64,000 nucleotides of DNA from Vulcanimicrobiota bacterium (GTDB taxonomy: Bacteria; Vulcanimicrobiota; Vulcanimicrobiia; Vulcanimicrobiales; Vulcanimicrobiaceae), in NCBI GenBank assembly GCA_003164495.1, contig PLTN01000126.1, positions 60,487 to 124,486 on the forward strand, in the 5' to 3' direction. Position numbers and translations under genes: made by a program. The notes under the pieces were generated by a model, which saw nothing but the letters and a program-made list of their open reading frames with translations, was not told the origin of the DNA and did no database searches. This document shows, one piece after another, positions 1-64,000 of the stretch (within the stretch, counting starts at the first letter, position 1; every line of letters starts with the position of its first letter).

Positions 1-801
1 GGCATTCGCATGGGCCTCGAAGTCGGCGCCGACCTTTGGCACATGAGCAACATTGCGGGTCCGGTACTCTCGTTCAAGGTACCGGAGATCCCGGTTGCCG
101 GCTGGATCAACATTTCGCATGCCAAGAGTTATATTTACGTCGCCGGCGACGGCACGCGCTTCACCGCTGAAGGCCCGCCCGCGATGGGCGCCGACCGTCA
201 CGGTAAAGTGAAGCGTCACGGTGCGTGGATTCAGCAGCTGACGCCGATCCCGATGTACATCATCTTCGACGAGAACGTCCGAAAAACCGGACCGATCGGA
301 CGGCCGAGCGCCGATTGGGGTATCGGCCACGGTCATCGCTACAACTGGAGCGATGACAACCTTCGCGAACTCGAAAAGGGCTGGATCACGAAGGCCGACT
401 CGGTGCGCGATCTGGCCGGGCTGATCAACGTCCCGCCGGATGCGCTGGAAGCTACCGTGTCGCACTTCAATGCGTTCGTCGCGGCCGGCGACGACGCCGA
501 TTTCAGGCGAGCTGCAGCCTCGCTTGCGGCACTCGAAACGCCGCCGTATTATGCCATGGAGCTGACGCCGAGCTTTATCAACACCCAAGGCGGGCCACGC
601 CGCGACAAAGACGCTCACGTGGTCGGCATCGACGGCAACGCGATTCCGCGGCTCTATTCGGCGGGCGAACTGGGTTCGATCTATGCCTTTCTCTACCAAG
701 GTGGGGGAAACGTCGGCGAATGCTTCGCCTTCGGTCGGATCGCCGGCCGAAATGCCGCGCGCGAAGAGCCGTTAGGGACAACAGCAATCGTCGCTACCTA
801 A
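1..801 (+). CDS. FAD-dependent dehydrogenase, C-terminal part (fumarate reductase/ketosteroid dehydrogenase-like)
   Basis: The frame is open from the first base, so the start lies outside the window and about 266 residues are visible. The C-terminal part carries the signature of the succinate dehydrogenase/fumarate reductase-type FAD-binding family: a substrate-side N-T-Q-G-G-P-R-R stretch, a D-A-x-V-x-G-I-D-G segment, then R-L-Y-S-A-G-E-L-G followed by the Gly-rich G-G-G-N-V-G-E-C-F-A-F-G-R-I-A-G cofactor-closing motif. Family members with this layout oxidise or reduce carbon-carbon bonds (ketosteroid 1-dehydrogenases, fumarate reductases, urocanate reductases). The substrate cannot be told from this fragment. 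It would fit the catabolic theme of the window. A cytoplasmic location is likely for what is visible; an N-terminal export signal cannot be checked. Confidence 0.8.
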   Translation, partial: GIRMGLEVGADLWHMSNIAGPVLSFKVPEIPVAGWINISHAKSYIYVAGDGTRFTAEGPPAMGADRHGKVKRHGAWIQQLTPIPMYIIFDENVRKTGPIGRPSADWGIGHGHRYNWSDDNLRELEKGWITKADSVRDLAGLINVPPDALEATVSHFNAFVAAGDDADFRRAAASLAALETPPYYAMELTPSFINTQGGPRRDKDAHVVGIDGNAIPRLYSAGELGSIYAFLYQGGGNVGECFAFGRIAGRNAAREEPLGTTAIVAT

Positions 802-1003
802 AAAAGCCACGAGATCGCGACAGCGCCTGACATAACCAAATTTCGGCCGACCCTGATCGCCATCTACGGGACGACGCTCGTGGATACGCTCGGCTTTACG
901 CCACACGGTGTGAGGTCATAGTGACGGGCTAAGTGCAAGCTCACTCCGCGGCCGTCAGGGAATACACCCGAGCCTTTTTTCGTTGGCGCCGGCCAGTCGA
1001 GTG

Positions 1004-1519
1004 TTAGGTTCGGCTGCGGATGCTACCCAGGATAAGCTGCGCGATACCGCAGAGCAGTGCCGCGCCGTAGACTTGCGTCGAGCGCTTGTGCTGAGCGCGA
1101 TACGCGATCCGATTCGGGTCATCTTCAGGAACGTCGCGGAATGAGCCGCCCATCGCCTGCTGCAAACGCGTCATCTCCGGCATAACCTGCGTACGAAATA
1201 CGCGGAGTGCGGCGACAGCCCCGACGCCCGCCAACGCTCGCGCAAGGTCGTTCGGCCGCTCGTCCGCGTCTCGTGCCCGTAGCAGGGCACAAGCGATCGC
1301 CGCCGCCTCACAGACGTTGGCGACGTCCACGACACGGCCGAGCACCGTCCCGGTGATCCGCGCTTGAAGATCGAGATCGTTCGCTTCGTGGGCGACGGTC
1401 GGCGCCGCGAGAAACGCATAGCCGGCTGCGGCACCCGCCCAAAAGGCGACGCCTAGGGACTCGACTACCGCGAGAAAATCATCGAAGAGCGCCATGTCAT
1501 CTATCCTAATGTCGTGCAA
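1004..1519 (-). CDS. Small membrane protein, DUF4149/TMEM205-like
   Basis: A 171-residue protein with about four hydrophobic segments: near residues 10-38, 60-80, 95-108 and 148-166. The C-terminal stretch with H-K-R-S-T-x-V-Y-G followed by a hydrophobic helix resembles the end of DUF4149 (TMEM205-like) membrane proteins, whose biochemical role is unknown. A second Met at residue 9 (start 1495) begins immediately before the first membrane segment and may be the true start. It stands alone on the minus strand, with about 200 non-coding bases on each side. Function unassigned; the family call rests on pattern recognition only. Confidence 0.55.
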   Translation of the reverse strand: MHDIRIDDMALFDDFLAVVESLGVAFWAGAAAGYAFLAAPTVAHEANDLDLQARITGTVLGRVVDVANVCEAAAIACALLRARDADERPNDLARALAGVGAVAALRVFRTQVMPEMTRLQQAMGGSFRDVPEDDPNRIAYRAQHKRSTQVYGAALLCGIAQLILGSIRSRT

Positions 1520-1722
1520 AAAACGCTAAACCTTCGAGCAGACCCATTTCTCTCGAACCAGACGGCAGTTGAATCGTCCTGGTCGTTCTCATTCAAACAC
1601 TCCGTCAGATCGACACGACACGTTCTCGCGACCGTACCGCTGGTCGATCTAGCCGTAGAGCGCCTGACGCTCCGCGAGGATGCGCCGCACCCGCTCGGCC
1701 GAATGCTCGTCATAGGCCACGA

Positions 1723-3021
1723 TCAGCACGTGCCGGGCGGCCAGTTATCGCTCGAGACGACGCGCTGCTTGTGCCACGTCGGCGTTGCGAACTGCTGCCA
1801 CCAGTAATCGAGGTCGCCGCACGCATCGGTCGATGCCATCACGACCGATTTGCCGGTCCAGGTAATGCCACCCGGATCCATCCATCCGCTGTATTGTGCG
1901 CTTCCGGGGGGATGCTGTAGCGCCCATGTCGCGGTGCTCGCCTGGTTCTTCCACCAGTAATCGAAGAGCTGTAATTTGATCGTTTCATCGATCGCTGCAA
2001 CAACCACTGAATTGCCCGCGGACGCGACGGCGGGGCCGCCGAACTGGCGCGCGTCGCTGACTTGCTCCTTGCGCCACGTCGACGTTCCCGCCGCTTGCGT
2101 CCAGGTCTCGATATAATTCTGAGTACCCGATTGACCTACGTTGGCGGCAATGACGACCGACGTGCCGGTCCAGGCGATCGAAGGAAACAACGCGTAGCCC
2201 GGATCGACGAGCTCGCGATGCCACGTCGCCGAACCGGCAGCTTGCCAGTAGAAACAGATTCCGGAGTTCTCGTTGCCGTTGCAATTAGTCGCAATGACGA
2301 CGGACGAACCGGTCCACGCAATGGCCGGCTGCACGGGGGCCGGAGCCGTGTAATCGGAGGATACGAGCTCCTCGTACCACGTCGTCTTGCCTTTTTCTTG
2401 AAACCAGTAGTGCAGGCCGTGTTTGTCGGTTGCGGCGATCACGACCGCCGTGCCGGTCCACGCGATGCTCGGCATCGAGTACCCCTGTACCAACGGCGTC
2501 ACGTTCCCATTCAAAACGGAGTAGAACGAACAGCAGCCGGGCGGACCGGCGGCTACGAGCTGTTGGTGCCAAACGCTCGTGCCCTTCGCTTGCCACCAGT
2601 AATAGAGGCCGCCGTTGCGCTGATCCACGGCAGCAATGACGACCGAGTCACCGGTCCACGCGATCGCGTTCGAGCGGTATCCGCTGGGCGTCCGCGGGAT
2701 AACGCTGTTACTCCAACTCGGCGGACATCCGCCGGTGGACGCGACGAGTTCCCGATGCCAAGCCGTAGTGCCGGCCGCCTGCCAAAAATAGGATAGGTCG
2801 CCGCCGCCGTTGCCCATCGGTGAGGCAACGAGCACGACCGACGATCCCGTCCAGGCGATGCCGCTCGTGAAGAATGCATCCTCGCAGCCCGCGCGCGCCG
2901 GCGCAGAGCCGTACACGATCATGCCGAGCATCATCGCGAACACCAACGCGGCCATCAGGTAACAGCGTTGCACCGGGGGCTCGCGGCGCCGGCCAAGGTG
3001 TTCTGCGAAAAACGCATTCAT
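1723..3021 (-). CDS. Secreted seven-repeat protein, putative beta-propeller
   Basis: A 432-residue exported protein. Residues about 22-44 form a hydrophobic signal segment ending in an A-R-A-type cleavage site. The mature part is seven imperfect repeats of about 50-65 residues. Each starts with I-A-W-T-G-x-S-V-V-I-A (first near residues 55 and 120), followed by a W-x-Q-A-x-G-T-x-x-W-H-x-E-x-V strand. Seven aromatic-rich blades of this kind suggest a small beta-propeller of the lectin or surface-recognition sort, but no named family was recognised and no catalytic motif is visible. Several Cys residues (residue 46, near 98-99, and the last residue) could form disulfides. A second Met at residue 23 could be an alternative start. 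It lies alone, with no operon partner. Confidence 0.7.
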   Translation of the reverse strand: MNAFFAEHLGRRREPPVQRCYLMAALVFAMMLGMIVYGSAPARAGCEDAFFTSGIAWTGSSVVLVASPMGNGGGDLSYFWQAAGTTAWHRELVASTGGCPPSWSNSVIPRTPSGYRSNAIAWTGDSVVIAAVDQRNGGLYYWWQAKGTSVWHQQLVAAGPPGCCSFYSVLNGNVTPLVQGYSMPSIAWTGTAVVIAATDKHGLHYWFQEKGKTTWYEELVSSDYTAPAPVQPAIAWTGSSVVIATNCNGNENSGICFYWQAAGSATWHRELVDPGYALFPSIAWTGTSVVIAANVGQSGTQNYIETWTQAAGTSTWRKEQVSDARQFGGPAVASAGNSVVVAAIDETIKLQLFDYWWKNQASTATWALQHPPGSAQYSGWMDPGGITWTGKSVVMASTDACGDLDYWWQQFATPTWHKQRVVSSDNWPPGTC

Positions 3022-3207
3022 GATGGCCCAGTGGGAAATGCCAGCATCACACCACCTATCTAATTAAAGTACCACGACAAACCGGTGCCACGAGCGTTTC
3101 GGCGTCTCCTTTTTTCCGCCGGCACTTGCAAGCCGCTGCACTCGAGGAACGCGCCGGAGCGGAGGCGCAGCTCACCGAACGACTAACACACTGGATCATG
3201 CAGAGGC

Positions 3208-4203
3208 GTGCGTCGGTTGTCTATCGATCGAACTGAGCGAAAGGCGCGCTACTCCAGCCAAACCCTGGTCGTACGGCGTTCCGCTCTTGCCGTCATTGCC
3301 GGCGCTTGTACCGCGCCGCTTCTTGGACGCAGCGCGATTGGTCAAGAGCAGACGTTACGACTTGCGACCGCGCCGCTCGATGTCAGCGCCGAGCCATACT
3401 ACGCCCTGGAGATGGGCTTTTTTAAGCGTGCCGGGCTTGGCAACATTACGTTGCAAACGATCCCAACCGGGGCGGCGATGACGGCCGCCGTCGCGGGCGG
3501 CGCAATCGACATTGCAATCTCCAACATCGTATCCGTCGCGCAAGCGCATCAGCGGAACGTTCCCTTCACGCTTGTTGCACCCGCCGGGCTCTATTCGTCG
3601 AGTGCTCCGACGTCGATTCTCATGGTCGCTAAAGACTCACCCCTCCGCACCGCCACCGACCTAAACGGCAAAACGCTCGGCGCAAGCGGCCTGCGAGGCA
3701 TCGCGCAATTCGCACCAATGGCTTGGATCGATCAGCACGGAGGCTCATCGGCCACCGTCAAATTCGTCGAAATGAGCTCACCGGAGATCATCGATGCGGT
3801 TTCAGCCGGACGCGTCGACGGCGGTCTGATCATCGAACCGTTCATCGCCGAGGCGAGAAAGACCATGCGCACCTTCGCAAATGTCTTCGATGCGATTGCA
3901 CCCGCGTTCTTGATTTCGGCGCATTTCGCAAACCTCGACTGGGCGAGGGCCCACACCGATATCGTTCGGCGCTATCAGAATGCCATTCTCGAAACAGCGG
4001 CTTGGGCGAACAAGAATCGAGCGCAAACGGCGTCGATCCTGATCAAGGCCGCCAACCTTCAGGAAGACGTGGTCCGAACCATGACCCGGATTGAATACGC
4101 AAACAAAATATCGCCCGAGCTCGTCCAACCGGTCATTGATACCACAGCCAAGTATACCGGCGTACCGTCGTTCAAGGCCTCGGAAATCATTTTCTCGGCT
4201 TAA
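3208..4203 (+). CDS. ABC transporter substrate-binding protein, NMT1/SsuA-like
   Basis: A periplasmic type-2 binding protein of the NMT1/THI5-SsuA-TauA group, about 331 residues. After a basic N terminus and a signal segment (residues about 25-45, ending near S-A-I-G-Q), the mature protein has the group's hallmarks: A-E-P-Y-Y-A-x-E-M-G-F-F near residue 62, a Gly/Ala-rich G-G-A-I-D-I-A-I-S-N motif, the hinge D-L-N-G-K-T-L-G, and the C-terminal F-K-A-S-E-I-I-F shared with other binding proteins here. The GTG at 3208 sits only 1 nt after an AGAGG; the TTG at 3217 has that site about 10 nt upstream and may be the real start. No permease adjoins it; a strong terminator follows. The ligand is unknown. 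Confidence 0.85.
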   Translation: MRRLSIDRTERKARYSSQTLVVRRSALAVIAGACTAPLLGRSAIGQEQTLRLATAPLDVSAEPYYALEMGFFKRAGLGNITLQTIPTGAAMTAAVAGGAIDIAISNIVSVAQAHQRNVPFTLVAPAGLYSSSAPTSILMVAKDSPLRTATDLNGKTLGASGLRGIAQFAPMAWIDQHGGSSATVKFVEMSSPEIIDAVSAGRVDGGLIIEPFIAEARKTMRTFANVFDAIAPAFLISAHFANLDWARAHTDIVRRYQNAILETAAWANKNRAQTASILIKAANLQEDVVRTMTRIEYANKISPELVQPVIDTTAKYTGVPSFKASEIIFSA

Positions 4204-4230
4204 CAGACTCAAGCTCGGGATTGAATTCAA

Positions 4231-4278
4231 AACATCGCGACGATGCGATCTCGAAATCGTCGCGATGTTTTTGTTTTT
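4231..4278 (+). terminator. Rho-independent terminator after the 3208-4203 gene
   Basis: A perfect 14-bp stem (arms 4231-4244 and 4256-4269, beginning AACATCGCGACGAT) with an 11-nt loop is followed by a T-rich run on the + strand (TTTTTGTTTTT, 4268-4278). This is a textbook intrinsic terminator 27 nt after the stop of the binding-protein gene. The complementary A-run on the other side means it may also help end the leftward gene at 4311. Confidence 0.9.
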
Positions 4279-4310
4279 ACGCTACTTCAGCCGCCCGGCC
4301 AAAGAGACTG

Positions 4311-4793
4311 CTAATCGAAACGGCTGGCGTAGAACGTGCCGTCTTCCCAATACCCGTGCGCGACGACGTCGCGGCCGGTTGCGACATGACCCGTGTCGTC
4401 ACGGCCGAGCGCACGGCTGTCGTTGACGATCAGGGTACGATCGCCGTGTTGGAGCGTGATCATATTCTTGTCCACGATGACGATCTTTCCCGACACTCGT
4501 TCGCTGACGCGATTCGGGGCGGCGACCGCCGGACCCGACATGGTTGTCGTTGCCGGCGCCGTGGTCGTCGTGGTGGTCGAGGTTTCGGTAACGCAGTTAC
4601 CGCTTGGGACAAACACACCGTTGGCCCAGGCACCGCAGTACGGGTTGTACTGGCCGACGACATTGCCGGTTTGCGCGCTCGTCGTTTGGGTGGTCTGCGT
4701 AGTTTGGGTGGTTTGAGCCAGGGCCGGGCCGGTAACGAGGCCTGCCGCGAAAAGCACACCGGTGCCCACCGCTATTGCGAACGATTTCTGCAT
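4311..4793 (-). CDS. Secreted Thr-rich protein of unknown function
   Basis: A 160-residue exported protein. An n-region M-Q-K-S-F, a hydrophobic core and A-L-A-Q at about residue 26 make a clear signal peptide. The mature N terminus is a low-complexity Thr/Gln run (T-T-Q repeated), followed by an N-P-Y-C-G-A-W segment with two Cys about 15 residues apart, a second Thr/Ala-rich linker, and a C-terminal globular part of about 70 residues containing V-S-G-K-I-V-I-V-D and L-Q-H-G-D-R-T-L-I-V-N, which looks like a small beta-barrel (DUF5666/OB-like) fold. The ATG at 4793 is preferred over an upstream in-frame TTG because GAGAGAGAAAAG lies just before it. No enzymatic motif is visible. Confidence 0.65.
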   Translation of the reverse strand: MQKSFAIAVGTGVLFAAGLVTGPALAQTTQTTQTTQTTSAQTGNVVGQYNPYCGAWANGVFVPSGNCVTETSTTTTTTAPATTTMSGPAVAAPNRVSERVSGKIVIVDKNMITLQHGDRTLIVNDSRALGRDDTGHVATGRDVVAHGYWEDGTFYASRFD

Positions 4794-4968
4794 TCTTTTC
4801 TCTCTCAAATAAAGCTATTGTGTAAGAAACGTAGCAGGACCATATCCCCGTTACCACGAGGTTGAAGCGCAACAGAGGGCTCGCTATCCCCGCGACCCGC
4901 CGGTAAGGCAGGAGAATTCTTCACGCCGCGATGACTTCGGCAATTGAATCGCAGTCGGAGGGACTCAA

Positions 4969-5943
4969 GTGCGCAGACCATCCGAATCCAGCGTCGGGCG
5001 ATCGACACTAAAGCGGTCGGCAGCCCTCTCATTGTTCGCCGCAAGCATTGCCGGTGTCGCACCGCTGCGTGCTCAAACCACACTCGCACCACTGAGAATC
5101 GCGACGCCCGGGGGCGACGCGTTTGCCGAGCCGTTCTTTGGCACGGACGGCGGTTTCTTTGCAAAGGCGGGCTTCGACCCGCAGATCTCCATTCTCAACA
5201 ACGCCGGCGCAGTGCTTGCCGCCGTTGCCGGGGGAGCCGTTGATATTGGGCTCGGGGACATCGTCGGGATTGCCGACGCCATTGAGAACGGCATTCCGCT
5301 GGTCGTGTTTGCCGGCGGTGGACTCTACTCAGGTAGCGATCCCACGACGGTATTCTGCGTGGATAAGAACTCGCCGCTGACGTCGGCGCAAGATCTCAAT
5401 GGCAAAACCGTGGCGGTCGTTACGCTGGTCGGTCTGGCGGCCGCGTCAACGAAGGCATGGCTATCGAACAACGGCGCAGACATCAGCACCATCAAGGTCA
5501 TCGAGATGCCGCAACAGGAAATGCGAGCTGCGCTCCAGCGTGGCACCATTGCCGCAGCGACGATCTCAGAGCCGTTCCTCAGTAATGCAAAAAACGACGT
5601 GCGCGCCTTCGGGAAACCATACGACGCGGTCGCAAACCGCTTCCTGATCTCGCAGTGGATTACCACGCGCTCTTGGCTCGCCAATAACGCTGCCGGTGCG
5701 AAGCGCATCACTGCCGCGATTTACGACACCGCGAGATGGGCGAACGCACATCACGACGCGTCACTCCCGATCCTCGTAAAGTACCTCAAAGTCGACCCGG
5801 AGCTGATGCGCGGTATTCGGCGCGTGGACTTCTCCACCGTGCTCGGGCCGACGCTGATGCAGCCGGCCATCGATGTCGGGGTCAAATACAAACTGATCCC
5901 CAAACCCCTCGATGCCGCGACCGTGATCGCCAACCCGACATAA
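4969..5943 (+). CDS. ABC transporter substrate-binding protein, NMT1/SsuA-like
   Basis: A 324-residue exported binding protein. The GTG start has a strong GGAGGG at 4957-4962, six bases upstream. The signal segment ends near P-L-R-A-Q. Family hallmarks follow: A-E-P-F-F-G-T-D-G-G-F-F-A-K-A-G-F, L-N-N-A-G-A-V-L-A-A-V-A-G-G, D-L-N-G-K-T-V-A-V and T-A-R-W-A-N-A-H-H-D. The L-N-N-A-G block is shared with the protein at 44164-45129, so these two belong to one subclade and may bind related ligands. It stands alone and is transcribed away from the Thr-rich secreted protein. No transporter subunits adjoin it. The ligand is unknown; family members bind sulfonates, nitriles, pyrimidine precursors or aromatic acids. 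Confidence 0.87.
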   Translation: MRRPSESSVGRSTLKRSAALSLFAASIAGVAPLRAQTTLAPLRIATPGGDAFAEPFFGTDGGFFAKAGFDPQISILNNAGAVLAAVAGGAVDIGLGDIVGIADAIENGIPLVVFAGGGLYSGSDPTTVFCVDKNSPLTSAQDLNGKTVAVVTLVGLAAASTKAWLSNNGADISTIKVIEMPQQEMRAALQRGTIAAATISEPFLSNAKNDVRAFGKPYDAVANRFLISQWITTRSWLANNAAGAKRITAAIYDTARWANAHHDASLPILVKYLKVDPELMRGIRRVDFSTVLGPTLMQPAIDVGVKYKLIPKPLDAATVIANPT

Positions 5944-5979
5944 CCGGCCGTCTAACGACCCGTCGGGACTTTTTTTGAA

Positions 5980-6735
5980 TTACGGCGCGTTCAAACGCGA
6001 CGCGTAGATGTTCGCGACGGTGTCTGCGCTGAGGGCGGTGCTCCATAACGCCACGTCGCTGATGTCCCCGTCGAAGAAACGTCCGGTAAACACCTTGCTC
6101 TCGCCGATCGAGAACTCGTTTGTTTTCCCGATATGGCCGCCGCCGGTATCTTGCTTTGCAAGCTTGCCGTCCCAGTAGATGGCGCGCACCCCGGTGCTCG
6201 CATTAAACGTGGCGACGACGAAATGCCACTCGCCGTCAAGCGATGCTGCCGGCGGCGAATAGGCGACGTTCGACCCTGCGTCCGTGTAGAACCGCAACGA
6301 GTTGTCCGCCTCGAACTGCAGATCGAAATCGTTGGCTCTCTCGGAAATCCCCGCAATGTAGTCGACGCGGCTCTTCAATGCCGGCCGGGAGTTCAGGTGT
6401 TCCCACGCCATGATGCTGCCGGCGTCACGGATCCCGCCCACCTGCGTGGTATCGAAGTACCCGGTCGCGCCATCGAAAAGCGTGCATTGATTGTTCGGGA
6501 CGCTGATTGGAGCGCATAGCGACGCTGTCGGAACGGGGCTGACGCCGCCGACGGCTTTGTAGGTCGACGTCCCTACTTCGCTCGTTCCACTCATCGCGGT
6601 AAGACGATAGTACGCCATTGGGTGTGTCGACTTCACGGTTTCGACGAAGCCCAGACCAGCGGCTGACTGCGGGATCGGAGCGAGAGCAATAGCGGCCACT
6701 GCTAGAGCAGCGACCAACGCCGTTCGATGGACCAC
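5980..6735 (-). CDS. Secreted LamG/concanavalin-like domain protein
   Basis: A 251-residue exported protein. Residues 1-26 form a signal peptide (hydrophobic core, cleavage near S-A-A). The rest is one laminin-G/concanavalin-A-like jelly roll: P-M-A-Y-Y-R-L near residue 40, C-T-L-F-D-G-A-T-G-Y-F near 84, D-G-E-W-H-F-V-V-A-T-F near 168, the F-x-G-D-I-S-D-V-A-L-W strand near 223, and A-D-T-V-A-N-I-Y at the end, all typical of LamG_3 domains. Such domains bind glycans or proteins and are often parts of larger secreted enzymes; here the domain is alone. Two Cys in the disordered-looking insert (near 78 and 84) may be bridged. It overlaps no neighbour. Confidence 0.75.
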   Translation of the reverse strand: MVHRTALVAALAVAAIALAPIPQSAAGLGFVETVKSTHPMAYYRLTAMSGTSEVGTSTYKAVGGVSPVPTASLCAPISVPNNQCTLFDGATGYFDTTQVGGIRDAGSIMAWEHLNSRPALKSRVDYIAGISERANDFDLQFEADNSLRFYTDAGSNVAYSPPAASLDGEWHFVVATFNASTGVRAIYWDGKLAKQDTGGGHIGKTNEFSIGESKVFTGRFFDGDISDVALWSTALSADTVANIYASRLNAP

Positions 6736-6836
6736 GCGAACTCCTCATCGTTGGGTGATGATCGCGCGGCCGTTCGAACAAGGAGAGACCCCTCCTCCGA
6801 TCGAGCGGTCGCTAACGATCAGAAGCTAACGCGAAG

Positions 6837-7592
6837 TCATGGGGAGCAGGGGCCCGCGCCGCCACCACCACCGCCGCCGCCGCCGAGCAGTGCGATTCCA
6901 CCGGCGATCGCACCGGCAGCCGCGACGATCTCACCGATCGGACTGTGACCGCTTCCCGCTGATGACGCCGGCGCCTCGGCGAGCGCGGCAGGCTGCGATT
7001 CGGGAGCGACCACTGCGGTCGCCGCCGGTGCAACCGGCACCGCTGCCGGTGTCAAGGGTGAGGGCGAGGTCGAGGTCGGCATCACGATTGCGGCAACCGT
7101 CTTCGTCTTTGCAGGATGCGACGCGACGGCGACAGCGCGTGCGCGACGCACGTATGATAAATTACCGCACGCTGCGGGCAAATAGACCGCTAGCGTCGTG
7201 TGTCGCTGCTTGAGGTCGACTTCCCAGCCACGCACCTGGGGCGGAATCTTGACGTCGCGGATCACATAGACGTGTTTGCCGGAGCGCCACGTCATCACGG
7301 TCAGGTGCCGAGGCACCGTCACCCATTGCACGTGAGAGGTCGCGATCGCCTGATTCAGTTGTTCGAACTGAGCGGCTGTGAGACCGGACTTCAGAGCTGC
7401 TTGGCGCAGAATCGATTGATTTTGTTCGACGTGCTCGCGCATCATCGCGGTAGACGAACTCGGCCCAAGGAGCGGCGCCGTGCCGAGCTGCCGGATTACC
7501 GTCGTCCTGCCGTACGCCGGCAGAACGCATCCGGCTAGAAAGACCACCACAGTGGCTGCGCGCATTGCAGGCGAGCGTAACGGTAACAACAT
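6837..7592 (-). CDS. Exported Gly-rich-tail protein of unknown function
   Basis: About 251 residues from an ATG at 7592; an in-frame TTG at 7646 would add 18, and the ATG at 7565 would trim 9. A signal segment (V-V-V-F-L-A-G-C-V-L-P-A-Y-G) is clear. A globular region follows with a short helix pair (residues about 50-80) and a beta-rich stretch with V-Q-W-V-T-V-P-R. The second half is Ala/Pro/Thr/Ser-rich, and the C terminus is a hydrophobic A-G-A-I-A-G-G-I-A-L-L segment followed by nine Gly and P-C-S-P. The hydrophobic-plus-Gly tail could be a membrane or sorting tail. The poly-Gly is encoded by a GGN-repeat tract prone to slippage. No family recognised. Confidence 0.6.
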   Translation of the reverse strand: MLLPLRSPAMRAATVVVFLAGCVLPAYGRTTVIRQLGTAPLLGPSSSTAMMREHVEQNQSILRQAALKSGLTAAQFEQLNQAIATSHVQWVTVPRHLTVMTWRSGKHVYVIRDVKIPPQVRGWEVDLKQRHTTLAVYLPAACGNLSYVRRARAVAVASHPAKTKTVAAIVMPTSTSPSPLTPAAVPVAPAATAVVAPESQPAALAEAPASSAGSGHSPIGEIVAAAGAIAGGIALLGGGGGGGGGAGPCSP

Positions 7593-7741
7593 GGAAGTAT
7601 TGTACCGCCCCGGCGCCGATCCACTAGGGACCGAGCGCGCGTGCAACGGGGACTTCCGGCTGCCATGGATTACGGATTGTTAAGGCGCGGGACGCTCGTC
7701 CCTATTGCGCACGGCTGCAGCCTCACGAGACGCCGGCCAAA

Positions 7742-7755
7742 AGAAGATATCTTCT
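7742..7755. promoter_or_regulatory. Perfect 14-bp palindrome upstream of the short RiPP-like ORF
   Basis: AGAAGATATCTTCT is fully self-complementary and lies 43 bases before the TTG of the 40-residue ORF at 7799. It could be a regulator binding site. A weak promoter-like pair (CTGATA at 7754-7759 and TACTAT at 7777-7782, 17-nt spacing) overlaps it, but its implied transcription start would fall in the ribosome binding site, so the promoter reading is doubtful. Confidence 0.35.
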
Positions 7756-7798
7756 GATACGTAGCATCGACCTCAATACTATTCTCGGGAGAATCGCT

Positions 7799-7921
7799 TT
7801 GGAACAACCAGACCGGCCGGCATACGAAAAGCCGGAAATCATAGAAACCTTCGAAATGTCGGAAGTTCTCGGAACTGCCGAAGGTTTGGACTACGGAACG
7901 GGCTCGCACTGCACCGGGTAG
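7799..7921 (+). CDS. Short peptide with a RiPP leader-like motif
   Basis: A 40-codon frame starting at TTG 7799, with GGGAGA at 7787-7792 giving an ideal Shine-Dalgarno spacing of six bases; it ends TAG 7919-7921, eight bases before the convergent stop of the barrel gene. The product begins (M)EQPDRPA, then Y-E-K-P-E-I-I-E at residues 9-16, an acidic E-M-S-E-V-L-G-T-A-E stretch, and a C terminus G-L-D-Y-G-T-G-S-H-C-T-G. Known: lasso and related RiPP precursors carry a leader motif Y-x-x-P-x-[LI] recognised by RRE/PqqD-like proteins. Inference: a leader of about 25-29 residues and a short Gly/Ser/Thr/Cys-containing core. No lasso cyclase, RRE protein or radical SAM enzyme is visible in the window, so the maturation class is open. 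Confidence 0.5.
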   Translation: MEQPDRPAYEKPEIIETFEMSEVLGTAEGLDYGTGSHCTG

Positions 7922-7929
7922 TCGATCGA

Positions 7930-8715
7930 CTACGGGCTTGCGGGACGCGGAAACGTGTAATACAGCCCGAAGTAGCCGATGGCGTGACTCTGACCGGCGA
8001 CGCTATGGCCGAGGCTGACGAGAATATTGAATTGGCTCGACGGGCTGATGGTGCCGCCGATGTTGTAGAACGTCGTCGCCGTTGTACCAACAGCGCTCGC
8101 TCCTTGCGTATAAATCTCGGTTCCGAGCGTCAACCCCGAGCCGAGCGATCGCTGTACGAGGAGACCGCCGAAGCCGTAGTTGCGTTGACCGGGCGCATGG
8201 TTGATTGCCGCCCCCCCGCCGGTGTCGACGGTCCACTTGCCGCCGCCGTAGCTCTTTTGAATCCATATCGGAAGCCGGTACCACGTCTGGCCATTTCCGA
8301 GATTCCGCGCCGCGTTGCCGGTCGCGACTTCGGCCATCGGAAAAAAGCCGACTTGCGGTCGACCCGCGGACTCCTGAACGAAACGATATTTGATGCCGAC
8401 CTCCGTGTCGCCGAAGCCGAATGCGTTCGGCATCCCCGGTACGGTGGCGTTCTCGAACGGCGCGACAACGTGAAATTGGAGATTGGGCAAGAAGCCCCAG
8501 TTGAACTCGACGGCCGGCCCGTCAACCGTTGAACCCGCCCCGGGCGCGTTGTCCCATTGTGAGAAAACATACGTTTCAAAGTGGCCGAGATCGACCGGCA
8601 CCGGATCGTCCGTTAGGAACGGTGGACCAGCTATCGAAGCGGCCGGCCGGAGAAAAACCAACACGACGGCTGCGATCGCAGCGAATCGTCGATATAGCCG
8701 CCGGCTAGGGTGCAT
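7930..8715 (-). CDS. Outer-membrane beta-barrel protein, phenol-degradation MetA-like
   Basis: A 261-residue exported protein. Residues 1-30 form a signal peptide. The mature part begins P-P-F-L-T-D-D-P-V-P-V-D-L-G-H, typical of the outer-membrane transporter group annotated as MetA-pathway of phenol degradation (PF13557-like). It continues with alternating amphipathic strands (F-N-W-G-F-L-P-N-L-Q-F, G-D-T-E-V-G-I-K-Y-R-F) and ends in an aromatic strand (Y-F-G-L-Y-Y-T-F-P) close to the C terminus, as outer-membrane barrels do. It supports a diderm cell. Its start overlaps the end of the upstream binding-protein gene by 11 nt, so it probably lies in one operon with that gene and the acyl-CoA-dehydrogenase-like hydroxylase: an uptake-and-oxidation set. 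Substrate unknown. Confidence 0.75.
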   Translation of the reverse strand: MHPSRRLYRRFAAIAAVVLVFLRPAASIAGPPFLTDDPVPVDLGHFETYVFSQWDNAPGAGSTVDGPAVEFNWGFLPNLQFHVVAPFENATVPGMPNAFGFGDTEVGIKYRFVQESAGRPQVGFFPMAEVATGNAARNLGNGQTWYRLPIWIQKSYGGGKWTVDTGGGAAINHAPGQRNYGFGGLLVQRSLGSGLTLGTEIYTQGASAVGTTATTFYNIGGTISPSSQFNILVSLGHSVAGQSHAIGYFGLYYTFPRPASP

Positions 8716-9652
8716 AAATCAGTTCCTGCGCGGGGAACGAGCTGAACCCGTTATATTGCGCGGTAGCGTCGATCAACGGCTGCATCAACGCCGGCGTGAG
8801 TTGATCGGTAAAGCGCACGCGGGTCATGGTAGCGATCACCGCGGGATCGATCTTGAGGTAGCCGGCGAGGATAGCCCCGCTCGCCTGCGGATTATTGTTC
8901 GCCCAGGCCGCCGTGTCGCGCATCGCGGCGGCAAAGCGATTCACGAGAAGCGCATGATCTTTTGCCCATTGCGGGGTGCTGCACCAGCCGGTCGTGATGA
9001 AGCGTTTGGCAATGCTATCGAATCCATACGCGAGGACGCGACCGTTCTTCTTGGCCTCGCCGATGAACGGCTCGGCCACCTCAGCCGCGTCGACGCGATT
9101 AGCGCCGAGCGCCGTGGCCATCGCCGAAGACGGAATTTCCACGAACTTGACCGTCGACGCATCGCCGCCGTTCTTATCCATCCACGTCCGTACGGCGGTG
9201 TGCGTAAGGCTGTTGAGGGAGATCACCGCAACGACCTTGCCGTTGAGGTCCTGCGCCTTCTGAACCGTTGAGTTTGCCGGCACCAACAGCGCCGCGTTTT
9301 GCGTCGTGAACGGAGAGCGATACTCCGTCCCCGGCGCGAGCGCGACCAGCTGCACGCCTTTGCGATGGATCGCTGCTAAGGCATCAATCGCCAGAAAGCC
9401 GATATCGATCGCGCCCGAAACCAGCGCTGCTGCAATCGCCGAGCCGCCCTGCATCGGCTCGATGTCGGCGTCGATCCCCGCCTTTGCGAAGAATCCCTTG
9501 TCCTTTGCAAAGTAGACCTCCGCGCCAGGCTCGATCGGGATCGTAGCGATGCGCACCGTCTGAGATTGCGCGTCGCCGCGCGAACCGCCAAGGCTGAGTG
9601 CCGTGCCGCCGAATATCAACGCCGACGCGTGGGCGCGAGTGATCTTCCTCAA
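8705..9652 (-). CDS. ABC transporter substrate-binding protein, NMT1/SsuA-like
   Basis: About 315 residues. The best start is a TTG at 9652: it overlaps the stop of the hydroxylase gene (TTGA, 4 nt shared), has GAAGGGA a few bases upstream and leaves a proper signal peptide (L-R-K-I-T-R followed by a hydrophobic stretch, cleavage near D-A-Q). The open frame reaches back to 9757, but those residues are Arg-rich and unlike a signal. Hallmarks: A-E-V-Y-F-A-K-D-K-G-F-F-A-K-A-G-I-D, D-L-N-G-K-V-V-A-V, A-V-R-T-W-M-D-K-N-G-G-D and the C-terminal F-P-A-Q-E-L-I-Y. It is a close paralogue of the protein at 15436-16383, which is likewise coupled to a flavin-dependent oxygenase-type gene. Ligand unknown; an aromatic compound is a reasonable guess. 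Confidence 0.87.
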   Translation of the reverse strand: MRKITRAHASALIFGGTALSLGGSRGDAQSQTVRIATIPIEPGAEVYFAKDKGFFAKAGIDADIEPMQGGSAIAAALVSGAIDIGFLAIDALAAIHRKGVQLVALAPGTEYRSPFTTQNAALLVPANSTVQKAQDLNGKVVAVISLNSLTHTAVRTWMDKNGGDASTVKFVEIPSSAMATALGANRVDAAEVAEPFIGEAKKNGRVLAYGFDSIAKRFITTGWCSTPQWAKDHALLVNRFAAAMRDTAAWANNNPQASGAILAGYLKIDPAVIATMTRVRFTDQLTPALMQPLIDATAQYNGFSSFPAQELIYAP

Positions 9653-10869
9653 TACGTTCCCTTCGGCTCGAGACCCAGCAAGTGTTGACCGGTCATCGTG
9701 CTGACCGCGTCCCAATTCAGCGCAATATGCTTCGAAACGGCGTGGATGTCGCGCCACGCGCGCTGAACGGCGTTATCGAGGTAGAGACCGCGCCCGCCCG
9801 TCGACTCGTAGAGCGCGTCCGCGGCCTGAACGGCCAGACGAACCGCAAAAGCGTGATTTCGGCGATTGCGGATGCGCATGTCGACGCTAACGCTTTCGCC
9901 GCTTCTCACCGTGGCGAGCAATTCGTTGCAATCGCGATAGAGCAGCAGTTTCGCGGCGTCGAGGCAGGCTGTCGCTTCGGCCATGCGCGATTGCACCGCA
10001 GCGTAGTCCGCAACGCGGTTCCCGGCACCACCGGCCGCACCGCGCGTGAGCTGTTTGCTAATGGAGGCCAGCGCATCGTCGATCGCCCCCTGCACTATCC
10101 CGAACCCGGGCGCGGCGAGCGCGCACGGCATGCCGGCCATGAACGAGACCTTGTAGATCGGGTTTGCGTGCGCGCGCGTGCCCGGTGCGCTCCCGGACAC
10201 CGCCTGGGGGAAGGTGAGCTTGCGGTGACCTGGGACGAACACGTCGCTGATGACGATCGTCTTGCTGCCCGTACCGCACAGGCCGCTGGCATACCAGTCG
10301 TCCTCGAGCGTGTAATCCGTCGACGGCACGAGCAGGAGGCCGCGCGTGGGCGCGGTCTCGTCCTTGCCGGGCGGGAACATCACGCCGATGACGGACCACC
10401 TCGAGTGATCGACTCCGCTTGAAAACGACCACTTGCCGGCTGGAATGCGGTATCCGCCCTTCTCCGGCTGCGCGATGCCCTGTGGTGCGTAGGAGCCGGT
10501 GATGATGCCGTCCGGATCGTCGGCCCAAACGTCGAGCTGCGCCTCGAGCGGAAAGAGTGAAAGCAGCCAGCGATGGATGATCCCGAGACCACAGAGCCAG
10601 GCGGACGAGCCGCAACCGCGTCCGACCTCCGCGAGCACGTCCATCATCGTGATGAAGTCGTACTCGAACCCGCCGAAGCGTGCCGGCGCCAGCGTCCGGA
10701 AGAACTCCGCTTCGCGAAACAGCGCGAGCGTCTCGGCCGAGATCCGACGTTGTCGTTCAGCCTCGAGTGCGCGTTCGCGCAGATACGGAACCATCGCCCG
10801 AGCGCGTGCCACGAGCTCGCCGGGCTCAACCCTCGGGCGTGCGGGCGTAATCGGGATTGCGTTACTCAC
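9649..10869 (-). CDS. Acyl-CoA dehydrogenase-like flavin monooxygenase (HsaA/HpaB-group)
   Basis: About 406 residues from a GTG at 10869, with GGAGG just upstream (reverse of 10873-10880); the frame extends to 11019, but that leader is Arg-rich. The protein has the acyl-CoA dehydrogenase fold as used by two-component flavin hydroxylases: an N-terminal helical domain with F-R-T-L-A-P-A-R-F-G-G-F, the A-E-V-G-R-G-C-G-S-S-A-W motif, a middle beta-domain (G-K-W-S-F-S-S-G) and a C-terminal helical domain ending W-R-D-I-H-A-V-S-K-H-I-A-L-N. Relatives such as HsaA and 4-hydroxyphenylacetate or indole hydroxylases use FADH2 from a partner reductase to hydroxylate aromatics. No reductase gene is adjacent. 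It is first in a three-gene leftward operon with a binding protein and an outer-membrane barrel. Confidence 0.8.
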   Translation of the reverse strand: MSNAIPITPARPRVEPGELVARARAMVPYLRERALEAERQRRISAETLALFREAEFFRTLAPARFGGFEYDFITMMDVLAEVGRGCGSSAWLCGLGIIHRWLLSLFPLEAQLDVWADDPDGIITGSYAPQGIAQPEKGGYRIPAGKWSFSSGVDHSRWSVIGVMFPPGKDETAPTRGLLLVPSTDYTLEDDWYASGLCGTGSKTIVISDVFVPGHRKLTFPQAVSGSAPGTRAHANPIYKVSFMAGMPCALAAPGFGIVQGAIDDALASISKQLTRGAAGGAGNRVADYAAVQSRMAEATACLDAAKLLLYRDCNELLATVRSGESVSVDMRIRNRRNHAFAVRLAVQAADALYESTGGRGLYLDNAVQRAWRDIHAVSKHIALNWDAVSTMTGQHLLGLEPKGTY

Positions 10870-10994
10870 GGCGTAACCTCCGTGAGCGTCACTAGCGTGA
10901 ACCGTTACGCCTCTCCTCTGCTCCGCCCACCCGCCGGGAGGCGCGCCGCGGCAGCGCAGGTGGCGCTGCGCCGGAAAGAATAAGGCTCGCCGGT

Positions 10995-12095
10995 GTGTGG
11001 CGTAACCTAAAGGTAACACGGTTTCTGGGCATGGCGCTGCTCATCACGCTGGCCGCCCTTCGGCCGGTGATGGGCCAGAATACGCCCTCGGCTTACGTGG
11101 AGCCGGCGAACCGTGCTGCGCTGGTTTCCGCTGCGGCGAAGGAAGGGACGTTGACGCTCGGGGCCGGCGAGACGTTCGGCGGACTCGCGGGCGCCCAGCT
11201 CATTCAGCAGCATATCGAACAGACGTATCACATCAAGTTCGAAATCCGCTATTCGCCGGTCGGCGGCGGCGGCGCATTCTTACGGCAAGTGGCGCAAGAA
11301 GTTCGCGCCGGCCAGACGGCGAGTTCGGACATCCTCTTCACGGCGAACGATCGATCTTTGCCGCCGGTTATGCAGCGCGTCGATTGGCACAAATACGTCT
11401 CCGATTTACCGGATGCAGCGGTGGTGTACGATCGGCGCGCCGTCAAGCTGATGACCGAGCTCGTCGGCTTCTCCTATAACACGAAGCTGATCGCGCCGAA
11501 CGACGTCCCTCATTCGTACGCCGACTTGTTGAAACCGCAATGGAAAGGCAAGATCGCGACGTCACCCTATCAGGGAACGTTCATGGCCTTTCTCGGTCTT
11601 TCGAACGCCTTCGGTCCGCCGCGGATGCTCGACTTCGTCAAGCGCTTCAACGGGCAGATCGACGGGATCATGACCTGCGGCGACATCGACCGCGTCGTCT
11701 CCGGCGAGTTCCTGATTTTCGGTCTCGACTGCGGCGATCACGAGGTGCGCTTGCGCCAACGCAAAGGCGAACCGATCGCTTCGATCTATCCGCGGGAAGC
11801 GACCGAAGTGAACTACATTTCGCCGGGAATCCCGCTCACCGCCGCACACCCAGCTGCGGCACGATTGTTTATCACCTATCTCCTCACGCCCGAAGGCCAG
11901 AATGACCTCTGGGAGCTCACCGGTCAGGACAGCGACCTCATGCGCGGCTCGCATATGGCGAAGGTAATCGCAGATTTGCGTCGAGCACATGTGAATATCA
12001 TGACGGGTCCTCAAGGTACCGGCCTCGACGAGCGGTACCCGCAGTTCGCGGACTTCGAGCGGGAGATCACCGCGATCATCATGCAAGGGCACTAG
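10995..12095 (+). CDS. Extracellular solute-binding protein, family 1 (Fe3+-type)
   Basis: A 366-residue exported protein with a signal segment (F-L-G-M-A-L-L-I-T-L-A, cleavage near V-M-G-Q). The layout fits the AfuA/FutA-type family 1 binding proteins: A-A-K-E-G-T-L-T-L near residue 50, I-R-Y-S-P-V-G-G-G, D-I-L-F-T-A-N-D-R, the loop V-G-F-S-Y-N-T-K-L-I-A-P with P-x-S-Y-A-D-L-L-K-P-Q-W-K-G-K, and a C-terminal T-Y-L-L-T-P-E-G-Q-N motif. Family members bind ferric iron, thiamine, polyamines, 2-aminoethylphosphonate or sulfonates; the Tyr pair typical of Fe3+ binding is not obvious, so an organic ligand is possible. No permease or ATPase adjoins; it is followed 7 nt later by chrA. Confidence 0.8.
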   Translation: MWRNLKVTRFLGMALLITLAALRPVMGQNTPSAYVEPANRAALVSAAAKEGTLTLGAGETFGGLAGAQLIQQHIEQTYHIKFEIRYSPVGGGGAFLRQVAQEVRAGQTASSDILFTANDRSLPPVMQRVDWHKYVSDLPDAAVVYDRRAVKLMTELVGFSYNTKLIAPNDVPHSYADLLKPQWKGKIATSPYQGTFMAFLGLSNAFGPPRMLDFVKRFNGQIDGIMTCGDIDRVVSGEFLIFGLDCGDHEVRLRQRKGEPIASIYPREATEVNYISPGIPLTAAHPAAARLFITYLLTPEGQNDLWELTGQDSDLMRGSHMAKVIADLRRAHVNIMTGPQGTGLDERYPQFADFEREITAIIMQGH

Positions 12096-12102
12096 ACTGA
12101 GC

Positions 12103-13317
12103 ATGGACGATCATCGTTCCGACCGGCGCCAGGGGGTCGGCGAAGTCTTTGCGGCCTTCTTGCGGCTGGGGGTGAGCGCGTTCGGCGGCCCGATCGCGCA
12201 TCTCGGATATTTCAACGCCGAATTCGTGCAGCGCCGCGGGTGGCTCGATCAGGACACGTTCGCGCAGATCGTCGCCTTATGTCAGTTTCTTCCGGGCCCC
12301 GCGAGCAGCCAGGTCTGCATCATCATCGGTCTCAGCCGAGCCGGCGTGCTCGGGGGCGCGCTCGCCTGGATCGCGTTCACGCTGCCCTCGGCGATCTTGA
12401 TGGCCGCCTTCGCCCTCGGCATCGCCGGAATCCCGGGAGTGGCAAACGCGCCGTGGATCCATGGCTTGCTCGTCGCCGCTGTCGCGGTCGTCGCCATGGC
12501 GGTGTCGAGCATGTACCGGTCCTTGTGCCCGGATGTACCGCGCAAAACCCTGGCGCTTATCAGCGCGGCAGTCATTGCGGTCTTGCCGGCAACGGGCTTC
12601 GTGCAGCTCTTCGTGATCGTCGCCGGTGCACTCTACGGTCGCTTCTTCATCACCGCCGCGCCGGCCGCGACGCGCCCGATACCGACGATTGGGAATCGCG
12701 CGACGGGGATTGCTGCCGGACTGGCATTTATCGGGTTGCTCTTCGGTCTGCCGCTGATCGACCGGTTCACGACGAGCGGTGTACTTCACGTCGTGACCGC
12801 ATTCTATGAATCGGGAGCGCTGGTCTTCGGCGGTGGTCATGTCGTTCTGCCGCTGCTACAAGCTCGCGTCGTGCCGCCGGGTTGGGTCGGTCAGGACGCG
12901 TTCCTGGCCGGATATGGTGCCGCGCAGGCCATGCCCGGACCGTTGTTCACCTTCGCGTCCTACCTCGGCGCGGCGATGCATGGCCCGGTCAGCGGAATCA
13001 GTGGCGCCGCGATCGCGCTGTTCGCCATTTACTTGCCTTCGTTCTTGCTCATCGCCGCCGTCTTGCCGTACTGGAACGGCATCATCCGCAATGCGGCCGT
13101 CGTCGCGGCACTGCAGGGTGTCAACGCCGCGGTCGTCGGCGTCCTCTTGGCGGCGTTCTATCAACCGGTCTGGGTGAGCGCCATCCACGCGCCCGCGGAC
13201 GCAGCGCTCGCGGTGCTCGCCTTCGCGGCGCTCGCTGTGTGGAAATGGCCGCCGTGGCTCGTCGTCGTCCTCTCCGCCGTCATCATGCAGGCCGCAAGCG
13301 CCCTACTTGCCCGATGA
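12103..13317 (+). CDS. chrA: Chromate transporter, CHR family
   Basis: A 404-residue inner-membrane protein made of two homologous halves. The first half has F-L-R-L-G-V-S-A-F-G-G-P-I-A-H-L-G-Y and Q-F-L-P-G-P-A-S-S-Q; the second has E-S-G-A-L-V-F-G-G-G-H-V-V-L-P-L-L-Q and G-Y-G-A-A-Q-A-M-P-G-P-L-F-T-F-A-S-Y-L-G. Both halves thus carry the CHR-family F-G-G and Q-x-x-P-G-P motifs. Length is normal for two-domain ChrA. Known members export chromate driven by the proton gradient; some relatives handle other oxyanions. It follows the family 1 binding-protein gene after 7 nt and probably shares its transcript, an unusual pairing of an importer component with an exporter. Confidence 0.9.
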   Translation: MDDHRSDRRQGVGEVFAAFLRLGVSAFGGPIAHLGYFNAEFVQRRGWLDQDTFAQIVALCQFLPGPASSQVCIIIGLSRAGVLGGALAWIAFTLPSAILMAAFALGIAGIPGVANAPWIHGLLVAAVAVVAMAVSSMYRSLCPDVPRKTLALISAAVIAVLPATGFVQLFVIVAGALYGRFFITAAPAATRPIPTIGNRATGIAAGLAFIGLLFGLPLIDRFTTSGVLHVVTAFYESGALVFGGGHVVLPLLQARVVPPGWVGQDAFLAGYGAAQAMPGPLFTFASYLGAAMHGPVSGISGAAIALFAIYLPSFLLIAAVLPYWNGIIRNAAVVAALQGVNAAVVGVLLAAFYQPVWVSAIHAPADAALAVLAFAALAVWKWPPWLVVVLSAVIMQAASALLAR

Positions 13318-13339
13318 AAAGCGCGGGGTCGTTCGCGGG

Positions 13340-13780
13340 TTAACTCGACGGCGAGACGATCTTGATGGTCTTCAATCTCGCTTGCGTCAGCGGCATCGGT
13401 CCTGCGGGGTACTTGTTGCGCTGCAACAGATAGGCGGTGATCTCCAAGTATTCGGCCGGCTTCAAACTTCCCGGATCCCCGAGCGGCATGTTCTTCGACA
13501 TCAAGCCGTACATGTCGCTCGCCGGTTCGTTCGTCCACTGCGCCGTGAACGCATCGCCGATGAGTGCCGGTCCCGCCGGCCCGCGCATCGTCGCGCCGTG
13601 GCAGGCGCTGCAGTTCGCTTCATAGAGCTTCGCACCGGCTGCGGCCTGAGCGGCGGTATAGCTGCCCGGGGCCGACCTCGGATTGGTCGTCTGGGCCCGT
13701 AGCGGGCTATATCCCAACGCCACGGCGATCGTCAGGATAGCCGCCATCAGCAGCACGCGCGAACGTTTCACGAAGCCCAC
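13340..13780 (-). CDS. Exported cytochrome c, class I
   Basis: A 146-residue periplasmic protein with a signal peptide (residues 1-30, cleavage near L-R-A-Q), then A-A-G-A-K-L-Y-E-A-N-C-S-A-C-H: the single C-x-x-C-H haem-binding motif near residue 60. Met in S-K-N-M-P-L-G-D-P-G-S-L is the likely sixth haem ligand. The end has the Y-L-x-I-T-A-Y-L-L-Q helix usual for small class I cytochromes. It carries electrons in the periplasm; the donor and acceptor are not indicated by neighbours. It is convergent with chrA (22 nt between stops). Confidence 0.88.
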   Translation of the reverse strand: MGFVKRSRVLLMAAILTIAVALGYSPLRAQTTNPRSAPGSYTAAQAAAGAKLYEANCSACHGATMRGPAGPALIGDAFTAQWTNEPASDMYGLMSKNMPLGDPGSLKPAEYLEITAYLLQRNKYPAGPMPLTQARLKTIKIVSPSS

Positions 13781-13904
13781 CTCCTCGAAGAAAACCTTCC
13801 TGATCTGATCGTCGAGAAAGCAGCGCTTTCCTTGCGTCGAATGAGCCCGGCATGGCGTTTGTCAGCGAAGCCCGGGGCTGGCTCTTTACGATCGCGGTCG
13901 AACC

Positions 13905-14279
13905 ATGAGGGCCGGAGCCGCCGCTACCGCGAAAACCATCGATGACTATCTCGCGACGCTGAACGACGCGGAGCGCGTTGCCCTCGAAAAGCTGCGCAAG
14001 GATATTCACGCCGCTGCACCCGGGGCGGAAGAGTGTATCAGTTACCGGATGCCGGCGTTTCGCCTCAACGGCAAAGTGCTCTGCTGGTTCGCCGCTCAGA
14101 CAAAACACTGCGCCTTCTATCCGGGGGCGGTCGTGCAGACACAGAAGGCGTTGCTCAAGGGCTATGATACCGCCAAAGGCACCGTCCGATTTCAAGCCGC
14201 CCGTCCGTTACCCGCGCTGCTCGTGCGAAAGCTCGTAAAGGCACAGATTGCGCGTCAGCGCGTGACGTCGAAGCCGTAG
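13905..14279 (+). CDS. DUF1801 (YdhG-like) protein
   Basis: A 124-residue cytoplasmic protein typical of the DUF1801/YdhG group: T-I-D-D-Y-L-A-T-L near the N terminus, P-G-A-E-E-C-I-S-Y-R-M-P-A-F near residue 40, W-F-A-A-Q-T-K-H-C-A-F-Y-P-G and a C-terminal K-G-T-V-R-F motif before the last helix. Length matches the family. Some relatives have been called iron chaperones, but a biochemical role is not settled. Its 3' end overlaps the convergent FAD monooxygenase gene by 25 nt, so the two transcripts are antisense at their ends. Confidence 0.8.
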   Translation: MRAGAAATAKTIDDYLATLNDAERVALEKLRKDIHAAAPGAEECISYRMPAFRLNGKVLCWFAAQTKHCAFYPGAVVQTQKALLKGYDTAKGTVRFQAARPLPALLVRKLVKAQIARQRVTSKP

Positions 14280-15439
14280 ATCCATTCGATCTTGTACGCG
14301 TGCTGCTCCGGATGGAGCATTTTCTGCAGGGCGAGGCGGAGGTCGCGTGCGATCCGCGCCGCGAGTGACGGGGTTTGATTGACGCGCGCGACCTTGCGCG
14401 ACATCAGCTGAACGCGCGACGCGCGCGGTAAGCGCGCGGCCTGGTACCGGCGCAACGCGCGGAGGGGATCGTCGCTGTCTTTCGCGAGCTCGTTCGCCAG
14501 CACGTAGCCGTCTTCGATTGCCATGCAACCACCCTGCGCGAGGTAGGGCATCATCGGATGCGCCGCATCGCCGAGGAGTGCGATGCGGCCGTCGACCCAA
14601 CGCGGCAGCGGGTCGCGGTCGAACAGCGCCCACTTATAGCAGCGGTCGGTCTTGGAGACGAGCTCGGCGACAATCGGGCACCAACCCTCGTAGAGCCGGA
14701 GAATGTCGGCGGCATCGGCTTCAGAGCTCCACGACTCTTGCTGCCATGACGTCTCCTCCGCCAGCGCAACCCAATTCACCAACTCGCCGCGACGGATATA
14801 GTAGTACACGAAGCTCGCATGCGGACCGATGTACACCGAAACGTCGCCGGTCAGCAAGCCCGGCGGCAAAGCCTCGGCCTTCGCGACCCCGCGGTACGCA
14901 ACGGTACCGGTGAAGCGCGGCGAATCCTTGCCGAGCAGATGTTCGCGAATCGCGGAGTGGATGCCGTCCGCACCCACGACCACGTCGCTCTCAACGCTCG
15001 AGCCGTCCTCGAAATGCAGGGTGGCCTTCGCCGTGCCGTTCGCGACGCTCTTGCTCTTCTTCCCGAGCCGCAACACGCCGGCCGGTAACCGGGACGCAAG
15101 GAGGCTCTGCAGATCGGCCCGCAGCAGCGTGTGATAACCGATCCCGTATTGCGTCTCGTACACGCCCTTCATCTGCGTTGTCGCGATCGTGGCACCCGTC
15201 TTGCCGCTGCGCACCACGTGCGCTTCGGGCACGAACGAGAGGTCGGCAATAGCGCGATCCAAACCCAGCGCCGCGTACACGCGCATCGCATTCGGGCCGA
15301 GCTGCACGCCGGCACCCACTTCGCGCAGTTCGCTCGACTGCTCGAAGACCGTCACTTCGAAGCCGCGGTCGATCAACGCCAGCGCAGCGGTCAAGCCGCC
15401 GAGACCGGCACCGACGACCGCAACGCTATGCGTCGTCAT
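14255..15439 (-). CDS. FAD-dependent aromatic monooxygenase (salicylate/3-hydroxybenzoate hydroxylase-like)
   Basis: A 394-residue group A flavoprotein monooxygenase. The N terminus has the FAD dinucleotide-binding G-A-G-L-G-G (residues 10-15). G-A-D-G-I-H-S near 157-162 is the D-G motif for FAD/NADPH. G-D-A-A-H-P-M-M-P-Y (290 onward) contacts the FAD ribityl chain, and G-Q-G-type binding is represented by A-Q-G-G. Length and order fit salicylate 1-hydroxylase and 3-hydroxybenzoate 6-hydroxylase, which hydroxylate (and may decarboxylate) monohydroxybenzoates with NAD(P)H. Its ATG overlaps the stop of the upstream binding-protein gene (ATGA), so enzyme and binding protein are translationally coupled; the binding protein may recognise the aromatic substrate. 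Confidence 0.88.
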   Translation of the reverse strand: MTTHSVAVVGAGLGGLTAALALIDRGFEVTVFEQSSELREVGAGVQLGPNAMRVYAALGLDRAIADLSFVPEAHVVRSGKTGATIATTQMKGVYETQYGIGYHTLLRADLQSLLASRLPAGVLRLGKKSKSVANGTAKATLHFEDGSSVESDVVVGADGIHSAIREHLLGKDSPRFTGTVAYRGVAKAEALPPGLLTGDVSVYIGPHASFVYYYIRRGELVNWVALAEETSWQQESWSSEADAADILRLYEGWCPIVAELVSKTDRCYKWALFDRDPLPRWVDGRIALLGDAAHPMMPYLAQGGCMAIEDGYVLANELAKDSDDPLRALRRYQAARLPRASRVQLMSRKVARVNQTPSLAARIARDLRLALQKMLHPEQHAYKIEWIYGFDVTR

Positions 15440-16383
15440 GCTTTGGGCGCGGTGTAGATCAGCTCTTGGGCCGGGAACGTCGCGTACCCGTTGTACTTTG
15501 CCGAGATATCGATCAACGGCTGCATCGATGCGGCCGTGAGCGTCTCAGCGTAGACCGAGCGCGTCATCGTCGCGAGGACCGCGGGATCCATCTTCGTGTA
15601 CTTCGCTACGATCTGCGCGCTCGGCGCCGGGTTTTTATTGGCCCAAATCGCCGTCTCGTGCATGGCCGCGGCGAAACGCGCCACGGTATCGCGGTGATCG
15701 CCGGCCCACTGGGGCGTCGTGAACCACGCTCCGATGAGAAAGCGCTTCGCGATCGCATCGAAGCCGTACTCGATCGCCCGGCTGTCCTTGGTTGCCGCGC
15801 TCAGAAACGGCTCGGCATCCCACGCGGCATCGACGTGACCGGTTTGCAGTGCCGGAAGCATCGCCGGAAACGGGATCTCGACGAACTTCGCAGTTGACGA
15901 ATCGCCGCCGTTCTTGTCCATCCACGCGCGCGCCGTCGTCTCCGAAATGCTGTGCAGGTTGGAAACGGCGATGATCTTGCCGTTCAGGTCTTTGGCCTGG
16001 CGCACGGAGGAATTCGCCGCTAACACGAGGCCGGCGTTACGCGACGGGGAGATGTATTCGTTTGCCGGCGCAATCGCGACCACGGGGACGTTCTTCTGAT
16101 GGATCGTGGCCAGCGAGTCGACCGGACTGTAACCGATGTCGATCGCGTTCGATGCCGCCGCCGCCACCATCGCCGCGCTGGCTTGCATCGTCTGGATGTC
16201 GGCGTCGAGGCCTGCCTTCGCGAAGAAGCCCATATCCTTGGCGTAGAACACCTCGGCCGCCGATTCAATCGGCAAGGTGGCGATCCGGATCGGTATGAGC
16301 GTTTGCGCACGCCCGCGAGCCGAACTCACGAGCACCGATGCGGCGCCGACGAGCACGGCGGCGGCCTGAGCGCGAGTCATCAT
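15436..16383 (-). CDS. ABC transporter substrate-binding protein, NMT1/SsuA-like
   Basis: A 315-residue exported protein with a signal segment (A-A-A-V-L-V-G-A-A-S-V-L-V, cleavage near R-A-Q). Hallmarks: A-E-V-F-Y-A-K-D-M-G-F-F-A-K-A-G-L-D, D-L-N-G-K-I-I-A-V, T-A-R-A-W-M-D-K-N-G-G-D-S-S-T, F-V-E-I-P-F-P-A-M and the C-terminal F-P-A-Q-E-L-I-Y. It is the closest relative in the window of the protein at 8705-9652; both are tied to oxygenase genes. It precedes the FAD monooxygenase with a 4-nt overlap. No permease nearby. A two-hairpin repeat lies about 50 bases upstream of the start. Confidence 0.88.
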   Translation of the reverse strand: MMTRAQAAAVLVGAASVLVSSARGRAQTLIPIRIATLPIESAAEVFYAKDMGFFAKAGLDADIQTMQASAAMVAAAASNAIDIGYSPVDSLATIHQKNVPVVAIAPANEYISPSRNAGLVLAANSSVRQAKDLNGKIIAVSNLHSISETTARAWMDKNGGDSSTAKFVEIPFPAMLPALQTGHVDAAWDAEPFLSAATKDSRAIEYGFDAIAKRFLIGAWFTTPQWAGDHRDTVARFAAAMHETAIWANKNPAPSAQIVAKYTKMDPAVLATMTRSVYAETLTAASMQPLIDISAKYNGYATFPAQELIYTAPKA

Positions 16384-16430
16384 AACCGACGGACTTGCTC
16401 CACCCCGCCGGTAACCCCTGTGGTACGAAG

Positions 16431-16483
16431 GGCGGCTTGGGCGCAGCCCAAACGCGACGGATTCACGGAACGTGAATCCACTA
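16431..16483 (-). repeat. Two-hairpin dispersed repeat, copy 1
   Basis: Read on the minus strand, this is TAG, then a hairpin with arms GGATTCACG and CGTGAATCC around TTC, the spacer GTCGCGT, and a second hairpin with arms TTGGGC and GCCCAA around TGC, ending GCCGCC. The same unit recurs at 42807, 57015, 59290 and 63969. Unlike most copies it does not follow a same-strand gene end; it lies between the divergent binding-protein (16383) and VOC (16543) genes. Confidence 0.85.
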
Positions 16484-16542
16484 GGGGTGTTCCGCGACGG
16501 GCGCCAATCGGGAGAGGAAGTTCCCGCCCGCCAGGAGATGCC

Positions 16543-17088
16543 GTGAATTCAGCAGTCGATGAACGTTCGCCCGACGCCGCACCGCTCGGACCGGTTCCGC
16601 TGGGAAAGTGCGATCACGTGAGCGTCCCATGCCGCGATCTCGACGAGGCGCTCTGCTTCTTCATCGACGTGCTCGGCGGCGAGTTACGCGTCAAGACGCC
16701 GATCTTCGCCGAAGTCCGGCTCGGCGGCACGCTGATCGGATTCGGCGCGCAGGGAACCACGTTCATGGAACCCAGTACGGAGTACCCGCACATCGGGTTC
16801 GTCGTCGGGCCGGACGAGCTCGCCCGCATGAAAGCCTGGCTCGCGCAATGCGGCATTCCGTCGTCGAACTACTGGACGCGCTTCGGCGCCGAAGCGCTGA
16901 TGTTTTTCCGCGATCCGTCGGGCAACGTGTTCGAGCTGCTCTGCCCGAAGGGATTTCCCAACGCCGAGACGTTCCCGCGCGGTCCGGCCGCCGGACACGG
17001 CACGGCCGTGGACATCGATGCGATTCGCTATGATACGTGGAAGCGGCCGGAACGTCAGGGCTCGCGCCGGCCGGTACCGGACGCCTAG
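16543..17088 (+). CDS. VOC (glyoxalase/dioxygenase fold) protein
   Basis: About 181 residues from a GTG at 16543 with AGGAGA at 16533-16538; the frame is open further upstream, but that stretch overlaps the opposite binding-protein gene. One vicinal-oxygen-chelate module: K-C-D-H-V-S-V-P-C-R-D-L-D-E-A-L at the N terminus, F-I-D-V-L-G-G-E, then P-H-I-G-F-V-V and F-F-R-D-P-S-G-N-V-F-E-L in the second beta-alpha-beta-beta-beta unit. His in D-H and Glu in F-E-L are candidate metal ligands, as in glyoxalase I and extradiol dioxygenases. The reaction is not predictable. Its stop overlaps the convergent binding-protein gene by 4 nt. Confidence 0.8.
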   Translation: MNSAVDERSPDAAPLGPVPLGKCDHVSVPCRDLDEALCFFIDVLGGELRVKTPIFAEVRLGGTLIGFGAQGTTFMEPSTEYPHIGFVVGPDELARMKAWLAQCGIPSSNYWTRFGAEALMFFRDPSGNVFELLCPKGFPNAETFPRGPAAGHGTAVDIDAIRYDTWKRPERQGSRRPVPDA

Positions 17089-18029
17089 TTCCCGATCATC
17101 TCGCTTGCGGAGAAACCGCGGGCGAGTACCTTGTATTTCACGGCGGAGTCGATGATCGGCTGAAGCAGCGAGGCGTTCAGCGTCGTTCCTGACGGCGTGC
17201 GTGTCATGTGCTGGATCACATCGAGCGGGATCGAGGTGAACTGCGCGACCATGGCTGCCGTTTGCGCGTGATGGCTGTTCGTGTACTCCGCCGCTTCGGC
17301 CAGGATGCGCGCGAACTGCCGCGCGACGTCGGCGTGATCGTGCACCCATGCCTTGGTGGAAAACCAAGCGGCAAACAAATACTGGGGTGCTATCGCATCG
17401 TAGGCGCCGGGCAGCGCCCGCAACTGGCCGTCAGCCAGAGCGTTATCGACGACCGGCGCAACGAACGCGGCCGCGTCGATCCGCCCGCTCTTGAGCGCCG
17501 CGACGCCGGCGGTCATCGGCAGTTCGATGAACTTCAGGGTGGTGGGATCGCCGCCGTGCGCGCTCACCCATGCATCCGTCGCAACCTGGTTCATGTCGTT
17601 GAGCGATTGCACGCCGATCAGCTTGCCCTCGAGGTCTTTCCCCGTCTTTATCGGGGAATCGGCGCGTACGAGGAGCGCGGCGAACTTATCTCTTCCGTTC
17701 CAGACCGACGCCGGCGCGACGATCGTGATCGGCAAATCGTGTGCGTGCGCGTTGATCAATGGAACGATGCTCGACTTGCCGATGTCGAACGTCCCCGCCA
17801 TCACCGCCGCCGTCACGGCCGCTCCGCTGGATTGCAGCTGCAACTCGACGTCGATCCCGGCCTTCGCGAACATCCCGGTACTCTGCGCGTAGAGCAACGG
17901 GGTTGCCGCATCGTCGTTCGCAACGAGTCCGACGCGCAGGACCACCGGCGTTTGTGCCCCGCCCGGTGCCGCCCCGGCAGTGAACAGCGCGAGCGACAGC
18001 AGCGAGCCGGCGACCAGGCGCACGATCAT
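17085..18029 (-). CDS. ABC transporter substrate-binding protein, NMT1/SsuA-like
   Basis: A 314-residue exported protein; the ATG at 18029 overlaps the stop of the VOC gene (ATGA), and the signal segment V-A-G-S-L-L-S-L-A-L-F-T-A-G-A follows at once. Hallmarks: P-L-L-Y-A-Q-S-T-G-M-F-A-K-A-G-I-D, G-T-F-D-I-G-K-S-S, D-L-E-G-K-L-I-G-V, A-W-V-S-A-H-G-G-D-P and the C-terminal F-S-A-S-E-M-I. The G-K-S-S and N-A-H-A-H-D segments link it to the protein at 34661-35614. It is the last gene of the long leftward gene series that starts at 32496. Ligand unknown. Confidence 0.87.
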   Translation of the reverse strand: MIVRLVAGSLLSLALFTAGAAPGGAQTPVVLRVGLVANDDAATPLLYAQSTGMFAKAGIDVELQLQSSGAAVTAAVMAGTFDIGKSSIVPLINAHAHDLPITIVAPASVWNGRDKFAALLVRADSPIKTGKDLEGKLIGVQSLNDMNQVATDAWVSAHGGDPTTLKFIELPMTAGVAALKSGRIDAAAFVAPVVDNALADGQLRALPGAYDAIAPQYLFAAWFSTKAWVHDHADVARQFARILAEAAEYTNSHHAQTAAMVAQFTSIPLDVIQHMTRTPSGTTLNASLLQPIIDSAVKYKVLARGFSASEMIGN

Positions 18030-18835
18030 GCCGGCGCCGGCGCTACTGATAGAATGATGCCGTCGACGTCGGTGAAGTGTTCCGTGCAAAGGGGACAGCT
18101 GCGCTGCGCCAGATCGAGGCGCGCACGCCCTTCGCTGCCTTGGCCGAAGGGAATCGGCGCCAGCCGCGGGTTATCGCCGACGATCCGCGCCAGATCCGAG
18201 CGGAACGTCTCCAGGCTCTCCACGGTAAAGCCGATGTGATCGGGCGCCGGCGAGACGATGCCCGTGCCGTCGTAATCGCCGATGTGCCACGGCATGACGA
18301 CGACCGTCACGTGGCCGTCCGACACGTAGAAATTCGGATCGCCCGGTCGCTGCTCGAGCGTGAAGCCGAACATCTGCGCGTAGAACGTCGCCGTCGCTTC
18401 GGCATGCAGCGTGCGCAAGCCGAGGTGCGAGATGTGGCGCTTGGTGAGCGGGTTGTCTTCCGCATAGAGATACTTTTGCGTACCCCCGCGGCGCTGCGAG
18501 AGATCGAACACGTTGCCTGCCGGATCGTGGGTGGTCGTTGCGGCGAACGGCCGGGTCGGCGGCCGCTTGAGCCATTCGACTTCCGGATAGGCACCGCGCA
18601 TGCGCTCGAGCGCGTTCTCGATGTCATCGACCTCGATGCCGAAGTGGTCGAGCCGGGCGGGTCGGCCCGCTTTGCGCGGATTGATGTTGAGCCCGACGTA
18701 GCCGTCGCCGACCGTTACCGCGCGTTGCGTCGGCGCACCGGCCGCCGTTCGCAGTCCGAACAGCGACTCATAGAACAGCGCCGAGACCGCATAGTTCTCG
18801 CTGATGATCGCGATGTGGTTCAGCTTGGCAGTCAT
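18026..18835 (-). CDS. Two-domain VOC protein (extradiol dioxygenase-like)
   Basis: A 269-residue cytoplasmic protein of two vicinal-oxygen-chelate modules. Module 1 begins L-N-H-I-A-I-I-S-E-N-Y and contains L-D-H-F-G-I-E-V-D-D-I and H-D-P-A-G-N-V-F-D-L-S; module 2 begins I-S-H-L-G-L-R-T-L and contains P-D-H-I-G-F-T-V-E-S. The repeated H-(I/L)-x-(I/L/F) positions and paired modules match type I extradiol dioxygenases and glyoxalase/bleomycin-resistance proteins. Module 2 ends with a short Cys-containing strand (C-P-L-C). It sits between two binding-protein genes (11 nt after the upstream stop, 4-nt overlap with the downstream start). A ring-cleavage role would suit the Rieske dioxygenase further upstream in the same gene series, but that is inference. 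Confidence 0.78.
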   Translation of the reverse strand: MTAKLNHIAIISENYAVSALFYESLFGLRTAAGAPTQRAVTVGDGYVGLNINPRKAGRPARLDHFGIEVDDIENALERMRGAYPEVEWLKRPPTRPFAATTTHDPAGNVFDLSQRRGGTQKYLYAEDNPLTKRHISHLGLRTLHAEATATFYAQMFGFTLEQRPGDPNFYVSDGHVTVVVMPWHIGDYDGTGIVSPAPDHIGFTVESLETFRSDLARIVGDNPRLAPIPFGQGSEGRARLDLAQRSCPLCTEHFTDVDGIILSVAPAPA

Positions 18836-18846
18836 CGCGAACTCCT

Positions 18847-19830
18847 CTAGCGGCGACCGAGCGGGACGCTCGGCGCCAAGAGTCCCGTGACGTCGAAGCC
18901 CTTGTCCATGATGCCGTACTTCAGCGCGAAGTCGAGCGGCCGCTGAAGATCGGCGAGCGTGATGGACTCGGCTGTGATCGAGCGGACGCCATGGCCGACT
19001 TGGGCCGCGTCTTGGCCCGTAAAGGCCGCCACGAGGTCGGTTGTTTCCGATTGATGCGCGTTCGTATACTTGGCCGATTCCGTCATCGCTTGCGCGAAGC
19101 CGGTTGCCACGGCCGGGTTCTTCGTGATGAAATCGACCGACGCGACCCACGCCGATACGAGGAAACGCGGTCCGATCGCATCGAGCGGCTTGCCCAGCAG
19201 CCGGAACTTCCCCGAGTCCATCGCAATCGTGACGAAGGGCGTCTTGAACACCGCAGCGTCGATGCGCCCGGACTCGAGCGCGCCGGCCTGCTCCGACGGT
19301 TTCAACTCGACCGGTTTGAGCGAGCTGCCGTCGCCGCCGTGTTGATCGACCCACGCGCGCGTCGCAACGGAATAGAGATCCTTGATGGCATCGACGCCGA
19401 TCGTTTTCCCATTCAGATCGCGCCCCGAACGGATCGGTGAGTCCTTCTGGACGAGCAAGAGCGCGTCGGCATTTGCGCTCGTGTACAGCGACGCCGGCGC
19501 AATGATACGCAGCGGAAGGCCGCGCGAGTAGGCGGCAAAGACCGGGAAGAGGCTGCCCGAACCGATGTCGGCGGCGCCGCCGACGACGGCGGCGAAGATC
19601 GCAGCGCCGCTGCCCATCGAAACGACGCTGGCGTTGATGCCGTGCTTGCGAAACAGGTTCGCCTTCTGCGCGTACAGCAGCGATTTCACGCCGTCGGTCG
19701 GAACCGCGAGCACGTTGACGGTCTTCAGATCGTCGGCCGAAGCCGGACCGCAAGCCGAGACCACCCCGCCCAGCGACGCGAGCGCCCCGAGCTTGATGAA
19801 ATCGCCGCGGTCGAGATTACCTGTGCTCAT
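18847..19830 (-). CDS. ABC transporter substrate-binding lipoprotein, NMT1/SsuA-like
   Basis: A 327-residue binding protein whose ATG (19830) overlaps the stop of the TAXI-like gene (ATGA). Unlike its paralogues it has a lipobox: the hydrophobic segment ends V-V-S-A-C-G near residue 27, so it is probably membrane-anchored. Hallmarks: S-L-L-Y-A-Q-K-A-N-L-F-R-K-H-G-I, G-G-A-A-D-I-G-S-G-S, D-L-N-G-K-T-I-G-V, A-W-V-D-Q-H-G-G-D-G. It ends P-L-G-R-R instead of the shared A-x-E-L-I tail. It lies between a cytoplasmic-looking TAXI-type protein and a VOC protein inside the long leftward operon. Ligand unknown. Confidence 0.86.
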   Translation of the reverse strand: MSTGNLDRGDFIKLGALASLGGVVSACGPASADDLKTVNVLAVPTDGVKSLLYAQKANLFRKHGINASVVSMGSGAAIFAAVVGGAADIGSGSLFPVFAAYSRGLPLRIIAPASLYTSANADALLLVQKDSPIRSGRDLNGKTIGVDAIKDLYSVATRAWVDQHGGDGSSLKPVELKPSEQAGALESGRIDAAVFKTPFVTIAMDSGKFRLLGKPLDAIGPRFLVSAWVASVDFITKNPAVATGFAQAMTESAKYTNAHQSETTDLVAAFTGQDAAQVGHGVRSITAESITLADLQRPLDFALKYGIMDKGFDVTGLLAPSVPLGRR

Positions 19831-21236
19831 GCCTCGCCTTTTCCTGAGAGAACGTCGAGTTGCAACTTCCGAGCTTCCGCAGCCGCGGAGAACGCTGCAA
19901 CGATATCCGCCGGCGTCTCCGACCGGCAAACCAGTTCGAAATCGCCCACCCCGGCAATGCTGCGCAAGGGCAGCGCCGAGGCAAACGGTTTGGCGACGAT
20001 CGCCAGATCGGCGCGTCCTTCAGCCACGGCCGTGAGCGACGTCTGAGGTTCGCCCGCCAGAATCGTCGCAAACCACACGTCGAAATCTTGCGTTTGCTGC
20101 CGCATCTGGATACGCGTCGAAAACGCATCCGTTGCAGCGCTCTCGGCGCGCGCGAGGACTTCCGATGCGATCTCCAGCGTCAGCATCGAGCGGATCCGCG
20201 GCGGACGCTCAGGCGGCTCGCGGCGCGGATGGATCTGCCCCTTCGCCTTCAGCGGCTCGGTGCTGTAACCGCGTTCGCGCCAATACCGTTCCGCCGCCGG
20301 GTGCAGCGGCACGTCGAGCGGGCCGTCGGGTGTGTCGCGACACATGTCCGCGATCGGCAGCGGGCCCGATCCTTCCCACGGGATGTCGTCGCGGCGCAGG
20401 TCCAATCCCGCGCAGATGCTCGTGACCAACGCATCCGGCGCATCCGATCGCACGAAGATGGCAAAGCCGCTGAAGTCGATCGTCTCGACGTCGCCCTCGA
20501 GCAAGGGGTACGTCGCCTTCTCGAGGACGTTGCGGCGAAAGCCGATCTTTTCCAAGTTGCGCACGGTCGCCGCTCCGAGCGGAAGGGCTTTCATGCCGAT
20601 CTCCAGCGCCCCGTCGAGCCAGCGGCAAATGGCCTCATCGAAGATCGCGTTGATCGTGCCGTTTTGCGCCATCTCCAGGCGCGCGGGCGAGTCGAAGCCC
20701 GATTTCGTCGGCGAATCGAAACCCGGTTCGTAGTGGATCGAACCGCCCCAGCTCTCGAGTTCCTTCACCGAGAACCCGGCGGCCGCCAACACGCAGTCGA
20801 GCACCGAGTGAATCGAGTGGCTGCGTTGGCCGCGCAGCGAAATGCGTAGCGGAAAGCGCCGATCGCGTACGTCTTCGAGGCTCGTCAAGCCCGTGTCCGC
20901 CGTGACGACGAACGCAAACAGATCGTACGACGGGTTGACCGCGATCGCGCGTACCGGTTGAGGTTCGCGAAACGGACCCGTGCCGCGGTGGGCCAGCGTC
21001 AGCATAACCGATGGGTTGACGAGCGCCATCGCGGCGCGGCGCTCGACGACATCCTCGATCCCTTCCGGATTATCGCTGGCGAAGAGGTCGAGCGGTGCAT
21101 CGCCCCCGCCGGCACCGGCGATGGTGAGCTTCACTTGCCAGAAGCGGCGATCGTTGCTGAGGGCAAGCCCCTTCGCAATTTCCAGCGCGACCGCTGCGCG
21201 CCGTTTGGCGCCGGCGATTTGGGATGCGGCCGGCAT
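19827..21236 (-). CDS. TAXI/NMT1-like binding-fold protein without signal peptide, with extra C-terminal lobe
   Basis: A 469-residue protein. Residues about 15-330 look like a TAXI-family TRAP solute-binding protein: L-E-I-A-K-G-L-A-L near 19, A-A-M-A-L-V-N-P-S near 70, Y-D-L-F-A-F-V-V near 105, then L-R-I-S-L-R-G-Q-R-S and G-T-I-N-A-I-F-D-E. There is no signal peptide, lipobox or membrane segment, so it should be cytoplasmic. Residues about 350-469 begin again with L-E-I-A-S-E-V-L-A-R, followed by an A-V-A-E-G-R-A-D-L-A-I-V pattern, like a second copy of the first lobe. Its start and the LivJ-like gene's stop share one base (TAATG), and its stop overlaps the next start (ATGA). A ligand-sensing or enzymatic role is possible (compare the NMT1/THI5 enzyme fold), but unproved. 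Confidence 0.6.
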   Translation of the reverse strand: MPAASQIAGAKRRAAVALEIAKGLALSNDRRFWQVKLTIAGAGGGDAPLDLFASDNPEGIEDVVERRAAMALVNPSVMLTLAHRGTGPFREPQPVRAIAVNPSYDLFAFVVTADTGLTSLEDVRDRRFPLRISLRGQRSHSIHSVLDCVLAAAGFSVKELESWGGSIHYEPGFDSPTKSGFDSPARLEMAQNGTINAIFDEAICRWLDGALEIGMKALPLGAATVRNLEKIGFRRNVLEKATYPLLEGDVETIDFSGFAIFVRSDAPDALVTSICAGLDLRRDDIPWEGSGPLPIADMCRDTPDGPLDVPLHPAAERYWRERGYSTEPLKAKGQIHPRREPPERPPRIRSMLTLEIASEVLARAESAATDAFSTRIQMRQQTQDFDVWFATILAGEPQTSLTAVAEGRADLAIVAKPFASALPLRSIAGVGDFELVCRSETPADIVAAFSAAAEARKLQLDVLSGKGEA

Positions 21237-22411
21237 TACTTCAACCGGCCGGCCGGACGGCTTACGACCGCGAAGGTCGCGCGCGGACCCTCCCAGCGAT
21301 ACACTTGCAACGCGTTCTCTCCGATCCCGCGCTGGCTGTTGTCGCGGAAGAAATAGATCCCCGAGATGCCCGGGTAGTCGTGGATATCTTCAATGTAGCT
21401 GTGGATCTTGGCCGCGGTCGGCTGCGCGCCGGCGTGACGCATCGCCGCGATGACGATCATGGTCTGATCCCACGCCAGCGTCGCCTGAAATTCCGGCCGC
21501 ACCTTGGCGGCGCGAAACGCGGCGAAATAGCGGTCCTGCGCGTCTTTAACCGGGCCGCTGCCGAGCGTCGTGTCCGGCACGATACCCCGGGTGGCGGCAA
21601 AATAGAGTTCGCGCGGAACGAGCGACGCGTAATCGGCAAGCTGCGCATACACCATGTTCGCCGACGACGCCGCGGTGGGGATGTCGACGCCCGCGTCGTG
21701 CAGCCCGTGCAACACGGTCCCGAAGATCGTGCCGCTCGCGCATGTCAGAATGCCCTGCGGAGCGTTGGCCTTGATCTGCGCGACTTGCGCGGCAACGCTC
21801 AAGTCGTTCGGCGCAAAGTGCTCGCGCGCGACCACCTGCATGTCGCGGTTCTCCGGCAGCCGCAGCGCGTCGTCGATGAAGCGCTCGCCATCCCGGCAGC
21901 TCGCGTCGGTAGCGGCGAGGATGGCGATCCGTTTCCAGCCCTTGTTGCGAAAGAACCGGAGCATCACGATGTTGTTCGACGCGGTTCCGGCGCCCGCGGT
22001 GAACACGTAACCACCCGGCGGCCCAACCGTGACCGGGGAGAAACAGTAATTGACCGGACCGTTCGCCGCCACCAGCGGAATCACCGCGGCGCACGCAGCC
22101 GCCGACACCGGTCCCAACAGCACCTGATCGCCGCGCGCGATCGCGGCGTTGGCGAGTTGGACCGCAACCACCGCAGTGGACTGATCGTCGGCATAGACGA
22201 ACTGCACGGGCCGCCCGTTGATCCCGCCGCCGTCGTTGACGACCTTCTGCAAGACGTTCAAGGTCTCGATGATGCGCGACCCGACGAACGCGAAGCTGCC
22301 GCTCTGCGACGCGATGACGTCGATCTTGACCGGCGCCGGTTGCGCAGCGGCCGGAACACCCAGTCCGACCAGACAAGCGAGCAGCGCGGCGCCGACGGCC
22401 TGACGTATCAT
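21236..22411 (-). CDS. LivJ-like (amide/branched-chain amino acid type) substrate-binding protein
   Basis: A 391-residue exported type-1 binding protein. Signal peptide residues 1-23 (A-A-A-Q cleavage). Then I-D-V-I-A-S-Q-S-G-S-F-A-F-V-G, the G-G-I-N-G-R-P-V-Q-F-V-Y-A-D-D-Q-S motif near 62-78, L-L-G-P-V-S-A-A-A-C-A-A-V, and D-L-S-V-A-A-Q-V-A-Q-I-K, all typical of Peripla_BP_6 proteins. The same D-D-Q-S and S-V-A-A-Q blocks occur in the proteins at 37853 and 58116, marking one subfamily of three. It starts directly at the end of the Rieske beta-subunit gene (no gap), suggesting that it recognises the dioxygenase's substrate. There is no Liv permease in this operon. Confidence 0.88.
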   Translation of the reverse strand: MIRQAVGAALLACLVGLGVPAAAQPAPVKIDVIASQSGSFAFVGSRIIETLNVLQKVVNDGGGINGRPVQFVYADDQSTAVVAVQLANAAIARGDQVLLGPVSAAACAAVIPLVAANGPVNYCFSPVTVGPPGGYVFTAGAGTASNNIVMLRFFRNKGWKRIAILAATDASCRDGERFIDDALRLPENRDMQVVAREHFAPNDLSVAAQVAQIKANAPQGILTCASGTIFGTVLHGLHDAGVDIPTAASSANMVYAQLADYASLVPRELYFAATRGIVPDTTLGSGPVKDAQDRYFAAFRAAKVRPEFQATLAWDQTMIVIAAMRHAGAQPTAAKIHSYIEDIHDYPGISGIYFFRDNSQRGIGENALQVYRWEGPRATFAVVSRPAGRLK

Positions 22412-22894
22412 CTAGATGATGAACGTCAGGTTCGAGACGACCGTGTCGTTGTTGGCGAGCATGACCTTCTTCAGCTTCATGACAAAGCCGTCAGGCGTCT
22501 GCTCGAGCACGTGCAAGTTGCGCCCGGCCCAAAAGCGCGTTTCGTTCTTGCGAACCTCGCACAACATGAAGGCCGAATAGGCGACGATCTCGTCGCCCTT
22601 CTGCTCGACTTCGATGTTGGAGATCACCCGGGCGAGGCGTGATTTCGGCCGCTGCGCGTGAGCGTGCATGCCGGAGAGGCGCCACACCCGGTCTTCGATT
22701 TGCTTGTGGTCGTCGTAGATCAGCGCGACCTTCTTCTGCGGATCGGAGTCGTCGTCGTTGCTGGGCACCCAATACAGGCACTCCTCGGCCCACATCGTCA
22801 CCCAGGTCTTGTAATCGTTCGCGTCGATCACGCGCGCTTCGCGATACAAGAACTGCTCGACGGCACGCTGCAGGTCGATGTCGGTCGCGTTCAT
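22412..22894 (-). CDS. Aromatic-ring-hydroxylating dioxygenase, beta subunit
   Basis: A 160-residue protein of the SnoaL/NTF2-like cone fold used by ring-hydroxylating dioxygenase small subunits. The N terminus has V-E-Q-F-L-Y-R-E-A-R-V-I-D near residue 11, then W-V-T-M-W-A-E-E-C-L-Y-W-V-P; the middle has I-Y-D-D-H-K-Q-I-E-D-R-V-W-R-L, and S-R-L-A-R-V-I-S-N-I-E-V follows, all characteristic. Such subunits stabilise the alpha3beta3 enzyme. The ATG at 22894 overlaps the alpha-subunit stop (ATGA). No ferredoxin or reductase gene is visible nearby, so electrons must come from proteins encoded elsewhere. Confidence 0.9.
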   Translation of the reverse strand: MNATDIDLQRAVEQFLYREARVIDANDYKTWVTMWAEECLYWVPSNDDDSDPQKKVALIYDDHKQIEDRVWRLSGMHAHAQRPKSRLARVISNIEVEQKGDEIVAYSAFMLCEVRKNETRFWAGRNLHVLEQTPDGFVMKLKKVMLANNDTVVSNLTFII

Positions 22895-24213
22895 GACGCG
22901 CTCATCAGGCGAGACCACTCGCGCATCTGCCCGCGCTGCGTAACCTCGTCGCTGATCTTTCCGACGATCGAACCGTCGCTGTCCACGTATTCCCGGTTGC
23001 GTCCCCGTGAGAGATCGACCCACGGGTTGACCGTCGCTTGCAGCCCGTCCGTGTTGCGTTCGAAGATCTCGGTGTCGTCGGGTTGCCCCATGCCGGCCGC
23101 ACCGTAGAACTCTTCGTGCTTGCGCAGGCGCTTCTCGTTCATGGCGTCGCTGATGCCCCCGAGGCGCACCGGATAGAGGTAAACCTCGGTGCGATCGGCG
23201 GCGATCGGCACGGTCACGCGAACGTGCTGATTGATGAGTTGCAGGTTCGGAAAAACGCCGAGGTGGGGATCGCCGCCGATGGCGATCAGTTCGCTCGCGC
23301 GCTCGGCGCCATATGCGGCCGTCATCGCGGCAATGTACGCTTCGCCGTCTTTTTGGCGGCGCATCGACGCCAGGTGGTGTTCTTTTTCGGAGATACGGTG
23401 CGGCACGACATCGAGCATGACGTGTCCGCCGCCAAGATCGCGCGAGACCGCGAGCGGGGAATCGTTCATCGTCTTGCGCGGGGCCTGTGCGGCGGCCGAG
23501 TCTTCACCGCCGTGTTCGGCCACGGCTTTGCGCTTGAAGATCTCGAAGGCGGACTGGTGGACCACCGGCGGATGGTAGCCGTCCATGCCGACAAACTTCC
23601 AGTTGCCGCGATACTGCGACTTGTGAATGCCGGCGTCGAGAAAAAGCTCGCCCGTGGGCGAAGCATCGATCATCAGGTCCATCTTGGCCGCGGCGAGGCC
23701 GAGAAACTCCCGCAACGACCCCACGGCCGGATTGACGCTGCCGAAGATGAAACCGCGATAGATCTCGACGCGCGGCGCCGGCGTCAAGCCGCGGGATTCG
23801 AGATCGAAATCCGGCGGGTAGGCGTCGTCCTTCGGAATGTGCACGAGTTTGCCGGAGTTGTCGTACGTCCAGCCGTGATAGAAGCACCGGAAGTGCGATT
23901 GGTTTCCGCGCTGCACTTCACAAATGAGTGCGCCGCGGTGGCGGCAGCGGTTCATCAGGATCCGGCAAACGCCGTCGTCGCCGCGCACGACGACCACCGG
24001 TTGGCGTCCGATCACTCGGGTGACGAAGTCGCCCTGGTTCGGAATCTCGCTCTCGTGCGCGACGTAGTTCCACGTGGCGTGGAAGATCTTCTGGACTTCG
24101 CGTTCGAAGATTTCGGGGCTCGTGTAGATCTCCGAGTTCACCTCGTCGCCCCGGATAAACTGGCTAGCCCAACTTCCGGGAGCGCTGAGCGGTTCGGCTT
24201 GCTGAGTTACCAC
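22891..24213 (-). CDS. Aromatic-ring-hydroxylating dioxygenase, alpha subunit (Rieske)
   Basis: A 440-residue catalytic subunit. The Rieske [2Fe-2S] ligands are C90-x-H92 and C110-x-x-H113 (in N-R-C-R-H-R-G and C-F-Y-H-G-W-T-Y). The mononuclear iron site shows D211-G-Y-H214-P-P-V-V-H219, the usual two His, with the bridging Asp preceding them. The length and the separate beta subunit fit benzoate/toluate/biphenyl-type three-component dioxygenases that form cis-dihydrodiols from aromatics with O2. It lies 64 nt downstream of the second ABC permease gene, a gap containing a short TGCCGA/TCGGCA inverted repeat, and upstream of the beta subunit and a LivJ-like binding protein. The substrate cannot be predicted from sequence alone. 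Confidence 0.92.
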   Translation of the reverse strand: MVTQQAEPLSAPGSWASQFIRGDEVNSEIYTSPEIFEREVQKIFHATWNYVAHESEIPNQGDFVTRVIGRQPVVVVRGDDGVCRILMNRCRHRGALICEVQRGNQSHFRCFYHGWTYDNSGKLVHIPKDDAYPPDFDLESRGLTPAPRVEIYRGFIFGSVNPAVGSLREFLGLAAAKMDLMIDASPTGELFLDAGIHKSQYRGNWKFVGMDGYHPPVVHQSAFEIFKRKAVAEHGGEDSAAAQAPRKTMNDSPLAVSRDLGGGHVMLDVVPHRISEKEHHLASMRRQKDGEAYIAAMTAAYGAERASELIAIGGDPHLGVFPNLQLINQHVRVTVPIAADRTEVYLYPVRLGGISDAMNEKRLRKHEEFYGAAGMGQPDDTEIFERNTDGLQATVNPWVDLSRGRNREYVDSDGSIVGKISDEVTQRGQMREWSRLMSAS

Positions 24214-24277
24214 GATTCTTCTCCCTGGTTTCGTACGCCCAAAATGTGCCGACTCGCTAAATTCGGCAGGCCTGGTA

Positions 24278-25084
24278 CTAGGTCTTCCAACTCTGCAGCC
24301 GGCTTTCGAGCAGAAGCGCCAGTTGGGTTGTGACGACGCCGATCACCACAAAAGCAACCAGCGGTACGAAGACGTCGGCCGTCTTGAGGTGCGCCGCATA
24401 AACGGTCATGCGGAAGCCGAGTCCGGCATTCGAACTGAACATCTCGCCGAGGACGACGCCGATCAACGCGCGGCTGAGCCCGATGCGGAAGCCGGCCAAA
24501 ACGAGCGGCAACGAAGCCGGCAACACGGCCTTGAGGATCACGTCGGTCTTGCTCCCACCGAACACTCGGACCGCGGCGATCAGCGACGGGTCGACCGAAC
24601 GCACGCCCGAGAACGTGTTGACCGCGATCGGAATGACCGTCAGCATGAACGTAATGGCGATGACGGTCGAGAACCCGAAGCCGAGCCAAACGACGATCAG
24701 CGGATAGAGCGCGACGAGTGGGGTCGAGTACAAAAACCAGACGAACGGATCGAACGCGTACTCCGTCGTGCGGTTGAGACCCATCGCGATGCCCATGGCG
24801 ACGCCGACGATCGCCGAAAGCCCGAAGCCGATCACGAGCTCGGCGAGGCTCACGCCCAAATCGGCGACGAACTGCCCCGATTGCCACTGACCGGCAAAGG
24901 CCACGGCGATGCGGCTGGGGCTGCTCAGGATAACGGGATTGAGCCATCCGACTTGCGCCGCGAGCTCCCAAAAACCGACGAAGAGCAGGATGCCGAGGAT
25001 GCCCAGCAGCGTCGCGCGATTGCTCGAGCGAAACCGCGGCAGCACGATCGGCCGCAGCGGCGTTACTCCAGATCCGACCGCCAC
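24278..25084 (-). CDS. ABC transporter permease, TauC/SsuC-like (second)
   Basis: About 268 residues, taking the GTG at 25084, which overlaps the upstream permease stop by 22 nt; later starts (GTG 25045) are possible, so the first ten or so residues are uncertain. Six or so hydrophobic segments are visible, starting with L-L-G-I-L-G-I-L-L-F-V-G-F-W-E-L. The cytoplasmic coupling motif with E-A-A-x3-G-x9-I-x-L-P spacing appears as A-A-V-R-V-F-G-G-S-K-T-D-V-I-L-K-A-V-L-P. With the adjacent permease it would form the heterodimeric channel of a sulfonate/nitrate/taurine-type importer. Confidence 0.88.
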   Translation of the reverse strand: MAVGSGVTPLRPIVLPRFRSSNRATLLGILGILLFVGFWELAAQVGWLNPVILSSPSRIAVAFAGQWQSGQFVADLGVSLAELVIGFGLSAIVGVAMGIAMGLNRTTEYAFDPFVWFLYSTPLVALYPLIVVWLGFGFSTVIAITFMLTVIPIAVNTFSGVRSVDPSLIAAVRVFGGSKTDVILKAVLPASLPLVLAGFRIGLSRALIGVVLGEMFSSNAGLGFRMTVYAAHLKTADVFVPLVAFVVIGVVTTQLALLLESRLQSWKT

Positions 25085-25824
25085 GTCCCCATCCGATTCT
25101 CGACGCTCCGTAACAGCGCGACACATGCATAGCCGAAAACGGCGATGACGACTACCAGCACGATGATCTCCGAGGAGCGCGCGGCGCTGCTGTAAATCTG
25201 GATCATCCGCCCGATGCCGCTGAGCGAAACGTACATCTCGCCGGCGATCAGCCCCACGATCGCGCGTCCGAGACCCAGGCGAATGCCGGCCATAATCGCG
25301 GGCATGGAGCCGGGCAGGATCGCCTTCGTGACGATCTGCAGCTGGCCGGCGCCGAAGGAGCGTACCGCGCGCAGCCACGGCTCCGCAATCTCGGAGACGC
25401 CGACGCGCGTATTGATGATGACCGGGAAAATCGCGCTGATGAACACGATCACGACCTTGGAATAGGTTCCCACGCCGAACCACACGACGAGGATCGGGAT
25501 GAACGCGATCACCGGCGCGTTGTAGATCGCGGTCAGCAGCGGGTCGAGCAATTCGCGCAGCGGCCGGATCAACGCGAGCGCAACGCCGAAGATCACGCCC
25601 ACGACGACCGAGGGCACGAAGCCCTCGATGAACTCTTGCAGCGTCACCGCGGCGTTCGTGCCCAGCTCGCCGGTCGACGTCAGGCGAACGAACGTCGCCA
25701 GCACTTCGGTCGGGTAGGAGATCAGGTCCGAGCGCACGATCTCGCGCTGACCGACGAACTGCCAGAGCGCAAGGAACGCGACGACGGAGATCGTGCCGAC
25801 CACGAGCCGGCGCGATAGCCTCAC
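25063..25824 (-). CDS. ABC transporter permease, TauC/SsuC-like (first)
   Basis: A 253-residue inner-membrane protein with about six membrane segments (first at residues 8-24). The coupling loop R-A-V-R-S-F-G-A-G-Q-L-Q-I-V-T-K-A-I-L-P is the EAA-type contact for the ATPase. Also typical is A-P-V-I-A-F-I-P-I-L-V-V-W-F-G in the middle, conserved in TauC/SsuC proteins. Its start overlaps the ATPase stop by 4 nt, and it overlaps the second permease. Two different permeases suggest a heterodimer instead of the homodimer usual for SsuC or TauC. Confidence 0.9.
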   Translation of the reverse strand: MRLSRRLVVGTISVVAFLALWQFVGQREIVRSDLISYPTEVLATFVRLTSTGELGTNAAVTLQEFIEGFVPSVVVGVIFGVALALIRPLRELLDPLLTAIYNAPVIAFIPILVVWFGVGTYSKVVIVFISAIFPVIINTRVGVSEIAEPWLRAVRSFGAGQLQIVTKAILPGSMPAIMAGIRLGLGRAIVGLIAGEMYVSLSGIGRMIQIYSSAARSSEIIVLVVVIAVFGYACVALLRSVENRMGTWRSDLE

Positions 25825-26642
25825 GACACCGGGGCCAACGGCGGCGCCTCGTCGCTCGCCTGCCAGTTGAGCGAGGAGCGGACCTGTTCTTCGAGCAGGT
25901 CCCAGATGCGTTGGCGGTACGCCACGAAATCGGGATGGTTGCGCAGCGTCAGCGGCCGCGGACGCGGCAGAGCGACCGGAATCGTCTCAATCACGCGGCC
26001 CGGCGAAGCGCTCATCACGATCACACGATCGGCCAAGAAGACCGCCTCGTCGATGTCGTGCGTGATGAAGACGATCGTCTTGCGATCGCGCTCCCAGATC
26101 TTCAGGAGCTCGACGGCCATCACTTGACGGATCTGAGCGTCGAGTGCGCCGAACGGCTCGTCCATCAACAGCACTTCCGGCCCGACGCTGAGCGCGCGCG
26201 CGATGCCGACACGCTGCCGCATCCCGCCCGAGAGCTGATGCGGAAAGTGCCCCTCGAAGTCGCGCAGACCGACCATCGCGATGTATTTTTGCGCGATCGC
26301 TTTCCGTTCGGCCGCCGGGACGTGTGCTAACTCGAGGCCAAGTTCCACGTTCTTGAGCACCGTGCGCCACGGCAGCAGCGCGAAGTCTTGAAAAACGAGG
26401 GCGCGGTCGGAACCCGGCGTGACCACGGGCTTGCCGTTGAGCCGGATGCTGCCGCTCGTCGGGTGCAACAAGGCGGCAACGAGCATCAACAGGCTGCTCT
26501 TGCCGCAGCCGCTAGGACCGACGATCGTTACGAACTCACCGCGCTCGATGCCCAGACCAATGGAATCGAGGGCGAGAAACGTCGATTGTTCGCGCGCATT
26601 CGGATACGCGAGGCTGACCGCGTCGATCTCAAGATGCGCCAC
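25821..26642 (-). CDS. ABC transporter ATPase, TauB/SsuB-like
   Basis: A 273-residue nucleotide-binding subunit. Walker A is G-P-S-G-C-G-K-S-S (residues 42-50), the Q-loop F-Q-D-F-A-L-L-P-W lies near 84-92, the signature L-S-G-G-M is at 137-141, and Walker B V-L-L-M-D-E is at 157-162, followed by the D-loop G-A-L-D and the switch H in F-I-T-H-D. The L-L-P-W form of the Q-loop region is characteristic of the nitrate/sulfonate/taurine import family. It follows the binding-protein gene by 9 nt and overlaps the first permease start by 4 nt. It is the only TauB-type ATPase here and could serve several of the orphan binding proteins. Confidence 0.93.
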   Translation of the reverse strand: MAHLEIDAVSLAYPNAREQSTFLALDSIGLGIERGEFVTIVGPSGCGKSSLLMLVAALLHPTSGSIRLNGKPVVTPGSDRALVFQDFALLPWRTVLKNVELGLELAHVPAAERKAIAQKYIAMVGLRDFEGHFPHQLSGGMRQRVGIARALSVGPEVLLMDEPFGALDAQIRQVMAVELLKIWERDRKTIVFITHDIDEAVFLADRVIVMSASPGRVIETIPVALPRPRPLTLRNHPDFVAYRQRIWDLLEEQVRSSLNWQASDEAPPLAPVS

Positions 26643-26651
26643 GGGTTCTCC

Positions 26652-27641
26652 TCAGGGCGCCCACGTCTTGAACGTGTTGATGAACCGGTGGTCGAGATAC
26701 TTGCTCTCATCCCACGCGCTCGTCACGTCTCCGAGTTGCTTCGTGATTTCCCAGAACACCGGCATCGACTTCTCGGGCATGCTGCCCCGTTCGTCGTAAT
26801 CCGGCAGCTCGACGTCGACCGCCCGTTCGGCGAACTCTTTCGTAATCTTGAGCTGATCCATCATGATTTGGGCGGTTGCTTCGCGGTCTTTGTGCGCCAG
26901 GCGCAACGCCGCCACGTGTCCGCGCAGCACAGCTTGGCACGTGTGCGGGTTATTGTTGATGAATGAGGTCTTGGCGCTGATCAGATGCTTGGGCCACGCC
27001 GGCGCGACGTCGGTCTTCTGCGTTCCGAGCAGCGTCATGCCTTCGTCTTGTGCTTGCCAACTGAACGGCGGCGAGAGAATTCCCGCGCCGATACGGCCGG
27101 ACTTGAGCGCCTGATAGGTGTTCGCGGTCGTCCCGATCTGCGCGACCTGCACGTCCTTCTCGGGATCGAGCTTGTTGCGGCGTATCGCGAAGCGGGTCAA
27201 GGCGTCGGTGAGCGAGCCGTACGTCGAAATGCCGACCGTCTTGCCCTTCATGTCCGACCAGTGCTTGATGTTCGGTTGCGAGAGCCACGAAAAGTCGGCC
27301 TGATGGAAACCGCCGTAGAACCCGATCACCGGCTGGTTTGACGAGATCATGTTGATCACGCCGTTGAGCGATCCGAAGCTCACGTCGATCGACCCGCCGA
27401 CGAGTGCTTGGGCGACTTCCGCATCGCCGCGGAACTGAAAGAGCTGCACGTCGAGCCCTTCGGCTTTCCACGTACGGGCGTACGCGACGTACACCGGCAG
27501 AAACGACATCGCGGTGACCGCCGTCCCGACCTTGATGCTGGACTGCTCGGGCGGCGGAAACGCAGCCGATGCCGGACGGCCGAGCGCACCGAGCGTGCCG
27601 ATGGAAACGCCTGCGGCGATGAGATCGCGACGCGTGATCAT
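26652..27641 (-). CDS. ABC transporter substrate-binding protein of the TauBC-like set
   Basis: A 329-residue exported protein. The N terminus M-I-T-R-R-D-L-I-A-A-G and a hydrophobic stretch ending R-P-A-S-A-A form the signal (the R-R is Tat-like but imperfect). Hallmarks: S-F-L-P-V-Y-V-A-Y-A-R-T-W-K-A-E-G-L-D, G-G-S-I-D-V-S-F-G-S, G-S-L-T-D-A-L-T-R near residue 148 and L-D-P-E-K-D. It is the only NMT1-type protein here with a full transporter beside it. A clear paralogue lies at 30755-31765 with the same G-S-x-T-D-A-L-T-R and L-D-P-E-K-D blocks and the same x-W-A-P end. Its start overlaps the M24 gene's stop (ATGA), linking import to that protein. Confidence 0.9.
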   Translation of the reverse strand: MITRRDLIAAGVSIGTLGALGRPASAAFPPPEQSSIKVGTAVTAMSFLPVYVAYARTWKAEGLDVQLFQFRGDAEVAQALVGGSIDVSFGSLNGVINMISSNQPVIGFYGGFHQADFSWLSQPNIKHWSDMKGKTVGISTYGSLTDALTRFAIRRNKLDPEKDVQVAQIGTTANTYQALKSGRIGAGILSPPFSWQAQDEGMTLLGTQKTDVAPAWPKHLISAKTSFINNNPHTCQAVLRGHVAALRLAHKDREATAQIMMDQLKITKEFAERAVDVELPDYDERGSMPEKSMPVFWEITKQLGDVTSAWDESKYLDHRFINTFKTWAP

Positions 27642-28786
27642 GCGGATGCTCCTAACACGGAGGGAACGCCGTTGCGGACCAGCACGGTGTTGCCGGCGAT
27701 GGCACCGTAGCCATCTTCATGAAGCACGACGTGCAGCGAAAGCGCGCCGTCGTTCGGGATCGTCTCCGTCGAGTCGATCGCGATGGTGGGCGGTTCGTGC
27801 GCATCGAGCCCGATACCGGAACCCAAACCATATTCGTTTGCAACCGCAAAGAGCTCATCACCGAGCGCCGTCTTCGCGGCGGCAGCCACGACCGAGACCG
27901 CAACCCCGCCCGCAACGTGCGCGACCATCGCGGCCAGCGCCGCATCCGCATGCGCGGTCAAGCTGCACTGCACGTCCGAAGCCTGACCGAGCACGAACGT
28001 GCGCGATGCCTGCGACCAGTAGCGCTGCACTTCGAGCTGAATGTGCAGCAGCACGGTGTCGCCTTCGTGCAGTATCCGTTCGTCGGGCGGACGCAGCCCC
28101 ACGCCGGCACCGGCCCCGCTCGCGATCATGATCCGGATATCTTCGGCCGCGGCGAAGCGCAATTCGCGATCGATCTCCGCGGTGGCCTCGCGCACGGTAC
28201 GCCCCGGGCGCAACGCGTGCTCCGCGACGCGCATGCCCGCGGCTACGGCATCGGCGGTGCGGCGTAAGGCGAGATCTTCCGCCGCGTCTTTGGTGCGGCG
28301 CAACTCCGCGAATTCGGCATCGCGTTCGGTCCAGGTGACGTTGGGCAACTCCGCTGCGATCGCATCCCACTCGGCGATGGGCAGCGACACGCGCGTGCCG
28401 ACGAGCCCGATGCGTGCGGCGCTGAGGTTCCGGTCGTTGATCAGCTTCACCGCTTCGCCCGGCAAGCGCGTATACGGCCGCATCTCCTCAAACCACGTGA
28501 GGATCTTCGATGCGGGGATGTCGCGCGAGCCGATGCTCGCCAGGAGATCGGGCTTTCCGGTCTTCGGAATCAGCACGAGTACGGAACGCAAACGGGGCAC
28601 GAAATGGCTCGCGTAGGCGATATCGCCGTAGCGCTGCGCGTCGCCGTAGATCAGCCACGCGTCGTCGCCGCTGGCCGCGATCGCCGCTTGGATGCGGGCG
28701 TAGCGACCTTCGAACATCGACCGCGGGAGCAGCTCCCAATCTGAGAACAAGCCGCCGTGCTTGAGCACGGAATGCAGGGTTTGCAC
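27638..28786 (-). CDS. M24 (creatinase/aminopeptidase P fold) protein with altered metal site
   Basis: A 382-residue protein with the two-domain creatinase/prolidase layout: an N-terminal domain to about residue 160, then a pita-bread domain starting R-R-T-K-D-A-A-E-D. The metal-binding Asp pair of M24 peptidases is replaced: at the usual D-x10-D-x2-R-T pattern this protein has H and Q (L-L-H-I-Q and W-S-Q-A-S-R-T-F). The usual G-H-G is G-S-G, although H-E-P-P remains, and the C-terminal Glu ligands are also not evident. It is therefore probably not a dinuclear metallopeptidase. Metal-free members such as creatinase hydrolyse small C-N compounds, so a non-peptide substrate brought in by the adjacent importer is a fair inference. 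Confidence 0.75.
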   Translation of the reverse strand: MQTLHSVLKHGGLFSDWELLPRSMFEGRYARIQAAIAASGDDAWLIYGDAQRYGDIAYASHFVPRLRSVLVLIPKTGKPDLLASIGSRDIPASKILTWFEEMRPYTRLPGEAVKLINDRNLSAARIGLVGTRVSLPIAEWDAIAAELPNVTWTERDAEFAELRRTKDAAEDLALRRTADAVAAGMRVAEHALRPGRTVREATAEIDRELRFAAAEDIRIMIASGAGAGVGLRPPDERILHEGDTVLLHIQLEVQRYWSQASRTFVLGQASDVQCSLTAHADAALAAMVAHVAGGVAVSVVAAAAKTALGDELFAVANEYGLGSGIGLDAHEPPTIAIDSTETIPNDGALSLHVVLHEDGYGAIAGNTVLVRNGVPSVLGASA

Positions 28787-28790
28787 GAAG

Positions 28791-29936
28791 CTACGCTTCT
28801 TTCCAGTACAGCTTGAGCGGCGTTTTGGTCAGCGCGCGAGGGCCGTGCTCTTCGATGACAACCGTATCGCCGCACATCATATAGCCGGTCTCGGGGACGT
28901 ACTGGTTGGGATGGATCACCATCGTCATGTTGCACTCGAGCTTTGGGCTCGCGCCGTCGGTGATGTCGTAGGGCACGACGCCCCCGAGGCCCAGGCCGTG
29001 ACCGCGCGTGCGCATGTACGGCGGCTTGCAATACTCTTCGTATCCCGCCGCTCCGATCACGCCGTTGATCGCGCGCGCGATCTCGGCACTCGGCTGGCCC
29101 GGCTTCGCCGCGGTCTTGCCGTCGACGAGCGCGGCCAGCAGCATATCGTACGTCGTGCGCTGGACGTCGGTGGGTTCCCCCAAGATGTAGGTGCGGCAGA
29201 GCTGCGCCAGGTAGCCGCGATAGCACGGCGTGATCTCGCCGATGATCACGTCCCCTTCTTCGAGCCGGCGGTCGGTCGGGGGACGGATGGCGACGTTGTG
29301 CGAGCCGGCGGCGATCAGGCCGAAGTTGTCCTCGGCCCCGGCGGCATGCATCACCGCCTCGATTTCCGCCGCGAGCTCGTACTCGCGCATGCCGACGCGC
29401 ACGGTTTCGCGCAGCGCCTCGAAGCCTTGATCGGCGATCGCCGCCGCGCGTTCGATTCGTTCCAGCTCGCCCGGCGTGCGCGTTGCGCCGACCGTCGTCA
29501 CGATCGTCTCACCGTCGAGCAGCTCGCCGCCGTACGCGCGCGAGAATTCATCGAACGCGGCAATCGGCATGATCGGCCGGCCCGACAAGCCGATTCGTCC
29601 CGGCAGCGTCTTCGCGACGGCGGCGCCCGTTTGCAGCACCCGGTCGGGCGTGACGGCGTTGACGCGCATGCGCGCTTTGGTTTCCTCGGCACGTTCCGCA
29701 TCCCACACGGGCGACATGACGAGCTCCGGGCTGCCTTCGCGCGGTACGATGAGAACGGCCGGGCCCAGCGTACGATAGTCGGTCAGATACGCGATCTGAT
29801 CCATGCGCAGCATATTGTGCTGTCCGCCATAATAGATCACGAGCCCGTCGAGGGCGGCCGCGCGCATCGCGCTCTGCACCCGCGTCAAACGTAGTTCGAG
29901 ATCGGCCGCGAGATCAACCATACCGTGCTCCGTCAA
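28791..29936 (-). CDS. M24 (creatinase/aminopeptidase P fold) protein, second paralogue
   Basis: A 381-residue paralogue of the next gene downstream (4 nt between them). It keeps the catalytic-type His in T-R-G-H-G-L-G-L-G, but at the metal positions it has Glu and Gln for the two Asp (I-G-E-I-T-P and L-A-Q-L-C-R-T). It ends with G-D-T-V-V-I-E-E-H-G. This pattern resembles the metal-independent creatinase branch more than prolidases. Two adjacent, differently altered M24 proteins may form a hetero-oligomer, as creatinase-fold enzymes are usually dimers. Its start overlaps the IclR stop (ATGA). Predicted cytoplasmic. Confidence 0.78.
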   Translation of the reverse strand: MTEHGMVDLAADLELRLTRVQSAMRAAALDGLVIYYGGQHNMLRMDQIAYLTDYRTLGPAVLIVPREGSPELVMSPVWDAERAEETKARMRVNAVTPDRVLQTGAAVAKTLPGRIGLSGRPIMPIAAFDEFSRAYGGELLDGETIVTTVGATRTPGELERIERAAAIADQGFEALRETVRVGMREYELAAEIEAVMHAAGAEDNFGLIAAGSHNVAIRPPTDRRLEEGDVIIGEITPCYRGYLAQLCRTYILGEPTDVQRTTYDMLLAALVDGKTAAKPGQPSAEIARAINGVIGAAGYEEYCKPPYMRTRGHGLGLGGVVPYDITDGASPKLECNMTMVIHPNQYVPETGYMMCGDTVVIEEHGPRALTKTPLKLYWKEA

Positions 29937-30754
29937 TGAAAGCCCGGCGGCCGAACCCCTTCGGCGCCGAGATGAGATGAAACGATCTTTCCGGCTGTTA
30001 CGACGCGCGGACCAACGCTACCCAGGAGGTGCTCGAGACTGCACGCTTGGACCGGCAGCGCAACCGAGAGCGCCGCAACCGGCGTGCCGTGCCGGTCGAA
30101 GATCGGGCTCGCCACGGCGCGCAAGCCCTCGATCATCTCCTGATCGATGACGCCGAATCCGCGGTCACGTGTGCGCTGCAAATCGGCTTCGAATTCGGCC
30201 CGCGTCTCGATCGTGCGTTCCGTCCATTTGGTGAACTCGATGTGCTCGAGCAGCGAGGCCAGCCGCTCCGGAGCCGAGTTCGCCAGGATCACCTTGCCCA
30301 TCGCGGTGCAGTGCACGGGCAGCCGCGCCCCGACACCGACCGGCATGCTCGCCTGCAGACTCTTCGGCGAGATGCGTTCGACGTAGACGATGTCGGTGCG
30401 GTCGAGCACCGAGAGCGTGATCGCACCGTCGTATTCGTCGTGCAACCGTCGCATCTCGGGGAGCGCCTGCGTGCGCAGATCGAGCGAGGCCAAGTAGGCG
30501 AAGCCGAGGTCGAGGACGTGCAGGCTCAGGTGGAACTTGCCGTCCTCGTCGCGTTCGAGGTAGCCGAGGGTGACGAGCTTACAGGCGAGCCGGTAGGTGG
30601 TCGCCTTGTCGAGTTGCGAGCGTTGCGCGAGCTCCGTGACCCCGATCGGACCGCGAACGGCGGCAACGCGCGAAAGAACGTGTAGACCGCGCGCCAGCGT
30701 TCCGATCGGCCCGTCATCCGCCGGTTCACGCTCCGGCAGCGTTTTGGCGATCAC
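29933..30754 (-). CDS. IclR-family transcriptional regulator
   Basis: A 273-residue regulator. The N-terminal winged helix (residues about 15-80) has G-L-H-V-L-S-R-V-A and the recognition helix region V-T-E-L-A-Q-R-S-Q-L-D-K-A-T-T-Y-R-L. The C-terminal effector domain has V-G-A-R-L-P-V-H-C-T-A-M-G-K-V-I-L-A, a strongly conserved IclR motif, and R-G-F-G-V-I-D-Q-E near residue 200. IclR proteins commonly control aromatic and small-acid catabolic operons in response to a ligand. It lies inside the leftward gene series, directly after a binding-protein gene (adjacent stop and GTG start) and before the M24 pair, and may autoregulate the series. Confidence 0.92.
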   Translation of the reverse strand: MIAKTLPEREPADDGPIGTLARGLHVLSRVAAVRGPIGVTELAQRSQLDKATTYRLACKLVTLGYLERDEDGKFHLSLHVLDLGFAYLASLDLRTQALPEMRRLHDEYDGAITLSVLDRTDIVYVERISPKSLQASMPVGVGARLPVHCTAMGKVILANSAPERLASLLEHIEFTKWTERTIETRAEFEADLQRTRDRGFGVIDQEMIEGLRAVASPIFDRHGTPVAALSVALPVQACSLEHLLGSVGPRVVTAGKIVSSHLGAEGVRPPGFH

Positions 30755-31765
30755 TTACGCCGGCGGGGCCCACGAGGCAAACGAGTCGACGAACGTGCGA
30801 TCGAGGATCGCGCTGTCCGGCATCGGTGCCTTGACGTCGCCGTTGCGCACGAGGATCTCCCAGAACACCTTCATCGAGCGGTCGGGGAGGCGGCCGCGTT
30901 CATCGTAGGTCGGCATCAACTCGTCATACGAACGCGCTGCCAAATCGGGCGTGTACTTCAAGCGGTTGACGAAGATCGCCTCAGCGACCGCGCGATTCGC
31001 CTTCGCGAGCCGCAGCGCGGCAACGTGGCCGCGCAGCACCGCTGCGAGCGTGTTGCGGTTCGAGGCCAAGAACTTGGTCTTTACCGAATAGATGTGCTCG
31101 GGCCACGCTTGCGCCACCTCACGCTGCTGCGTTCCGAGGAGCGTGTAGCCGGCGGCCTGCGCCTGCCACGTTGCCGGCGCCGAGAGCATCGCAACCTGCG
31201 TGCGATTCGATTGCAACGCCTGGTACTGGTTGGCGTTGTTGCCGACCGGCAGCAGATGCGCATCTTTCTCGGGATCGAGCCCGTGCCGGCGCAACACGTA
31301 ACGCGTGAGCGCGTCCGTCGTCGAACCGAAGGTCGAGACGCCGAGCGCCTTGCCGCGCACGTCTTTCCACGACTTGATGTTGGGCTGCGCGTACCATGAA
31401 AATCCGGCCAGGTTGAAGCCGCCGTAGATCCCGATCACGGGTTGGCCCGCGGTGATGACGTTGACCAAGCCCGAGAGCGACCCGCAGTCGACGTCGATCG
31501 AATCACCGGCCAACGCTTGCGACGATTCGGCGTCGCCGCGAAAGGCGTAGAGATCGACGTTGAGTCCGGCCTCTTTCCACGTCGTTTGCGCCGCGAGATA
31601 CACGGGCAGATATGAAGTGGCGTCGACCGGGATCCCGACCCGGACGTTGGTCGTTTCCGGCTTGCCGTAGGCCGTTGCCGCCCCGGCGAGCGGAGCCCAC
31701 GCCGTTGAAAGCGCGGCCGCCGCACCGGCACCGAGCGCCTGTGCGCGGGATACGCGCAAGGGCAC
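30755..31765 (-). CDS. ABC transporter substrate-binding protein, paralogue of the TauBC-linked one
   Basis: A 336-residue exported protein (GTG start) with a signal segment A-A-A-A-L-S-T-A-W-A-P-L-A-G-A-A. It shares with the protein at 26652-27641 the blocks S-Y-L-P-V-Y-L-A-A, G-D-A-E-x-x-Q-A-L, G-S-T-T-D-A-L-T-R, L-D-P-E-K-D and the W-A-P end. Two closely related binding proteins with one TauBC-like permease set in the same operon suggest that they feed one channel with different ligands. It lies 2 nt after the haem-oxygenase-like gene and directly before the IclR gene. Confidence 0.89.
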   Translation of the reverse strand: MPLRVSRAQALGAGAAAALSTAWAPLAGAATAYGKPETTNVRVGIPVDATSYLPVYLAAQTTWKEAGLNVDLYAFRGDAESSQALAGDSIDVDCGSLSGLVNVITAGQPVIGIYGGFNLAGFSWYAQPNIKSWKDVRGKALGVSTFGSTTDALTRYVLRRHGLDPEKDAHLLPVGNNANQYQALQSNRTQVAMLSAPATWQAQAAGYTLLGTQQREVAQAWPEHIYSVKTKFLASNRNTLAAVLRGHVAALRLAKANRAVAEAIFVNRLKYTPDLAARSYDELMPTYDERGRLPDRSMKVFWEILVRNGDVKAPMPDSAILDRTFVDSFASWAPPA

Positions 31766-31767
31766 GT

Positions 31768-32496
31768 CTAGCGGACCCGCATCTCGTGGCCGAGCGCCCC
31801 GCGAAAAGCGCGGTCGAGGCGAGCGGCCTTACGCGCGCCGGCAATGGCCGTTTCGTAGTCGTACTCCGAGCCGATCGCGCTCGCGACGGCGTCCCAGATG
31901 GCATCGGAGTGGTCGACGTCGGCGACGATGTGCACGTTGCTGGATTTCAGCGAGTCTTGCGCGACGCCGAGTTCCTTCACGAGCTTATTGCGCCACCGCA
32001 TCGACATCGCGCCGCCCGGAATGAGGTTGCTGTTGTTGCGCCGCTCGAGAAAGTGCGAACCGGTCAGGGCGGCAAGCCACGGGTCGGTCGCGTTCATGCT
32101 GTTCCAGCCGGCGAACACCGCTTCGATGAGCGGCGTCGGTTCGGCAGCCCATACCTCGGCATCCGTAGCGCCGAGGGCGATGGCCTCGGTCGACATCAGG
32201 ATCCGGTGATCGGTGCCGGCGCGCGGGTCGTGGAAGAGTTCGTCTTCTTCGTGGTGCCAGATCGCCTGCTTCACCGCCCACGGCGCCCGCGCCTGAACGA
32301 ACGCCCAGCCCTCGCGCCGGTTATTATTGTAGAACACCATCTGGATCGCGTTGAACTTCGCCCGGTCCATCGTGAGCGGCGTGCTGAAGTACAGTTCGAA
32401 CTCCGGGCTCGAGAACTGCGCGTTGGCCAGGGCGGTCAGCTCGCTCGAAAGCTTCTCAACGAGATCCAGGCGCTGGGCGGTAGCGGTCATATGCAC
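31768..32496 (-). CDS. Haem-oxygenase-like iron enzyme (PqqC/CADD/HDO group)
   Basis: A 242-residue all-helical cytoplasmic protein; GTG at 32496 or ATG at 32490. Candidate iron ligands typical of haem-oxygenase-like diiron oxidases and PqqC relatives are present: H-H-E-E-D-E-L-F-H-D at residues 81-90 and V-H-I-V-A-D-V-D-H at 188-196. Members cleave or oxidise amino acids, fatty acids or ring compounds using O2, and some need no haem. It is the first gene of the long leftward series and is followed 2 nt later by a binding protein, so its substrate is probably what that protein binds. An inverted repeat at 32561-32578 lies 65 bases upstream. Confidence 0.75.
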   Translation of the reverse strand: MHMTATAQRLDLVEKLSSELTALANAQFSSPEFELYFSTPLTMDRAKFNAIQMVFYNNNRREGWAFVQARAPWAVKQAIWHHEEDELFHDPRAGTDHRILMSTEAIALGATDAEVWAAEPTPLIEAVFAGWNSMNATDPWLAALTGSHFLERRNNSNLIPGGAMSMRWRNKLVKELGVAQDSLKSSNVHIVADVDHSDAIWDAVASAIGSEYDYETAIAGARKAARLDRAFRGALGHEMRVR

Positions 32497-32560
32497 CTAA
32501 CCTTCCAAAAGGCGACGCGGCGACGGTAAACATATCGTGCATGGAAAGCGCCGACGTGTC

Positions 32561-32578
32561 AACAATTGGTTTATTGTT
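32561..32578. promoter_or_regulatory. Inverted repeat between divergent genes, candidate operator
   Basis: AACAAT and ATTGTT are exact inverted copies separated by six bases, in the 161-base region between the leftward haem-oxygenase-like operon and the rightward cupin gene. The region is AT-rich compared with its surroundings. The IclR protein encoded in the operon is a natural candidate ligand, but no IclR consensus is visible. Confidence 0.35.
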
Positions 32579-32657
32579 TCATTCACTGAACTTCGACGCA
32601 GAGGGCGGCCTGCGGGTCGCAGCAGAAAACGCCAGACAGAAAGGGAGTGCCGTTGCC

Positions 32658-33581
32658 ATGAAGCCTTCCGTCACGATCATGTCGGTCGCCGAGATCAATC
32701 TCTTCCAAACCGGAAACGCCCGTGAGGGCCGTATGGCCGTCAAGCAGTTTCCGCTCGAAACCGGCGTGCCCGGCGTCGAGATGGAATTCTCGTGGAACGC
32801 CTACGAAAAAGGCTACGGTACGCCGCGCCACAAGCACACCTTCGATCAGTTCCGCTTCGCCCTCGAAGGCGATCGCGAGATCAAGGACGGCTACCTGAAG
32901 CCCGGCGACTGCGGCTTCTATCCCGAAGGCGCGTCGTACGGTCCGCAGCTGCAAACCGCACCCAGCACGGGACTCGGTCTGCAATTTCAAGGCGCTGCCG
33001 GTATCCCATATCTGCGCCACGACGACCTCAACCGCGCCGCCAAAGCGCTTGCCGCCGAAGGCGGCTCGTTCACCGGCGGCGTGTACACGCGCATCATGCC
33101 CGACGGCCGCAAGATCACCAAAGACGGACACGCGGCGTGTTTCGAATACCTGACCGGCAACAAGATCGAATTCCCGCAGCCGCGCTTCGCGGAGCCGATC
33201 GTCATGCATCCGTCGGCGGTAATATGGGTTGCGGATCGCGAACTCGCGGGCGTCGAACACAAGCGCCTCGGCACGTTCGGCAACTCGGGCGTGCGCCTCA
33301 CGCGCCTCGCGCCCGGTGCGAAGATTCCGGCCCGCGTTGAGGCCGACGCCGAAATTCGTTATCTGATCGCGGGCTCGATCACCTATGGCGGTAAGACCTG
33401 GCAGGGCGGCGAGACCGCCGACGCCGGAACGTACATGTGGGTACAAGCCGGCGCCGAGGTCGGAGAGATCGGCTCACCCGAGGGCGGCACGTTTTTCGTG
33501 ATCGAGCTGCCGATGCTCGCCGACATCGCGGCGGCGCAAGCGCATGCGAACTCCAAGGAGCGCGAACCGCAACTCGTTTGA
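32658..33581 (+). CDS. Cupin-domain protein, probably bicupin
   Basis: About 307 residues from an ATG at 32658, preceded by GGGAG at 32643-32647. The N-terminal cupin has R-H-K-H-T-F-D-Q-F-R-F near residue 54 (metal-ligand pattern H-x-H-x4-Q) and P-G-D-C-G-F-Y-P-E-G. The C-terminal half repeats a cupin-like fold with R-L-A-P-G-A-K-I-P-A-R, Y-L-I-A-G-S-I and W-Q-G-G-E-T-A-D-A-G-T-Y but lacks a full His set, so one metal site is expected. Bicupins include dioxygenases and oxalate or sugar-binding proteins; no specific reaction can be named. It is transcribed alone, divergent from the haem-oxygenase-like operon. Confidence 0.75.
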   Translation: MKPSVTIMSVAEINLFQTGNAREGRMAVKQFPLETGVPGVEMEFSWNAYEKGYGTPRHKHTFDQFRFALEGDREIKDGYLKPGDCGFYPEGASYGPQLQTAPSTGLGLQFQGAAGIPYLRHDDLNRAAKALAAEGGSFTGGVYTRIMPDGRKITKDGHAACFEYLTGNKIEFPQPRFAEPIVMHPSAVIWVADRELAGVEHKRLGTFGNSGVRLTRLAPGAKIPARVEADAEIRYLIAGSITYGGKTWQGGETADAGTYMWVQAGAEVGEIGSPEGGTFFVIELPMLADIAAAQAHANSKEREPQLV

Positions 33582-33584
33582 TCC

Positions 33585-34016
33585 TCACATGAGGTCGCGG
33601 TTGACCGCGCGGACGCGCTCGGCGTAATCCGGCAACTCGACGACCTCAACGCCCGCCGCCGCGAGCAACTCCGCACCGCAGCAATCGACGAACGTGGGCG
33701 GTTCGCGCAGCGCAAACACCACGCGCGGAATACCGGCGTCGAGAATCAGCTGCGTGCACGAGACCGGACGCGACTTACGCGTGCTGCACGGCTCGAGCGA
33801 GGAATAGAGGGTCGCGCCGGCCAGCGAAGCACTGCCGGCCTTTGAGAGCGCGACTTCTTCTGCGTGCCAGTGCTCGCCGAACTCGCGGCTATACCCCGTC
33901 GCAAGCACGTTGCCGCCGGGCCCCGCGATCACACAACCGACGGCAAACGCCGTCGCCGACGGCGGGGCGGCTTTGGAGAGCGCGATCGTCTGCTCAAGAA
34001 AGTCCGAGTCGTTCAC
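33585..34016 (-). CDS. Cytidine/riboflavin-type deaminase (RibD N-terminal domain-like)
   Basis: A 143-residue zinc deaminase (GTG start at 34016). The zinc and catalytic residues are visible: H-A-E-E near residue 51 and P-C-x-x-x-x-x-P-V-S-C, an expanded P-C-x(n)-C motif with S-L-E-P-C before it, as in RibD and related pyrimidine/pterin deaminases. Its 5' end overlaps the reductase gene by 23 nt. RibD normally fuses this domain to a reductase; here the halves are separate genes in the order reductase-deaminase, and no other riboflavin genes adjoin, so a role outside riboflavin synthesis is possible. Confidence 0.85.
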   Translation of the reverse strand: MNDSDFLEQTIALSKAAPPSATAFAVGCVIAGPGGNVLATGYSREFGEHWHAEEVALSKAGSASLAGATLYSSLEPCSTRKSRPVSCTQLILDAGIPRVVFALREPPTFVDCCGAELLAAAGVEVVELPDYAERVRAVNRDLM

Positions 34017-34659
34017 AAATCTCGCCGATGTTGGGATTGCCGAACCGCTGGACCGCCGTATCGCCGAACGCCCGCGTGTCGATCAATTGCAGCCGCCGGT
34101 GCTTGTCGTGAAAAAACGTCGCCGGACCGGCGATCCGCGGAGCATCAGCCCGGCCGACAAAAAACGGCGCAACCGCGAGACGCAATTCGTGGAACAAGCC
34201 GGCCGACAAAAACGCCGTGAGCACGCGCGTGCCACCCTCGACGAAGAGCGAGGTGATTCCGAGCTCGTTCAACGCTCGGACGATCGACGCCGGACCCTCC
34301 GATGCGAGTACCGCGACTTCGGCTTTTCCGTTCAAGCGCTGCTCGAGCCCCGCAGCCGTCGCCGCGGGCGCAAGCACGATGCTGCGCGCAGCACCGTTGA
34401 AGAACCGCAGGTCACCGGAAAGCGATCCCGAGCGCGTGAGCGTCACGCGTGCGGGATGGACCGGCGGCGCCGGCTCCCGGAGCAGCAGCGAGGGATTATC
34501 GCGCCGAACGGTTTCGGCCCCGACCAGGATTGCGTCGTGCTCCGCGCGCGCGCGATACATATCCGCGAAGTCCTCGGCGCTGGACAGACGGAGCCGGTCG
34601 GGCGAGGTATCCGCGATATAGCCGTCGATCGAAACCGCCACCGAGACGGTGATGCGCAT
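33994..34659 (-). CDS. RibD C-terminal-like reductase (dihydrofolate reductase fold)
   Basis: About 221 residues from an ATG at 34659 (an in-frame TTG at 34671 is possible). The fold is that of the RibD reductase/DHFR superfamily: R-I-T-V-S-V-A-V-S-I-D-G-Y-I-A-D at the N terminus, the H-D-A-I-L-V-G-A-E-T-V-R-R-D-N-P motif near residue 50 for NADPH and substrate, and F-V-E-G-G-T-R-V-L near 145, the NADPH-phosphate loop. Relatives reduce the ribosyl side chain of a pyrimidine. It begins one base after the stop of the upstream binding-protein gene and overlaps the deaminase, so all three are translationally coupled. Confidence 0.87.
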   Translation of the reverse strand: MRITVSVAVSIDGYIADTSPDRLRLSSAEDFADMYRARAEHDAILVGAETVRRDNPSLLLREPAPPVHPARVTLTRSGSLSGDLRFFNGAARSIVLAPAATAAGLEQRLNGKAEVAVLASEGPASIVRALNELGITSLFVEGGTRVLTAFLSAGLFHELRLAVAPFFVGRADAPRIAGPATFFHDKHRRLQLIDTRAFGDTAVQRFGNPNIGEICERLGLS

Positions 34660-34660
34660 G

Positions 34661-35614
34661 TCAGGCCGCAAGGGGAAAGATCATCTCCGCAGCGTTGAAC
34701 GCCCGCGGAATCACGTTGTACCTGGCGGCTGCGTTGACGATCGGCTGGATGCTGCGCGGGTCGACCGCGAGCGCGAACTGCGGGTGCACCATCGCCGCCA
34801 ACGTCGCGCGATCGATGCCGGTATAGGACGACATCACGTCCGTCATCTCGGCCGGATGCGTGTTGCAGTACGCCGATGCCTCGATGACGGCATGCGCAAA
34901 ACGTGCGACCAGATCACGGTTCTTTAGCGCAAAATCGTTGGTCGTGAAGAACGCGGTGGTCATGGCGTTGCCGAGCGCATCGACCATCTTCGCGAAGATG
35001 CGCGCTTTGCCGGCGACGATCGCCTGCGTGATGTAGGGTTCGGAGAGCGTGCCGGCACTGATCCGTCCTTGCTCGAGTGCCGTGCCGACCGAGGCCCCCG
35101 GAATCTCGAGGAACTGCACGCTGCTCGAGTCACCGCCGTTCGCGTCGAGCCAGGCGTGGGTGGCCAGCCATTGCATGTCCCGCAGACCGGCCACCGATAT
35201 GGCTTTGCCGTCGAGGTCACGCGCCGCACGAACCGGCGAGTTCACGCCGATCATCAGCGCCGAGTCGGCCAGCCCGACGCGGTGAACGATCGACGGTGCA
35301 ACGATCGTGAACGGTACGTTGCGGGCGTGCCCGCTGATCAACGGAACCATGCTCGACTTGCCGATGTCGAGCGCGCCGCCGGCAACCGCGGCGGCCACCG
35401 CCGAGCCGCTCGCGGCCTTCGCAAACGCGACCTCGATGCCGTAGCGGCGAAAGATGCCGGCCGCGATACCGTAGATGATCGGCGACGCGTCCATATCGCC
35501 CGAGCCGCCGACATGCAACACCGGCAACGCCGGCGCGCTCTGGGCACCGGCAGCGGTGCGCGTCGCGAGCACGGCGCCAAGCGCAAAAACCGCCGAGCGT
35601 CGCGTCAAGCTCAT
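34661..35614 (-). CDS. ABC transporter substrate-binding protein, NMT1/SsuA-like
   Basis: A 317-residue exported protein; signal M-S-L-T-R-R-S-A-V-F-A-L-G-A-V-L-A ending near A-G-A-Q. Hallmarks: S-P-I-I-Y-G-I-A-A-G-I-F-R-R-Y-G-I, G-G-A-L-D-I-G-K-S-S, D-L-D-G-K-A-I-S-V, A-W-L-D-A-N-G-G-D-S-S and the C-terminal F-N-A-A-E-M-I-F. The G-K-S-S form groups it with the protein at 17085-18029. It lies between a CMD-family gene (14 nt upstream) and the reductase/deaminase pair. Because SsuA/THI5 relatives bind pyrimidine precursors, a pyrimidine or pterin-like ligand processed by that pair is an attractive guess. Confidence 0.87.
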   Translation of the reverse strand: MSLTRRSAVFALGAVLATRTAAGAQSAPALPVLHVGGSGDMDASPIIYGIAAGIFRRYGIEVAFAKAASGSAVAAAVAGGALDIGKSSMVPLISGHARNVPFTIVAPSIVHRVGLADSALMIGVNSPVRAARDLDGKAISVAGLRDMQWLATHAWLDANGGDSSSVQFLEIPGASVGTALEQGRISAGTLSEPYITQAIVAGKARIFAKMVDALGNAMTTAFFTTNDFALKNRDLVARFAHAVIEASAYCNTHPAEMTDVMSSYTGIDRATLAAMVHPQFALAVDPRSIQPIVNAAARYNVIPRAFNAAEMIFPLAA

Positions 35615-35628
35615 TCAGCAACCCCGTT

Positions 35629-36159
35629 TTAAGGGAGTTGGCGTTCCCCTTCCGGGACCGTAACGTCAAAGGCCCGCAGCAGCATGCAGATCGTGCTGTA
35701 AATCCCGATGCCGGTGACCAGTTCGATCGTGTGTTCCAGCCCCATCGCCGCGATCGCGCGCTCGTAGGTGATCGCGGCGAGTTGGTGGGTTTCGAGCAGT
35801 TCAGTGACGAGTTCGTAGACGAGCCGTTCGTCGTCGCGGGTGAACGGCGGCACCGCACGCGTGCGTATCGCCTCGACGACAGCCGCTGGCACGCCCGCTT
35901 CGAGCGCTCCGGCCGCGTGCAGGTTGAACACATAGTCGGCGCTCCAGCGCCGCGCGATCGTCATGCACATCACGCGGTAGAGCCGCCGGTCGAGCTTCCC
36001 GTTGCGCAACATCGCGATGAGCGCGTCCGCGGGTACCGCGATCTCCGGCACCCACATCAAGACCGCGCTCGGCCCGGTGGCGCGTCCGCCGCGCCCGTCG
36101 AGGATCGCGCGTTGCGCCGGCGTCATCGTCGCCGTGCCGGGATCGGGCAGGCGGCTCAT
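35629..36159 (-). CDS. Carboxymuconolactone decarboxylase (CMD/AhpD-like) family protein
   Basis: A 176-residue helical protein. The CMD core is seen as R-L-Y-R-V-M-C-M-T-I-A-R-R-W-S-A-D-Y-V-F-N-L-H-A-A-G-A-L-E-A-G-V, ending in the H-x3-A-x3-G-V segment, and R-D-D-E-R-L-V-Y-E-L-V-T-E-L near 115. The C-x-x-C redox pair of AhpD peroxidases is absent, favouring a decarboxylase or ligand-binding role over disulfide chemistry. A homologue with the same layout lies at 45231-45776; both adjoin binding-protein genes. It follows the small membrane-protein gene by 19 nt. Confidence 0.82.
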   Translation of the reverse strand: MSRLPDPGTATMTPAQRAILDGRGGRATGPSAVLMWVPEIAVPADALIAMLRNGKLDRRLYRVMCMTIARRWSADYVFNLHAAGALEAGVPAAVVEAIRTRAVPPFTRDDERLVYELVTELLETHQLAAITYERAIAAMGLEHTIELVTGIGIYSTICMLLRAFDVTVPEGERQLP

Positions 36160-36178
36160 CGCGACCCCGGGTTATGCG

Positions 36179-36376
36179 TTAGCTGCCGACGCGGAAATGC
36201 GTGATGTAACCCCACAGGCCGAAAAGTTGCAGCAACCAAACGATGACCGCGATGACGACGACCGCGTTCAAAATCGACTTGATGGGGTCTGCCATCGGAA
36301 TGTAGCGGTTGATCAGCCCGAGCAGCACCCCCACGACGATCAGTACGATGACAACTTGGATCAGTGGCACAAGCAA
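36179..36376 (-). CDS. Small two-helix membrane protein (Thivi_2564-like)
   Basis: A 65-residue protein: helix 1 at residues 4-22 (P-L-I-Q-V-V-I-V-L-I-V-V-G-V-L), a short loop with N-R-Y-I-P-M-A-D-P-I-K, and helix 2 at residues 34-56. The length, the I-P-M-A-D-P-I-K loop and the two helices match the Thivi_2564 family of small membrane proteins, whose function is unknown. It is widespread as a stand-alone gene and is probably not part of the catabolic set, although it is 19 nt upstream of the CMD gene on the same strand. Confidence 0.8.
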   Translation of the reverse strand: MLVPLIQVVIVLIVVGVLLGLINRYIPMADPIKSILNAVVVIAVIVWLLQLFGLWGYITHFRVGS

Positions 36377-36442
36377 TTCTCCTTGCCGCTACCTTACCCC
36401 GAATTGGTAGCAACCTCATGCTCCGTCCCCGTCTCATCCAGG

Positions 36443-36467
36443 CATCCTGAGCCTGTCGAAGGACGAG
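36443..36467. repeat. Short intergenic repeat of the TCCTGAGCCTGTCGAAGGA type
   Basis: The core TCCTGAGCCTGTCGAAGGA, with partly complementary ends (TCCT and AGGA), lies in the 157-base region between the small membrane protein and the Rieske gene. I recognise this sequence type from memory as a short intergenic repeat in many unrelated GC-rich bacterial genomes. Only one copy was seen in this window. Confidence 0.5.
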
Positions 36468-36533
36468 GCAGGAGATTATTCCAGATGGAACGATTTCCTC
36501 CGATAGCGATCGCGCCCCCGGAGGACCTCCATC

Positions 36534-37856
36534 ATGACGACGACAGCAAAGAAGCCCGCCGCCACCCCGTCGCTTGCGTACAACGGCTACGCTCGCAAGC
36601 AAACCGCGGAACCGAACATGGCGCTCTGCGGTGTCGGCCGCGGCACGCTCGGTGGAGAGTGGCACCGCCGCTTTTGGCAGCCCGTCGCCTATGAATACGA
36701 ACTGACCGACGTTCCGCTGCGGGTCCGCGCGCTGGGCGAAGATCTCGTGTGCTTCCGCGACAAGAGCGGCCGGGTCGGGCTGCTGCACCTGCAGTGCGGT
36801 CATCGTAATACCTCGCTCGAATACGGCGTGATCGAAGAGGAGGGCATTCGCTGCTGCTACCACGGCCGCTTGTACGCCGTTGACGGACAATGTCTTCAAA
36901 TCCCGGGCGATCCGGCCGAGGAGAAGCTGCGCAAGCGCGCGAGCCAAGGCGGCTATCCGGTGCATCTCTTCGCGGGGATCGTGTTCGCCTACATGGGGCC
37001 GCCGGAAACGATGCCGATCTTCCCCGTGAGCGACCGCTTCGACATTCCGGGACTGCGTCTGGTGCCGGGCATCCGTTCGATCTTCGCCTGCAACTGGCTA
37101 CAGGTCAAAGAAAACGCCGTCGATCCGCACCACACGCACTTCTTGCACGTGATCCCGCAGATGCGCGGCATGGAACACTTTGCCAACGAATTCGGCAACT
37201 ATCCTGAGATGACGTGGTCGGATACGCCCGGCGGCATCGCCTACTTCGCGGCACGGCGCGTCGGCGACAACGTCTGGGTGCGTTCCTCGGAAGTGCAAGG
37301 CGCGAGCGTTCACATCATCAACTCGATCTTCGAGAGCGGACGCGAGCGCAAGGCCGCGAGCCGGCCGTTTCTCTCGTTCTGGTCGCTGCCGGTCGACGAC
37401 GAGAACACCGTCAACTTCTTCATCAGCCACGTGGGCGACGATGAGGCGATGCCGTTCGAAGAGCGCCGGCGGCTCGAGGTCTTCGGCCAGAATGCCGATC
37501 GGCCGTACCGCGATCGCCAGTGGATCCCGGGCGACAACGAAGCGATGGCAAGCCAAGGCCCGGTCAACGTGCACGCGCTGGAACAGCTCGGTTCGCTCGA
37601 TCGCGGTGTCGCCATGTACCGCCGCTACGTGCGCAACGGCATCGAGGCCGTGCAGCGCGGCGAAACACCGCCGGGCGTCTACCGCGATCAAAGCGACGTC
37701 CCGCCGACCTATGCAAACGATCTCGTGATCGGCATCGATCAGTTCCCCGGTAACCCCGACGACGGATCCGCGCTGCTGCGTTTCGCGGAGAGCCTGCCCG
37801 AACGCTACGCGGCGTCACCGCCCATGCTCGCACTCAAGAACGAGGCTTCCAAATGA
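36534..37856 (+). CDS. Rieske oxygenase, phthalate dioxygenase/dicamba demethylase-like
   Basis: A 440-residue single-subunit type Rieske oxygenase. The [2Fe-2S] site is C88-x-H90 and C107-x-x-H110 (C-C-Y-H-G-R-L-Y). The mononuclear iron motif is E-N-A-V-D-P-H-H-T-H-F-L-H near residue 204, with N-x-x-D-x-x-H-x4-H as in phthalate 4,5-dioxygenase and vanillate/dicamba O-demethylases. These enzymes dihydroxylate, demethylate or hydroxylate aromatics with an FMN/[2Fe-2S] reductase; no reductase gene is present. It starts an operon with a LivJ-like binding protein (4-nt overlap) and a MarR regulator. GGAGG lies just before the ATG. Confidence 0.92.
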   Translation: MTTTAKKPAATPSLAYNGYARKQTAEPNMALCGVGRGTLGGEWHRRFWQPVAYEYELTDVPLRVRALGEDLVCFRDKSGRVGLLHLQCGHRNTSLEYGVIEEEGIRCCYHGRLYAVDGQCLQIPGDPAEEKLRKRASQGGYPVHLFAGIVFAYMGPPETMPIFPVSDRFDIPGLRLVPGIRSIFACNWLQVKENAVDPHHTHFLHVIPQMRGMEHFANEFGNYPEMTWSDTPGGIAYFAARRVGDNVWVRSSEVQGASVHIINSIFESGRERKAASRPFLSFWSLPVDDENTVNFFISHVGDDEAMPFEERRRLEVFGQNADRPYRDRQWIPGDNEAMASQGPVNVHALEQLGSLDRGVAMYRRYVRNGIEAVQRGETPPGVYRDQSDVPPTYANDLVIGIDQFPGNPDDGSALLRFAESLPERYAASPPMLALKNEASK

Positions 37857-39022
37857 ATATCCGGACGGCGGCATGCGCCGCGCTCCTCGCGCTCACCGTC
37901 GCCCTAACCGCGGCGCCGCCGGCCGCCCGCGCCGCAGATCCCTACGAGATCGATGCGATCTTGCCGCAGAGCGGCAACGGCGCATTTCTCGGCACGGCGC
38001 AAATGGTCGCGCTCAAGCTCCTCGAGGATCTGATCAACAAGCGCGGCGGCGTCGCCGGCCGGCCGGTGAAATTCAACTACCTCGACGATCAGTCAAGCCC
38101 GCAGATTGCAGTGCAATTAACCGACGGCATCATGGCGAAGAAAGCGGCGGTGATGGTCGGTTCGACGTTGACCGCGATCTGCAACGCAGAGGCGGCGTTG
38201 ATCAAAGACGGGCCCGTGCTCTATTGTTTCTCGCCGGGCGTGCACCCGCCGGCCGGCAGCTACATGTTCACGGCGGGCACCTCGACAACCGACATGATCC
38301 AAGCCTCGATGCGCTTTTTCCGCTCCAAGGGCTGGACCAAACTCGCGATCATCACCACGAGCGACGCGACCGGTCAGGACCTCGACAACAACGTGGCGCA
38401 GATGCTCGCGCTGCCCGAAAACAAGAACGTCACCATCGTGGCGCACGAGCACTACAACGCTACCGACGTGAGCGTCGCCGCGCAGATCGCGCGCATCAAG
38501 GCGTCGGGCGCGCAAGCGCTGATTGCTTGGACCGTCGGCGGACCGCTGGCGACCGTATTCAACGCCATGCAATCGACCGGTCTTGATATCCCGGTGCTCG
38601 CAACTCCCGGCAACATGACCTACGCTCAGATGAAGCAGTACGTCAACTTTCTGCCCAAGGAACTCTACTTTCCCGGATCGGCGAGCTTCGCGCCGGAGCA
38701 ACTGCCGAACGGTCCCGAGAAACGCGCCGTCAACGCGTACCTCGATGCCTTCAAGGCCATTGGCGTGCGCCCCGATCAAGGTCACCTCTTCGTCTGGGAT
38801 CCGATCCTGATCATCGTCGATGCGCTCAACAAACTGGGCCCGAATGCGACTCCGGCCCAAATCCGCGACTACATCACGGCCTATCACGGCGTCGGCGTCT
38901 TCGGACAGTACGATTTTCATGCCACGCCGCAGCGCGGCGTCGGCGTCGACAGCGTGATCATGGTGCGCTGGAGCCCCGATAAAGGCACGTGGGTCGGCGT
39001 CAGCAAGGCGGGCGGCGGCTGA
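37853..39022 (+). CDS. LivJ-like substrate-binding protein coupled to a Rieske oxygenase
   Basis: A 389-residue exported protein; signal residues 1-27 (cleavage near A-R-A-A). Motifs: I-D-A-I-L-P-Q-S-G-N-G-A-F-L-G, G-G-V-A-G-R-P-V-K-F-N-Y-L-D-D-Q-S-S-P-Q near 63-80, T-D-V-S-V-A-A-Q-I-A-R-I-K and G-L-D-I-P-V-L-A-T-P-G-N-M-T. It belongs to the same subfamily as the proteins at 21236 (also next to a Rieske oxygenase) and 58116. Its ATG overlaps the Rieske stop (ATGA). Type-1 binding proteins of this kind are known to bind aromatic acids as well as amino acids, so it probably recognises the oxygenase substrate (inference). Confidence 0.9.
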   Translation: MNIRTAACAALLALTVALTAAPPAARAADPYEIDAILPQSGNGAFLGTAQMVALKLLEDLINKRGGVAGRPVKFNYLDDQSSPQIAVQLTDGIMAKKAAVMVGSTLTAICNAEAALIKDGPVLYCFSPGVHPPAGSYMFTAGTSTTDMIQASMRFFRSKGWTKLAIITTSDATGQDLDNNVAQMLALPENKNVTIVAHEHYNATDVSVAAQIARIKASGAQALIAWTVGGPLATVFNAMQSTGLDIPVLATPGNMTYAQMKQYVNFLPKELYFPGSASFAPEQLPNGPEKRAVNAYLDAFKAIGVRPDQGHLFVWDPILIIVDALNKLGPNATPAQIRDYITAYHGVGVFGQYDFHATPQRGVGVDSVIMVRWSPDKGTWVGVSKAGGG

Positions 39023-39483
39023 AACGGCGTACACCGCCGGCCGGCGACCTGCAGATCGAGAGCTACATACCGTACCTCGTGAACCGGGCCGCGACGGCGA
39101 TGCTCAACTACTCCGCGCTCGAGTTCGAGAAGTTCGGTCTCACGGTTCCGCAATGGCGCATTCTGCTGACGCTGTGGCAGCATCGGGAGTGCCGTTTCGG
39201 CGAACTCGCCAAGCTCACGAGCATCGAGCCGCCCACCCTCTCACGGCTGCTGAACGCGATGACGAAATCGCGTTGGGTCAAGCGCCGGCGCATCGAGGAG
39301 GACACGCGCAGCGTGGCCGTCTCGCTGACGCCGGCCGGGACGGACCTCTTCGAGCGGACCGTTCCGTTCGCGGAGAACGTGAACAAGCTCTACGTCGACC
39401 GCCTCTCAGCCGCCGACGTGAAGGTGCTGCAGCGCGCGCTTACGACGATCTACGACAACGTGCATCGCGAACGCCGTTCATGA
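38989..39483 (+). CDS. MarR-family transcriptional regulator
   Basis: Up to 164 residues. The GTG at 38989 overlaps the binding-protein gene by 34 nt; a CTG at 39019 sharing CTGA with that stop would fit the coupling style of this region and give about 154 residues. Winged-helix features: L-T-V-P-Q-W-R-I-L-L-T-L-W, F-G-E-L-A-K-L-T-S-I-E-P-P-T-L-S-R-L-L-N-A-M and the wing R-R-I-E-E-D-T-R-S-V-A-V-S-L-T-P-A-G, all diagnostic. MarR proteins near aromatic catabolic genes are usually repressors relieved by the substrate. Its stop overlaps the convergent livF by 6 nt. Confidence 0.9.
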   Translation: MGRRQQGGRRLKRRTPPAGDLQIESYIPYLVNRAATAMLNYSALEFEKFGLTVPQWRILLTLWQHRECRFGELAKLTSIEPPTLSRLLNAMTKSRWVKRRRIEEDTRSVAVSLTPAGTDLFERTVPFAENVNKLYVDRLSAADVKVLQRALTTIYDNVHRERRS

Positions 39484-40179
39484 CACGCCGAGGTAGCGGT
39501 GCATGAGTTCGGGAGCCGCCTCGAGCGCAGCCGGCGCGCCTTCCCAAACGACCTGTCCTTTGTTCAGCACGTAAGCCCGCCCGGCGAGCGCCAGCGCAGC
39601 CCGCACGTTCTGCTCGACGATCACGATCGTCCGGCCTTCGGCGGCGAGCGCCCGGGTCGTGGCGATGAGATCGCGCACGATCAGCGGCGCCAGACCCTCG
39701 AACGGCTCATCGAGCAGCAGCAGGCGCGGTTCGCGAATCAATGCCCGCGCGATTGCGAGCATTTGCTGCTCGCCGCCGGAAAGCGCGCGCCCCATGCTGG
39801 CGCGCCGCCGGCCGAGCGAGGGAAAGAGCTCGTAAATGCGATCGCGCGTCCACGGGGTCTTGGCCGTGAGCGCTGCGAGCTGCAAGTTTTCGTCGACCGA
39901 GATCGTCTTGACGATGCGGCGCGTGTCGGGAACGAGCTGCACGTCACGGGCGGCAATCATGTGCGGCCGCATTCCGGTGACGTCTTCCCCCGCGACACGC
40001 ACGTACCCGGACCGCGGCGCGACGACGCCCATGATCGTGTTCATCGTCGTCGTCTTGCCGGACCCGTTGCGGCCCAAGAGCGCGACGACCTCGCCCTCCT
40101 CGACGTGCAACGAAAGGTCGAAGAGCACGTGCGATTCACCGTAATAGGTGTTGACGCTCTCGACGTCGAGCAAACTCAC
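39478..40179 (-). CDS. livF: Branched-chain amino acid-type ABC transporter ATPase LivF
   Basis: A 233-residue ATPase; GTG at 40179 shares four bases (GTGA) with the livG stop. Walker A G-R-N-G-S-G-K-T is at residues 36-43, signature L-S-G-G-E-Q-Q-M, Walker B L-L-L-L-D-E-P, and the LivF-type ending with H-R-Y-L-G-V. The Y-G-E-S-H-V-L-F-D beginning and the R-N-G-x-G-K-T Walker A separate LivF from LivG. It is last in the livHMGF operon. Confidence 0.93.
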   Translation of the reverse strand: MSLLDVESVNTYYGESHVLFDLSLHVEEGEVVALLGRNGSGKTTTMNTIMGVVAPRSGYVRVAGEDVTGMRPHMIAARDVQLVPDTRRIVKTISVDENLQLAALTAKTPWTRDRIYELFPSLGRRRASMGRALSGGEQQMLAIARALIREPRLLLLDEPFEGLAPLIVRDLIATTRALAAEGRTIVIVEQNVRAALALAGRAYVLNKGQVVWEGAPAALEAAPELMHRYLGVS

Positions 40180-40934
40180 GCGTCGTCGGCTCCGCCGAGG
40201 TAGGCTTCGCGCACGCGCGCGTCGGCGCGGATTTCTTCCGGCGTCCCGTAGGCGATCGTCGCCCCGTTCTGCATCACCATGATGCGATCGGCCAAACCGA
40301 ACACGACGTCCATGTCGTGCTCGACGATCACGATCGTGACCTCGGCGCGCAAACGTTGGATCAGCGCGACGGTTTCGGCGATTTCCGCGGGGCTCATACC
40401 GGCCGCGGGTTCGTCGAGCAACAGCAGTTGCGGCTGCGTCGCGAGCGCGAGCCCGATCTCGAGACGCCGCTTCTCGCCGTACGCCAACTCGCCCGCGCGC
40501 ACGCCGGCACGATCGCCCAGGCCGATCTCGGCGAGCGTGCGCGCGACCAGTTCGGCTAAGCCGTCGACCCGCCGAATCGATCCGAACACGTCGGCCCGGA
40601 ACGAGCCGCGGCGCGCGGCAAGGGCGGGAATGACCACGTTCTCCGTCACGGTCAGGTTGGGAAAGATCTGCGTGATCTGGTGGCTCTTGCCGATGCCCAG
40701 CCGGCACACGCGCGCGACCCCGAGCCCGGTGATCGGGCGGCCCCGAAAGGTAACCGCACCCTCCGTCGGTTCGATTTCGCCGGCCAGCATCTTGAAGAAC
40801 GTGCTCTTGCCGGCGCCGTTCGGACCGATCAGCGCGGTAATCGTCCCTTCCTCGACGGTCAGCGACGCACGGTCGACGGCCGTGAGCCCGCCGAAGCGTT
40901 TCGTCAATTCACGAGCTTCGAGCAGCGCGGTCAT
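40176..40934 (-). CDS. livG: Branched-chain amino acid-type ABC transporter ATPase LivG
   Basis: A 252-residue ATPase. Walker A G-P-N-G-A-G-K-S-T (37-45); the LivG-typical helix R-L-G-I-G-K-S-H-Q-I-T-Q-I-F-P-N-L-T-V near 88; signature region L-A-Y-G-E-K-R-R-L-E-I, the LivG variant of LSGGQ; Walker B L-L-L-L-D-E-P-A-A-G and E-H-D-M. The ATG overlaps the livM stop (ATGA). With LivF it energises the LivH/LivM channel. Confidence 0.94.
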   Translation of the reverse strand: MTALLEARELTKRFGGLTAVDRASLTVEEGTITALIGPNGAGKSTFFKMLAGEIEPTEGAVTFRGRPITGLGVARVCRLGIGKSHQITQIFPNLTVTENVVIPALAARRGSFRADVFGSIRRVDGLAELVARTLAEIGLGDRAGVRAGELAYGEKRRLEIGLALATQPQLLLLDEPAAGMSPAEIAETVALIQRLRAEVTIVIVEHDMDVVFGLADRIMVMQNGATIAYGTPEEIRADARVREAYLGGADDA

Positions 40935-41923
40935 CGGGCGGGCCGTACGCGCACCCACAGCGCGATCGCGCCGCCCGCCAATCCGCGCCGAAAGCCGGTG
41001 ATCAGCAAGATGAACACGAGTCCCAGGATCAGCTTCCACACTCCGGCGATCGCATCGACGTTTTGCAGTCCCTGGCGCAAGAGCGTCCAGACACCCGCGC
41101 CTACCAGCGGGCCGATGAGCGTGCCGGGGCCTCCGATCACGGTCATCACGATGATCTCGCCCGATTGATCGATCGAGAACGCTTCCGGCGGCATGTAGCC
41201 TTGAAAGATGCCCAGCAAACCGCCCGCGAGGCCGCCATACGCCGCGGCGAGGGTAAACGCGACGAGCTTGTAGCGCGCGATCTGATGACCGACGGCCGAT
41301 GCCCGTTCCGGATTTTCCCGAATCGCCCGCAAAACCGCACCGAACGGCGAGCGCACGATGCGCCGCGCGATGAAGAAACCGCCGAAGTAGATCGCCGCAA
41401 CGAACACGTACATGCCGATGCTCGAGCTGCCGTCGAGCGTCCAAGGGCCGAATGCGAAGCTGGGTTTCGGAACGCCGGGCAAGCCGTTCTCACTGCCGGT
41501 AAACGCGCGCAGCGGCGAGTTCTCAAGGAAGTAGAACAGCTGTCCGAAGGCCAGCGTCAGCATGGCGAAATAGATGCCGACTTGCCGCAGCGCGAGCGAG
41601 CCGACCAGCGCGCCGGCGAGCGCCGCAACCAAGGTCCCGATCGCCAGCGCACCGAGCGTGTTGGGGACGATGTGACGGATGAGCAGGTTGGCCGTTACGA
41701 ACCCGCCCGTGCCGTAAAACGCGGCTTGGCCGAACGAGAGCAAGCCGGTGAACCCGAAGATCAGATCGACGCCGAGTCCGAAGAGTCCGAGGATCAGGAT
41801 GCGCGTGCCGAGGTCGGTGCCCGCGCCGAAGAGCCCGAGCAGCAACGGAAATACGACGAGAAACAGCGCCACCGCGCCTTCGACCATCCAGCCGGTGCGG
41901 TCGCCGACGGGCCCGAGTATCAT
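40931..41923 (-). CDS. livM: Branched-chain amino acid-type ABC permease LivM
   Basis: A 330-residue inner-membrane protein with about nine hydrophobic segments, starting at the ATG 41923 that overlaps the livH stop (ATGA). Typical LivM blocks: G-L-G-V-D-L-I-F-G-F-T-G-L-L-S-F-G-Q-A-A-F-Y-G near residue 45, L-A-F-G-Q-L, R-A-I-R-E-N-P-E-R-A-S-A-V-G near 205 (ATPase contact), and G-G-x-G-T-L-I-G-P-L-V-G-A near 275. Confidence 0.93.
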   Translation of the reverse strand: MILGPVGDRTGWMVEGAVALFLVVFPLLLGLFGAGTDLGTRILILGLFGLGVDLIFGFTGLLSFGQAAFYGTGGFVTANLLIRHIVPNTLGALAIGTLVAALAGALVGSLALRQVGIYFAMLTLAFGQLFYFLENSPLRAFTGSENGLPGVPKPSFAFGPWTLDGSSSIGMYVFVAAIYFGGFFIARRIVRSPFGAVLRAIRENPERASAVGHQIARYKLVAFTLAAAYGGLAGGLLGIFQGYMPPEAFSIDQSGEIIVMTVIGGPGTLIGPLVGAGVWTLLRQGLQNVDAIAGVWKLILGLVFILLITGFRRGLAGGAIALWVRVRPAR

Positions 41924-42801
41924 GCGCGCCCCACGACGCCGAGCAGGCCTTGCGGCCGCACCAGCAGCACGAGCGCCATCGCGATGTAGAGCGCCACTTG
42001 CGCCCAATCCGGCGCGAACACGCTGGTCAGACTGATGATTTCACCCGCGACGATGCCGCCCACGATCGCGCCGCCGAACGAACCGACGCCGCCGATCACG
42101 ATCACGACGAGCGACTGGACCAGCACCGCCGTGCCGACGTCGGGGGTCAACGCCAAGATCGGCGCATCGACGAACCCGGCAAGTCCGGCAACGCATGCGC
42201 CGAGCGCGAACACGAGCATGAACGCGCGTCCGATATCGATACCGAGCATCTCGACGATCAATGCGTCGTCGATCCCGGCGCGCACGATCAGCCCGAGCCG
42301 CGTCTTGAAGATGATCGCCCAAACGACGATCAGCGTAATCGCGACGATGCCGACCACGTCGAGCCGGTACTGGGGATACACCAGATCCGCAATCTGCACG
42401 GCACCGCTCGCCCACGACGGTGTGGGAACGAGTTTGTTCTGGCCGGTGAAGAGCGCTCGAACGATTTCGACCAGCACGATCCCGAGGCCGAACGTCACCA
42501 GGATCTGGTCTTCTTTCGGCCGCCGGTAATAGAGCCGGATCAGCAGCCGCTCGATCACGATGCCGACGACGAAGGTCACGGCGATCGCCGCGACGATGCC
42601 GAGTACGAACGAATCGTACCGCGTATACGCAAGCCAGCCCGCATAGGCGCCGACCGCGAACAAGCCGCCGTGGGCGAAGTTCACGAAGCCGAGCAATCCA
42701 AAGATGATCGTGAGCCCGAGCGCTACGAGCGCCAGGATCGATCCGAGCGCAACCCCGTTGAGGAGTTGCGCTTCGATCAGGTGTACTGGCAGGCCCGGCA
42801 C
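41920..42801 (-). CDS. livH: Branched-chain amino acid-type ABC permease LivH
   Basis: A 293-residue inner-membrane protein (GTG start). Typical LivH blocks: L-N-G-V-A-L-G-S-I-L-A-L-V-A-L-G-L-T-I-I-F-G near the N terminus, N-F-A-H-G-G-L-F-A-V-G-A-Y, G-L-I-V-R-A-G-I-D-D near 175 (ATPase contact) and G-G-V-G-S-F-G-G-A-I-V-G-G. First gene of the livHMGF operon. A two-hairpin repeat separates it from the upstream binding-protein gene by 58 bases, so the transporter may be partly insulated from that gene by a terminator. Confidence 0.93.
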   Translation of the reverse strand: MPGLPVHLIEAQLLNGVALGSILALVALGLTIIFGLLGFVNFAHGGLFAVGAYAGWLAYTRYDSFVLGIVAAIAVTFVVGIVIERLLIRLYYRRPKEDQILVTFGLGIVLVEIVRALFTGQNKLVPTPSWASGAVQIADLVYPQYRLDVVGIVAITLIVVWAIIFKTRLGLIVRAGIDDALIVEMLGIDIGRAFMLVFALGACVAGLAGFVDAPILALTPDVGTAVLVQSLVVIVIGGVGSFGGAIVGGIVAGEIISLTSVFAPDWAQVALYIAMALVLLVRPQGLLGVVGRA

Positions 42802-42806
42802 CAGAG

Positions 42807-42862
42807 GGCGGCTTGGGCGCAGCCCAAACGCGACGGATTCACCGTAGGTGAATCCACCACTA
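42807..42862 (-). repeat. Two-hairpin dispersed repeat, copy 2 (compensatory variant)
   Basis: On the minus strand it begins with the TAG stop of the binding-protein gene at 42860. The first hairpin has arms GGATTCACC and GGTGAATCC: compared with the other copies, the loop-closing G-C pair is changed to C-G on both arms, which keeps the 9-bp stem intact. The second hairpin (TTGGGC/GCCCAA) is unchanged. This paired change argues that the stem is maintained as structure. Confidence 0.88.
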
Positions 42863-44149
42863 GACGGGCGGCATGGTGCACGATGTCGTTGCGAGCGGCT
42901 GCATCACGTCCTCGCCCGGAACGATGTCGACCACTTGGAAGAAATCGGCCTTGTTCTTCATCTGCGCGGCCGACTTGCCGATCACGACCGGAACCGGACG
43001 AACGAGCTGATGGTCGCCGGCACGATAATGAACCGGTCCGAGCATCAACGTCAGCGGTTTACCGGCTTCGAGCGTGGCGATGACGGCCGGCGCGTTGAAC
43101 GTCTTCGCGCGCGTCACCGCGTCGGCCCAGATCGCAAGTTGCGAATACGCGATGTGCGCGGTCCAGCGCGGCACGACGCCGGGATACATCTTCTCGAAAT
43201 CATCGAGGAAGCGCTTGGAGAGCGGGTAGCGGTCGGCCAGCGAAAAATACCACTCTTGGGTGCCGTAGACGCCGGCCATCAGCTCCGCGCCAACGCCGTC
43301 GGGAAAATACGTCGACACATTCGGCACCACCAGCTTCATCTTCGGCAAGATGCCGAATTGCGCGGCCTGCTTCGTCGAAGCAACGCCGTCGTTGCCGAAC
43401 TCGATATTCACGAACGTGTCGGCGCCCGAGTTCGCGATGTTGGTGAGGTACGAGCTGAAATCGCCGGGTGAGGGAAACGGTGCGACCACATCGGCCACGG
43501 TCGTCCAGCCGAGTTTCTCGGTGAACTCGCGCATCGACCCGGTCAGCGAGTGGCCGTAGCTGTAATCGGGCGTGAGGTAGACGGCCTTGCGCTTCGTGCC
43601 CAATGCCTTGCCGAGGATCGGCGCGATCGCCTTGGCCACCATATACGCATCGCATTGCGAGCGGAACGAATAGCGCTGGCAGTCGATGCCGGTGGTGTCG
43701 TTCGATCCGCTGGCACCGGTCATGAACAGCACCTTTTGCTGCTGCGCGACCTTCGCCATCGCGATGACCTCGGAGCTGGCGACGCCGCCCGTCACCATGA
43801 TCGCTTTGTTCTGCGTGATGAATTCGGTGGCGTGCTGAACCGCCGTGTTGGGATTGGTCTCGGTGTCGGCAACCTTGTACTCGATTTGCTTACCGAGCAC
43901 GCCCTTTTTCCCGCGCAGGCTGGGAATCTGGCCCATCACGCCGGTGCCGGCGTTGAGGTCCTTGATCGCCAGCAAGTAGCCTTTGCGCAGATCCTCGCCG
44001 TCGGCACCGTAGGATCCGGTCAGCGGGCAGCAGAGCCCGAGAAAGACCGAGTCGGCGGCGGAAGCGGCCTGCAGATCGGCGGCGCCGGCAGCAAGTCCCG
44101 CAACGGCCCCGGCCGTCGTCCTGAGAAAGCGGTCACGATTGAGCGACAT
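42860..44149 (-). CDS. livJ: LivJ-like (amide/urea-type) substrate-binding protein of the Liv operon
   Basis: A 429-residue exported protein with a twin-Arg-free signal (L-R-T-T-A-G-A-V-A-G-L-A-A-G). Motifs: L-C-C-P-L-T-G-S-Y-G-A-D-G-E-D-L-R-K-G near 40, V-L-G-K-Q-I-E-Y-K-V-A-D-T-E-T-N-P near 85-100, M-V-T-G-G-V-A-S-S-E-V near 118 and Y-L-T-P-D-Y-S-Y-G-H. It is longer than and distinct from the three-member LivJ subfamily at 21236, 37853 and 58116. It is the natural partner of livHMGF directly downstream and lies 14 nt after an NMT1-type binding-protein gene. Confidence 0.9.
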   Translation of the reverse strand: MSLNRDRFLRTTAGAVAGLAAGAADLQAASAADSVFLGLCCPLTGSYGADGEDLRKGYLLAIKDLNAGTGVMGQIPSLRGKKGVLGKQIEYKVADTETNPNTAVQHATEFITQNKAIMVTGGVASSEVIAMAKVAQQQKVLFMTGASGSNDTTGIDCQRYSFRSQCDAYMVAKAIAPILGKALGTKRKAVYLTPDYSYGHSLTGSMREFTEKLGWTTVADVVAPFPSPGDFSSYLTNIANSGADTFVNIEFGNDGVASTKQAAQFGILPKMKLVVPNVSTYFPDGVGAELMAGVYGTQEWYFSLADRYPLSKRFLDDFEKMYPGVVPRWTAHIAYSQLAIWADAVTRAKTFNAPAVIATLEAGKPLTLMLGPVHYRAGDHQLVRPVPVVIGKSAAQMKNKADFFQVVDIVPGEDVMQPLATTSCTMPPV

Positions 44150-44163
44150 CGCTTGGGTTCTCC

Positions 44164-45129
44164 TTACGCTTTGGTGATGAGGGAAGCGGCGTCGGTGGGT
44201 TTCGAGAACATCTTGTTCTGGTTACCGATGGTGATCACGGGCGCGATGAGATCCGCGGTCAACGTCGTGGCGTAGGTCGTCCGCTGCATACCGCGCGCTT
44301 GCACCGGATCGAGTTGTCCGTCGCGCACGAGAACGTTGAACGTGTCGTCGCGATGCGCGTTGGCCCACCGAGCGGTGTCGTAGATCGCCTGGACGATGCG
44401 CCGCGAGCGCGCGGCGTCGGCTTCGAACCACGTCTTGTTGGCGTACCAGACGGAAACGCAAAAGACTTTGTTCGCGGCGAGATCGGCGGCGGCATCGAAC
44501 GGCGAGCCGATCGCGCGGGTCGACGACTTGGCAAACGTGACGAAGGGCTCCGAGAGCAGGCCGGCGTCGAGCGTGCCGCGCTGCAACGCGGCCGGCGATG
44601 CGGACTGCGGGATCTCGACGAGTTTCACCGAGTCGAGCGGGACGCCGTGCGCCGGCAGCCACGCGCGCAGGCACGCCGTCGACAAACCGGCCAGCGTCGG
44701 AACGCCGATCGACTTCCCGACGAGATCCTTGGCCGTTTTGATCGGCGAGTCGTTCGTCACCGCGAGGATCGTCGAGCCCTGGTCGCCGCGTTCGTTATAG
44801 AGCCCGCCGCCCGCGACCAAGACCACCGGAACGCCCGCGTTGATCGCGTTGACCCCGGAGATCAGGTCGCCGGTTCCGAGTTCGAGACTGCCGCCGCCGA
44901 TCGCGGCAGCCACCGCACCCGCATTGTTCAGGCTCGTCGTCTGTACGTCGAACCCGGCCTTCGCGAACGCGCCGGCGTCCTTCGCATAGAACGGCTCGGC
45001 GAACAGGTCGCTGAACACGCCGGCAATGCGGACGGTCGTGGATTGCGCGCCGGCGATCCGAGGGAGTGCGGCACCGGCTACGCCGGCCGCGAGTCCGGTC
45101 AGGAGCGCCGAACGCGAAAAAGACGTCAT
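44164..45129 (-). CDS. ABC transporter substrate-binding protein, NMT1/SsuA-like
   Basis: A 321-residue exported protein from the ATG at 45129, which has GGAGG upstream. Hallmarks: A-E-P-F-Y-A-K-D-A-G-A-F-A-K-A-G-F-D, L-N-N-A-G-A-V-A-A-A-I-G-G-G, D-L-V-G-K-S-I-G-V, T-A-R-W-A-N-A-H-R-D-D. The L-N-N-A-G block ties it to the protein at 4969-5943. It is co-oriented with, and 14 nt from, a LivJ-type protein and the Liv transporter, an unusual mixing of two unrelated binding-protein classes before one permease operon. Divergent from the CMD/cupin pair. Confidence 0.88.
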   Translation of the reverse strand: MTSFSRSALLTGLAAGVAGAALPRIAGAQSTTVRIAGVFSDLFAEPFYAKDAGAFAKAGFDVQTTSLNNAGAVAAAIGGGSLELGTGDLISGVNAINAGVPVVLVAGGGLYNERGDQGSTILAVTNDSPIKTAKDLVGKSIGVPTLAGLSTACLRAWLPAHGVPLDSVKLVEIPQSASPAALQRGTLDAGLLSEPFVTFAKSSTRAIGSPFDAAADLAANKVFCVSVWYANKTWFEADAARSRRIVQAIYDTARWANAHRDDTFNVLVRDGQLDPVQARGMQRTTYATTLTADLIAPVITIGNQNKMFSKPTDAASLITKA

Positions 45130-45230
45130 GCAGGGAACCTCCGGCAACTTAGTTGTTCGGGTGGTTGGTATTGCCGAAGGACCTTTCCTCCGGCCGAGGA
45201 GCCGTCCTCACCAGCCGGAATGGAAGCCGC

Positions 45231-45776
45231 ATGAGCCGTGTAACGCGTCTGAGCGACGATGAAATGAGCGCCGAGCAGAAGGCCATCGCGGCCGCGATCG
45301 CCGGAACGCGGTCGGGTGTGCTGGGCGGCCCGTTCGCGATCTGGATCCGCGTGCCGGAGATCGCCAAGCGCATCGATCACCTCAGCGATCGCCTGCGCAA
45401 GAACAGCGGCTTCGAGAAGCGGCTCGTCGAGTTGATGGTGCTGTTGATCGTGCGGCCGTGGCGCGCGGAGTACGCGTGGACCGCGCACGCGCGGCAGGCG
45501 CTGGCCGCGGGCATTTCGGCGGACGCGATCGAGGCAATCCGGACCAATGCCGTCCCGGGGTTCACGCGCCCCGACGAGCAGTTGATTTATGACATCTTCA
45601 CCGACCTCAACCAAACGCGCGCCCTCAGCGATGCGAACTACGCGCGCGGGCTGGAAGCCTTCGGCCTCGATCTGATGATCGAGATGGTCACGACGGCCGG
45701 CTTGTATACGATGATCGGGATGATGCTGGCGGTCTTCGACGTGCCGCCGTCGACCGGTACGAGCACGCTCTCGTGA
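45231..45776 (+). CDS. Carboxymuconolactone decarboxylase (CMD/AhpD-like) family protein
   Basis: A 181-residue helical protein from an ATG at 45231 (GGAAG before it). It shares with 35629-36159 the segments I-R-V-P-E-I-A-K-R, E-A-I-R-T-N-A-V-P-G-F-T-R-P-D-E and L-M-I-E-M-V-T-T-A-G-L-Y. The core is R-P-W-R-A-E-Y-A-W-T-A-H-A-R-Q-A-L-A-A-G with the conserved H-x3-A-x3-G and no C-x-x-C pair, so AhpD-like peroxidase chemistry is unlikely. Its stop shares GTGA with the cupin start. The pair may act on a lactone or keto-acid intermediate, but the substrate is unknown. Confidence 0.85.
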   Translation: MSRVTRLSDDEMSAEQKAIAAAIAGTRSGVLGGPFAIWIRVPEIAKRIDHLSDRLRKNSGFEKRLVELMVLLIVRPWRAEYAWTAHARQALAAGISADAIEAIRTNAVPGFTRPDEQLIYDIFTDLNQTRALSDANYARGLEAFGLDLMIEMVTTAGLYTMIGMMLAVFDVPPSTGTSTLS

Positions 45777-46258
45777 GGCGTGTCGTTACGGGGCACGACG
45801 CCCACGGCAAAGCGGTCGTCCTGATCGACGGCGACGCCGCGAACACGCGCACCTCCGCGATCGGGAATTCATCGACGCTGGTCTGGTGCACCGACCGCAC
45901 GCCGGCCGATATCGCGCTCGGCACGGATGTCGAAGACATGGGCGCGCGCATCATCGGTACGCCGCCGCCGCCGAACGGCACACGGTTCACGGTAAATGAG
46001 ATCGTGCCCGGCGGTAAGGCCGGAAACATGCACCGCACGGAGACGATCGACTACGTCATCGTCATCTCGGGTGAGGTCGAGATGGACCTCGACGATTCAA
46101 CCGTCAAGCTGCGCGCGGGCGACGTGATGGTGCAGCGCGGCACCAATCACGCCTGGGTGAATCGCGGTACGGAGCCCGCACGCATCGCATTCGTGCTGAT
46201 CGACGCCGAGCCGCTCGGGATCGGCCATCCGGTCGGGCGCGGCCTCAAAGCCGGCTAG
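45773..46258 (+). CDS. Single-domain cupin protein
   Basis: A 161-residue protein with one cupin near residues 75-145: N-E-I-V-P-G-G-K-A-G-N-M-H-R-T-E-T-I-D-Y-V-I-V-I-S-G-E-V (first motif; only one clear His, with Glu) and L-R-A-G-D-V-M-V-Q-R-G-T-N-H-A-W-V-N-R-G (second motif, with the conserved His). The His/Glu/His set suits one metal ion. Such proteins are common as small-molecule oxygenases, isomerases or sensors. The GTG start overlaps the CMD stop by 4 nt, so the pair is translationally coupled. Confidence 0.82.
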   Translation: MRRVVTGHDAHGKAVVLIDGDAANTRTSAIGNSSTLVWCTDRTPADIALGTDVEDMGARIIGTPPPPNGTRFTVNEIVPGGKAGNMHRTETIDYVIVISGEVEMDLDDSTVKLRAGDVMVQRGTNHAWVNRGTEPARIAFVLIDAEPLGIGHPVGRGLKAG

Positions 46259-46270
46259 AGATCGCGCTGG

Positions 46271-47266
46271 TCAGAGGTAGCTCTGGTCGATGAAGGCCTG
46301 CGGATCGCCGAGGGCCTTCTTCGGGGTCGCGTACGCGGCGCGCAACTCCATCACGGTGCGAACGGCCGCGACATCGAATTTGCCGTCGCGCGTGTAGCTG
46401 GCGGGCGATCCGAGGACGACCGGCGTGATCTGGGCGATGATGTCGGGCGGCAGGTCGGTATTGCGCGCCAGGATCGCCATCGCTTCGGTGCGGTTCGGCG
46501 GTGCGTAGAGCCACGCGGCCGCGTCCCGATAGGCGCGCACAAATGCGGTGATCGCCGGCCGGTGCGTCGCGGCCCACGAACGGCGCGCCATCATCACCGT
46601 CGCTTCGTAATGTCCGAGCGTGTCCGCCGCGTTGCCCAAAACGCGAAAGCCGTACTTCTGCGCGCCGATCAGGTCGAACGGCGAGGCGACCATGCCGCCC
46701 ACCGCTTGGCCGGCGACCATGCCGTCGAAGCGCTTCTGCGTGCTGCCCAAGGCGACGAACGAGTACTCACCCGGCATGATGCCGTTCTTCTCCAGCATAC
46801 GCCGTAAGACGAACGAGAAACCGGTGGACGGTGCGTCGACCGCAAACGTCTTCCCGCGCAACTGATCGTACGACGTGATCTCCGGCCGCACGAGGAGGCG
46901 GAGAAACCCCGGACCGATCCCCAAGAACGCAAAGAAGTCGAGGTCGCCGGTCACCGACGGATCGCCTTGTCCCGAATCGTAGGCAACCACGTTGTCCATT
47001 GCGGTCAGGGCGATATCGGCATCGCCGGCGAGCATGTGCGCAAACTGCGGCACGGAACCCGGCGTCGTCGTCAGCGACACGTCGTAGCCGGCGGCATTCA
47101 TCAAACCGCGATCGTGGATCACGTAGATCGTCCACGCATCGAGACCGCCGAACACGTTCAAGCGCAGGGGCACGGTCTGTGCTCCGGCGATCCGCGCACC
47201 ACCGGCGATAGCTGCGAGTACGGCCGCGCTCCCGGCGGCAAAGCGTCCACGCGTCGGCACCTTCAC
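46271..47266 (-). CDS. ABC transporter substrate-binding protein, NMT1/SsuA-like (divergent)
   Basis: A 331-residue exported protein; the GTG at 47266 shares GTGA with the membrane-protein stop. The signal segment ends near I-A-G-A-Q. It is more divergent than the others: L-N-V-F-G-G-L-D-A-W-T-I-Y-V-I-H-D-R-G-L-M, L-A-G-D-A-D-I-A-L-T-A-M-D-N, Q-L-R-G-K-T-F-A-V-D-A-P and Y-R-D-A-A-A-W-L-Y replace the usual motifs, and the C terminus lacks the A-x-E-L-I tail. The dividing features still fit an SsuA/NMT1 fold. It is coupled to a small integral membrane protein of unknown role. Confidence 0.83.
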   Translation of the reverse strand: MKVPTRGRFAAGSAAVLAAIAGGARIAGAQTVPLRLNVFGGLDAWTIYVIHDRGLMNAAGYDVSLTTTPGSVPQFAHMLAGDADIALTAMDNVVAYDSGQGDPSVTGDLDFFAFLGIGPGFLRLLVRPEITSYDQLRGKTFAVDAPSTGFSFVLRRMLEKNGIMPGEYSFVALGSTQKRFDGMVAGQAVGGMVASPFDLIGAQKYGFRVLGNAADTLGHYEATVMMARRSWAATHRPAITAFVRAYRDAAAWLYAPPNRTEAMAILARNTDLPPDIIAQITPVVLGSPASYTRDGKFDVAAVRTVMELRAAYATPKKALGDPQAFIDQSYL

Positions 47267-47847
47267 GGACCTCCGAGCGTCAAGTGCGACATTATGATGA
47301 TAATCATGATTTGCATCGATCCTTGGATGGCGGCGTTGACCACGTTGTAGCGATTCAGACGAATGATGAGGTCGCGGTTGGGCGCAGGTTTGCGCAGTTC
47401 GAACCAGATCCGCAAACTGTTCGGCGTCATGATCCCGAGGCCCAAGATCGTCATCAACGTGATCAAGATCAGCGCCGCCACGACCCAGGCGAATTGCGGA
47501 TTCACCGGTGACGTCAGCCCGAGCCAAGCGGCAAGGTACCATCCGGCCGTCCCCGTGGTGAGCGAGACGGAGGGAAAATAGAGCAGCGAGCGCGGCACGA
47601 AGTACGTGATGAACGCCGTTCGCTGCGCGGGATCCATCCGGCGCAAGACCGGACCCACGATGAACCCGAGAAAAATGTCGGCACCCGTCCACAGCACGCC
47701 CGAGAGCACGTGGATCCAGTTCAGCAGCCGTACGTCATGCCACGCGAGCGCAGCGACCATCACGGCGGGAAACGCAAGCGCCCACCACGTCAGCTGTCGC
47801 CGGAGGGGCAATTGTGCGGGAGCGGACACCGAAGCGGCTACGGCCAC
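47263..47847 (-). CDS. Four-helix integral membrane protein (DUF2269/CopD-like)
   Basis: A 194-residue membrane protein with about five hydrophobic segments: 20-36, 46-66, 90-110, 122-142 and 165-186. W-I-H-V-L-S-G-V-L-W-T-G-A-D-I-F-L-G near residue 45 carries a His and Trp pattern seen in DUF2269 and CopD/PuuD-like proteins, where the His may bind haem. R-L-N-R-Y-N-V-V-N-A-A-I-Q-G near 160 is also family-like. Function unknown. It is coupled to the divergent binding protein (GTGA overlap) and transcribed away from the DyP gene (58 bases between starts). Confidence 0.65.
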   Translation of the reverse strand: MAVAASVSAPAQLPLRRQLTWWALAFPAVMVAALAWHDVRLLNWIHVLSGVLWTGADIFLGFIVGPVLRRMDPAQRTAFITYFVPRSLLYFPSVSLTTGTAGWYLAAWLGLTSPVNPQFAWVVAALILITLMTILGLGIMTPNSLRIWFELRKPAPNRDLIIRLNRYNVVNAAIQGSMQIMIIIIMSHLTLGGP

Positions 47848-47905
47848 GCGTCCGTCTTTCTACGCACAGGAAACGGCCACCCCGGCAACGCTATTTCGCC
47901 GTACG

Positions 47906-48820
47906 ATGAGCACCCCACAGACCGGAATTTTTGCGCTGGGCGACGCCGCGCACATCTATCTCGAATTCACCGTCACGCCGGGCACCACGCCCGAAGCGCT
48001 CGTGCGCAAGGTCGTATCGATCCACGAGCCGCGAACTACCGTCGGCGGCGTCAACGCCGTCATCGGCTTCCGGCCGGAAATCTGGCGCGCGGTCGCAGCC
48101 GACGACACGCCGGCCGAACTCAGCGGCTTCAACGCACCGCTGGCCGGTGCCGAGGGCTATTCGATGCCGGCGACACAAGCGGATCTTTGGTTGTGGATTG
48201 CCGGCGCGTCCTACGATGTCGTGTTCGACCTCGCACGCGAAGCGATCGCGACGGTCGCGCCGTGCGCGACCGTCACCCGCGAACTCGACGGCTGGTCGTA
48301 CCGGCACAGCCGCGATCTCACCGGCTTCGAAGACGGCACGGAGAACCCGGCCCTGATGATCGCACCCGAGGTCGCCACGATTCCGGAGGGTGCTCCGGGG
48401 GCCGGCGGAACGGTGCTGCTCTTTCAGCAATGGGTGCATCAAACGTCGGCGTGGGAAGCGCTGCCGGTCGAGCAACAAGAACGCGTGATCGGCCGGACCA
48501 AAGCCGATAGCACGGAGTTCCCCGAAGACGTCATGCCGGAGGACTCGCACGTTTCGCGCACGACCGTCGATGAAAATGGTGAGGAGCGCAAGATCTTCCG
48601 GCGCAACACCGCGTACGGCAACGTGACCGAACACGGTACGGTGTTCGTCGGCTTCAGCGCCGATCAGCAGCGCTTGGACCGTATGTTGCGGCGCATGGCC
48701 GGCGCCGAAGGCGGCGTGCGCGACGCGTTGACGCGCTACACGACCGCGCTCACTGGTGCCTACTACTTCGTTCCGTCGTTACAGGCGCTCCGGCGCTTTG
48801 CCGTCGAGGACGATGCGTGA
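47906..48820 (+). CDS. DyP-type haem peroxidase
   Basis: A 304-residue peroxidase from the ATG at 47906. The catalytic G-F-E-D-G-T-E-N-P (G-x-x-D-G motif, distal Asp) is near residue 143, the proximal haem ligand His is in E-D-S-H-V-S-R-T near 215, and the distal Arg is in I-F-R-R-N-T-A-Y-G near 232. V-G-G-V-N-A-V-I-G-F near 47 is also typical. Length fits class P/B (YfeX-like) enzymes. There is no signal peptide, and no encapsulin gene is nearby. DyP enzymes oxidise dyes, phenolics and lignin-related compounds with H2O2. The next gene, a binding protein, starts within its stop (GTGA). Confidence 0.92.
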   Translation: MSTPQTGIFALGDAAHIYLEFTVTPGTTPEALVRKVVSIHEPRTTVGGVNAVIGFRPEIWRAVAADDTPAELSGFNAPLAGAEGYSMPATQADLWLWIAGASYDVVFDLAREAIATVAPCATVTRELDGWSYRHSRDLTGFEDGTENPALMIAPEVATIPEGAPGAGGTVLLFQQWVHQTSAWEALPVEQQERVIGRTKADSTEFPEDVMPEDSHVSRTTVDENGEERKIFRRNTAYGNVTEHGTVFVGFSADQQRLDRMLRRMAGAEGGVRDALTRYTTALTGAYYFVPSLQALRRFAVEDDA

Positions 48821-49839
48821 AGCGCATCGTCGCGGCCCTGTTGCTGCTTCTGTTTTCTTTCGGTCCGGCGGCGCCGCCGGCGCACGCAGCCGCGCCGGAT
48901 CGTATCCGGATGATCATGGACCCGACGTTCTACGCGCACTTGCCCGTGCTGCACGCGCTCGATGCCGGGTACTTTCGCGCCGAGGGAATCGACCTGCAGA
49001 TCACGCCGAGCCTCGGATCGTCGACCGCGTTCTTGCCGATGCTGGCGCGCGGCGACTTCGATCTCGGCACGGTCAACCCGAGCCCGAGCTTCTTCAACCA
49101 GTTCAATGCAGGGTTCGACGTCGTGCTCCTGGCCGCCATGGGCGGCAGCCACGCGGGCTGGCACGACGCGTCGTGGCTGCTCGTGCGCCAGGATGAGTGG
49201 GACGCGAAGACGATCGTGCAACCCGCTGATCTGAAAGGCAAGATCGTCGATGGCGCCAACATCGGCTCGCCGATCGATTTCCTGTTGAAAGAAACGCTGC
49301 ACGCCGGCGGCCTCACGCCGGCCGATGCCCGGGTGAGCGAGCACTACCGGTCGACCGCCGATTGGCTGGAAGCCCTGCGCAATCACGCCGTCGACGTCCT
49401 CGGCGCAACCGAACCCGGGGCAAGCCAAATCGAGGCCCAAGGCGCCGGGCACCGCTGGATTTCTTTTTCCGCGGTGGTGCCGTGGTATCAGCAGGAGTAC
49501 ATCGGCGCGTCGGCCGCGTTTGCCAAATCGCATCCGGACCTCGTGCGGCGCTTCCTGCGCGCGTACGTCCGCGGCAACGACGACGTGTTGAAAAGCAACG
49601 GCAAATGGACGCCGGAACTGCTCGCAGAGGCCGTCAAGTGGTCGCAACTCTCGCCCGACGTCTTACGCGGGCTCACCGGGCCGATCTATCCGACGGCGCA
49701 CGGTGAGGTGAACCTCGATGCGCTCAGTCGCATGCAGCAGTTTTGGGTCAGCGAAAAACTCGTCCCGACGCCGGTCGACGTGCGCAACGTCGCCGACCTG
49801 ACGCTGCTGCACGACGTTCAGCGCGAGTTACACTTCTAA
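48817..49839 (+). CDS. ABC transporter substrate-binding protein coupled to DyP
   Basis: A 340-residue exported protein; signal residues 1-24 (L-L-L-L-L-F-S-F-G-P-A-A-P-P-A-H-A). Hallmarks: H-L-P-V-L-H-A-L-D-A-G-Y-F-R-A-E-G-I-D-L, D-F-D-L-G-T-V-N-P-S, D-L-K-G-K-I-V-D-G, I-D-F-L-L-K-E. This is an SsuA/NMT1 variant lacking the A-x-E-L-I tail. The coupling to a peroxidase suggests that the ligand is an aromatic or its oxidation product, but this is inference. Its stop overlaps the convergent luciferase-like gene by 4 nt. Confidence 0.87.
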   Translation: MKRIVAALLLLLFSFGPAAPPAHAAAPDRIRMIMDPTFYAHLPVLHALDAGYFRAEGIDLQITPSLGSSTAFLPMLARGDFDLGTVNPSPSFFNQFNAGFDVVLLAAMGGSHAGWHDASWLLVRQDEWDAKTIVQPADLKGKIVDGANIGSPIDFLLKETLHAGGLTPADARVSEHYRSTADWLEALRNHAVDVLGATEPGASQIEAQGAGHRWISFSAVVPWYQQEYIGASAAFAKSHPDLVRRFLRAYVRGNDDVLKSNGKWTPELLAEAVKWSQLSPDVLRGLTGPIYPTAHGEVNLDALSRMQQFWVSEKLVPTPVDVRNVADLTLLHDVQRELHF

Positions 49840-50975
49840 GAGACGGCGCTCAAGTCGAGGGCGAGCGGGTCGCGCAGCGGCGCGACGTCTTTGAAGCGCG
49901 GCATCACCTCGCGCGCGAACAGGCGCATCGAGTTCTCGGAGATGCCGCGCGTTTCGCCGGTCCACTCGCCGAGGAAACGCACGAGCAAGTGATTGATCCC
50001 GAGGTCGGCCATACGCTGCACCTCCTTGGCGACGGTGTCCGGATTGCCCGCGATGGTGCGCCACATGTCGCCGCCCTTGGCGTATGCCTCGGACATCGAC
50101 TCGCCGGCTTTGCGCTGCTTGACCGGGCCTTCCATCGGTCCGAACCGCTCGACGAAACGCTGCCGCACGGCCAATGCTTCGGCGCGGCCCTTCGCCACGT
50201 TCGCTTCCGCTTCTGCATCGGTGTCGGCGACGACGACGCTCAGCCAGTCGCACGTGCACCAGCGCAGGCACTCCTCGACGACCTCGGGCGGATGATTGGC
50301 CTCGGCCAACGCCTTGCGGTACATGCGAACCTGGTCGACCAACGGCGACTCGCCGCCGAACGTCGAGCCCATGAAGACCGGCCAGCCCTTCTGGGCGGCG
50401 TTGATCAGCGCCGGATCGAGACGCGCCGTGCGGATCATCGTCGGGTGACGCTTGCGGTAGGGCGCCGGCGCGACACGCCGCCGGATCGTGCCCTCGTGCG
50501 TCGGAATATCGAAGTGATATTCCGGATCGCCGGTTTTGAAATCCCACAGACGCTCCATCACCTCGATGGTGTCGCGCGCCGCCTGACCCGAGCCGTGGTA
50601 CTCTTTCTCGACGCCGAGGCCGAGCGGTTCCGTTCCGGCAAAGCCGCTGCCCAAACCGTAGAGCGTGTGACCCTTGGTCAGCTGGTCGAGCAGGTTCATG
50701 CTCTCAACCAAACGCACCGGATTGTAGTACGGCACCGAGAGCACGCCGAAGCCGAGAAAGCGATCCTTTGGAATCTGCGGTGCGATGTACGATGCGAACT
50801 GCATCGGGTTGCTGTGCCAAGGACCGCGGAAGTGATGTTCGGTGAACCACGGATTGTAGCCCAATTCGGCCGCGATCAGCGATTCTTCGATCGCGATTTG
50901 GAGCACGCGCTCGTCGTTCTCCGGGCCGTCCTCGGACGCAACGTACATGGTCAGGATCAACGTCGAAAAATCCAT
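49836..50975 (-). CDS. LLM-class flavin-dependent oxidoreductase (luciferase-like monooxygenase)
   Basis: A 379-residue TIM-barrel flavoprotein. Hallmarks: A-A-E-L-G-Y-N-P-W-F-T-E-H-H-F near residue 36, G-F-G-V-L-S-V-P-Y-Y-N-P-V-R-L-V-E near 76, G-L-G-S-G-F-A-G-T-E near 106, and M-A-D-L-G-I-N-H-L-L-V-R-F near the end. These fit bacterial-luciferase-type FMNH2 monooxygenases (alkanesulfonate, nitrilotriacetate and aromatic oxidations) or F420-dependent relatives; the cofactor cannot be decided. Alkanesulfonate monooxygenase SsuD usually accompanies SsuABC, which fits the SsuA-like binding proteins around it. It is transcribed alone. Confidence 0.87.
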   Translation of the reverse strand: MDFSTLILTMYVASEDGPENDERVLQIAIEESLIAAELGYNPWFTEHHFRGPWHSNPMQFASYIAPQIPKDRFLGFGVLSVPYYNPVRLVESMNLLDQLTKGHTLYGLGSGFAGTEPLGLGVEKEYHGSGQAARDTIEVMERLWDFKTGDPEYHFDIPTHEGTIRRRVAPAPYRKRHPTMIRTARLDPALINAAQKGWPVFMGSTFGGESPLVDQVRMYRKALAEANHPPEVVEECLRWCTCDWLSVVVADTDAEAEANVAKGRAEALAVRQRFVERFGPMEGPVKQRKAGESMSEAYAKGGDMWRTIAGNPDTVAKEVQRMADLGINHLLVRFLGEWTGETRGISENSMRLFAREVMPRFKDVAPLRDPLALDLSAVS

Positions 50976-51106
50976 ACTGTCTGCTGAGAATCGCTACCGG
51001 GGACGCGTTTCCTTTTTGGGCCTGCGGGGCAGGGGACATGGATATCGGTTTCAGGGAAGCCGAGCACCGGATGAACGCCGGTTTCACGCCCCGCCGGCGA
51101 TCGCCG

Positions 51107-54100
51107 CTACGCTTGCGGCCGGCTATACGCCCGCGATTCATCCGACCGCGTAAGTACGTCGAGCGCACCCATCGCGACCAATTGATCGGCGCTGATTCCT
51201 TTGTTTGCCCGCATCGCCGCCGCTGTTTTCGCCGTGGACGCGAGACCGAACCACGTGTTGCGGCCGGCCTGCTTCGCCATGTAGAGCGCATGATCGGCGA
51301 GGCCGACCACCTGCAGCCACGACACCGCTGCGGGCGCCGACGGCAAGAACGGAAAGGCCGCAAATCCCACCGAGACGCTGGCCGGGATCGTCTGCCCGTT
51401 GCCGAGCGAAAACGGCCGGCTTGCCACCGCTTCGCGGATGCGTTCGGCGATCGGCCCGGCTTCGCTGCGCCGGCCTTCGCGCGTGACGGTGAGGAATTCA
51501 TCGCCGCCCCAGCGGACGACGAAGTCCGATTCGCGGAAGACCTCTTGCAAGCGTTCGCGCATCTGCATGAGCATGAGATCGCCGGCGTGATGACCGTAGC
51601 GATCGTTGACGACCTTGAAATGATCGAGGTCGACTAAAAAGAACAAGAGATCGGCCGATTCCGGCGGCTCGACCGACGGATCCGAACCCCAATCCTCATA
51701 ACGTCGCAGCGTCATGGCGACATCGCCTTCGAGATGCTGCGTGAGGAAACGTCGATTTCGCAGACCCGTCAGCGGATCGCTGAGGCTGAGCTCTTGCAGC
51801 TTGACGTTTGCTTCGGACAACTCGCTCGTGCGCTTGTCGACGATCGCTTCGAGCTCACGCTGTCGCCGGCGAAGCACCGCCGTGCGCACGAGATGCGTTG
51901 CGTAGGCGACGAGCACCACCAGCGCGGCCACGAGGATGCGGAACCACCACGTTTCATACCAGGCCGGCAAGGCGCGCACGCCCACGCGGAACACGTCGCG
52001 GCTCCAAACCCCGAGCCGGTTCGTACCGCGAACTTCCAAGGTGTACTCACCGGGCGACAGATGCGTGTACGCCGCGACGCGATGCTGCGCATCCGTGTCG
52101 GTCCACTCGCGGTCGTAACCGTCGAGTTTGTACTCGTAGCGCAACGCTTGCGGCGCCGAGTAATCGAGCGATGAAAACTCAACGTTGATATCGCGCGCGT
52201 CGGCCGGCACGTCAACCGTTCCGTCGCCGCGGTTGACGCTCCACGCCGGCACGGTGCGGCGGCCCAGCTGCAACGCCGTCACGACGAGCGGCGGGGCGTA
52301 GTTCCAGTCCGAAGCGGCGTCCGGGGCCACGATCGTGACGCCTTCCAAGCCGCCGAAGAACGACGTGCCGTCAGCGGATCGGCTGACCGTTCCGGCCCAA
52401 TACGCGCCGGCTGAAACGCCGTCCGCGTAGCCGAACCCGCGCGCGCGCAACGTGTCGGGATCGATCTCGGCGAGGCCGCGGTCGGTGCTGGCCCAGATGC
52501 GACCGTGCACATCCTCCGCGAGGGCGTCGACGTTCTCGTGCGGCATGCCGTCGGCGAGGCCGATGTGGTGCACCCGCATACCGCCGCTGCCGCTGTCTTC
52601 CAAAACGTTCAACGGGCCACCGGCCGCGCCGGCCCAAATGCGCCCGCGCCGGTCTTCCATGATCGTCGTGATGCCGCCGGGTCCGATCGAGTTGGCATCG
52701 CCGGGAGTGAATCCGAAGCGCACGAGCCGGCCGCCGGGATCGATGCGGTCGAGGCCGTTCTCCGTGCCGACCCACAGCCGGCGCCGGCGATCGAGGAAGA
52801 GCGCGCGCACCTGATTGTTGGAGAGCGCGGGTTGATTCGGACCGGGAACCGGCGTGAGCGCGCGCGTTGCAAGGTCCTCGACCCACAAGCCGGTGCTGCC
52901 GCCGATCCATAACTTTCCGCGGTCCTCGAGCAGCGCATAAATGCTGGCGCCGACGAGCTGGCTCGGGCGGTCGGGACAACCCGGATCCGTTTCGCCCGGC
53001 CGCAGCCGGCAGAGCCCGCCGGTCGTTCCGATCCAGAGCCGGCCGTCGCTGCCGTTGAGCAGCACTTGCACCGCGGCGTTGTTCGGCACGTGAACGACCT
53101 GCGAATGCGCGCGCGGCGGCGCAAACTCGGCGAGCCGGCCGTCGAATCCGCCGACCCACAACCGCGGACCCTCTTGCGCAATCAGCGACGGCGCTCCGTC
53201 ATCGCCGAGCCCGATCGCCGGATTGGTCCCGGATAGCTGGTACAAACCGGCGGGCGCGGGATTGTACATCAGCAAGCCGCCGATGTGATCGGCGATGAGC
53301 ACCAGGCCCGAACGCTCGCGCAATAACTGCAACACGCGGCCGTTGGGCAGGCCGCCCGGATTCTTTGGGTCGGTTGCGACACGATGGACGTGATACGCCG
53401 CATCGACGATCGAAATGGCGTCGTCGGTTCCAATCCAAACCACGCCCGGCGTCACCTCGGTCACCGACCACTGCTGTCCCGGTGCCAGCGTTGTTTCGTC
53501 GGTTTGCGACGACGTCAGCGCGCGGGCAACGCGCCGCGCCGGATCGAGCACGTAGGCCGCATTCACCGAGCCTGCCCACAAGCGCCCGAGATGATCTTCG
53601 AAGAGACCATAGACCGGCGGCGCGGGCGAGCCCCCGGGGAGCGGGAACCGGCGGAACTTCGCGCCACCGGCCCGGCGGTAATACAGGCCGGCCTGGGTGC
53701 CCGCCCACAACGTTCCCGAACGATCCTCGAACAAGGTCCACACGACGGGCTGCGCGCCGCCTGCGAGCCCAACCGGATTGAAGATTCCGGTGTGCGAATC
53801 GAAGCGATCGAGCCCGCCGTCACCGCCAACCCAGAGGCTGCCGCCCACGTCGGCGAGCGCGTCGACCGAAGCGCTGCGCGGGCCCTTGCCCCCCTTCGGG
53901 CTTGGCCGCCACGTGCGGAACGTTTCCGTCGACGCATCGAAGCGCACGAGTCCATTCGACGATGAACCAATCCAAAGGCCGCCGTCAGGATTGGGCAACA
54001 ACGCGCGCACATATCCGTCCGGCAGCGCCTTCGGGTCGCTGGCGTTCGGCAAGAAACTGCGAAAATGGTAGCCGTCGAAGCGCGCTAACCCGCCTTGCGT

Positions 54101-54283
54101 ACCGACCCACAGAAAACCGGCGCGATCCTGCGCCAGCGACATGACGGCGGCTTCGGGCAACTCGCGCGAGTCCGTGCGAATAAAGACGGGGTCAGCGAGA
54201 CTCTGCCACGGCGAAGCTGCAAGTGCCGGGGCGCCCACAACCATAAGCAGGCCCAGCAAAAGGGAGGCGATACAACGCGCCAC
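51107..54283 (-). CDS. Periplasmic propeller sensor with GGDEF diguanylate cyclase
   Basis: A 1058-residue transmembrane sensor (GTG start). A signal peptide (1-22) is followed by two-component-regulator propeller repeats (about 40-690; repeated W-V-G-T-x-G-G-L-x-R-F-D and L-W-I-G-x-x-x-G-L), a Y_Y_Y-type beta-sandwich (about 695-765; L-S-P-G-E-Y-T-L-E-V-R), one membrane helix (about 775-797), a short coiled coil and a GGDEF domain (about 840-1010). The active-site G-G-D-E-F is intact at 926-930, and R-E-S-D exactly five residues before it is the product-inhibition I-site, so it should make c-di-GMP with feedback control. The propeller suggests binding of a polymer or glycan. It is monocistronic. 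Confidence 0.93.
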   Translation of the reverse strand: MARCIASLLLGLLMVVGAPALAASPWQSLADPVFIRTDSRELPEAAVMSLAQDRAGFLWVGTQGGLARFDGYHFRSFLPNASDPKALPDGYVRALLPNPDGGLWIGSSSNGLVRFDASTETFRTWRPSPKGGKGPRSASVDALADVGGSLWVGGDGGLDRFDSHTGIFNPVGLAGGAQPVVWTLFEDRSGTLWAGTQAGLYYRRAGGAKFRRFPLPGGSPAPPVYGLFEDHLGRLWAGSVNAAYVLDPARRVARALTSSQTDETTLAPGQQWSVTEVTPGVVWIGTDDAISIVDAAYHVHRVATDPKNPGGLPNGRVLQLLRERSGLVLIADHIGGLLMYNPAPAGLYQLSGTNPAIGLGDDGAPSLIAQEGPRLWVGGFDGRLAEFAPPRAHSQVVHVPNNAAVQVLLNGSDGRLWIGTTGGLCRLRPGETDPGCPDRPSQLVGASIYALLEDRGKLWIGGSTGLWVEDLATRALTPVPGPNQPALSNNQVRALFLDRRRRLWVGTENGLDRIDPGGRLVRFGFTPGDANSIGPGGITTIMEDRRGRIWAGAAGGPLNVLEDSGSGGMRVHHIGLADGMPHENVDALAEDVHGRIWASTDRGLAEIDPDTLRARGFGYADGVSAGAYWAGTVSRSADGTSFFGGLEGVTIVAPDAASDWNYAPPLVVTALQLGRRTVPAWSVNRGDGTVDVPADARDINVEFSSLDYSAPQALRYEYKLDGYDREWTDTDAQHRVAAYTHLSPGEYTLEVRGTNRLGVWSRDVFRVGVRALPAWYETWWFRILVAALVVLVAYATHLVRTAVLRRRQRELEAIVDKRTSELSEANVKLQELSLSDPLTGLRNRRFLTQHLEGDVAMTLRRYEDWGSDPSVEPPESADLLFFLVDLDHFKVVNDRYGHHAGDLMLMQMRERLQEVFRESDFVVRWGGDEFLTVTREGRRSEAGPIAERIREAVASRPFSLGNGQTIPASVSVGFAAFPFLPSAPAAVSWLQVVGLADHALYMAKQAGRNTWFGLASTAKTAAAMRANKGISADQLVAMGALDVLTRSDESRAYSRPQA

Positions 54284-54341
54284 GTTGCCGGGTACTAGAC
54301 TTTGCGAGCGCAGAGTTCCTTGGCCGCGCGGCTCGGATTGC

Positions 54342-55286
54342 TTACTTGCGCGGATCCCAGATCAAATCGGCCGCACTTATCTGCTTGTCCATCTGCCCGA
54401 ATTCGAACGCCGCATCGAGCGGCGGCTGAATGTGCGCCACGGCCAAATCCGTCGACTGTATGCTGCGAATCATCCCGGCGATCATTTTCGGATCCGCCTT
54501 CGCGTACTTGGCCAGGATTTGCGCTGATTCGTCATGATGCGCGTTGGCCCACTTGGCGGCCGCGTAGATCGCGCCGGCAAATCGCCGCACGAGATCGGGA
54601 TGCGCCTGCGCCCAGCTCTTCGTCGTCGCCCAAACGCCGATGTTGAATTCGGGCGCGATCGAATCGAACGGTTTGGCATAGAGCCGATCGCCGCCGTTGC
54701 GGGCCGTCGTCTGCCACGGTTCGGCCAGCATCGCCGCATCGATGCGGCCGGCTGCAAGTCCGGCGATCATCTCGGGATAACCGAGTTCGATCATGCGCAC
54801 TTTCTTGTAGTCGGCGCCGTTCGCGGCGAGCCACTTCTTCAGCGCGAGCGTCGCCTGGTCGTTGAGCGCAGCCACGCCGACGGTCTTGCCTTCGAGGTCG
54901 CGCGCGGTGTGCAGCGGCGACGTCTTCGCCACGCAGACGGCCGTGGACGGCGCGTTCGTGGAGTAGAGTCCGGCGCCGGCGATCACCGTGAGCGGAACGC
55001 CGTGCGCGACCGCCGTCGCGGTCTGAATCAAGTTCGTCACGGCGATGTCGGCGCTGCCGCCGGCGAGCGCCGTCGCCGCGGCTCCGCCGTTGGCCAGCGT
55101 CGTAACGTCCACATCCAAGCCGGCCGCTTTGAAGAAACCCTGATCCTGCGCGTAGTACGCGCCGGCATAGAGATCGATCGCGACCGCGACGACGTGAATG
55201 GTGTTCGCATCGTCTGCTTGCGCGGGCGGCGTTGCCGCGGGCAACGCGATTAGGAGCGCGAGCAAACAGCGCAGCAGTACCCGCAC
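54342..55286 (-). CDS. ABC transporter substrate-binding protein, NMT1/SsuA-like
   Basis: A 314-residue exported protein (GTG start); signal R-V-L-L-R-C-L-L-A-L-L-I-A-L-P ending near A-Q-A. Hallmarks: A-G-A-Y-Y-A-Q-D-Q-G-F-F-K-A-A-G-L-D, L-A-N-G-G-A-A-A-T-A-L-A-G-G-S-A-D-I-A, D-L-E-G-K-T-V-G-V, A-A-K-W-A-N-A-H-H-D-E and the C-terminal I-S-A-A-D-L-I-W. The D-L-I-W end and the N-G-G/N-G-S block link it to the proteins at 57071 and 59344, the subclade found with the MetE-like and Rieske genes. It starts 3 nt after the stop of a MetE-like methyltransferase gene. Confidence 0.88.
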   Translation of the reverse strand: MRVLLRCLLALLIALPAATPPAQADDANTIHVVAVAIDLYAGAYYAQDQGFFKAAGLDVDVTTLANGGAAATALAGGSADIAVTNLIQTATAVAHGVPLTVIAGAGLYSTNAPSTAVCVAKTSPLHTARDLEGKTVGVAALNDQATLALKKWLAANGADYKKVRMIELGYPEMIAGLAAGRIDAAMLAEPWQTTARNGGDRLYAKPFDSIAPEFNIGVWATTKSWAQAHPDLVRRFAGAIYAAAKWANAHHDESAQILAKYAKADPKMIAGMIRSIQSTDLAVAHIQPPLDAAFEFGQMDKQISAADLIWDPRK

Positions 55287-55289
55287 GTC

Positions 55290-56456
55290 CTACACGCCGC
55301 CCCAAACGCGCGTGGCGATGTCGACGAGATGCTGCAATTTGGCCCGCTGTTGATCGGCACTCACCGGGTTGCCGCCGACGGAACTGGCAAAGCCGCACTG
55401 CGGACACAGCGCGAGCTGGTCGATCGGTGCGAAACGCGACGCCTCATCGATTCGCCGCACGACGTCATCGGCGTTCTCGAGCACGGGCGTCTTGCTCGAA
55501 ACGAGACCGAGCGCTGCAACCTTCCCTTTCGGGAGAAAACGCAGCGGTTCGAAACCGCCGGCCCGCGAGGTGTCGTACTCGAGGAAGTATCCGTCGACGT
55601 CGATCGCGTTGAAGAGCACCTCCGCTACCGGGTCGTAGGCGCCCTCAGCGGCCCAGTTCCCTTCCCGGTTTCCGCGGCATTGGTGCAGCGTGAACGTGAC
55701 GCCGTCCGGACGTCCGGCCAGCACCGCGTTGATCTTCGCCGCGTAGGTCTGCAGCAGTTGATCCGGATCGTCGCCCCAGGTGCGCACGTAGTCGCGATGC
55801 ACGGGATCGCACAGAAACGGCAAGCTCGTGTCGTCGAACTGGATGTAGGTGGCGCCGGCCGCGACGAGCGCTGCCACTTCCTGGCGATACGCCTCCACGA
55901 GATCGTCCCACACTTCGGCCATGCCGGAATAGGCACTCTTCGCGACGTTCGATGGATCGCCGATGTAGTAATGGACGTTGTTGATCGCCGGCAGCGTCAC
56001 TTTGGGCACCGCCTTCGCGTGCGCTTTGAGAAACTCGAACGCGCGCACGGTGGAGCTCGGGCGCCAGCGAATCTTGCCGGTGACCTTCAGCTGCGAGAAG
56101 CCCTGAGTCGGGCCGTCTTTGTTGCGCCACGGAATCTTGGTGTTGCCGGTGCGGTCGGCTTCGAAGCCTTCCCAGCCGAGGATCAGCTCGAGCCACCAGC
56201 TGCGACGGCGCAGCTCGCCGTCGGTAACGGCGCGCAGGCCGACCCCTTCCTGCATCGCGATGAGATCGAGCACGCACTGATCTTCCACCGCGCGCAGTTC
56301 GGCCGAATCGTGCGGGCCGAGGTTCGAGAGCGGCGTTTGCGGACCGAGGTAGCGGTCGCGCGCAACCTTCAGGGCGTCGGGCCGCAGCAAGCTGCCGACG
56401 TGGTCGGCGCGGAAGGGCGGTTTGGTGCGGCGTGAAGCGGTGATCGTCGAAGACAT
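55290..56456 (-). CDS. MetE C-terminal-like (cobalamin-independent methionine synthase family) protein
   Basis: A 388-residue TIM-barrel protein from the ATG at 56456. It resembles the stand-alone YxjG/YxjH branch of the vitamin B12-independent methionine synthase family: R-A-D-H-V-G-S-L-L-R-P near the N terminus, L-R-A-V-T-D-G-E-L-R-R near residue 78, Y-I-Q-F-D-D-T-S-L-P near 205, F-T-L-H-Q-C-R-G-N near 250 (the zinc-type H-x-C), and L-A-L-C-P-Q-C-G-F-A near 355 (second zinc Cys). The zinc ligands H, C and C are thus present, so methyl transfer to a thiol is plausible. It shares an operon with a binding protein, and a second family member lies at 61297-62700 next to a Rieske oxygenase. Confidence 0.85.
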   Translation of the reverse strand: MSSTITASRRTKPPFRADHVGSLLRPDALKVARDRYLGPQTPLSNLGPHDSAELRAVEDQCVLDLIAMQEGVGLRAVTDGELRRRSWWLELILGWEGFEADRTGNTKIPWRNKDGPTQGFSQLKVTGKIRWRPSSTVRAFEFLKAHAKAVPKVTLPAINNVHYYIGDPSNVAKSAYSGMAEVWDDLVEAYRQEVAALVAAGATYIQFDDTSLPFLCDPVHRDYVRTWGDDPDQLLQTYAAKINAVLAGRPDGVTFTLHQCRGNREGNWAAEGAYDPVAEVLFNAIDVDGYFLEYDTSRAGGFEPLRFLPKGKVAALGLVSSKTPVLENADDVVRRIDEASRFAPIDQLALCPQCGFASSVGGNPVSADQQRAKLQHLVDIATRVWGGV

Positions 56457-56495
56457 GCGCGCGCCGTTCGCCCGCCATGGACTCGACGCCTCGGC

Positions 56496-57017
56496 ATGGA
56501 ACCCTCGAACGACACGATGCGCATCAAACTCTTCGGTACCGGCCCCATCTATGATGAAACCCTTGCGATCTGCCGCAGCCGCGGCCACGCGATCGTCGAG
56601 GAACGCCCCTACGAACTGATCGTGCTGGCCAACGTCACGCGCATTCTGAAAGCGCCGGAAATCGCCGAGGCGGGGCTCGGCGTGTTGTGCTTCCACCCGA
56701 GCTTGCTGCCGCGCCACCGCGGCGGGGACGCGGTGTACTGGACCTTCAAGATGGGCGACACCGAGACCGGCGTGACCTGGTTCTGGGTTGACGAGGGGAT
56801 CGACACGGGCCCGATCGCAATCGCCGGTGCGGTGCCGATTCCGGCCGAGAGCTCGCCCGCGAAACTGTACTTCGAAACGCTCGTGCCGCTGGGGGCGCGC
56901 TTATTCGACGAGTTGCTCGCGCAGCTGGAACGCGGCGAACGCCCGAGTCGCGTGCAAGACGAATCCCAGGCCACCTACGAACCGCTGCGGCCGCCGAAAC
57001 CGAAGCCGGCCGTCTAG
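56496..57017 (+). CDS. Formyltransferase-family protein with altered catalytic Asn
   Basis: A 173-residue protein (ATG 56496; a second Met at 56517 fits the family start better). It has the tetrahydrofolate-dependent formyltransferase core: F-H-P-S-L-L-P-R-H-R-G-G near residue 67, G-D-T-E-T-G-V-T-W-F near 87 and D-E-G-I-D-T-G-P-I near 99. In Fmt, PurN and ArnA the catalytic triad is N-x-H...D. Here His and Asp are kept, but the Asn two residues before His is Cys (L-C-F-H). It is also short, lacking the C-terminal domain of Fmt. It may transfer formyl to an amino sugar or other amine, or act differently. It is divergent from the MetE-like gene and ends inside a two-hairpin repeat. Confidence 0.78.
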   Translation: MEPSNDTMRIKLFGTGPIYDETLAICRSRGHAIVEERPYELIVLANVTRILKAPEIAEAGLGVLCFHPSLLPRHRGGDAVYWTFKMGDTETGVTWFWVDEGIDTGPIAIAGAVPIPAESSPAKLYFETLVPLGARLFDELLAQLERGERPSRVQDESQATYEPLRPPKPKPAV

Positions 57018-57069
57018 TGGACTCACGTTCCGTGAATCCGTCGCGTTTGGGCTACGCCCAAGCCGCCCT
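57015..57069 (+). repeat. Two-hairpin dispersed repeat, copy 3
   Basis: It begins with the TAG stop of the formyltransferase-like gene. First hairpin GGACTCACG/CGTGAATCC (one C-A mismatch compared with other copies), spacer GTCGCGT, second hairpin TTGGGC/GCCCAA, then GCCGCCC. It lies exactly between two convergent genes (the opposite stop is at 57071), consistent with a bidirectional terminator or RNA-end stabiliser. Confidence 0.87.
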
Positions 57070-57070
57070 T

Positions 57071-58012
57071 TCAGCCCTGCCAGATCAGGTCTGAGGCCGA
57101 GACGGGATCCATTCCGCCGTATTTGACGGCCAGATCGATCACGGGCTGGATCTCCGCCGGCGTGACCTTTCCCTCGCCGTACGTCGTGCGCACCATCTTG
57201 GCGGCGACCTCCGGCGTGATCTTGGTGTACTTCAAAATGATCTGCTGCGTATCAGCATGGTTCGCGTTGGCCCACTTGGCGATTTTCAGCATCGCGGTTT
57301 GCAGACGGCGTGCCGTATCCGCGTGCGCTTGCAGCCAGGCCGGCGTTGCAAACCAGCACGTCGCGACGTAATGGCGGCCGACGCTCTGCGATGCGTTGCC
57401 GATGATCCGGCCCTGTCCGAGCGCCAGCGCCTGCGTCGTGAACGGCTCCGCGAGAATGGCCGCCGACACGCGCCCGCTCTCGACCGCGACGCCCATTTCG
57501 GGGAACGGGATTTCGATCAGCTTGACGGTCTTGACGTCGCCGCCGTTCTGATCGATCCAGGCTTGCATCTCGTATTGCGTCAGATCGCGTAAGCCGTTGA
57601 CGGCGACCGTCGTATTGTTGAGATCCGCTCCGGTTTTCGCGGTCGAGTTCTTTCCGACCACGATCACGTTGGTCAGCGCCGGGCCGCCGGCTTCGAAGGC
57701 CGGTGCGATCACGCGAAATTCGAGCCCGCGCAGATGCGCTTGCGCCAGCGGAATGACGCTGCCGTAACCGATCTCGAGCGCACCGCCGGCAACGGCCGAT
57801 GCGAGCGAAGCGGTGTTGTTCATGACCGTGATCTTGACGTCGAGGCCGGCGTCTTTGAAAAACCCGTGGTCCGTCCCGTAAAACGGCTCGGCCGAGCCGT
57901 CGGCCCCCATCGTGCCCAATTGCAACGGCAGCGGATCGGCAGCGCGCGCAATGCGGGGGAATCCGAGCGCGCTCGCGGCGGCAAGTGCGGAGAGCGTCGT
58001 ACGGCGATTCAT
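57071..58012 (-). CDS. ABC transporter substrate-binding protein, NMT1/SsuA-like
   Basis: A 313-residue exported protein from the ATG at 58012; the frame extends to 58090 but without a signal-like start. The signal ends R-I-A-R-A-A. Hallmarks: A-E-P-F-Y-G-T-D-H-G-F-F-K-D-A-G-L-D, G-G-A-L-E-I-G-Y-G-S, D-L-N-N-T-T-V-A-V (the usual N-G-K is N-N-T), A-W-I-D-Q-N-G-G-D and V-S-A-S-D-L-I-W at the end. It is transcribed alone between two rightward genes, divergent from the LivJ-like gene at 58116, and shares the 103-base intergenic region with it. Confidence 0.88.
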   Translation of the reverse strand: MNRRTTLSALAAASALGFPRIARAADPLPLQLGTMGADGSAEPFYGTDHGFFKDAGLDVKITVMNNTASLASAVAGGALEIGYGSVIPLAQAHLRGLEFRVIAPAFEAGGPALTNVIVVGKNSTAKTGADLNNTTVAVNGLRDLTQYEMQAWIDQNGGDVKTVKLIEIPFPEMGVAVESGRVSAAILAEPFTTQALALGQGRIIGNASQSVGRHYVATCWFATPAWLQAHADTARRLQTAMLKIAKWANANHADTQQIILKYTKITPEVAAKMVRTTYGEGKVTPAEIQPVIDLAVKYGGMDPVSASDLIWQG

Positions 58013-58115
58013 AACGGCCACTCGGCGCTTTTGGGGGAAATCTCCTCCGGCCTCGACGGATTCGCGCCGAAAGTCCATTGACGGCTTCATACCGGTTGCC
58101 TACGCTGGGCGTCCA

Positions 58116-59306
58116 ATGAAAGCTAGACTCTTGCCGGCCTTCGCGCTGCTTCTCGCGCTGGTCGTATCGCTTGCGGTTCGGGGTTCCGCTCAAACGGCCG
58201 GCGCGCCCTACGAACTCAACGCGATTCTTCCGTTGACGGGGCCGTTCGCATTCTTCGGTCAGGCGTCGCAGAAAACGATGACGCTGGTCCAAGACCGCGT
58301 CAACAAAACGGGCGGCATCCATGGCCGGCCGGTGCACGTCGTGTTCCTCGACGATCAATCGAGCCCGCAGCAATCGGTTCAGTTCGCCAACCAGCTCATC
58401 GCAAAGAAAGTGCCGGTGATGCTGGGGCCGGCCGTCACCGCCACCTGCGGCGCCGTCGCCCCGCTGGTCGCCGCGAACGGGCCGCTGATGTTCTGCATCT
58501 CGCCGTACATCAATACCGGCGGTTACGTCTACGCGACCGCGGGCACCGCGCTCGACAACGCCGTCGTCGTGCTGCGCTACTACCGCGAACGCGGCTTCAA
58601 GCGCTTTGCGATGCTGAACTCGACCGATGCGAGCGGTGCGGCCCTCGACAAGGCATTCATTGACGCGTTCGCGCTGCACGAGAACACCGGCTTGAGCCTC
58701 GTCTCGCACGAGTATTTCAACCCGACCGACCAAAGCGTGGCCGCGCAGATGGCGCAGATCAAGGCCGCATCGCCGCAAGTGCTGATCTCGTGGACGGTGG
58801 GCAGCCCGTTCTCCACGGTGGTGCGCGGCTTCCACGATAGCGGCCTCGACATTCCGCTCGTCACCAACGGCGCGAACATGACGATCGCCCAGATCCAGCA
58901 GCTCGCCAGCATCGCACCGAAGGAACTGCACTTCCTCACCATCCCGGCCGCGGTCAAAGGTTCGGCCGTTCCGCCGCGCATCGCGAAGGTGGAGCACGAT
59001 TTCGACACGCTCTTCGAGGAAAACGGGCTCAAGCCCGACGGCGGTTACGCGAACGCCTACGACATGACGATCCTCGTCATGGACGCGCTGCGCAAGGTGC
59101 CGCCCGATCCGACCGCCGCGCAATTGCACGCCTACTTCTCGCACTTACACGATTGGCCGGGCGCCAACGCGATCTACGACTTCCGTTTCGGCGAACGCGG
59201 GTCGGGTCAGGACGGCTTCGAGCTCGCGCGCTTCAACGCGGCCGCGAGCGATTTCGAGCCGATCAGCAAACCCGGTGGCGCACCCCTGAGGATTCACGTT
59301 CCGTGA
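58116..59306 (+). CDS. LivJ-like substrate-binding protein
   Basis: A 396-residue exported protein from the ATG at 58116. Signal residues 1-26 (cleavage near S-A-Q). Motifs: L-N-A-I-L-P-L-T-G-P-F-A-F-F-G, G-G-I-H-G-R-P-V-H-V-V-F-L-D-D-Q-S-S-P-Q, T-D-Q-S-V-A-A-Q-M-A-Q-I-K and N-G-A-N-M-T-I-A-Q. It belongs to the subfamily with 21236 and 37853, whose other members adjoin Rieske oxygenases; here the nearest Rieske gene is at 60273 on the other strand. Its last residues I-H-V-P and its TGA stop come from a copy of the two-hairpin repeat, so the C terminus has probably been altered by that element. Confidence 0.9.
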   Translation: MKARLLPAFALLLALVVSLAVRGSAQTAGAPYELNAILPLTGPFAFFGQASQKTMTLVQDRVNKTGGIHGRPVHVVFLDDQSSPQQSVQFANQLIAKKVPVMLGPAVTATCGAVAPLVAANGPLMFCISPYINTGGYVYATAGTALDNAVVVLRYYRERGFKRFAMLNSTDASGAALDKAFIDAFALHENTGLSLVSHEYFNPTDQSVAAQMAQIKAASPQVLISWTVGSPFSTVVRGFHDSGLDIPLVTNGANMTIAQIQQLASIAPKELHFLTIPAAVKGSAVPPRIAKVEHDFDTLFEENGLKPDGGYANAYDMTILVMDALRKVPPDPTAAQLHAYFSHLHDWPGANAIYDFRFGERGSGQDGFELARFNAAASDFEPISKPGGAPLRIHVP

Positions 59307-59340
59307 ATCCGTCGCGTTTGGGCTTCGCCCAAGCCGCCCG
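59290..59340 (+). repeat. Two-hairpin dispersed repeat, copy 4, overlapping a gene end
   Basis: First hairpin GGATTCACG/CGTGAATCC around TTC, spacer GTCGCGT, second hairpin TTGGGC/GCCCAA around TTC, then GCCGCCC. The usual TAGTGG lead is degenerate (TGAGG), and the preceding gene reads into the repeat for four codons and stops at a TGA in the first hairpin (59304-59306). The convergent gene's stop is at 59344. Confidence 0.88.
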
Positions 59341-59343
59341 CAA

Positions 59344-60276
59344 TTAGGAAGCGGCGGGGGTCCAGAACAGGTCGGACGCCGACGTGGCCTTGTCGATGAG
59401 CTTGTACTTGAAGGCGAGGTCGAGTAACGGCTGCGCATAGCGCGTCTCGAGCGATGTGGCGAAGGTGTTGCGCACGAACGAGCGCACCTTCTGCACGTCG
59501 AGCTTGGTGAGCTGCGCCGCGATCACGGCCGAATCGCTCTGGTGCGCGTTCGCCCAGCGCGCGGTCGTATACATCGCTGCCGTGAATGCTTTCGCCGCAG
59601 CGACGTTGGCGTTGAGCCAGCTGCGCTTCGCGAACCACACCCCGGTGTAGAAGTTCTTCGCCACGTAATCGTACGGATTGACGATGCGGCGAATGTCGTT
59701 CTTCGCGTCGGTCAAGAACGGCTCACCGTTGAGCGCCGCGGCAACGCGGCCCGAAGCCAACGCCGGACCCATTTCCGGAAACAGCATCTCGAAGAACTTG
59801 ACCTTCGAGAGATCGGCCCCGCCGTGAATCAGCCACTCGGAGATTGCGATCCCGCCGGTCGACTTCAAGTTGGGAACGGCGATGATCTGGCCTTCGAAAT
59901 CCTTGGCCGTCTTGAGCGGGCTGTCTTTCCGCACGCAGAGCGAGATCGTCGGCAACTTGGAGTCGTAGATCGCGCCCGCCGCAAGCACCCCGACGTCGAC
60001 CCCGCGATTGTAGGCGTTCGCCAGCTGCGTGAGATCGGTATTGCCGGTATCGAGCGCACCGCCGAGAACCGCCGCCATGATCGTCGAACCGTTAGCCAGC
60101 GCCTGCACGTCAGCCGCGATACCGGCGTTCGCGAAGAATCCCCGATCGACGCCGTAGTACGGTTCGAGAAACGGATCGCTGAGCGAGGTACCTATTCGCA
60201 CGGGCGCAAGCGTTTGCGCGCCCAGCGGCGCGGCGCTCGCGGCGGCCAGCAGCGCCAGGGCTGCGGCACGCTTCAC
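59344..60276 (-). CDS. ABC transporter substrate-binding protein coupled to a Rieske oxygenase
   Basis: A 310-residue exported protein; the GTG at 60276 shares GTGA with the Rieske stop. Signal K-R-A-A-A-L-A-L-L-A-A-A-S-A ending near L-G-A-Q. Hallmarks: L-E-P-Y-Y-G-V-D-R-G-F-F-A-N-A-G-I, G-G-A-L-D-T-G-N-T-D, D-F-E-G-Q-I-I-A-V (Q in place of the usual K), T-A-R-W-A-N-A-H-Q-S-D and T-S-A-S-D-L-F-W near the end. Last gene of a three-gene operon: MetE-like, Rieske oxygenase, binding protein. Ligand probably the oxygenase substrate (inference). Confidence 0.88.
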   Translation of the reverse strand: MKRAAALALLAAASAAPLGAQTLAPVRIGTSLSDPFLEPYYGVDRGFFANAGIAADVQALANGSTIMAAVLGGALDTGNTDLTQLANAYNRGVDVGVLAAGAIYDSKLPTISLCVRKDSPLKTAKDFEGQIIAVPNLKSTGGIAISEWLIHGGADLSKVKFFEMLFPEMGPALASGRVAAALNGEPFLTDAKNDIRRIVNPYDYVAKNFYTGVWFAKRSWLNANVAAAKAFTAAMYTTARWANAHQSDSAVIAAQLTKLDVQKVRSFVRNTFATSLETRYAQPLLDLAFKYKLIDKATSASDLFWTPAAS

Positions 60277-61538
60277 GCGCGCACTTCCGCGTTCCAGAAC
60301 CCGTGCACGTCGCGGCTCTTCGGAACGAACTGCTCGATCACGACCAGACCGTCGTAGGGGTCGGGCTGCGGCGCGCGCTGCACGGCCAGCGGATCGCGTC
60401 CCGCTTCCACGTCGTCGATCGCGCGCAGCAGCATCCGCCGCAGCAGCGTCACGCCGCGATCGGTCGCCCCCAGATGTTCTTGCGAGCGATCGAAGATCGG
60501 ACCCATGCTCTCGGTGGCGAGGCGATCGTGATCGTTGAACACGGTGCCGATGCCGGTGAACGTTTTGGTGCGCTGTTCGTTGCTGTCTAGCAGGTAACGG
60601 TTGTGCAAGTTGCGTTCGAGCGGCTCGCCGGGCGCATGTGGAAAGATGCGCGCCATGTAGTCCCGGTCGACGGGACCGTCGAGCCGCACCGCCATCTCGT
60701 ACTTCCAATGCGTCACGTCGTCGGCCGGAACGTGCCAGTGCATGCGATAGTGCGTGTTCCGCCCGAGCTTCTCGACCTTGGGATCGACCGGCGGCCCCGC
60801 CGCAAACGCCGAATTATTGGGCATGACGAAGTTCGTCACGCGCACGTAGCGCTGGTCGTCGCCGGCATCCCGCAACGCGTAAATCCGGAAGCCGAAGCCG
60901 GCCTCCTCGACGAGAATCTCCGGGGCCGGATCCTTGGCGGTGAACGTCGTGGTGTCGCGCACGGCATCGGGCGCGACGTTGAGGAAACGGTGCAGAAACG
61001 AGAGGTGCTGCGGATCGACGTCGCCTTCGAGGCCCTGCAGGTAGTTGCACTCCTGAATGATGCGCGTCGCCCAAACCTGTTCGGCCGGCAGATCGAAGAA
61101 TGGTAACGTCGGGAAATCCGGCGGCGCACCGGGCCCCATATAGGTGAGGATCAGTCCGTTTTTCTCAACGCACGGATAGGCTTTCTGGCGCACGCGCGCG
61201 CGGAACGTGCTCTCGGCGGGTTCGCCGGGTTGTTCCAACACCGTGCCGTCACGCGCGAAGAGCCAGCCGTGGTACACGCAACGCAGTCCGCCGTCTTCAC
61301 AGCGGCCGAAGCTGAGATCGACGCCGCGGTGCGGGCAGGTGCGGCCGAGCAGTCCCGGCTGGCCGTCGTCGTCGCGAAAGAGCACCAGATCTTCGCCCAT
61401 GAGTTTGGTTGGGATCGGTGCGAACGGCCGCAGCTCGCTCGAGAGCGCAACGGGTTGCCAGTAGCGGCGCAGCAAGTCGCCGCACGGCGTGCCGGGACCG
61501 GTGAGCGTGAGCCGTTCGTTCTCTTTCGGCGTGAGCAT
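60273..61538 (-). CDS. Rieske oxygenase, single-subunit demethylase/dioxygenase type
   Basis: A 421-residue enzyme from the ATG at 61538, which has GGAGG upstream. Rieske ligands C68-x-H70 and C87-x-x-H90 (C-V-Y-H-G-W-L-F). The iron site is E-G-D-V-D-P-Q-H-L-S-F-L-H near residue 173, again D-x-x-H-x4-H. It is of the same broad group as the protein at 36534 (phthalate dioxygenase/O-demethylase), and the two share the R-R-F/Y-W-Q-P-V-A beginning. The upstream gene overlaps its 5' end by about 240 nt in another frame (see 61297-62700). The pairing with a methyltransferase-family gene suggests demethylation of a methoxylated or N-methylated aromatic, but no direct proof is visible. Confidence 0.92.
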   Translation of the reverse strand: MLTPKENERLTLTGPGTPCGDLLRRYWQPVALSSELRPFAPIPTKLMGEDLVLFRDDDGQPGLLGRTCPHRGVDLSFGRCEDGGLRCVYHGWLFARDGTVLEQPGEPAESTFRARVRQKAYPCVEKNGLILTYMGPGAPPDFPTLPFFDLPAEQVWATRIIQECNYLQGLEGDVDPQHLSFLHRFLNVAPDAVRDTTTFTAKDPAPEILVEEAGFGFRIYALRDAGDDQRYVRVTNFVMPNNSAFAAGPPVDPKVEKLGRNTHYRMHWHVPADDVTHWKYEMAVRLDGPVDRDYMARIFPHAPGEPLERNLHNRYLLDSNEQRTKTFTGIGTVFNDHDRLATESMGPIFDRSQEHLGATDRGVTLLRRMLLRAIDDVEAGRDPLAVQRAPQPDPYDGLVVIEQFVPKSRDVHGFWNAEVRA

Positions 61539-62700
61539 TACGCCTCCAGAGGGCGCTGGTCGCCAATTTCGCGCCGTCTCGCATCGACTCGAATTTCGCC
61601 CAGCAGATGTTTTCATGACCCACGCGGGGGCCGATACCGCAATCCGTGCCCGCCATGACGTTCTCCTTGCCGACGAGGTTCGCGTAGCGCTCGAGCCGCT
61701 CCGCGACCAGGCGTGGATTTTCGATGAAGTTCGTGCAGTGACCGACCACGCCCGGAATGAGCATCGCGCCGTCGGGGATCTTCACGTCTTTGAAGACGCT
61801 CCACTCGTGTTCGTGCGCCGGGTTCGAGGCCTCGATCGAATAGCGGCCGGCCTTCACGCTGAAGATGATATCGGCGATGTGTTCGAGCGGGATGTCGAAC
61901 TTGTGCGGGCCGTGAAAGCTGCCCCAGCAGCAGTGCAGCGTCACTTTCTCGCGCGGGATGTCGCGCAGCGCGTGGTTGAGCACCGCGACGCGCAGCTTGG
62001 CGTAGTCGCGGTATTCCGCGACGGTCATGTCGGGGTACATCTGCCAGGCATCCGGTAAGTCCGGATTATCCACGTGCAGGTCGAAGCCGGCCGCGACGAT
62101 CGCGTTGTATTCGACCCGCATGCACTCGGCGATCGCATAGAGGAACGCTTCTTCGTCCGGGTAGTGCTCGTTGCTCAGCCAGTGCTCGATCGTCCCGGGC
62201 GTGTTGGCGTTGAGAAACGCGCCCGCCACGTCGACGCCCTCGAGCGCCGCGCGGAAATTGGCCAGATCCTCATCGAGCGCCGCCTGGCCGACGTAGCGCA
62301 GCTCTTGATTGCACACCAGGTGCAAGCGCGGGCTGCGATTGCGGAAGCCGCCGCCGACCTGTTTGAAGTACTCCGCGAACTCCATCTCGTCGCGCGCCGA
62401 AATGCTGTGCTGCGTGCGGTATTCGCCGGGCGTCCGCTCGCGATGCTCGAAGCCCGAGACGCGCTCGCGCACGTAGTTGGTGAAGTTGGTCTTGCCCAGT
62501 TCGCCGTCGTTGACCACGTCGATGCCGCAGGCGATTTGCTTCTTCACGACGGCGGCCACGTCGCGCCGGAGCATTGCGGAGAGCGCTGCCGCATCGTACG
62601 GCTTGCCGTCGGCACGGGCAAAGATCAGATCGCGCAGCTCCTCCGAGCGCGGGAGCGCGCCGGCATGCGTGACGAGGATCCGGTCGGGATTACGCTTCAT
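61297..62700 (-). CDS. MetE C-terminal-like (cobalamin-independent methionine synthase family) protein, frameshifted tail
   Basis: The frame encodes 467 residues, but only about the first 386 look like the family: T-H-A-G-A-L-P-R-S-E near the N terminus, G-I-D-V-V-N-D-G-E-L-G-K near 60, V-T-L-H-C-C-W-G-S near 250 (zinc H-x-C), A-G-T-D-C-G-I-G near 353 (zinc Cys) and the usual end L-A-T-S-A-L-W. Past that Trp the frame runs as Arg/Ala-rich sequence through the start of the Rieske gene. One base more near 61545 would bring a TAA at the Rieske ATG (TAATG), the coupling style seen elsewhere here, so a 1-nt deletion (or sequencing error) is likely. The core enzyme may still work. Confidence 0.82.
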   Translation of the reverse strand: MKRNPDRILVTHAGALPRSEELRDLIFARADGKPYDAAALSAMLRRDVAAVVKKQIACGIDVVNDGELGKTNFTNYVRERVSGFEHRERTPGEYRTQHSISARDEMEFAEYFKQVGGGFRNRSPRLHLVCNQELRYVGQAALDEDLANFRAALEGVDVAGAFLNANTPGTIEHWLSNEHYPDEEAFLYAIAECMRVEYNAIVAAGFDLHVDNPDLPDAWQMYPDMTVAEYRDYAKLRVAVLNHALRDIPREKVTLHCCWGSFHGPHKFDIPLEHIADIIFSVKAGRYSIEASNPAHEHEWSVFKDVKIPDGAMLIPGVVGHCTNFIENPRLVAERLERYANLVGKENVMAGTDCGIGPRVGHENICWAKFESMRDGAKLATSALWRRNAHAERERTAHAHRSRHAVRRLAAPLLATRCALERAAAVRTDPNQTHGRRSGALSRRRRPAGTARPHLPAPRRRSQLRPL

Positions 62701-62783
62701 GAGCGGAGCGCTTCGCCGGGGGTACGCGGGAGTCCACTAGCGCGTCGTGAAGGGGCCCGTACCGCCCCTTCGAGGATGCTTCG

Positions 62784-63971
62784 ATGAGTCGACGTTCTAT
62801 CACGCTAGCGCTCGTGGTTTCGGTCATCGCCGTTACGAGCGTCGCCGGCGGCAGGGCCGGCGCCGATCAACCGCCGCTCAAAATCGGCTTCATCACGAGC
62901 TACTCCGGCTCGACCGCCGCCGCATCGCGCGTCGCCGATGCGGCCATCAACGCCTGGATCGCGCAGCACGGCGATACGGTTGCCGGACGCAAAGTTGTCG
63001 TCATCCGGCGCGACGATACCGGGCCGCAACCCGAAGTGGCCCGGCGCCAAGCGCAAGAGCTCGTCGTGGGCGACAAGGTCGATTTCCTCGCCGGCATCAT
63101 CTTCTCACCGAACGCGGTTGCGGTCGGGCAAGTGTCGGCTCAATCCAAGACGCCGTTCCTCGTGATGAACGCGACGCAGTCGAAGATCACCCACGGTGAC
63201 CCCTACATGGCGCGCTTCAGCTTGACGCTGCCGCAACTGAGCGCACCGCTCGCCCGCTGGGCGCTGCAGAACGGCCTCAAGTCGGTGTTCGCGATCTACC
63301 TCGACTATGCGCCCGGCATCGACGCCGCAACCGGTTTCGAACAAGCGTTCACCGCCGGCGGCGGCACGCTGGCCGGTGAAGTGAAGGTGCCGTTGCAAAA
63401 TCCCGATTTCTCGGGTTACGTGCAACGGATCAAAGACGCGAAGCCGCAGGCCGTGTTCGCGTTCGTCAACGCCAACGGCGGCGGGCAGCCGTTTCTCAAG
63501 GCATTCTACGATGCCGGCCTCGCGCAAGCGGGCGTGAAGATCCTCGCTACCCCCGATCTCGTGCTGGAGAGCTTTCTGCCGACCTACGGCGACATGGCCG
63601 ACGGGATCATCAGCACCGGAAACTATTCGGCCAATCACGCCTCGAAACTCAACGATGCGTTCGTGAAGGAGGTGCTGAAACAAGACAAGGGTGAGGCGCC
63701 GCCCGATTACAACAGCGTCGCCATCTATGACATCATGCACGCGATCTACAACGTTACCGCAGCGCAAAAGGGCAGCCTCGATCCGGACCGCACGATGCAG
63801 CTCCTCGGCGGAATGAGCTTCGAGAGCCCCCGCGGCCCGCTCGAGATCGGCAAAGACTCGCGCGACATCGTGCAGACCGTCTACATCCGCCGCACCGAAA
63901 AGCGCAACGGTCAGTACGTCAACGTCGAGATCGCCTCATACCCTCACGCGACCGACCCACTCGACCGCTAG
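62784..63971 (+). CDS. LivJ-like (amide-type) substrate-binding protein
   Basis: A 395-residue exported protein; signal L-A-L-V-V-S-V-I-A-V-T-S-V-A-G-G, cleavage near A-G-A-D. Motifs: I-G-F-I-T-S-Y-S-G-S-T-A-A-A-S, V-A-G-R-K-V-V-V-I-R-R-D-D-T-G near 66, D-F-L-A-G-I-I-F-S-P-N-A near 105, and N-P-D-F-S-G-Y-V-Q-R-I-K-D-A near 208, characteristic of Peripla_BP_6 proteins. It is a different subfamily from those at 21236, 37853 and 58116. Divergent from the MetE-like/Rieske operon (83 bases between starts). Its TAG stop begins a copy of the two-hairpin repeat. Confidence 0.9.
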   Translation: MSRRSITLALVVSVIAVTSVAGGRAGADQPPLKIGFITSYSGSTAAASRVADAAINAWIAQHGDTVAGRKVVVIRRDDTGPQPEVARRQAQELVVGDKVDFLAGIIFSPNAVAVGQVSAQSKTPFLVMNATQSKITHGDPYMARFSLTLPQLSAPLARWALQNGLKSVFAIYLDYAPGIDAATGFEQAFTAGGGTLAGEVKVPLQNPDFSGYVQRIKDAKPQAVFAFVNANGGGQPFLKAFYDAGLAQAGVKILATPDLVLESFLPTYGDMADGIISTGNYSANHASKLNDAFVKEVLKQDKGEAPPDYNSVAIYDIMHAIYNVTAAQKGSLDPDRTMQLLGGMSFESPRGPLEIGKDSRDIVQTVYIRRTEKRNGQYVNVEIASYPHATDPLDR

Positions 63972-64000
63972 TGGATTCACGTTCCGTGAATTCACGTCAC
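63969..64000 (+). repeat. Two-hairpin dispersed repeat, copy 5 (cut by window end or degenerate)
   Basis: It starts with the TAG stop of the LivJ-like gene and contains the first hairpin (GGATTCACG, TTC, CGTGAATTC with one changed outer base). The following bases, ACGTCAC, differ from the GTCGCGT spacer of other copies, and the window ends here, so it is unclear whether the second hairpin follows. Confidence 0.75.

Follow-up and report, generated by a model that had tools for sequence, protein, structure and literature searches.

Orphan NMT1-type binding proteins expanded in a genus of Vulcanimicrobiaceae, and a candidate shared ABC importer

Binding proteins, translocators and enzymes of the window

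The 64,000-nt stretch of DNA analysed here (the window) belongs to a 5.37 Mb MAG (245 contigs) of the Vulcanimicrobiota (Eremiobacterota), from which a first cultured member was reportedly described in 2022. We classified the genes of the window by Pfam scans (Table 1), and these bore out the 22 solute-binding proteins (SBPs) counted in a first-pass annotation: 15 NMT1 proteins (PF09084/PF13379), five LivJ-like proteins (PF13458), one Fe-type protein (SBP_bac_6) and one TAXI/NMT1_3-like protein. All 15 NMT1 proteins scored 48.6-127.3 bits against PF09084, for which the curated cut-off is 20.5; none of the 15 matched the TctC family, and they are not Bug/TctC members. The window contains only two translocator sets, one TauC-TauC-ATPase and one Liv-type, as had been claimed. 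The partner enzymes that had been named were likewise all recovered (FAD_binding_3, acyl-CoA-dehydrogenase-type, VOC, three Rieske, DyP, RibD_C plus deaminase, Meth_synt_2-like and M24 proteins, together with a weak Haem_oxygenas_2 match), and the tight spacing of SBP and enzyme genes was confirmed, ranging from -4 nt (an overlap) to +14 nt.

Table 1. Features of the window. "Main clade" is the permease-free NMT1 clade described in the text.
Feature	Position	Strand	Pfam match
NMT1 SBP, main (orphan) clade	3208..4203	+	PF09084 2.3e-21
NMT1 SBP, main clade	4969..5943	+	PF09084 2.3e-18
NMT1 SBP, main clade; possible alternative start at 9556	8705..9757	-	PF09084 7.3e-26
Acyl-CoA-dehydrogenase-type hydroxylase, adjoins preceding SBP	9649..10794	-	PF08028 2.1e-29
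Fe-type SBP (SBP_bac_6)	10995..12095	+	PF13343 3e-12
FAD monooxygenase, partner of following SBP; pair kept in congener (81%/81%)	14255..15439	-	PF01494
NMT1 SBP, main clade; overlaps FAD monooxygenase gene by 4 nt	15436..16383	-	
NMT1 SBP, main clade; overlaps VOC gene by 4 nt	17085..18029	-	
VOC-fold protein, partner of preceding SBP	18026..18835	-	PF00903 3.9e-16
NMT1 SBP, main clade	18847..19830	-	PF09084 8.6e-19
TAXI/NMT1_3-like SBP, 469 aa	19827..21236	-	PF16868 7.8e-11
LivJ-like SBP; abuts Rieske beta-subunit gene	21236..22411	-	PF13458 1.1e-40
Rieske oxygenase beta and alpha subunits	22412..24213	-	PF00866, PF00355
Two TauC-type permeases and ATPase, with following SBP; not the candidate hub	24278..26642	-	PF00528 x2, PF00005
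NMT1 SBP, permease-linked, outside main clade	26652..27641	-	
Two M24 peptidase-family proteins	27638..29921	-	PF00557
NMT1 SBP, outside main clade; in directon of TauBC set	30755..31765	-	
Haem-oxygenase-like protein, adjoins preceding SBP	31768..32490	-	PF14518 2e-05 (weak, below cut-off)
Deaminase and RibD_C-type reductase pair	33585..34659	-	PF00383, PF01872
NMT1 SBP, main clade	34661..35572	-	
Rieske oxygenase	36534..37856	+	PF00355 2.5e-14
LivJ-like SBP; overlaps preceding Rieske gene by 4 nt	37853..39022	+	PF13458 2.9e-39
Liv-type ATPases and permeases	39478..42801	-	PF00005, PF12399, PF02653 x2
LivJ-like SBP belonging to Liv set	42860..44149	-	PF13458 2.5e-68
NMT1 SBP, main clade	44164..45129	-	
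NMT1 SBP, outside main clade, without permease	46271..47266	-	
DyP-type peroxidase	47906..48820	+	PF20628 1.6e-44
NMT1 SBP, outside main clade; overlaps DyP gene	48817..49839	+	
NMT1 SBP, main clade; 78% identity in congener; structure modelled	54342..55286	-	
MetE-like (Meth_synt_2) protein, adjoins preceding SBP	55290..56696	-	PF01717 3.6e-08
NMT1 SBP, main clade; 78% identity in congener	57071..58078	-	
LivJ-like SBP	58116..59306	+	PF13458 3.5e-42
NMT1 SBP, main clade; overlaps following Rieske gene	59344..60276	-	
Rieske oxygenase, LigXa-type C-terminal domain	60273..61538	-	PF19301 1.5e-25, PF00355 6.8e-18
LivJ-like SBP; 89% identity in congener	62784..63971	+	PF13458 5e-58

Genus-level expansion and receptor-enzyme pairs

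The window samples a much larger, genus-level SBP expansion. A first look at its genome yielded 368 NMT1 candidates (150 of them scored, all >79 bits) and ~100 Peripla_BP_6 proteins, compared with 70 BPD_transp_1 and 25 BPD_transp_2 domains. The congener contained 218 NMT1 candidates, whereas genomes from other genera of the same family, to which the probable Vulcanimicrobium genome belongs, had 0-22 each. The expansion is thus confined to one genus, with more than 100 paralogues in a single genome lacking a counterpart in relatives, as befits a lineage-specific expansion of orphan SBPs. Among the 1125 genes called on nine sampled contigs (1.16 Mb) were 145 NMT1 and 36 LivJ-like proteins; the density of 145/1125 is above the genome average because the contigs were chosen partly for richness in matches. 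Such abundance greatly exceeds chance and extends outside the window. Runs were counted as 172 singletons, 21 pairs and 6 longer ones, and tandem duplication was rejected as the main route of expansion since the runs are so short.

Pairs of SBP and enzyme genes are real, and the claim that most SBPs are wired to a catabolic enzyme proved somewhat strong, because genes are commonly packed closely in so compact a genome (mean directon, 2.0 genes), 59 of the 161 main-clade proteins lack a close neighbour in the same orientation, and adjacency to Rieske genes is only mildly raised. Fourteen SBP-Rieske adjacencies were found against 7.9 expected after shuffling (z 2.2), and a Pfam comparison of neighbours placed Rieske genes next to SBPs 12 times versus 5 in the control, values on which we rejected a strong enrichment. 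Orthologous receptors kept their enzyme partner in 11 of 13 pairs, indicating that the couplets are conserved between relatives. Paralogues at 45-55% identity, in contrast, shared a partner within two genes in 0 of 140 pairs (background, 3.5-4.4%), and the idea that NMT1 clades track enzyme families was rejected for paralogues.

A permease-free clade and a candidate importer

One clade comprised 161 of the 218 sampled NMT1 proteins, including 11 of the 15 in the window, with a support of 90 that rose to 99 once members from a sister genus were added. Not one of its 161 members was linked to a permease, compared with 16 of 57 outside it (Fisher 8e-11). The clade carries a signature (W152, E167, R181, N248 and Q287-P288) that is largely missing from other NMT1 proteins of these genomes, and a tree-independent split by signature residues found a permease within two genes in 0/159 versus 16/59 cases. 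Among these residues, R181, N248 and Q287-P288 may take part in docking, and E167 may lie in the pocket. On the nine sampled contigs, 10 of 145 NMT1 genes lay inside a permease operon, and a dedicated permease for each SBP was not found; further permeases may exist, because the genomes are incomplete MAGs (84% complete with 7.2% contamination for that of the window, 93% and 7% for the second expanded MAG). An AlphaFold2 model of the SBP at 54342..55286 (pLDDT 93.1) has the two-lobed SBP fold, its best PDB matches being SsuA (TM-score 0.76) and TauA (0.74). Signal-peptide-like N-termini were called by a simple heuristic in 68% of the clade versus 1% of Rieske proteins. The LivJ-like SBPs formed no large, well-supported permease-free clade (19/65, support 48), and for want of one we do not claim a LivJ hub.

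Four of the 11 sister-genus genomes contain one main-clade gene each, and we read ~3.9 kb around each of these receptors. The gene order in G113 and G117 is TauC-ATPase-SBP, with the SBP a clade member, and in G112 a permease lies 2.8 kb upstream of the clade receptor on the same strand. The TauC of G113 and G117 is orthologous to that of one operon in the window's genome and one in the congener, as is the ATPase (support 99 and 100). This candidate hub, a TauC-TauC-ATPase operon (C166:80889-83328 in the window's genome, outside the window), is single-copy in both expanded genomes with no SBP gene nearby, and its proteins are 91.0-91.5% identical between them, compared with a median of 76% for reciprocal best hits. 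The hub permease (at least 59% identity) was present in exactly 5 of 99 genomes, all five of which have the clade; G114 (74% complete) has a clade member, and no hub permease was found in it. Within the sister genus alone the co-occurrence is weak (p 0.02) and is strengthened by the linkage. The permease-linked receptors of the sister genus bear the clade signature residues. In the congener, a receptor/FAA-hydrolase couplet without a permease in its operon is related to the receptor of G112 and the gene beside it (65% and 74% identity). Sister-genus members nest in three separate places inside the clade, and independent loss or transfer must therefore be assumed. The TauBC set of the window was rejected as the shared importer because its two NMT1 SBPs (26652 and 30755) fall outside the clade.

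Orthology and linkage thus connect a single-copy permease with a family of multiple receptors, as expected of a shared-permease importer of the Dpp type. These data suggest, with a probability that we put at roughly 0.6, that one hub importer serves a few hundred receptors after a genus-level SBP explosion. The starting point would have been an ancestral importer of TauC-type permeases, one ATPase and one NMT1-type SBP, arranged one-to-one. The SBP gene would then have been copied and relocated a few hundred times, its pocket diverging and the copies often coming to lie beside different aromatic or oxidative catabolic genes, while the permease/ATPase operon remained single-copy and became an SBP-less hub. 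Each receptor would bind one class of compound, which might, at a guess from the enzyme families, be phenolic or lignin-like, and dock on the hub via shared surface residues; the co-transcribed enzyme would degrade what its receptor brings in. We give even odds to the fuller version, in which one constant ABC translocator would serve ~250 interchangeable SBPs, many of them linked genetically to a catabolic enzyme of their own, and a new nutrient would be gained by copying a receptor gene beside a new enzyme with the importer unchanged. The first-pass interpretation is, as a whole, partly supported: its notion of interchangeable recognition proteins sharing a few permeases is strengthened and sharpened, the sister genus having tied the clade to one TauC-type importer.

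Alternative explanations and implications

Instead of the hub alone, a pool of SBP-less TauC/ATPase sets that includes it could serve the clade. The sampled 1.16 Mb contains ~12 TauC-type sets, several without an SBP in the operon (C77:201927, C217:130306 and C37:74502), but a connection with the clade through orthology, linkage and co-occurrence in sister genomes was seen for the hub alone, the one set given a phyletic profile, and we regard a pool as unlikely. The operons at C77:201927 and C217:130306 could serve the clade too. It is very improbable that these are simply the ordinary catabolic clusters of a versatile aromatic degrader, whose SBPs use any TauC-type set at hand: the mild excess of SBP-enzyme adjacency and the parallel expansion of Rieske oxygenases (150 and 121 candidates in the window's genome and the congener versus 1-20) would fit, but the contrast in permease linkage inside and outside the clade and the conserved SBP-less operon would be left unexplained.

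Another explanation takes the receptors largely out of import, as sensors that signal to regulators or as buffers that hold substrate in the periplasm. Most receptors have no permease, and MarR regulators are among the commonest neighbours (6/113; absent from the control's top 25), but MarR proteins are cytoplasmic and so could not directly read a periplasmic receptor. No histidine-kinase, GGDEF or chemoreceptor family occurred among the 25 commonest neighbour families, and the single-copy members in the sister genus are located in importer operons. Sensing has a precedent in a TctC protein, BctC of Bordetella (as cited in PMC5994714); the earlier suggestion that some of the present SBPs are periplasmic sensors nevertheless gained no positive support, and we judge a mainly sensory or buffering role improbable. 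That unrelated transporter-rich bacteria were pooled in the MAG, as its contamination estimate and 245 contigs might suggest, is scarcely credible: binning was rejected as the source because the separate congener genome has the same expansion, clade and conserved pairs, GC is uniform over the nine contigs (63.5-64.9%), and the receptors are mutually close (median identity to the nearest paralogue, 47%).

Ever since the first description of the Bug family, the role of orphan binding proteins has been a standing question. The closest precedent is the TctC expansions, known from Bordetella, Cupriavidus and Rhodoplanes sp. Z2-YC6860, the last with 434 TctC/Bug genes or 6.2% of CDS, for which sharing or sensing was proposed and no hub identified (PMC5994714). 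The NMT1 density of our hit-rich contigs (145/1125) is similar in magnitude to the reported Rhodoplanes record. Both expansions are lineage-specific, run to hundreds of mostly orphan copies scattered over the genome and have few membrane partners. TctC/Bug proteins belong to TTT systems, whereas ours are NMT1/SsuA-like ABC receptors, and the phylum is another one. The orphan clade can in our case also be connected with one particular single-copy importer that lacks an SBP gene; the protein family, the phylum and the identified hub are what is new. The clade shares the NMT1 fold of SsuA and TauA but has its own signature residues, largely missing from the other NMT1 proteins of these genomes, and no permease beside its genes. 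As sequence comparison suggests here, one ABC importer also serves several separately specialised SBPs in Pseudomonas aeruginosa, where DppBCDF works with five, DppA1-A5 (PMC4206461). Unlike those five, the present receptors are estimated from the sampled fractions at two to three hundred, many beside a different enzyme gene; a few hundred on one importer is far above this characterised case, which speaks against a single hub.

With orthology, co-occurrence and linkage in sister genomes connecting the hub to the clade, the shared-permease idea is directly open to experiment. If it is true, permease counts would understate substrate range in transporter annotation, and the adjacent enzyme would be a clue to the ligand of each receptor.

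Solute-binding proteins in the window and the genome

Pfam scans of the window identified 22 solute-binding proteins (SBPs), comprising 15 NMT1 proteins (PF09084/PF13379 type), five Peripla_BP_6 (LivJ-like) proteins, one SBP_bac_6 and one NMT1_3, versus only one TauBC-type and one Liv translocator set, exactly the list reported in the first-pass annotation. The enzyme partners it had named are also present, the weakest matches being the haem-oxygenase-like protein (E 2e-5) and the MetE-like proteins (E about 1e-8). Amid the SBP cluster lies a Reg_prop/Y_Y_Y beta-propeller sensor fused to GGDEF (diguanylate cyclase), with a 67% identical homologue in the congener G001; a chromate transporter family gene starts 7 nt downstream of the Fe-type SBP gene, and three coding-looking ORFs in the window have no Pfam matches (Table).

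The window corresponds to C217:60487-124486 of a 5.37 Mb genome in 245 contigs (G000; 84% complete, estimated contamination 7.2%). A profile search of this genome returned 368 first-look NMT1 candidates, of which the 150 that were scored all exceeded 79 bits (cut-off 20.5 bits), along with 105 Peripla_BP_6 matches (a few being pieces of one protein), 70 BPD_transp_1 and 25 BPD_transp_2 membrane-side domains. The 1125 genes called on nine contigs (1.16 Mb) include 145 NMT1, 36 LivJ-like and 50 Rieske proteins (the last with the CXH...CXXH motif) and about 12 TauC-type sets, an SBP density above the genome average because the contigs were picked partly for having hits. From the candidate count, we estimate that the genome encodes some 300-370 NMT1 proteins in all. 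Among 60 related genomes, only G001 has a comparable NMT1 expansion (218 candidates, against 0-22 in the family's other genera). Rieske proteins are expanded in parallel in G000 and G001 (150 and 121 first-look candidates, versus 1-20 in relatives). Type II reaction-centre genes are carried by six genomes of the same family, including G009.

A large NMT1 clade lacking linked permeases

When the NMT1 proteins sampled from G000 and G001 (218) were placed in a tree with 25 outgroup proteins from relatives, 161 of them formed an outgroup-free main clade (support 90), which includes 11 of the 15 window NMT1 proteins; both NMT1 proteins of the window TauBC operon fall outside it. None of the 161 members shares an operon with a TauC permease, compared with 16 of the 57 other NMT1 proteins (Fisher 8e-11), and dividing the proteins by residue signature instead of by tree gave the same picture (permease within two genes, 0/159 versus 16/59). 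The signature includes E167 (100% of the clade versus 15% of other NMT1 proteins), W152 (93 versus 4%), R181 (83 versus 5%), N248 (93 versus 5%) and Q287-P288 (88 versus about 11%). Mean pairwise identity within the clade is 33.5%, and the nearest paralogue of NMT1 proteins overall is typically 47% identical. One window SBP has a confident predicted model (pLDDT 93) that matches SsuA and TauA. E167 lies at the end of a strand in the second lobe and, as such positions usually do in this fold, may face the cleft.

A single-copy importer associated with the clade

A main-clade profile searched over 99 family genomes detected the clade beyond G000 and G001 only in four genomes, all of sister genus g9 and each with a single copy. 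The gene order is TauC-ATPase-SBP in two of these (G113 and G117), and in G112 the permease lies 2.8 kb upstream of the clade receptor on the same strand. Orthologues of the G113 and G117 permease and ATPase (support 99 and 100) are encoded in one operon each in G000 and G001, which consists of two TauC genes and an ATPase gene without any SBP gene and which we call the hub. Across the 99 genomes, hub permease orthologues occur in four besides its own, in one copy each (59-91% identity), and all five genomes contain the main clade (p 8e-8 ignoring relatedness; p 0.02 within g9 alone). The sixth clade-bearing genome, G114, is not among these five and is 74% complete. Hub proteins of G000 and G001 are 91.0-91.5% identical, a value exceeding that of 91% of reciprocal best hits (median 76%). 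The hub permease is preceded in G000 and G001 by a propeller-like protein of 307 aa (68% identity between the two), and no Pfam family matches the G001 homologue.

The g9 receptors bear the clade signature; most of it is absent from an NMT1 protein of G029 that is linked to another permease. The G112 receptor has G001_50, a G001 receptor, as its sister (65% identical), and the protein encoded upstream of it shares 74% identity with the FAA hydrolase G001_49; a receptor/FAA-hydrolase couplet of one kind is thus near the hub in g9 and without a permease in G001. Because g9 members are nested at three places inside the main clade, their origin requires either that the clade diversified earlier and members were later lost, or that genes passed from one genus to another. 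Elsewhere in G001, two NMT1 pieces (73 and 115 aa) beside a TauC operon resemble the remnants of a receptor gene.

Coordinates of features in the window, G000 and G001
Feature	Location	Description
Hub operon, G000	C166:80889-83328	two TauC genes and ATPase, no SBP gene
Hub operon, G001	C80:246881	two TauC genes and ATPase, no SBP gene
Propeller-like protein, G000	C166, upstream of 80889	307 aa
NMT1 pieces, G001	C37, just upstream of TauC gene gC37:34562 (concatenated coordinates)	73 and 115 aa
DUF5996 gene (NMT1 gene upstream of it)	L031:10231-11142	
VOC, SBP and FAD-monooxygenase trio	window 14255-17088	
Chromate transporter family gene	window 12103-13317	
Reg_prop/Y_Y_Y-GGDEF protein	window 51107-54244	1045 aa
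SBP with predicted model	window 54342-55286	
ORFs without Pfam matches	window 1723-3021, 6837-7646, 7930-8715	

Receptor-enzyme couplets and a proposed shared importer

SBP genes lie next to enzyme genes only slightly more often than expected from shuffling. Rieske (12 versus 5) and LigXa_C (8 versus 2) proteins, as well as MarR, luciferase-type, M24, VOC, LigB and similar families, are commoner beside SBPs than among control operon genes, which belong to housekeeping-like families. Of 13 clade receptor pairs with at least 70% identity between G000 and G001, 11 have a common partner no more than two genes away (background 3.5-4.4%), as exemplified by the window VOC, SBP and FAD-monooxygenase trio (79-81% in G001), while none of 140 paralogue pairs at 45-55% identity within a genome does. 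New receptor copies therefore appear to have joined new enzymes, the pairing then being retained. An NMT1/DUF5996 pair is also kept in G001 (88% and 74%), suggesting that the DUF5996 protein may act on a small-molecule substrate.

The closest parallel in scale is the TctC family of Rhodoplanes (434 genes, 6.2% of CDS); the authors of that study knew of no gene family described until then that was more abundant in a prokaryotic genome, and they suggested sharing or sensing (PMC5994714). No hub was identified there, whereas in G000 and G001 one importer is tied to the clade. The characterised case of permease sharing that we found is DppBCDF, with five receptors (PMC4206461); our literature search, largely outside subscription journals, found no published NMT1 expansion of this kind. 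We infer that clade receptors dock on the hub, which would transport the ligands they bind, such that a single importer would serve many receptors, many of them adjoining their own enzyme.

Follow-up and report, generated by a model that had tools for sequence, protein, structure and literature searches.

The window analysed here, a stretch of 64,000 nucleotides, corresponds to positions 60487-124486 of contig C217 in its assembly (G000; 84% complete, 7% contamination). At 7799-7921 on the plus strand it contains a small ORF whose translation is (L/M)EQPDRPAYEKPEIIETFEMSEVLGTAEGLDYGTGSHCTG*. As the original prediction had described, the ORF starts with TTG and is preceded by GGGAGA at a 6-nt spacing, it carries Y-E-K-P-E-I near residue 9 (Y9-E-K-P12-E-I14), and it lies in a gap between two minus-strand genes, which we found as ORFs at 6837-7646 and 7930-8715. 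The features of the locus are as follows.

7742..7755, no strand: perfect 14-bp palindrome AGAAGATATCTTCT, showing no sign of any relevance
7787..7792, plus strand: Shine-Dalgarno sequence GGGAGA, 6 nt from the TTG, read from the sequence and paralleled by purine-rich sites at a like distance before the paralogues
7799..7921, plus strand: predicted orphan RiPP precursor gene, 40 aa, TTG start and TAG stop, based on its translation, four paralogues and the leader dN/dS
7799..7897, plus strand: predicted leader, residues 1-33, if cut at G33/T34-G-S36; conserved part of the paralogue alignment
7823..7840, plus strand: Y-E-K-P-E-I, predicted RRE-binding motif YxxPx[IV]; Y and P invariant in 31 aligned precursors
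from 7886, plus strand: alternative predicted core LDYGTGSHCTG
7898..7918, plus strand: predicted core TGSHCTG; variable part of the precursor family, and analogous to LppA in its Ser3

The YxxP motif by itself is not significant in the window ORF: such a motif near the N terminus occurred in 4 of the 523 eligible short ORFs in the window, against 1.1 expected in first-order random sequence, and no Pfam or NCBIfam model matched the peptide. The ORF stands above chance because of its family of paralogues and homologues and its codon pattern. A sequence search found four further copies in the same genome, on contigs C177 (two), C82 and C77, nearly full length and at E-values of 1e-5 to 3e-3. A profile built from the first homologues recovered exactly the five G000 copies at E 7e-19 or better, with the next match at 0.5; its seed held all five copies, so that good scores were expected for three of the five. 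The copies have in common MEQ, Y[ED]xPx[IV][IL][ED]TF[ED], EV[ML] and AEG. Their N termini (TTGGAACAA in three copies and ATGGAACAA in two) support the TTG start of the window copy, and a purine-rich Shine-Dalgarno sequence precedes every paralogue start. The tails read LDYGTGSHCTG in the window copy, SIAIGNGSQTPA in the C77 copy, FAVGNGSQTVD in the C82 copy, and LIVIGQGSQAAG and GTVIGNGSQVAY in the two C177 copies.

Of the five copies, that of the window has diverged furthest, with 13-15 of 28 leader residues in common with the others. Its leader gave a dN/dS of 0.13-0.29 against the paralogues, a value that rests on a small codon count with synonymous sites near saturation; the codon differences from each paralogue numbered 15-17 at the third codon position and 6-9 at each of the first two. 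Both the purifying constraint on leader codons and the homologous short ORFs with a conserved leader and variable core, which the original prediction had proposed as checks, were thus found, the latter in G000 and in related genomes. Judged by its sequence and its relatives, the window ORF is a real gene. Its tail had been described as a composition signal, rich in Gly, Thr, Ser, His and Cys; that description was incomplete, as the tail also bears the G-x-G-S motif of the family. The Ser36 column was invariant in alignment A1, and Ser36 is the predicted phospho-acceptor by analogy with Ser3 of LppA (PMC13381572). The leader may end instead after A-E-G29 (position 7885); both cleavage sites are putative.

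The upstream DNA of the window copy has little in common with that of the other copies. The perfect 14-bp palindrome pointed out earlier does exist, but the significance attached to it did not hold: the window has 17 perfect palindromes of at least 14 bp, and none of the other four copies has AGAAGATATCTTCT upstream. A regulatory palindrome was therefore rejected. Rfam gave no match upstream of the window ORF, and around the copies none even at E up to 1, so that a riboswitch or other known RNA was likewise rejected; no promoter or terminator consensus was found close to the window ORF. A short GGGACC/GGGACT stretch aligned upstream of all five copies (in the window, approximately 170 nt ahead of the start codon) in DNA that has otherwise diverged, and it is either a promoter element or an accident of alignment. 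The left neighbour (6837-7646, minus strand) has a lipoprotein-like N terminus, a long glycine run and a terminal AGPCSP, and it had no Pfam match. Genes for SsuA/TauA-like solute-binding proteins are greatly expanded in the window (3208-4203, 4969-5943, 8705-9757, 15436-16383, 17085-18089 and 18847-19929), and for one of them (around 8716-9645) about 40 matches at the DNA level were found genome-wide. The orthologue of the right neighbour is present in the same-genus genome G001 in a different context, so that no empty site could be read there for an insertion or loss.

A profile search of 117 genomes of the class revealed credible precursors in 17, that is, in 16 besides G000. The usual form is MYxxPx[IV][IL]A[TS]xDAxxVLxEAxG followed by a variable tail. 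All 31 aligned precursors of the class have the Y and the P, and 19 of them, including all five G000 copies, have G-x-[GAS]-S, which is missing in the other 12. The Gly of G/x[GAS]S ends an A-x-G in many precursors; a small-x-small pattern is usual for signal peptidase sites. Weak profile matches in seven genomes (G098, G099, G112, G052, G033, G122 and G129) were discarded, as their E-values exceeded 0.02 and most fell within longer frames. Solitary copies also occur in G070 (three) and G023 (one), and one copy in G076 lies on a 3.6-kb contig that is too short to judge. The precursors of G070 and G076 (L071-L076), which belong to the second family of the class, all have a tail Cys, mostly within the last few residues (AGCD, AKCP, GYGCVP, HGCQ), and this Cys is mostly missing from precursors of the window's family of the class. 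Two divergent YxxP peptides are encoded ahead of an RRE gene in G061 and G062, which are order-level relatives; the tails of these peptides (AFQSTYVNFNDPILDFEN and AAAAASFGSPGSG; L176:5470-5704 and L177:6024-6260) are conserved between the two genomes, whereas the leaders vary.

A genome-wide search placed no RRE, fusion enzyme or B2 protease on the contigs of four of the five G000 copies, that of the window included. The nearest enzyme set found is on another contig, C77, and hence at least about 68 kb from the window ORF. On the side of the C77 precursor, the cluster comprises an FkbM methyltransferase, the precursor, two HprK-like kinases (TIGR04352 matches below the cut-off), a signal-peptidase/NTP_transf_5 fusion and a PqqD-type RRE. 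In locus L023 the two kinases span 14466-15272 and 15266-16222, the fusion 16219-17793 and this RRE about 17782-18050 (minus strand). On the other side are an ABC-2 exporter (a PF01061 permease with a separate ATPase), a second RRE, a third HprK-like protein, a glycosyltransferase, a lasso-B2-like protease (NF033537 above the cut-off) and a stand-alone NTP_transf_5; PF14907, the NTP transferase model, was matched above its cut-off twice on this contig, and PF05402 gave an RRE match of 45 bits there. The RRE/PqqD proteins that the original prediction had suggested seeking were thus present in the genome, one of them beside a paralogue. The contigs have a GC content of 61-65% and a tetranucleotide r of 0.62-0.76 to the window; since relatives of the class score alike, composition is no proof that the contigs belong together. 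A better argument is their common paralogue family and common repertoire of solute-binding proteins.

A precursor adjoins the same enzymes, in varying order, in G020, G055, G023, G004, G070, G007, G035, G029, G133, G018, G073 and G012, and these enzyme-flanked precursors span other genera and the second family of the class. In G061/G062 and G133, the peptidase and the transferase are each encoded by a gene of their own. Several of the precursor clusters adjoin polysaccharide genes (sugar transferase, UDP-sugar dehydrogenase, O-antigen ligase, Poly_export). Among the 117 genomes, precursor and enzyme occurred together in 17, the enzyme only in 6, the precursor only in none and neither in 94 (Fisher p about 8e-16, which overstates independence because the genomes are related; the seed of the enzyme profile came from genomes with a precursor). 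All 17 precursor genomes carry the fusion enzyme or its parts; the match in G038 covers the NTP_transf_5 part only. G001, from the same genus, lacks both precursor and enzyme.

The S26 domain of the C77 fusion matched the archaeal signal peptidase model TIGR02228 below its cut-off, and Ser28, His64 and Asp79 are conserved. In Foldseek, the structure model of the fusion (pLDDT 84) matched the nucleotidyltransferases MenT1 and ANT(2''), and its N-terminal part matched LexA/SipA folds, with probabilities near 1 but weak E-values (best 4e-3). The kinase model (pLDDT 86) matched PEPCK and HprK/P folds, including L. casei HprK/P, at E 1e-6 to 1e-4, and G-K-T is invariant in the HprK-like kinases. 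The RRE profile matched the lasso RREs TfuB1 (3e-7) and TbiB1 (4e-6) as well as PqqD, and it matched LppB (9x8z) weakly (E 0.18). No match to the Asn-synthase domain of lasso cyclases (PF00733) was found in assembly G000 (84% complete).

A second cassette, consisting of an RRE of approximately 140 aa, an HprK-like protein, glycosyltransferases, a lasso-B2-like protease and a stand-alone NTP_transf_5, was observed at L023:6362-12254, L031:8186-14880, L080:2-4513 and L174:5235-9028. In these four genomes the cassette comes with no lasso cyclase, and a lasso-type leader protease is apparently used there without macrolactam formation. Separately, G000 may hold another RiPP locus on contig C152 (L027:8880-10973). 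A 596-aa protein encoded there combines a PqqD-like region with an N terminus of cyclic-nucleotide-binding-like type, and the 69-aa ORF after it looks, by eye, like a precursor of Nif11/NHLP type.

The class of Linear Polyphosphorylated Peptides (LPP) was described from Bacillota and is said to be restricted there (Popov et al. 2026, PMC13381572). Its parts are an RRE, an HprK-like kinase, a SipW-like leader peptidase that needs the RRE, an NTP transferase and an exporter, with no cyclase; the reference cluster is lppA-K-B-S-D-N of Paenibacillus alginolyticus, and LPP clusters in Bacillota adjoin polysaccharide genes (PMC13381572). The leader, YxxPxVLxHQxIxFETxxS, is cut after FET, phosphates are carried on core Ser3, and the YxxP motif is contacted by LppB and lasso RREs (PMC13381572). 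The Eremiobacterota set resembles LPP in its YxxP leader and discrete RRE, its HprK-like kinase with an HprK/PEPCK fold, its SipW/archaeal-type signal peptidase with Ser, His and Asp (encoded on C77, not on the window's contig), its NTP transferase, the lack of a macrolactam cyclase among the genes of G000 (at 84% completeness), and the setting beside polysaccharide genes in several genomes. If cleavage occurs at G/x[GAS]S, a Ser would also stand at core position 3 in 19 of the 31 Eremiobacterota precursors. In contrast to LPP, the host phylum is Eremiobacterota rather than Bacillota, the peptidase and NTP transferase are fused (except in G061/G062 and G133), there are usually two kinases, an ABC-2 permease with a separate ATPase takes the place of the MsbA-like exporter, and solitary precursors lie far from the enzymes. 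The YxxPx[IV][IL] is kept, whereas the 3' half of the leader reads xTFDAxEVLxxA instead of HQxIxFET. Since neither the HQxIxFET half nor an MsbA-like exporter was found, we refer to an LPP-like variant and not to LPP; by analogy, LPP appears to be the system closest in working to that of the window gene.

Two further systems overlap in part. The HPr-rel-A system (TIGR04352/TIGR04353 with PF14907) also has an HprK-related kinase, a PqqD-like protein and NTP_transf_5 side by side, but no signal peptidase was seen in the proteobacterial loci. The kinases scored 22-47 bits against a TIGR04352 cut-off of 200; for TIGR04353, the PqqD protein of G020 scored 35.1 against a cut-off of 35, and the C77 proteins had no match. 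A profile search within 9 kb of proteobacterial HPr-rel-A operons revealed no precursors of the window family, and our literature search on HprK with PqqD and RiPP, PF14907 and HPr-rel-A found no reports. The phosphorylated lasso peptides of the paeninodin/pseudomycoidin type (PMC8498205) have in common an RRE, an HprK-like kinase, an NTP transferase and a B2 protease; unlike them, the window system has no macrolactam cyclase in the assembly, and its acceptor is predicted near the N terminus of the core rather than at a C-terminal Ser.

We conclude that the window ORF is probably a solitary precursor of a lasso-related, cyclase-less, LPP-like RiPP system of Eremiobacterota. The earlier suggestion of an RRE-recognised RiPP precursor, perhaps not a lasso peptide, gains support from the family, the RREs and the leader constraint. 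In the proposed mechanism, the discrete PqqD-type RRE would bind Y9-x-x-P12-x-I14 of the leader, and the HprK-like kinases would phosphorylate the Ser of the core G-x-G-S. By analogy with LPP, the Ser-His(-Asp) signal-peptidase-like domain would cut after the Gly preceding xGS (...DYG / TGSHCTG), which would put the Ser at position 3 of the core. The phosphate may be decorated by the fused nucleotidyltransferase, and the ABC-2 exporter would move the product out.

Other readings account for parts of these data. It is scarcely credible that the window ORF is a chance ORF with no function: by chance, roughly one short ORF in each window should carry YxxPx[ILV], but four full-length paralogues, together with profile matches beside one enzyme set in 16 other genomes, are not explained in this way. 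The solitary position of the copy, its divergence and the poorly matching upstream DNA might instead mark a decaying, non-functional precursor. We consider this quite unlikely, given the open frame with a good ribosome site, the low leader dN/dS with its third-position excess against every paralogue, and the retention of the Y, P, A-E-G and G-x-G-S elements.

A lasso precursor, whose YxxP leader would feed a B1/B2/C pathway to a threaded macrolactam, would agree with the YxxPx[IV] leader of the window peptide, with PqqD-type RREs closest to TfuB1 and with the lasso B2-like protease of C77. However, no Asn-synthase domain was found in the assembly or recognised among the genes of the neighbouring clusters, no Asp or Glu lies 7-9 residues after the predicted core N terminus, and the leader end has no conserved penultimate Thr. 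A lasso product is thus highly improbable and, as far as the assembly shows, ruled out by the lack of a cyclase, in line with the doubt already voiced about a lasso ring. It is also unlikely, though conceivable, that the window gene serves the second cassette (here RRE, HprK, glycosyltransferase, B2 protease, stand-alone NTP_transf_5 and exporter), with the B2 cysteine protease instead of the S26 domain releasing a linear phosphoglycosylated peptide. Besides its place on C77, this cassette is found in G038, G046 and G070, in every case with no cyclase, and two precursors adjoin it in G038, where no S26-NTP5 fusion was found; the C77 precursor, however, adjoins the S26-NTP5 module instead, and precursors sit with S26-NTP5 in most genomes.

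Returning to the LPP-like reading, the enzyme genes adjoin a paralogous precursor on C77, and the window copy would therefore need processing in trans. Lone precursor genes scattered over a genome and served by one enzyme are known from the prochlorosins and synechococsins (PMC10783134), although these are lanthipeptides made by ProcM, with an unrelated leader and chemistry and far more copies. By this analogy, modification in trans would be the simplest reading of the orphan copies. Because the window copy is the most divergent, its recognition by the C77 RRE is not guaranteed. For the function of the peptide, a possible pointer is the proximity of several related clusters to polysaccharide genes, a setting also seen in Bacillota.

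Under the LPP-like reading, a RiPP class that was reported in 2026, from Bacillota alone, would extend to an uncultured phylum. The reading would make the link between leader peptidase and NTP transferase explicit in one polypeptide and give credible substrates for HprK/PqqD/NTP_transf_5 gene sets. It also suggests that precursors can be lone 40-codon genes, which are likely missed by gene callers and by cluster-centred mining. We see about an even chance that a single enzyme set modifies at least five chromosome-scattered precursors in trans, yielding a small family of linear phospho(glyco)peptides of LPP type with different cores outside Bacillota. If true, this would be a phosphorylating RiPP system with dispersed, combinatorial precursors.
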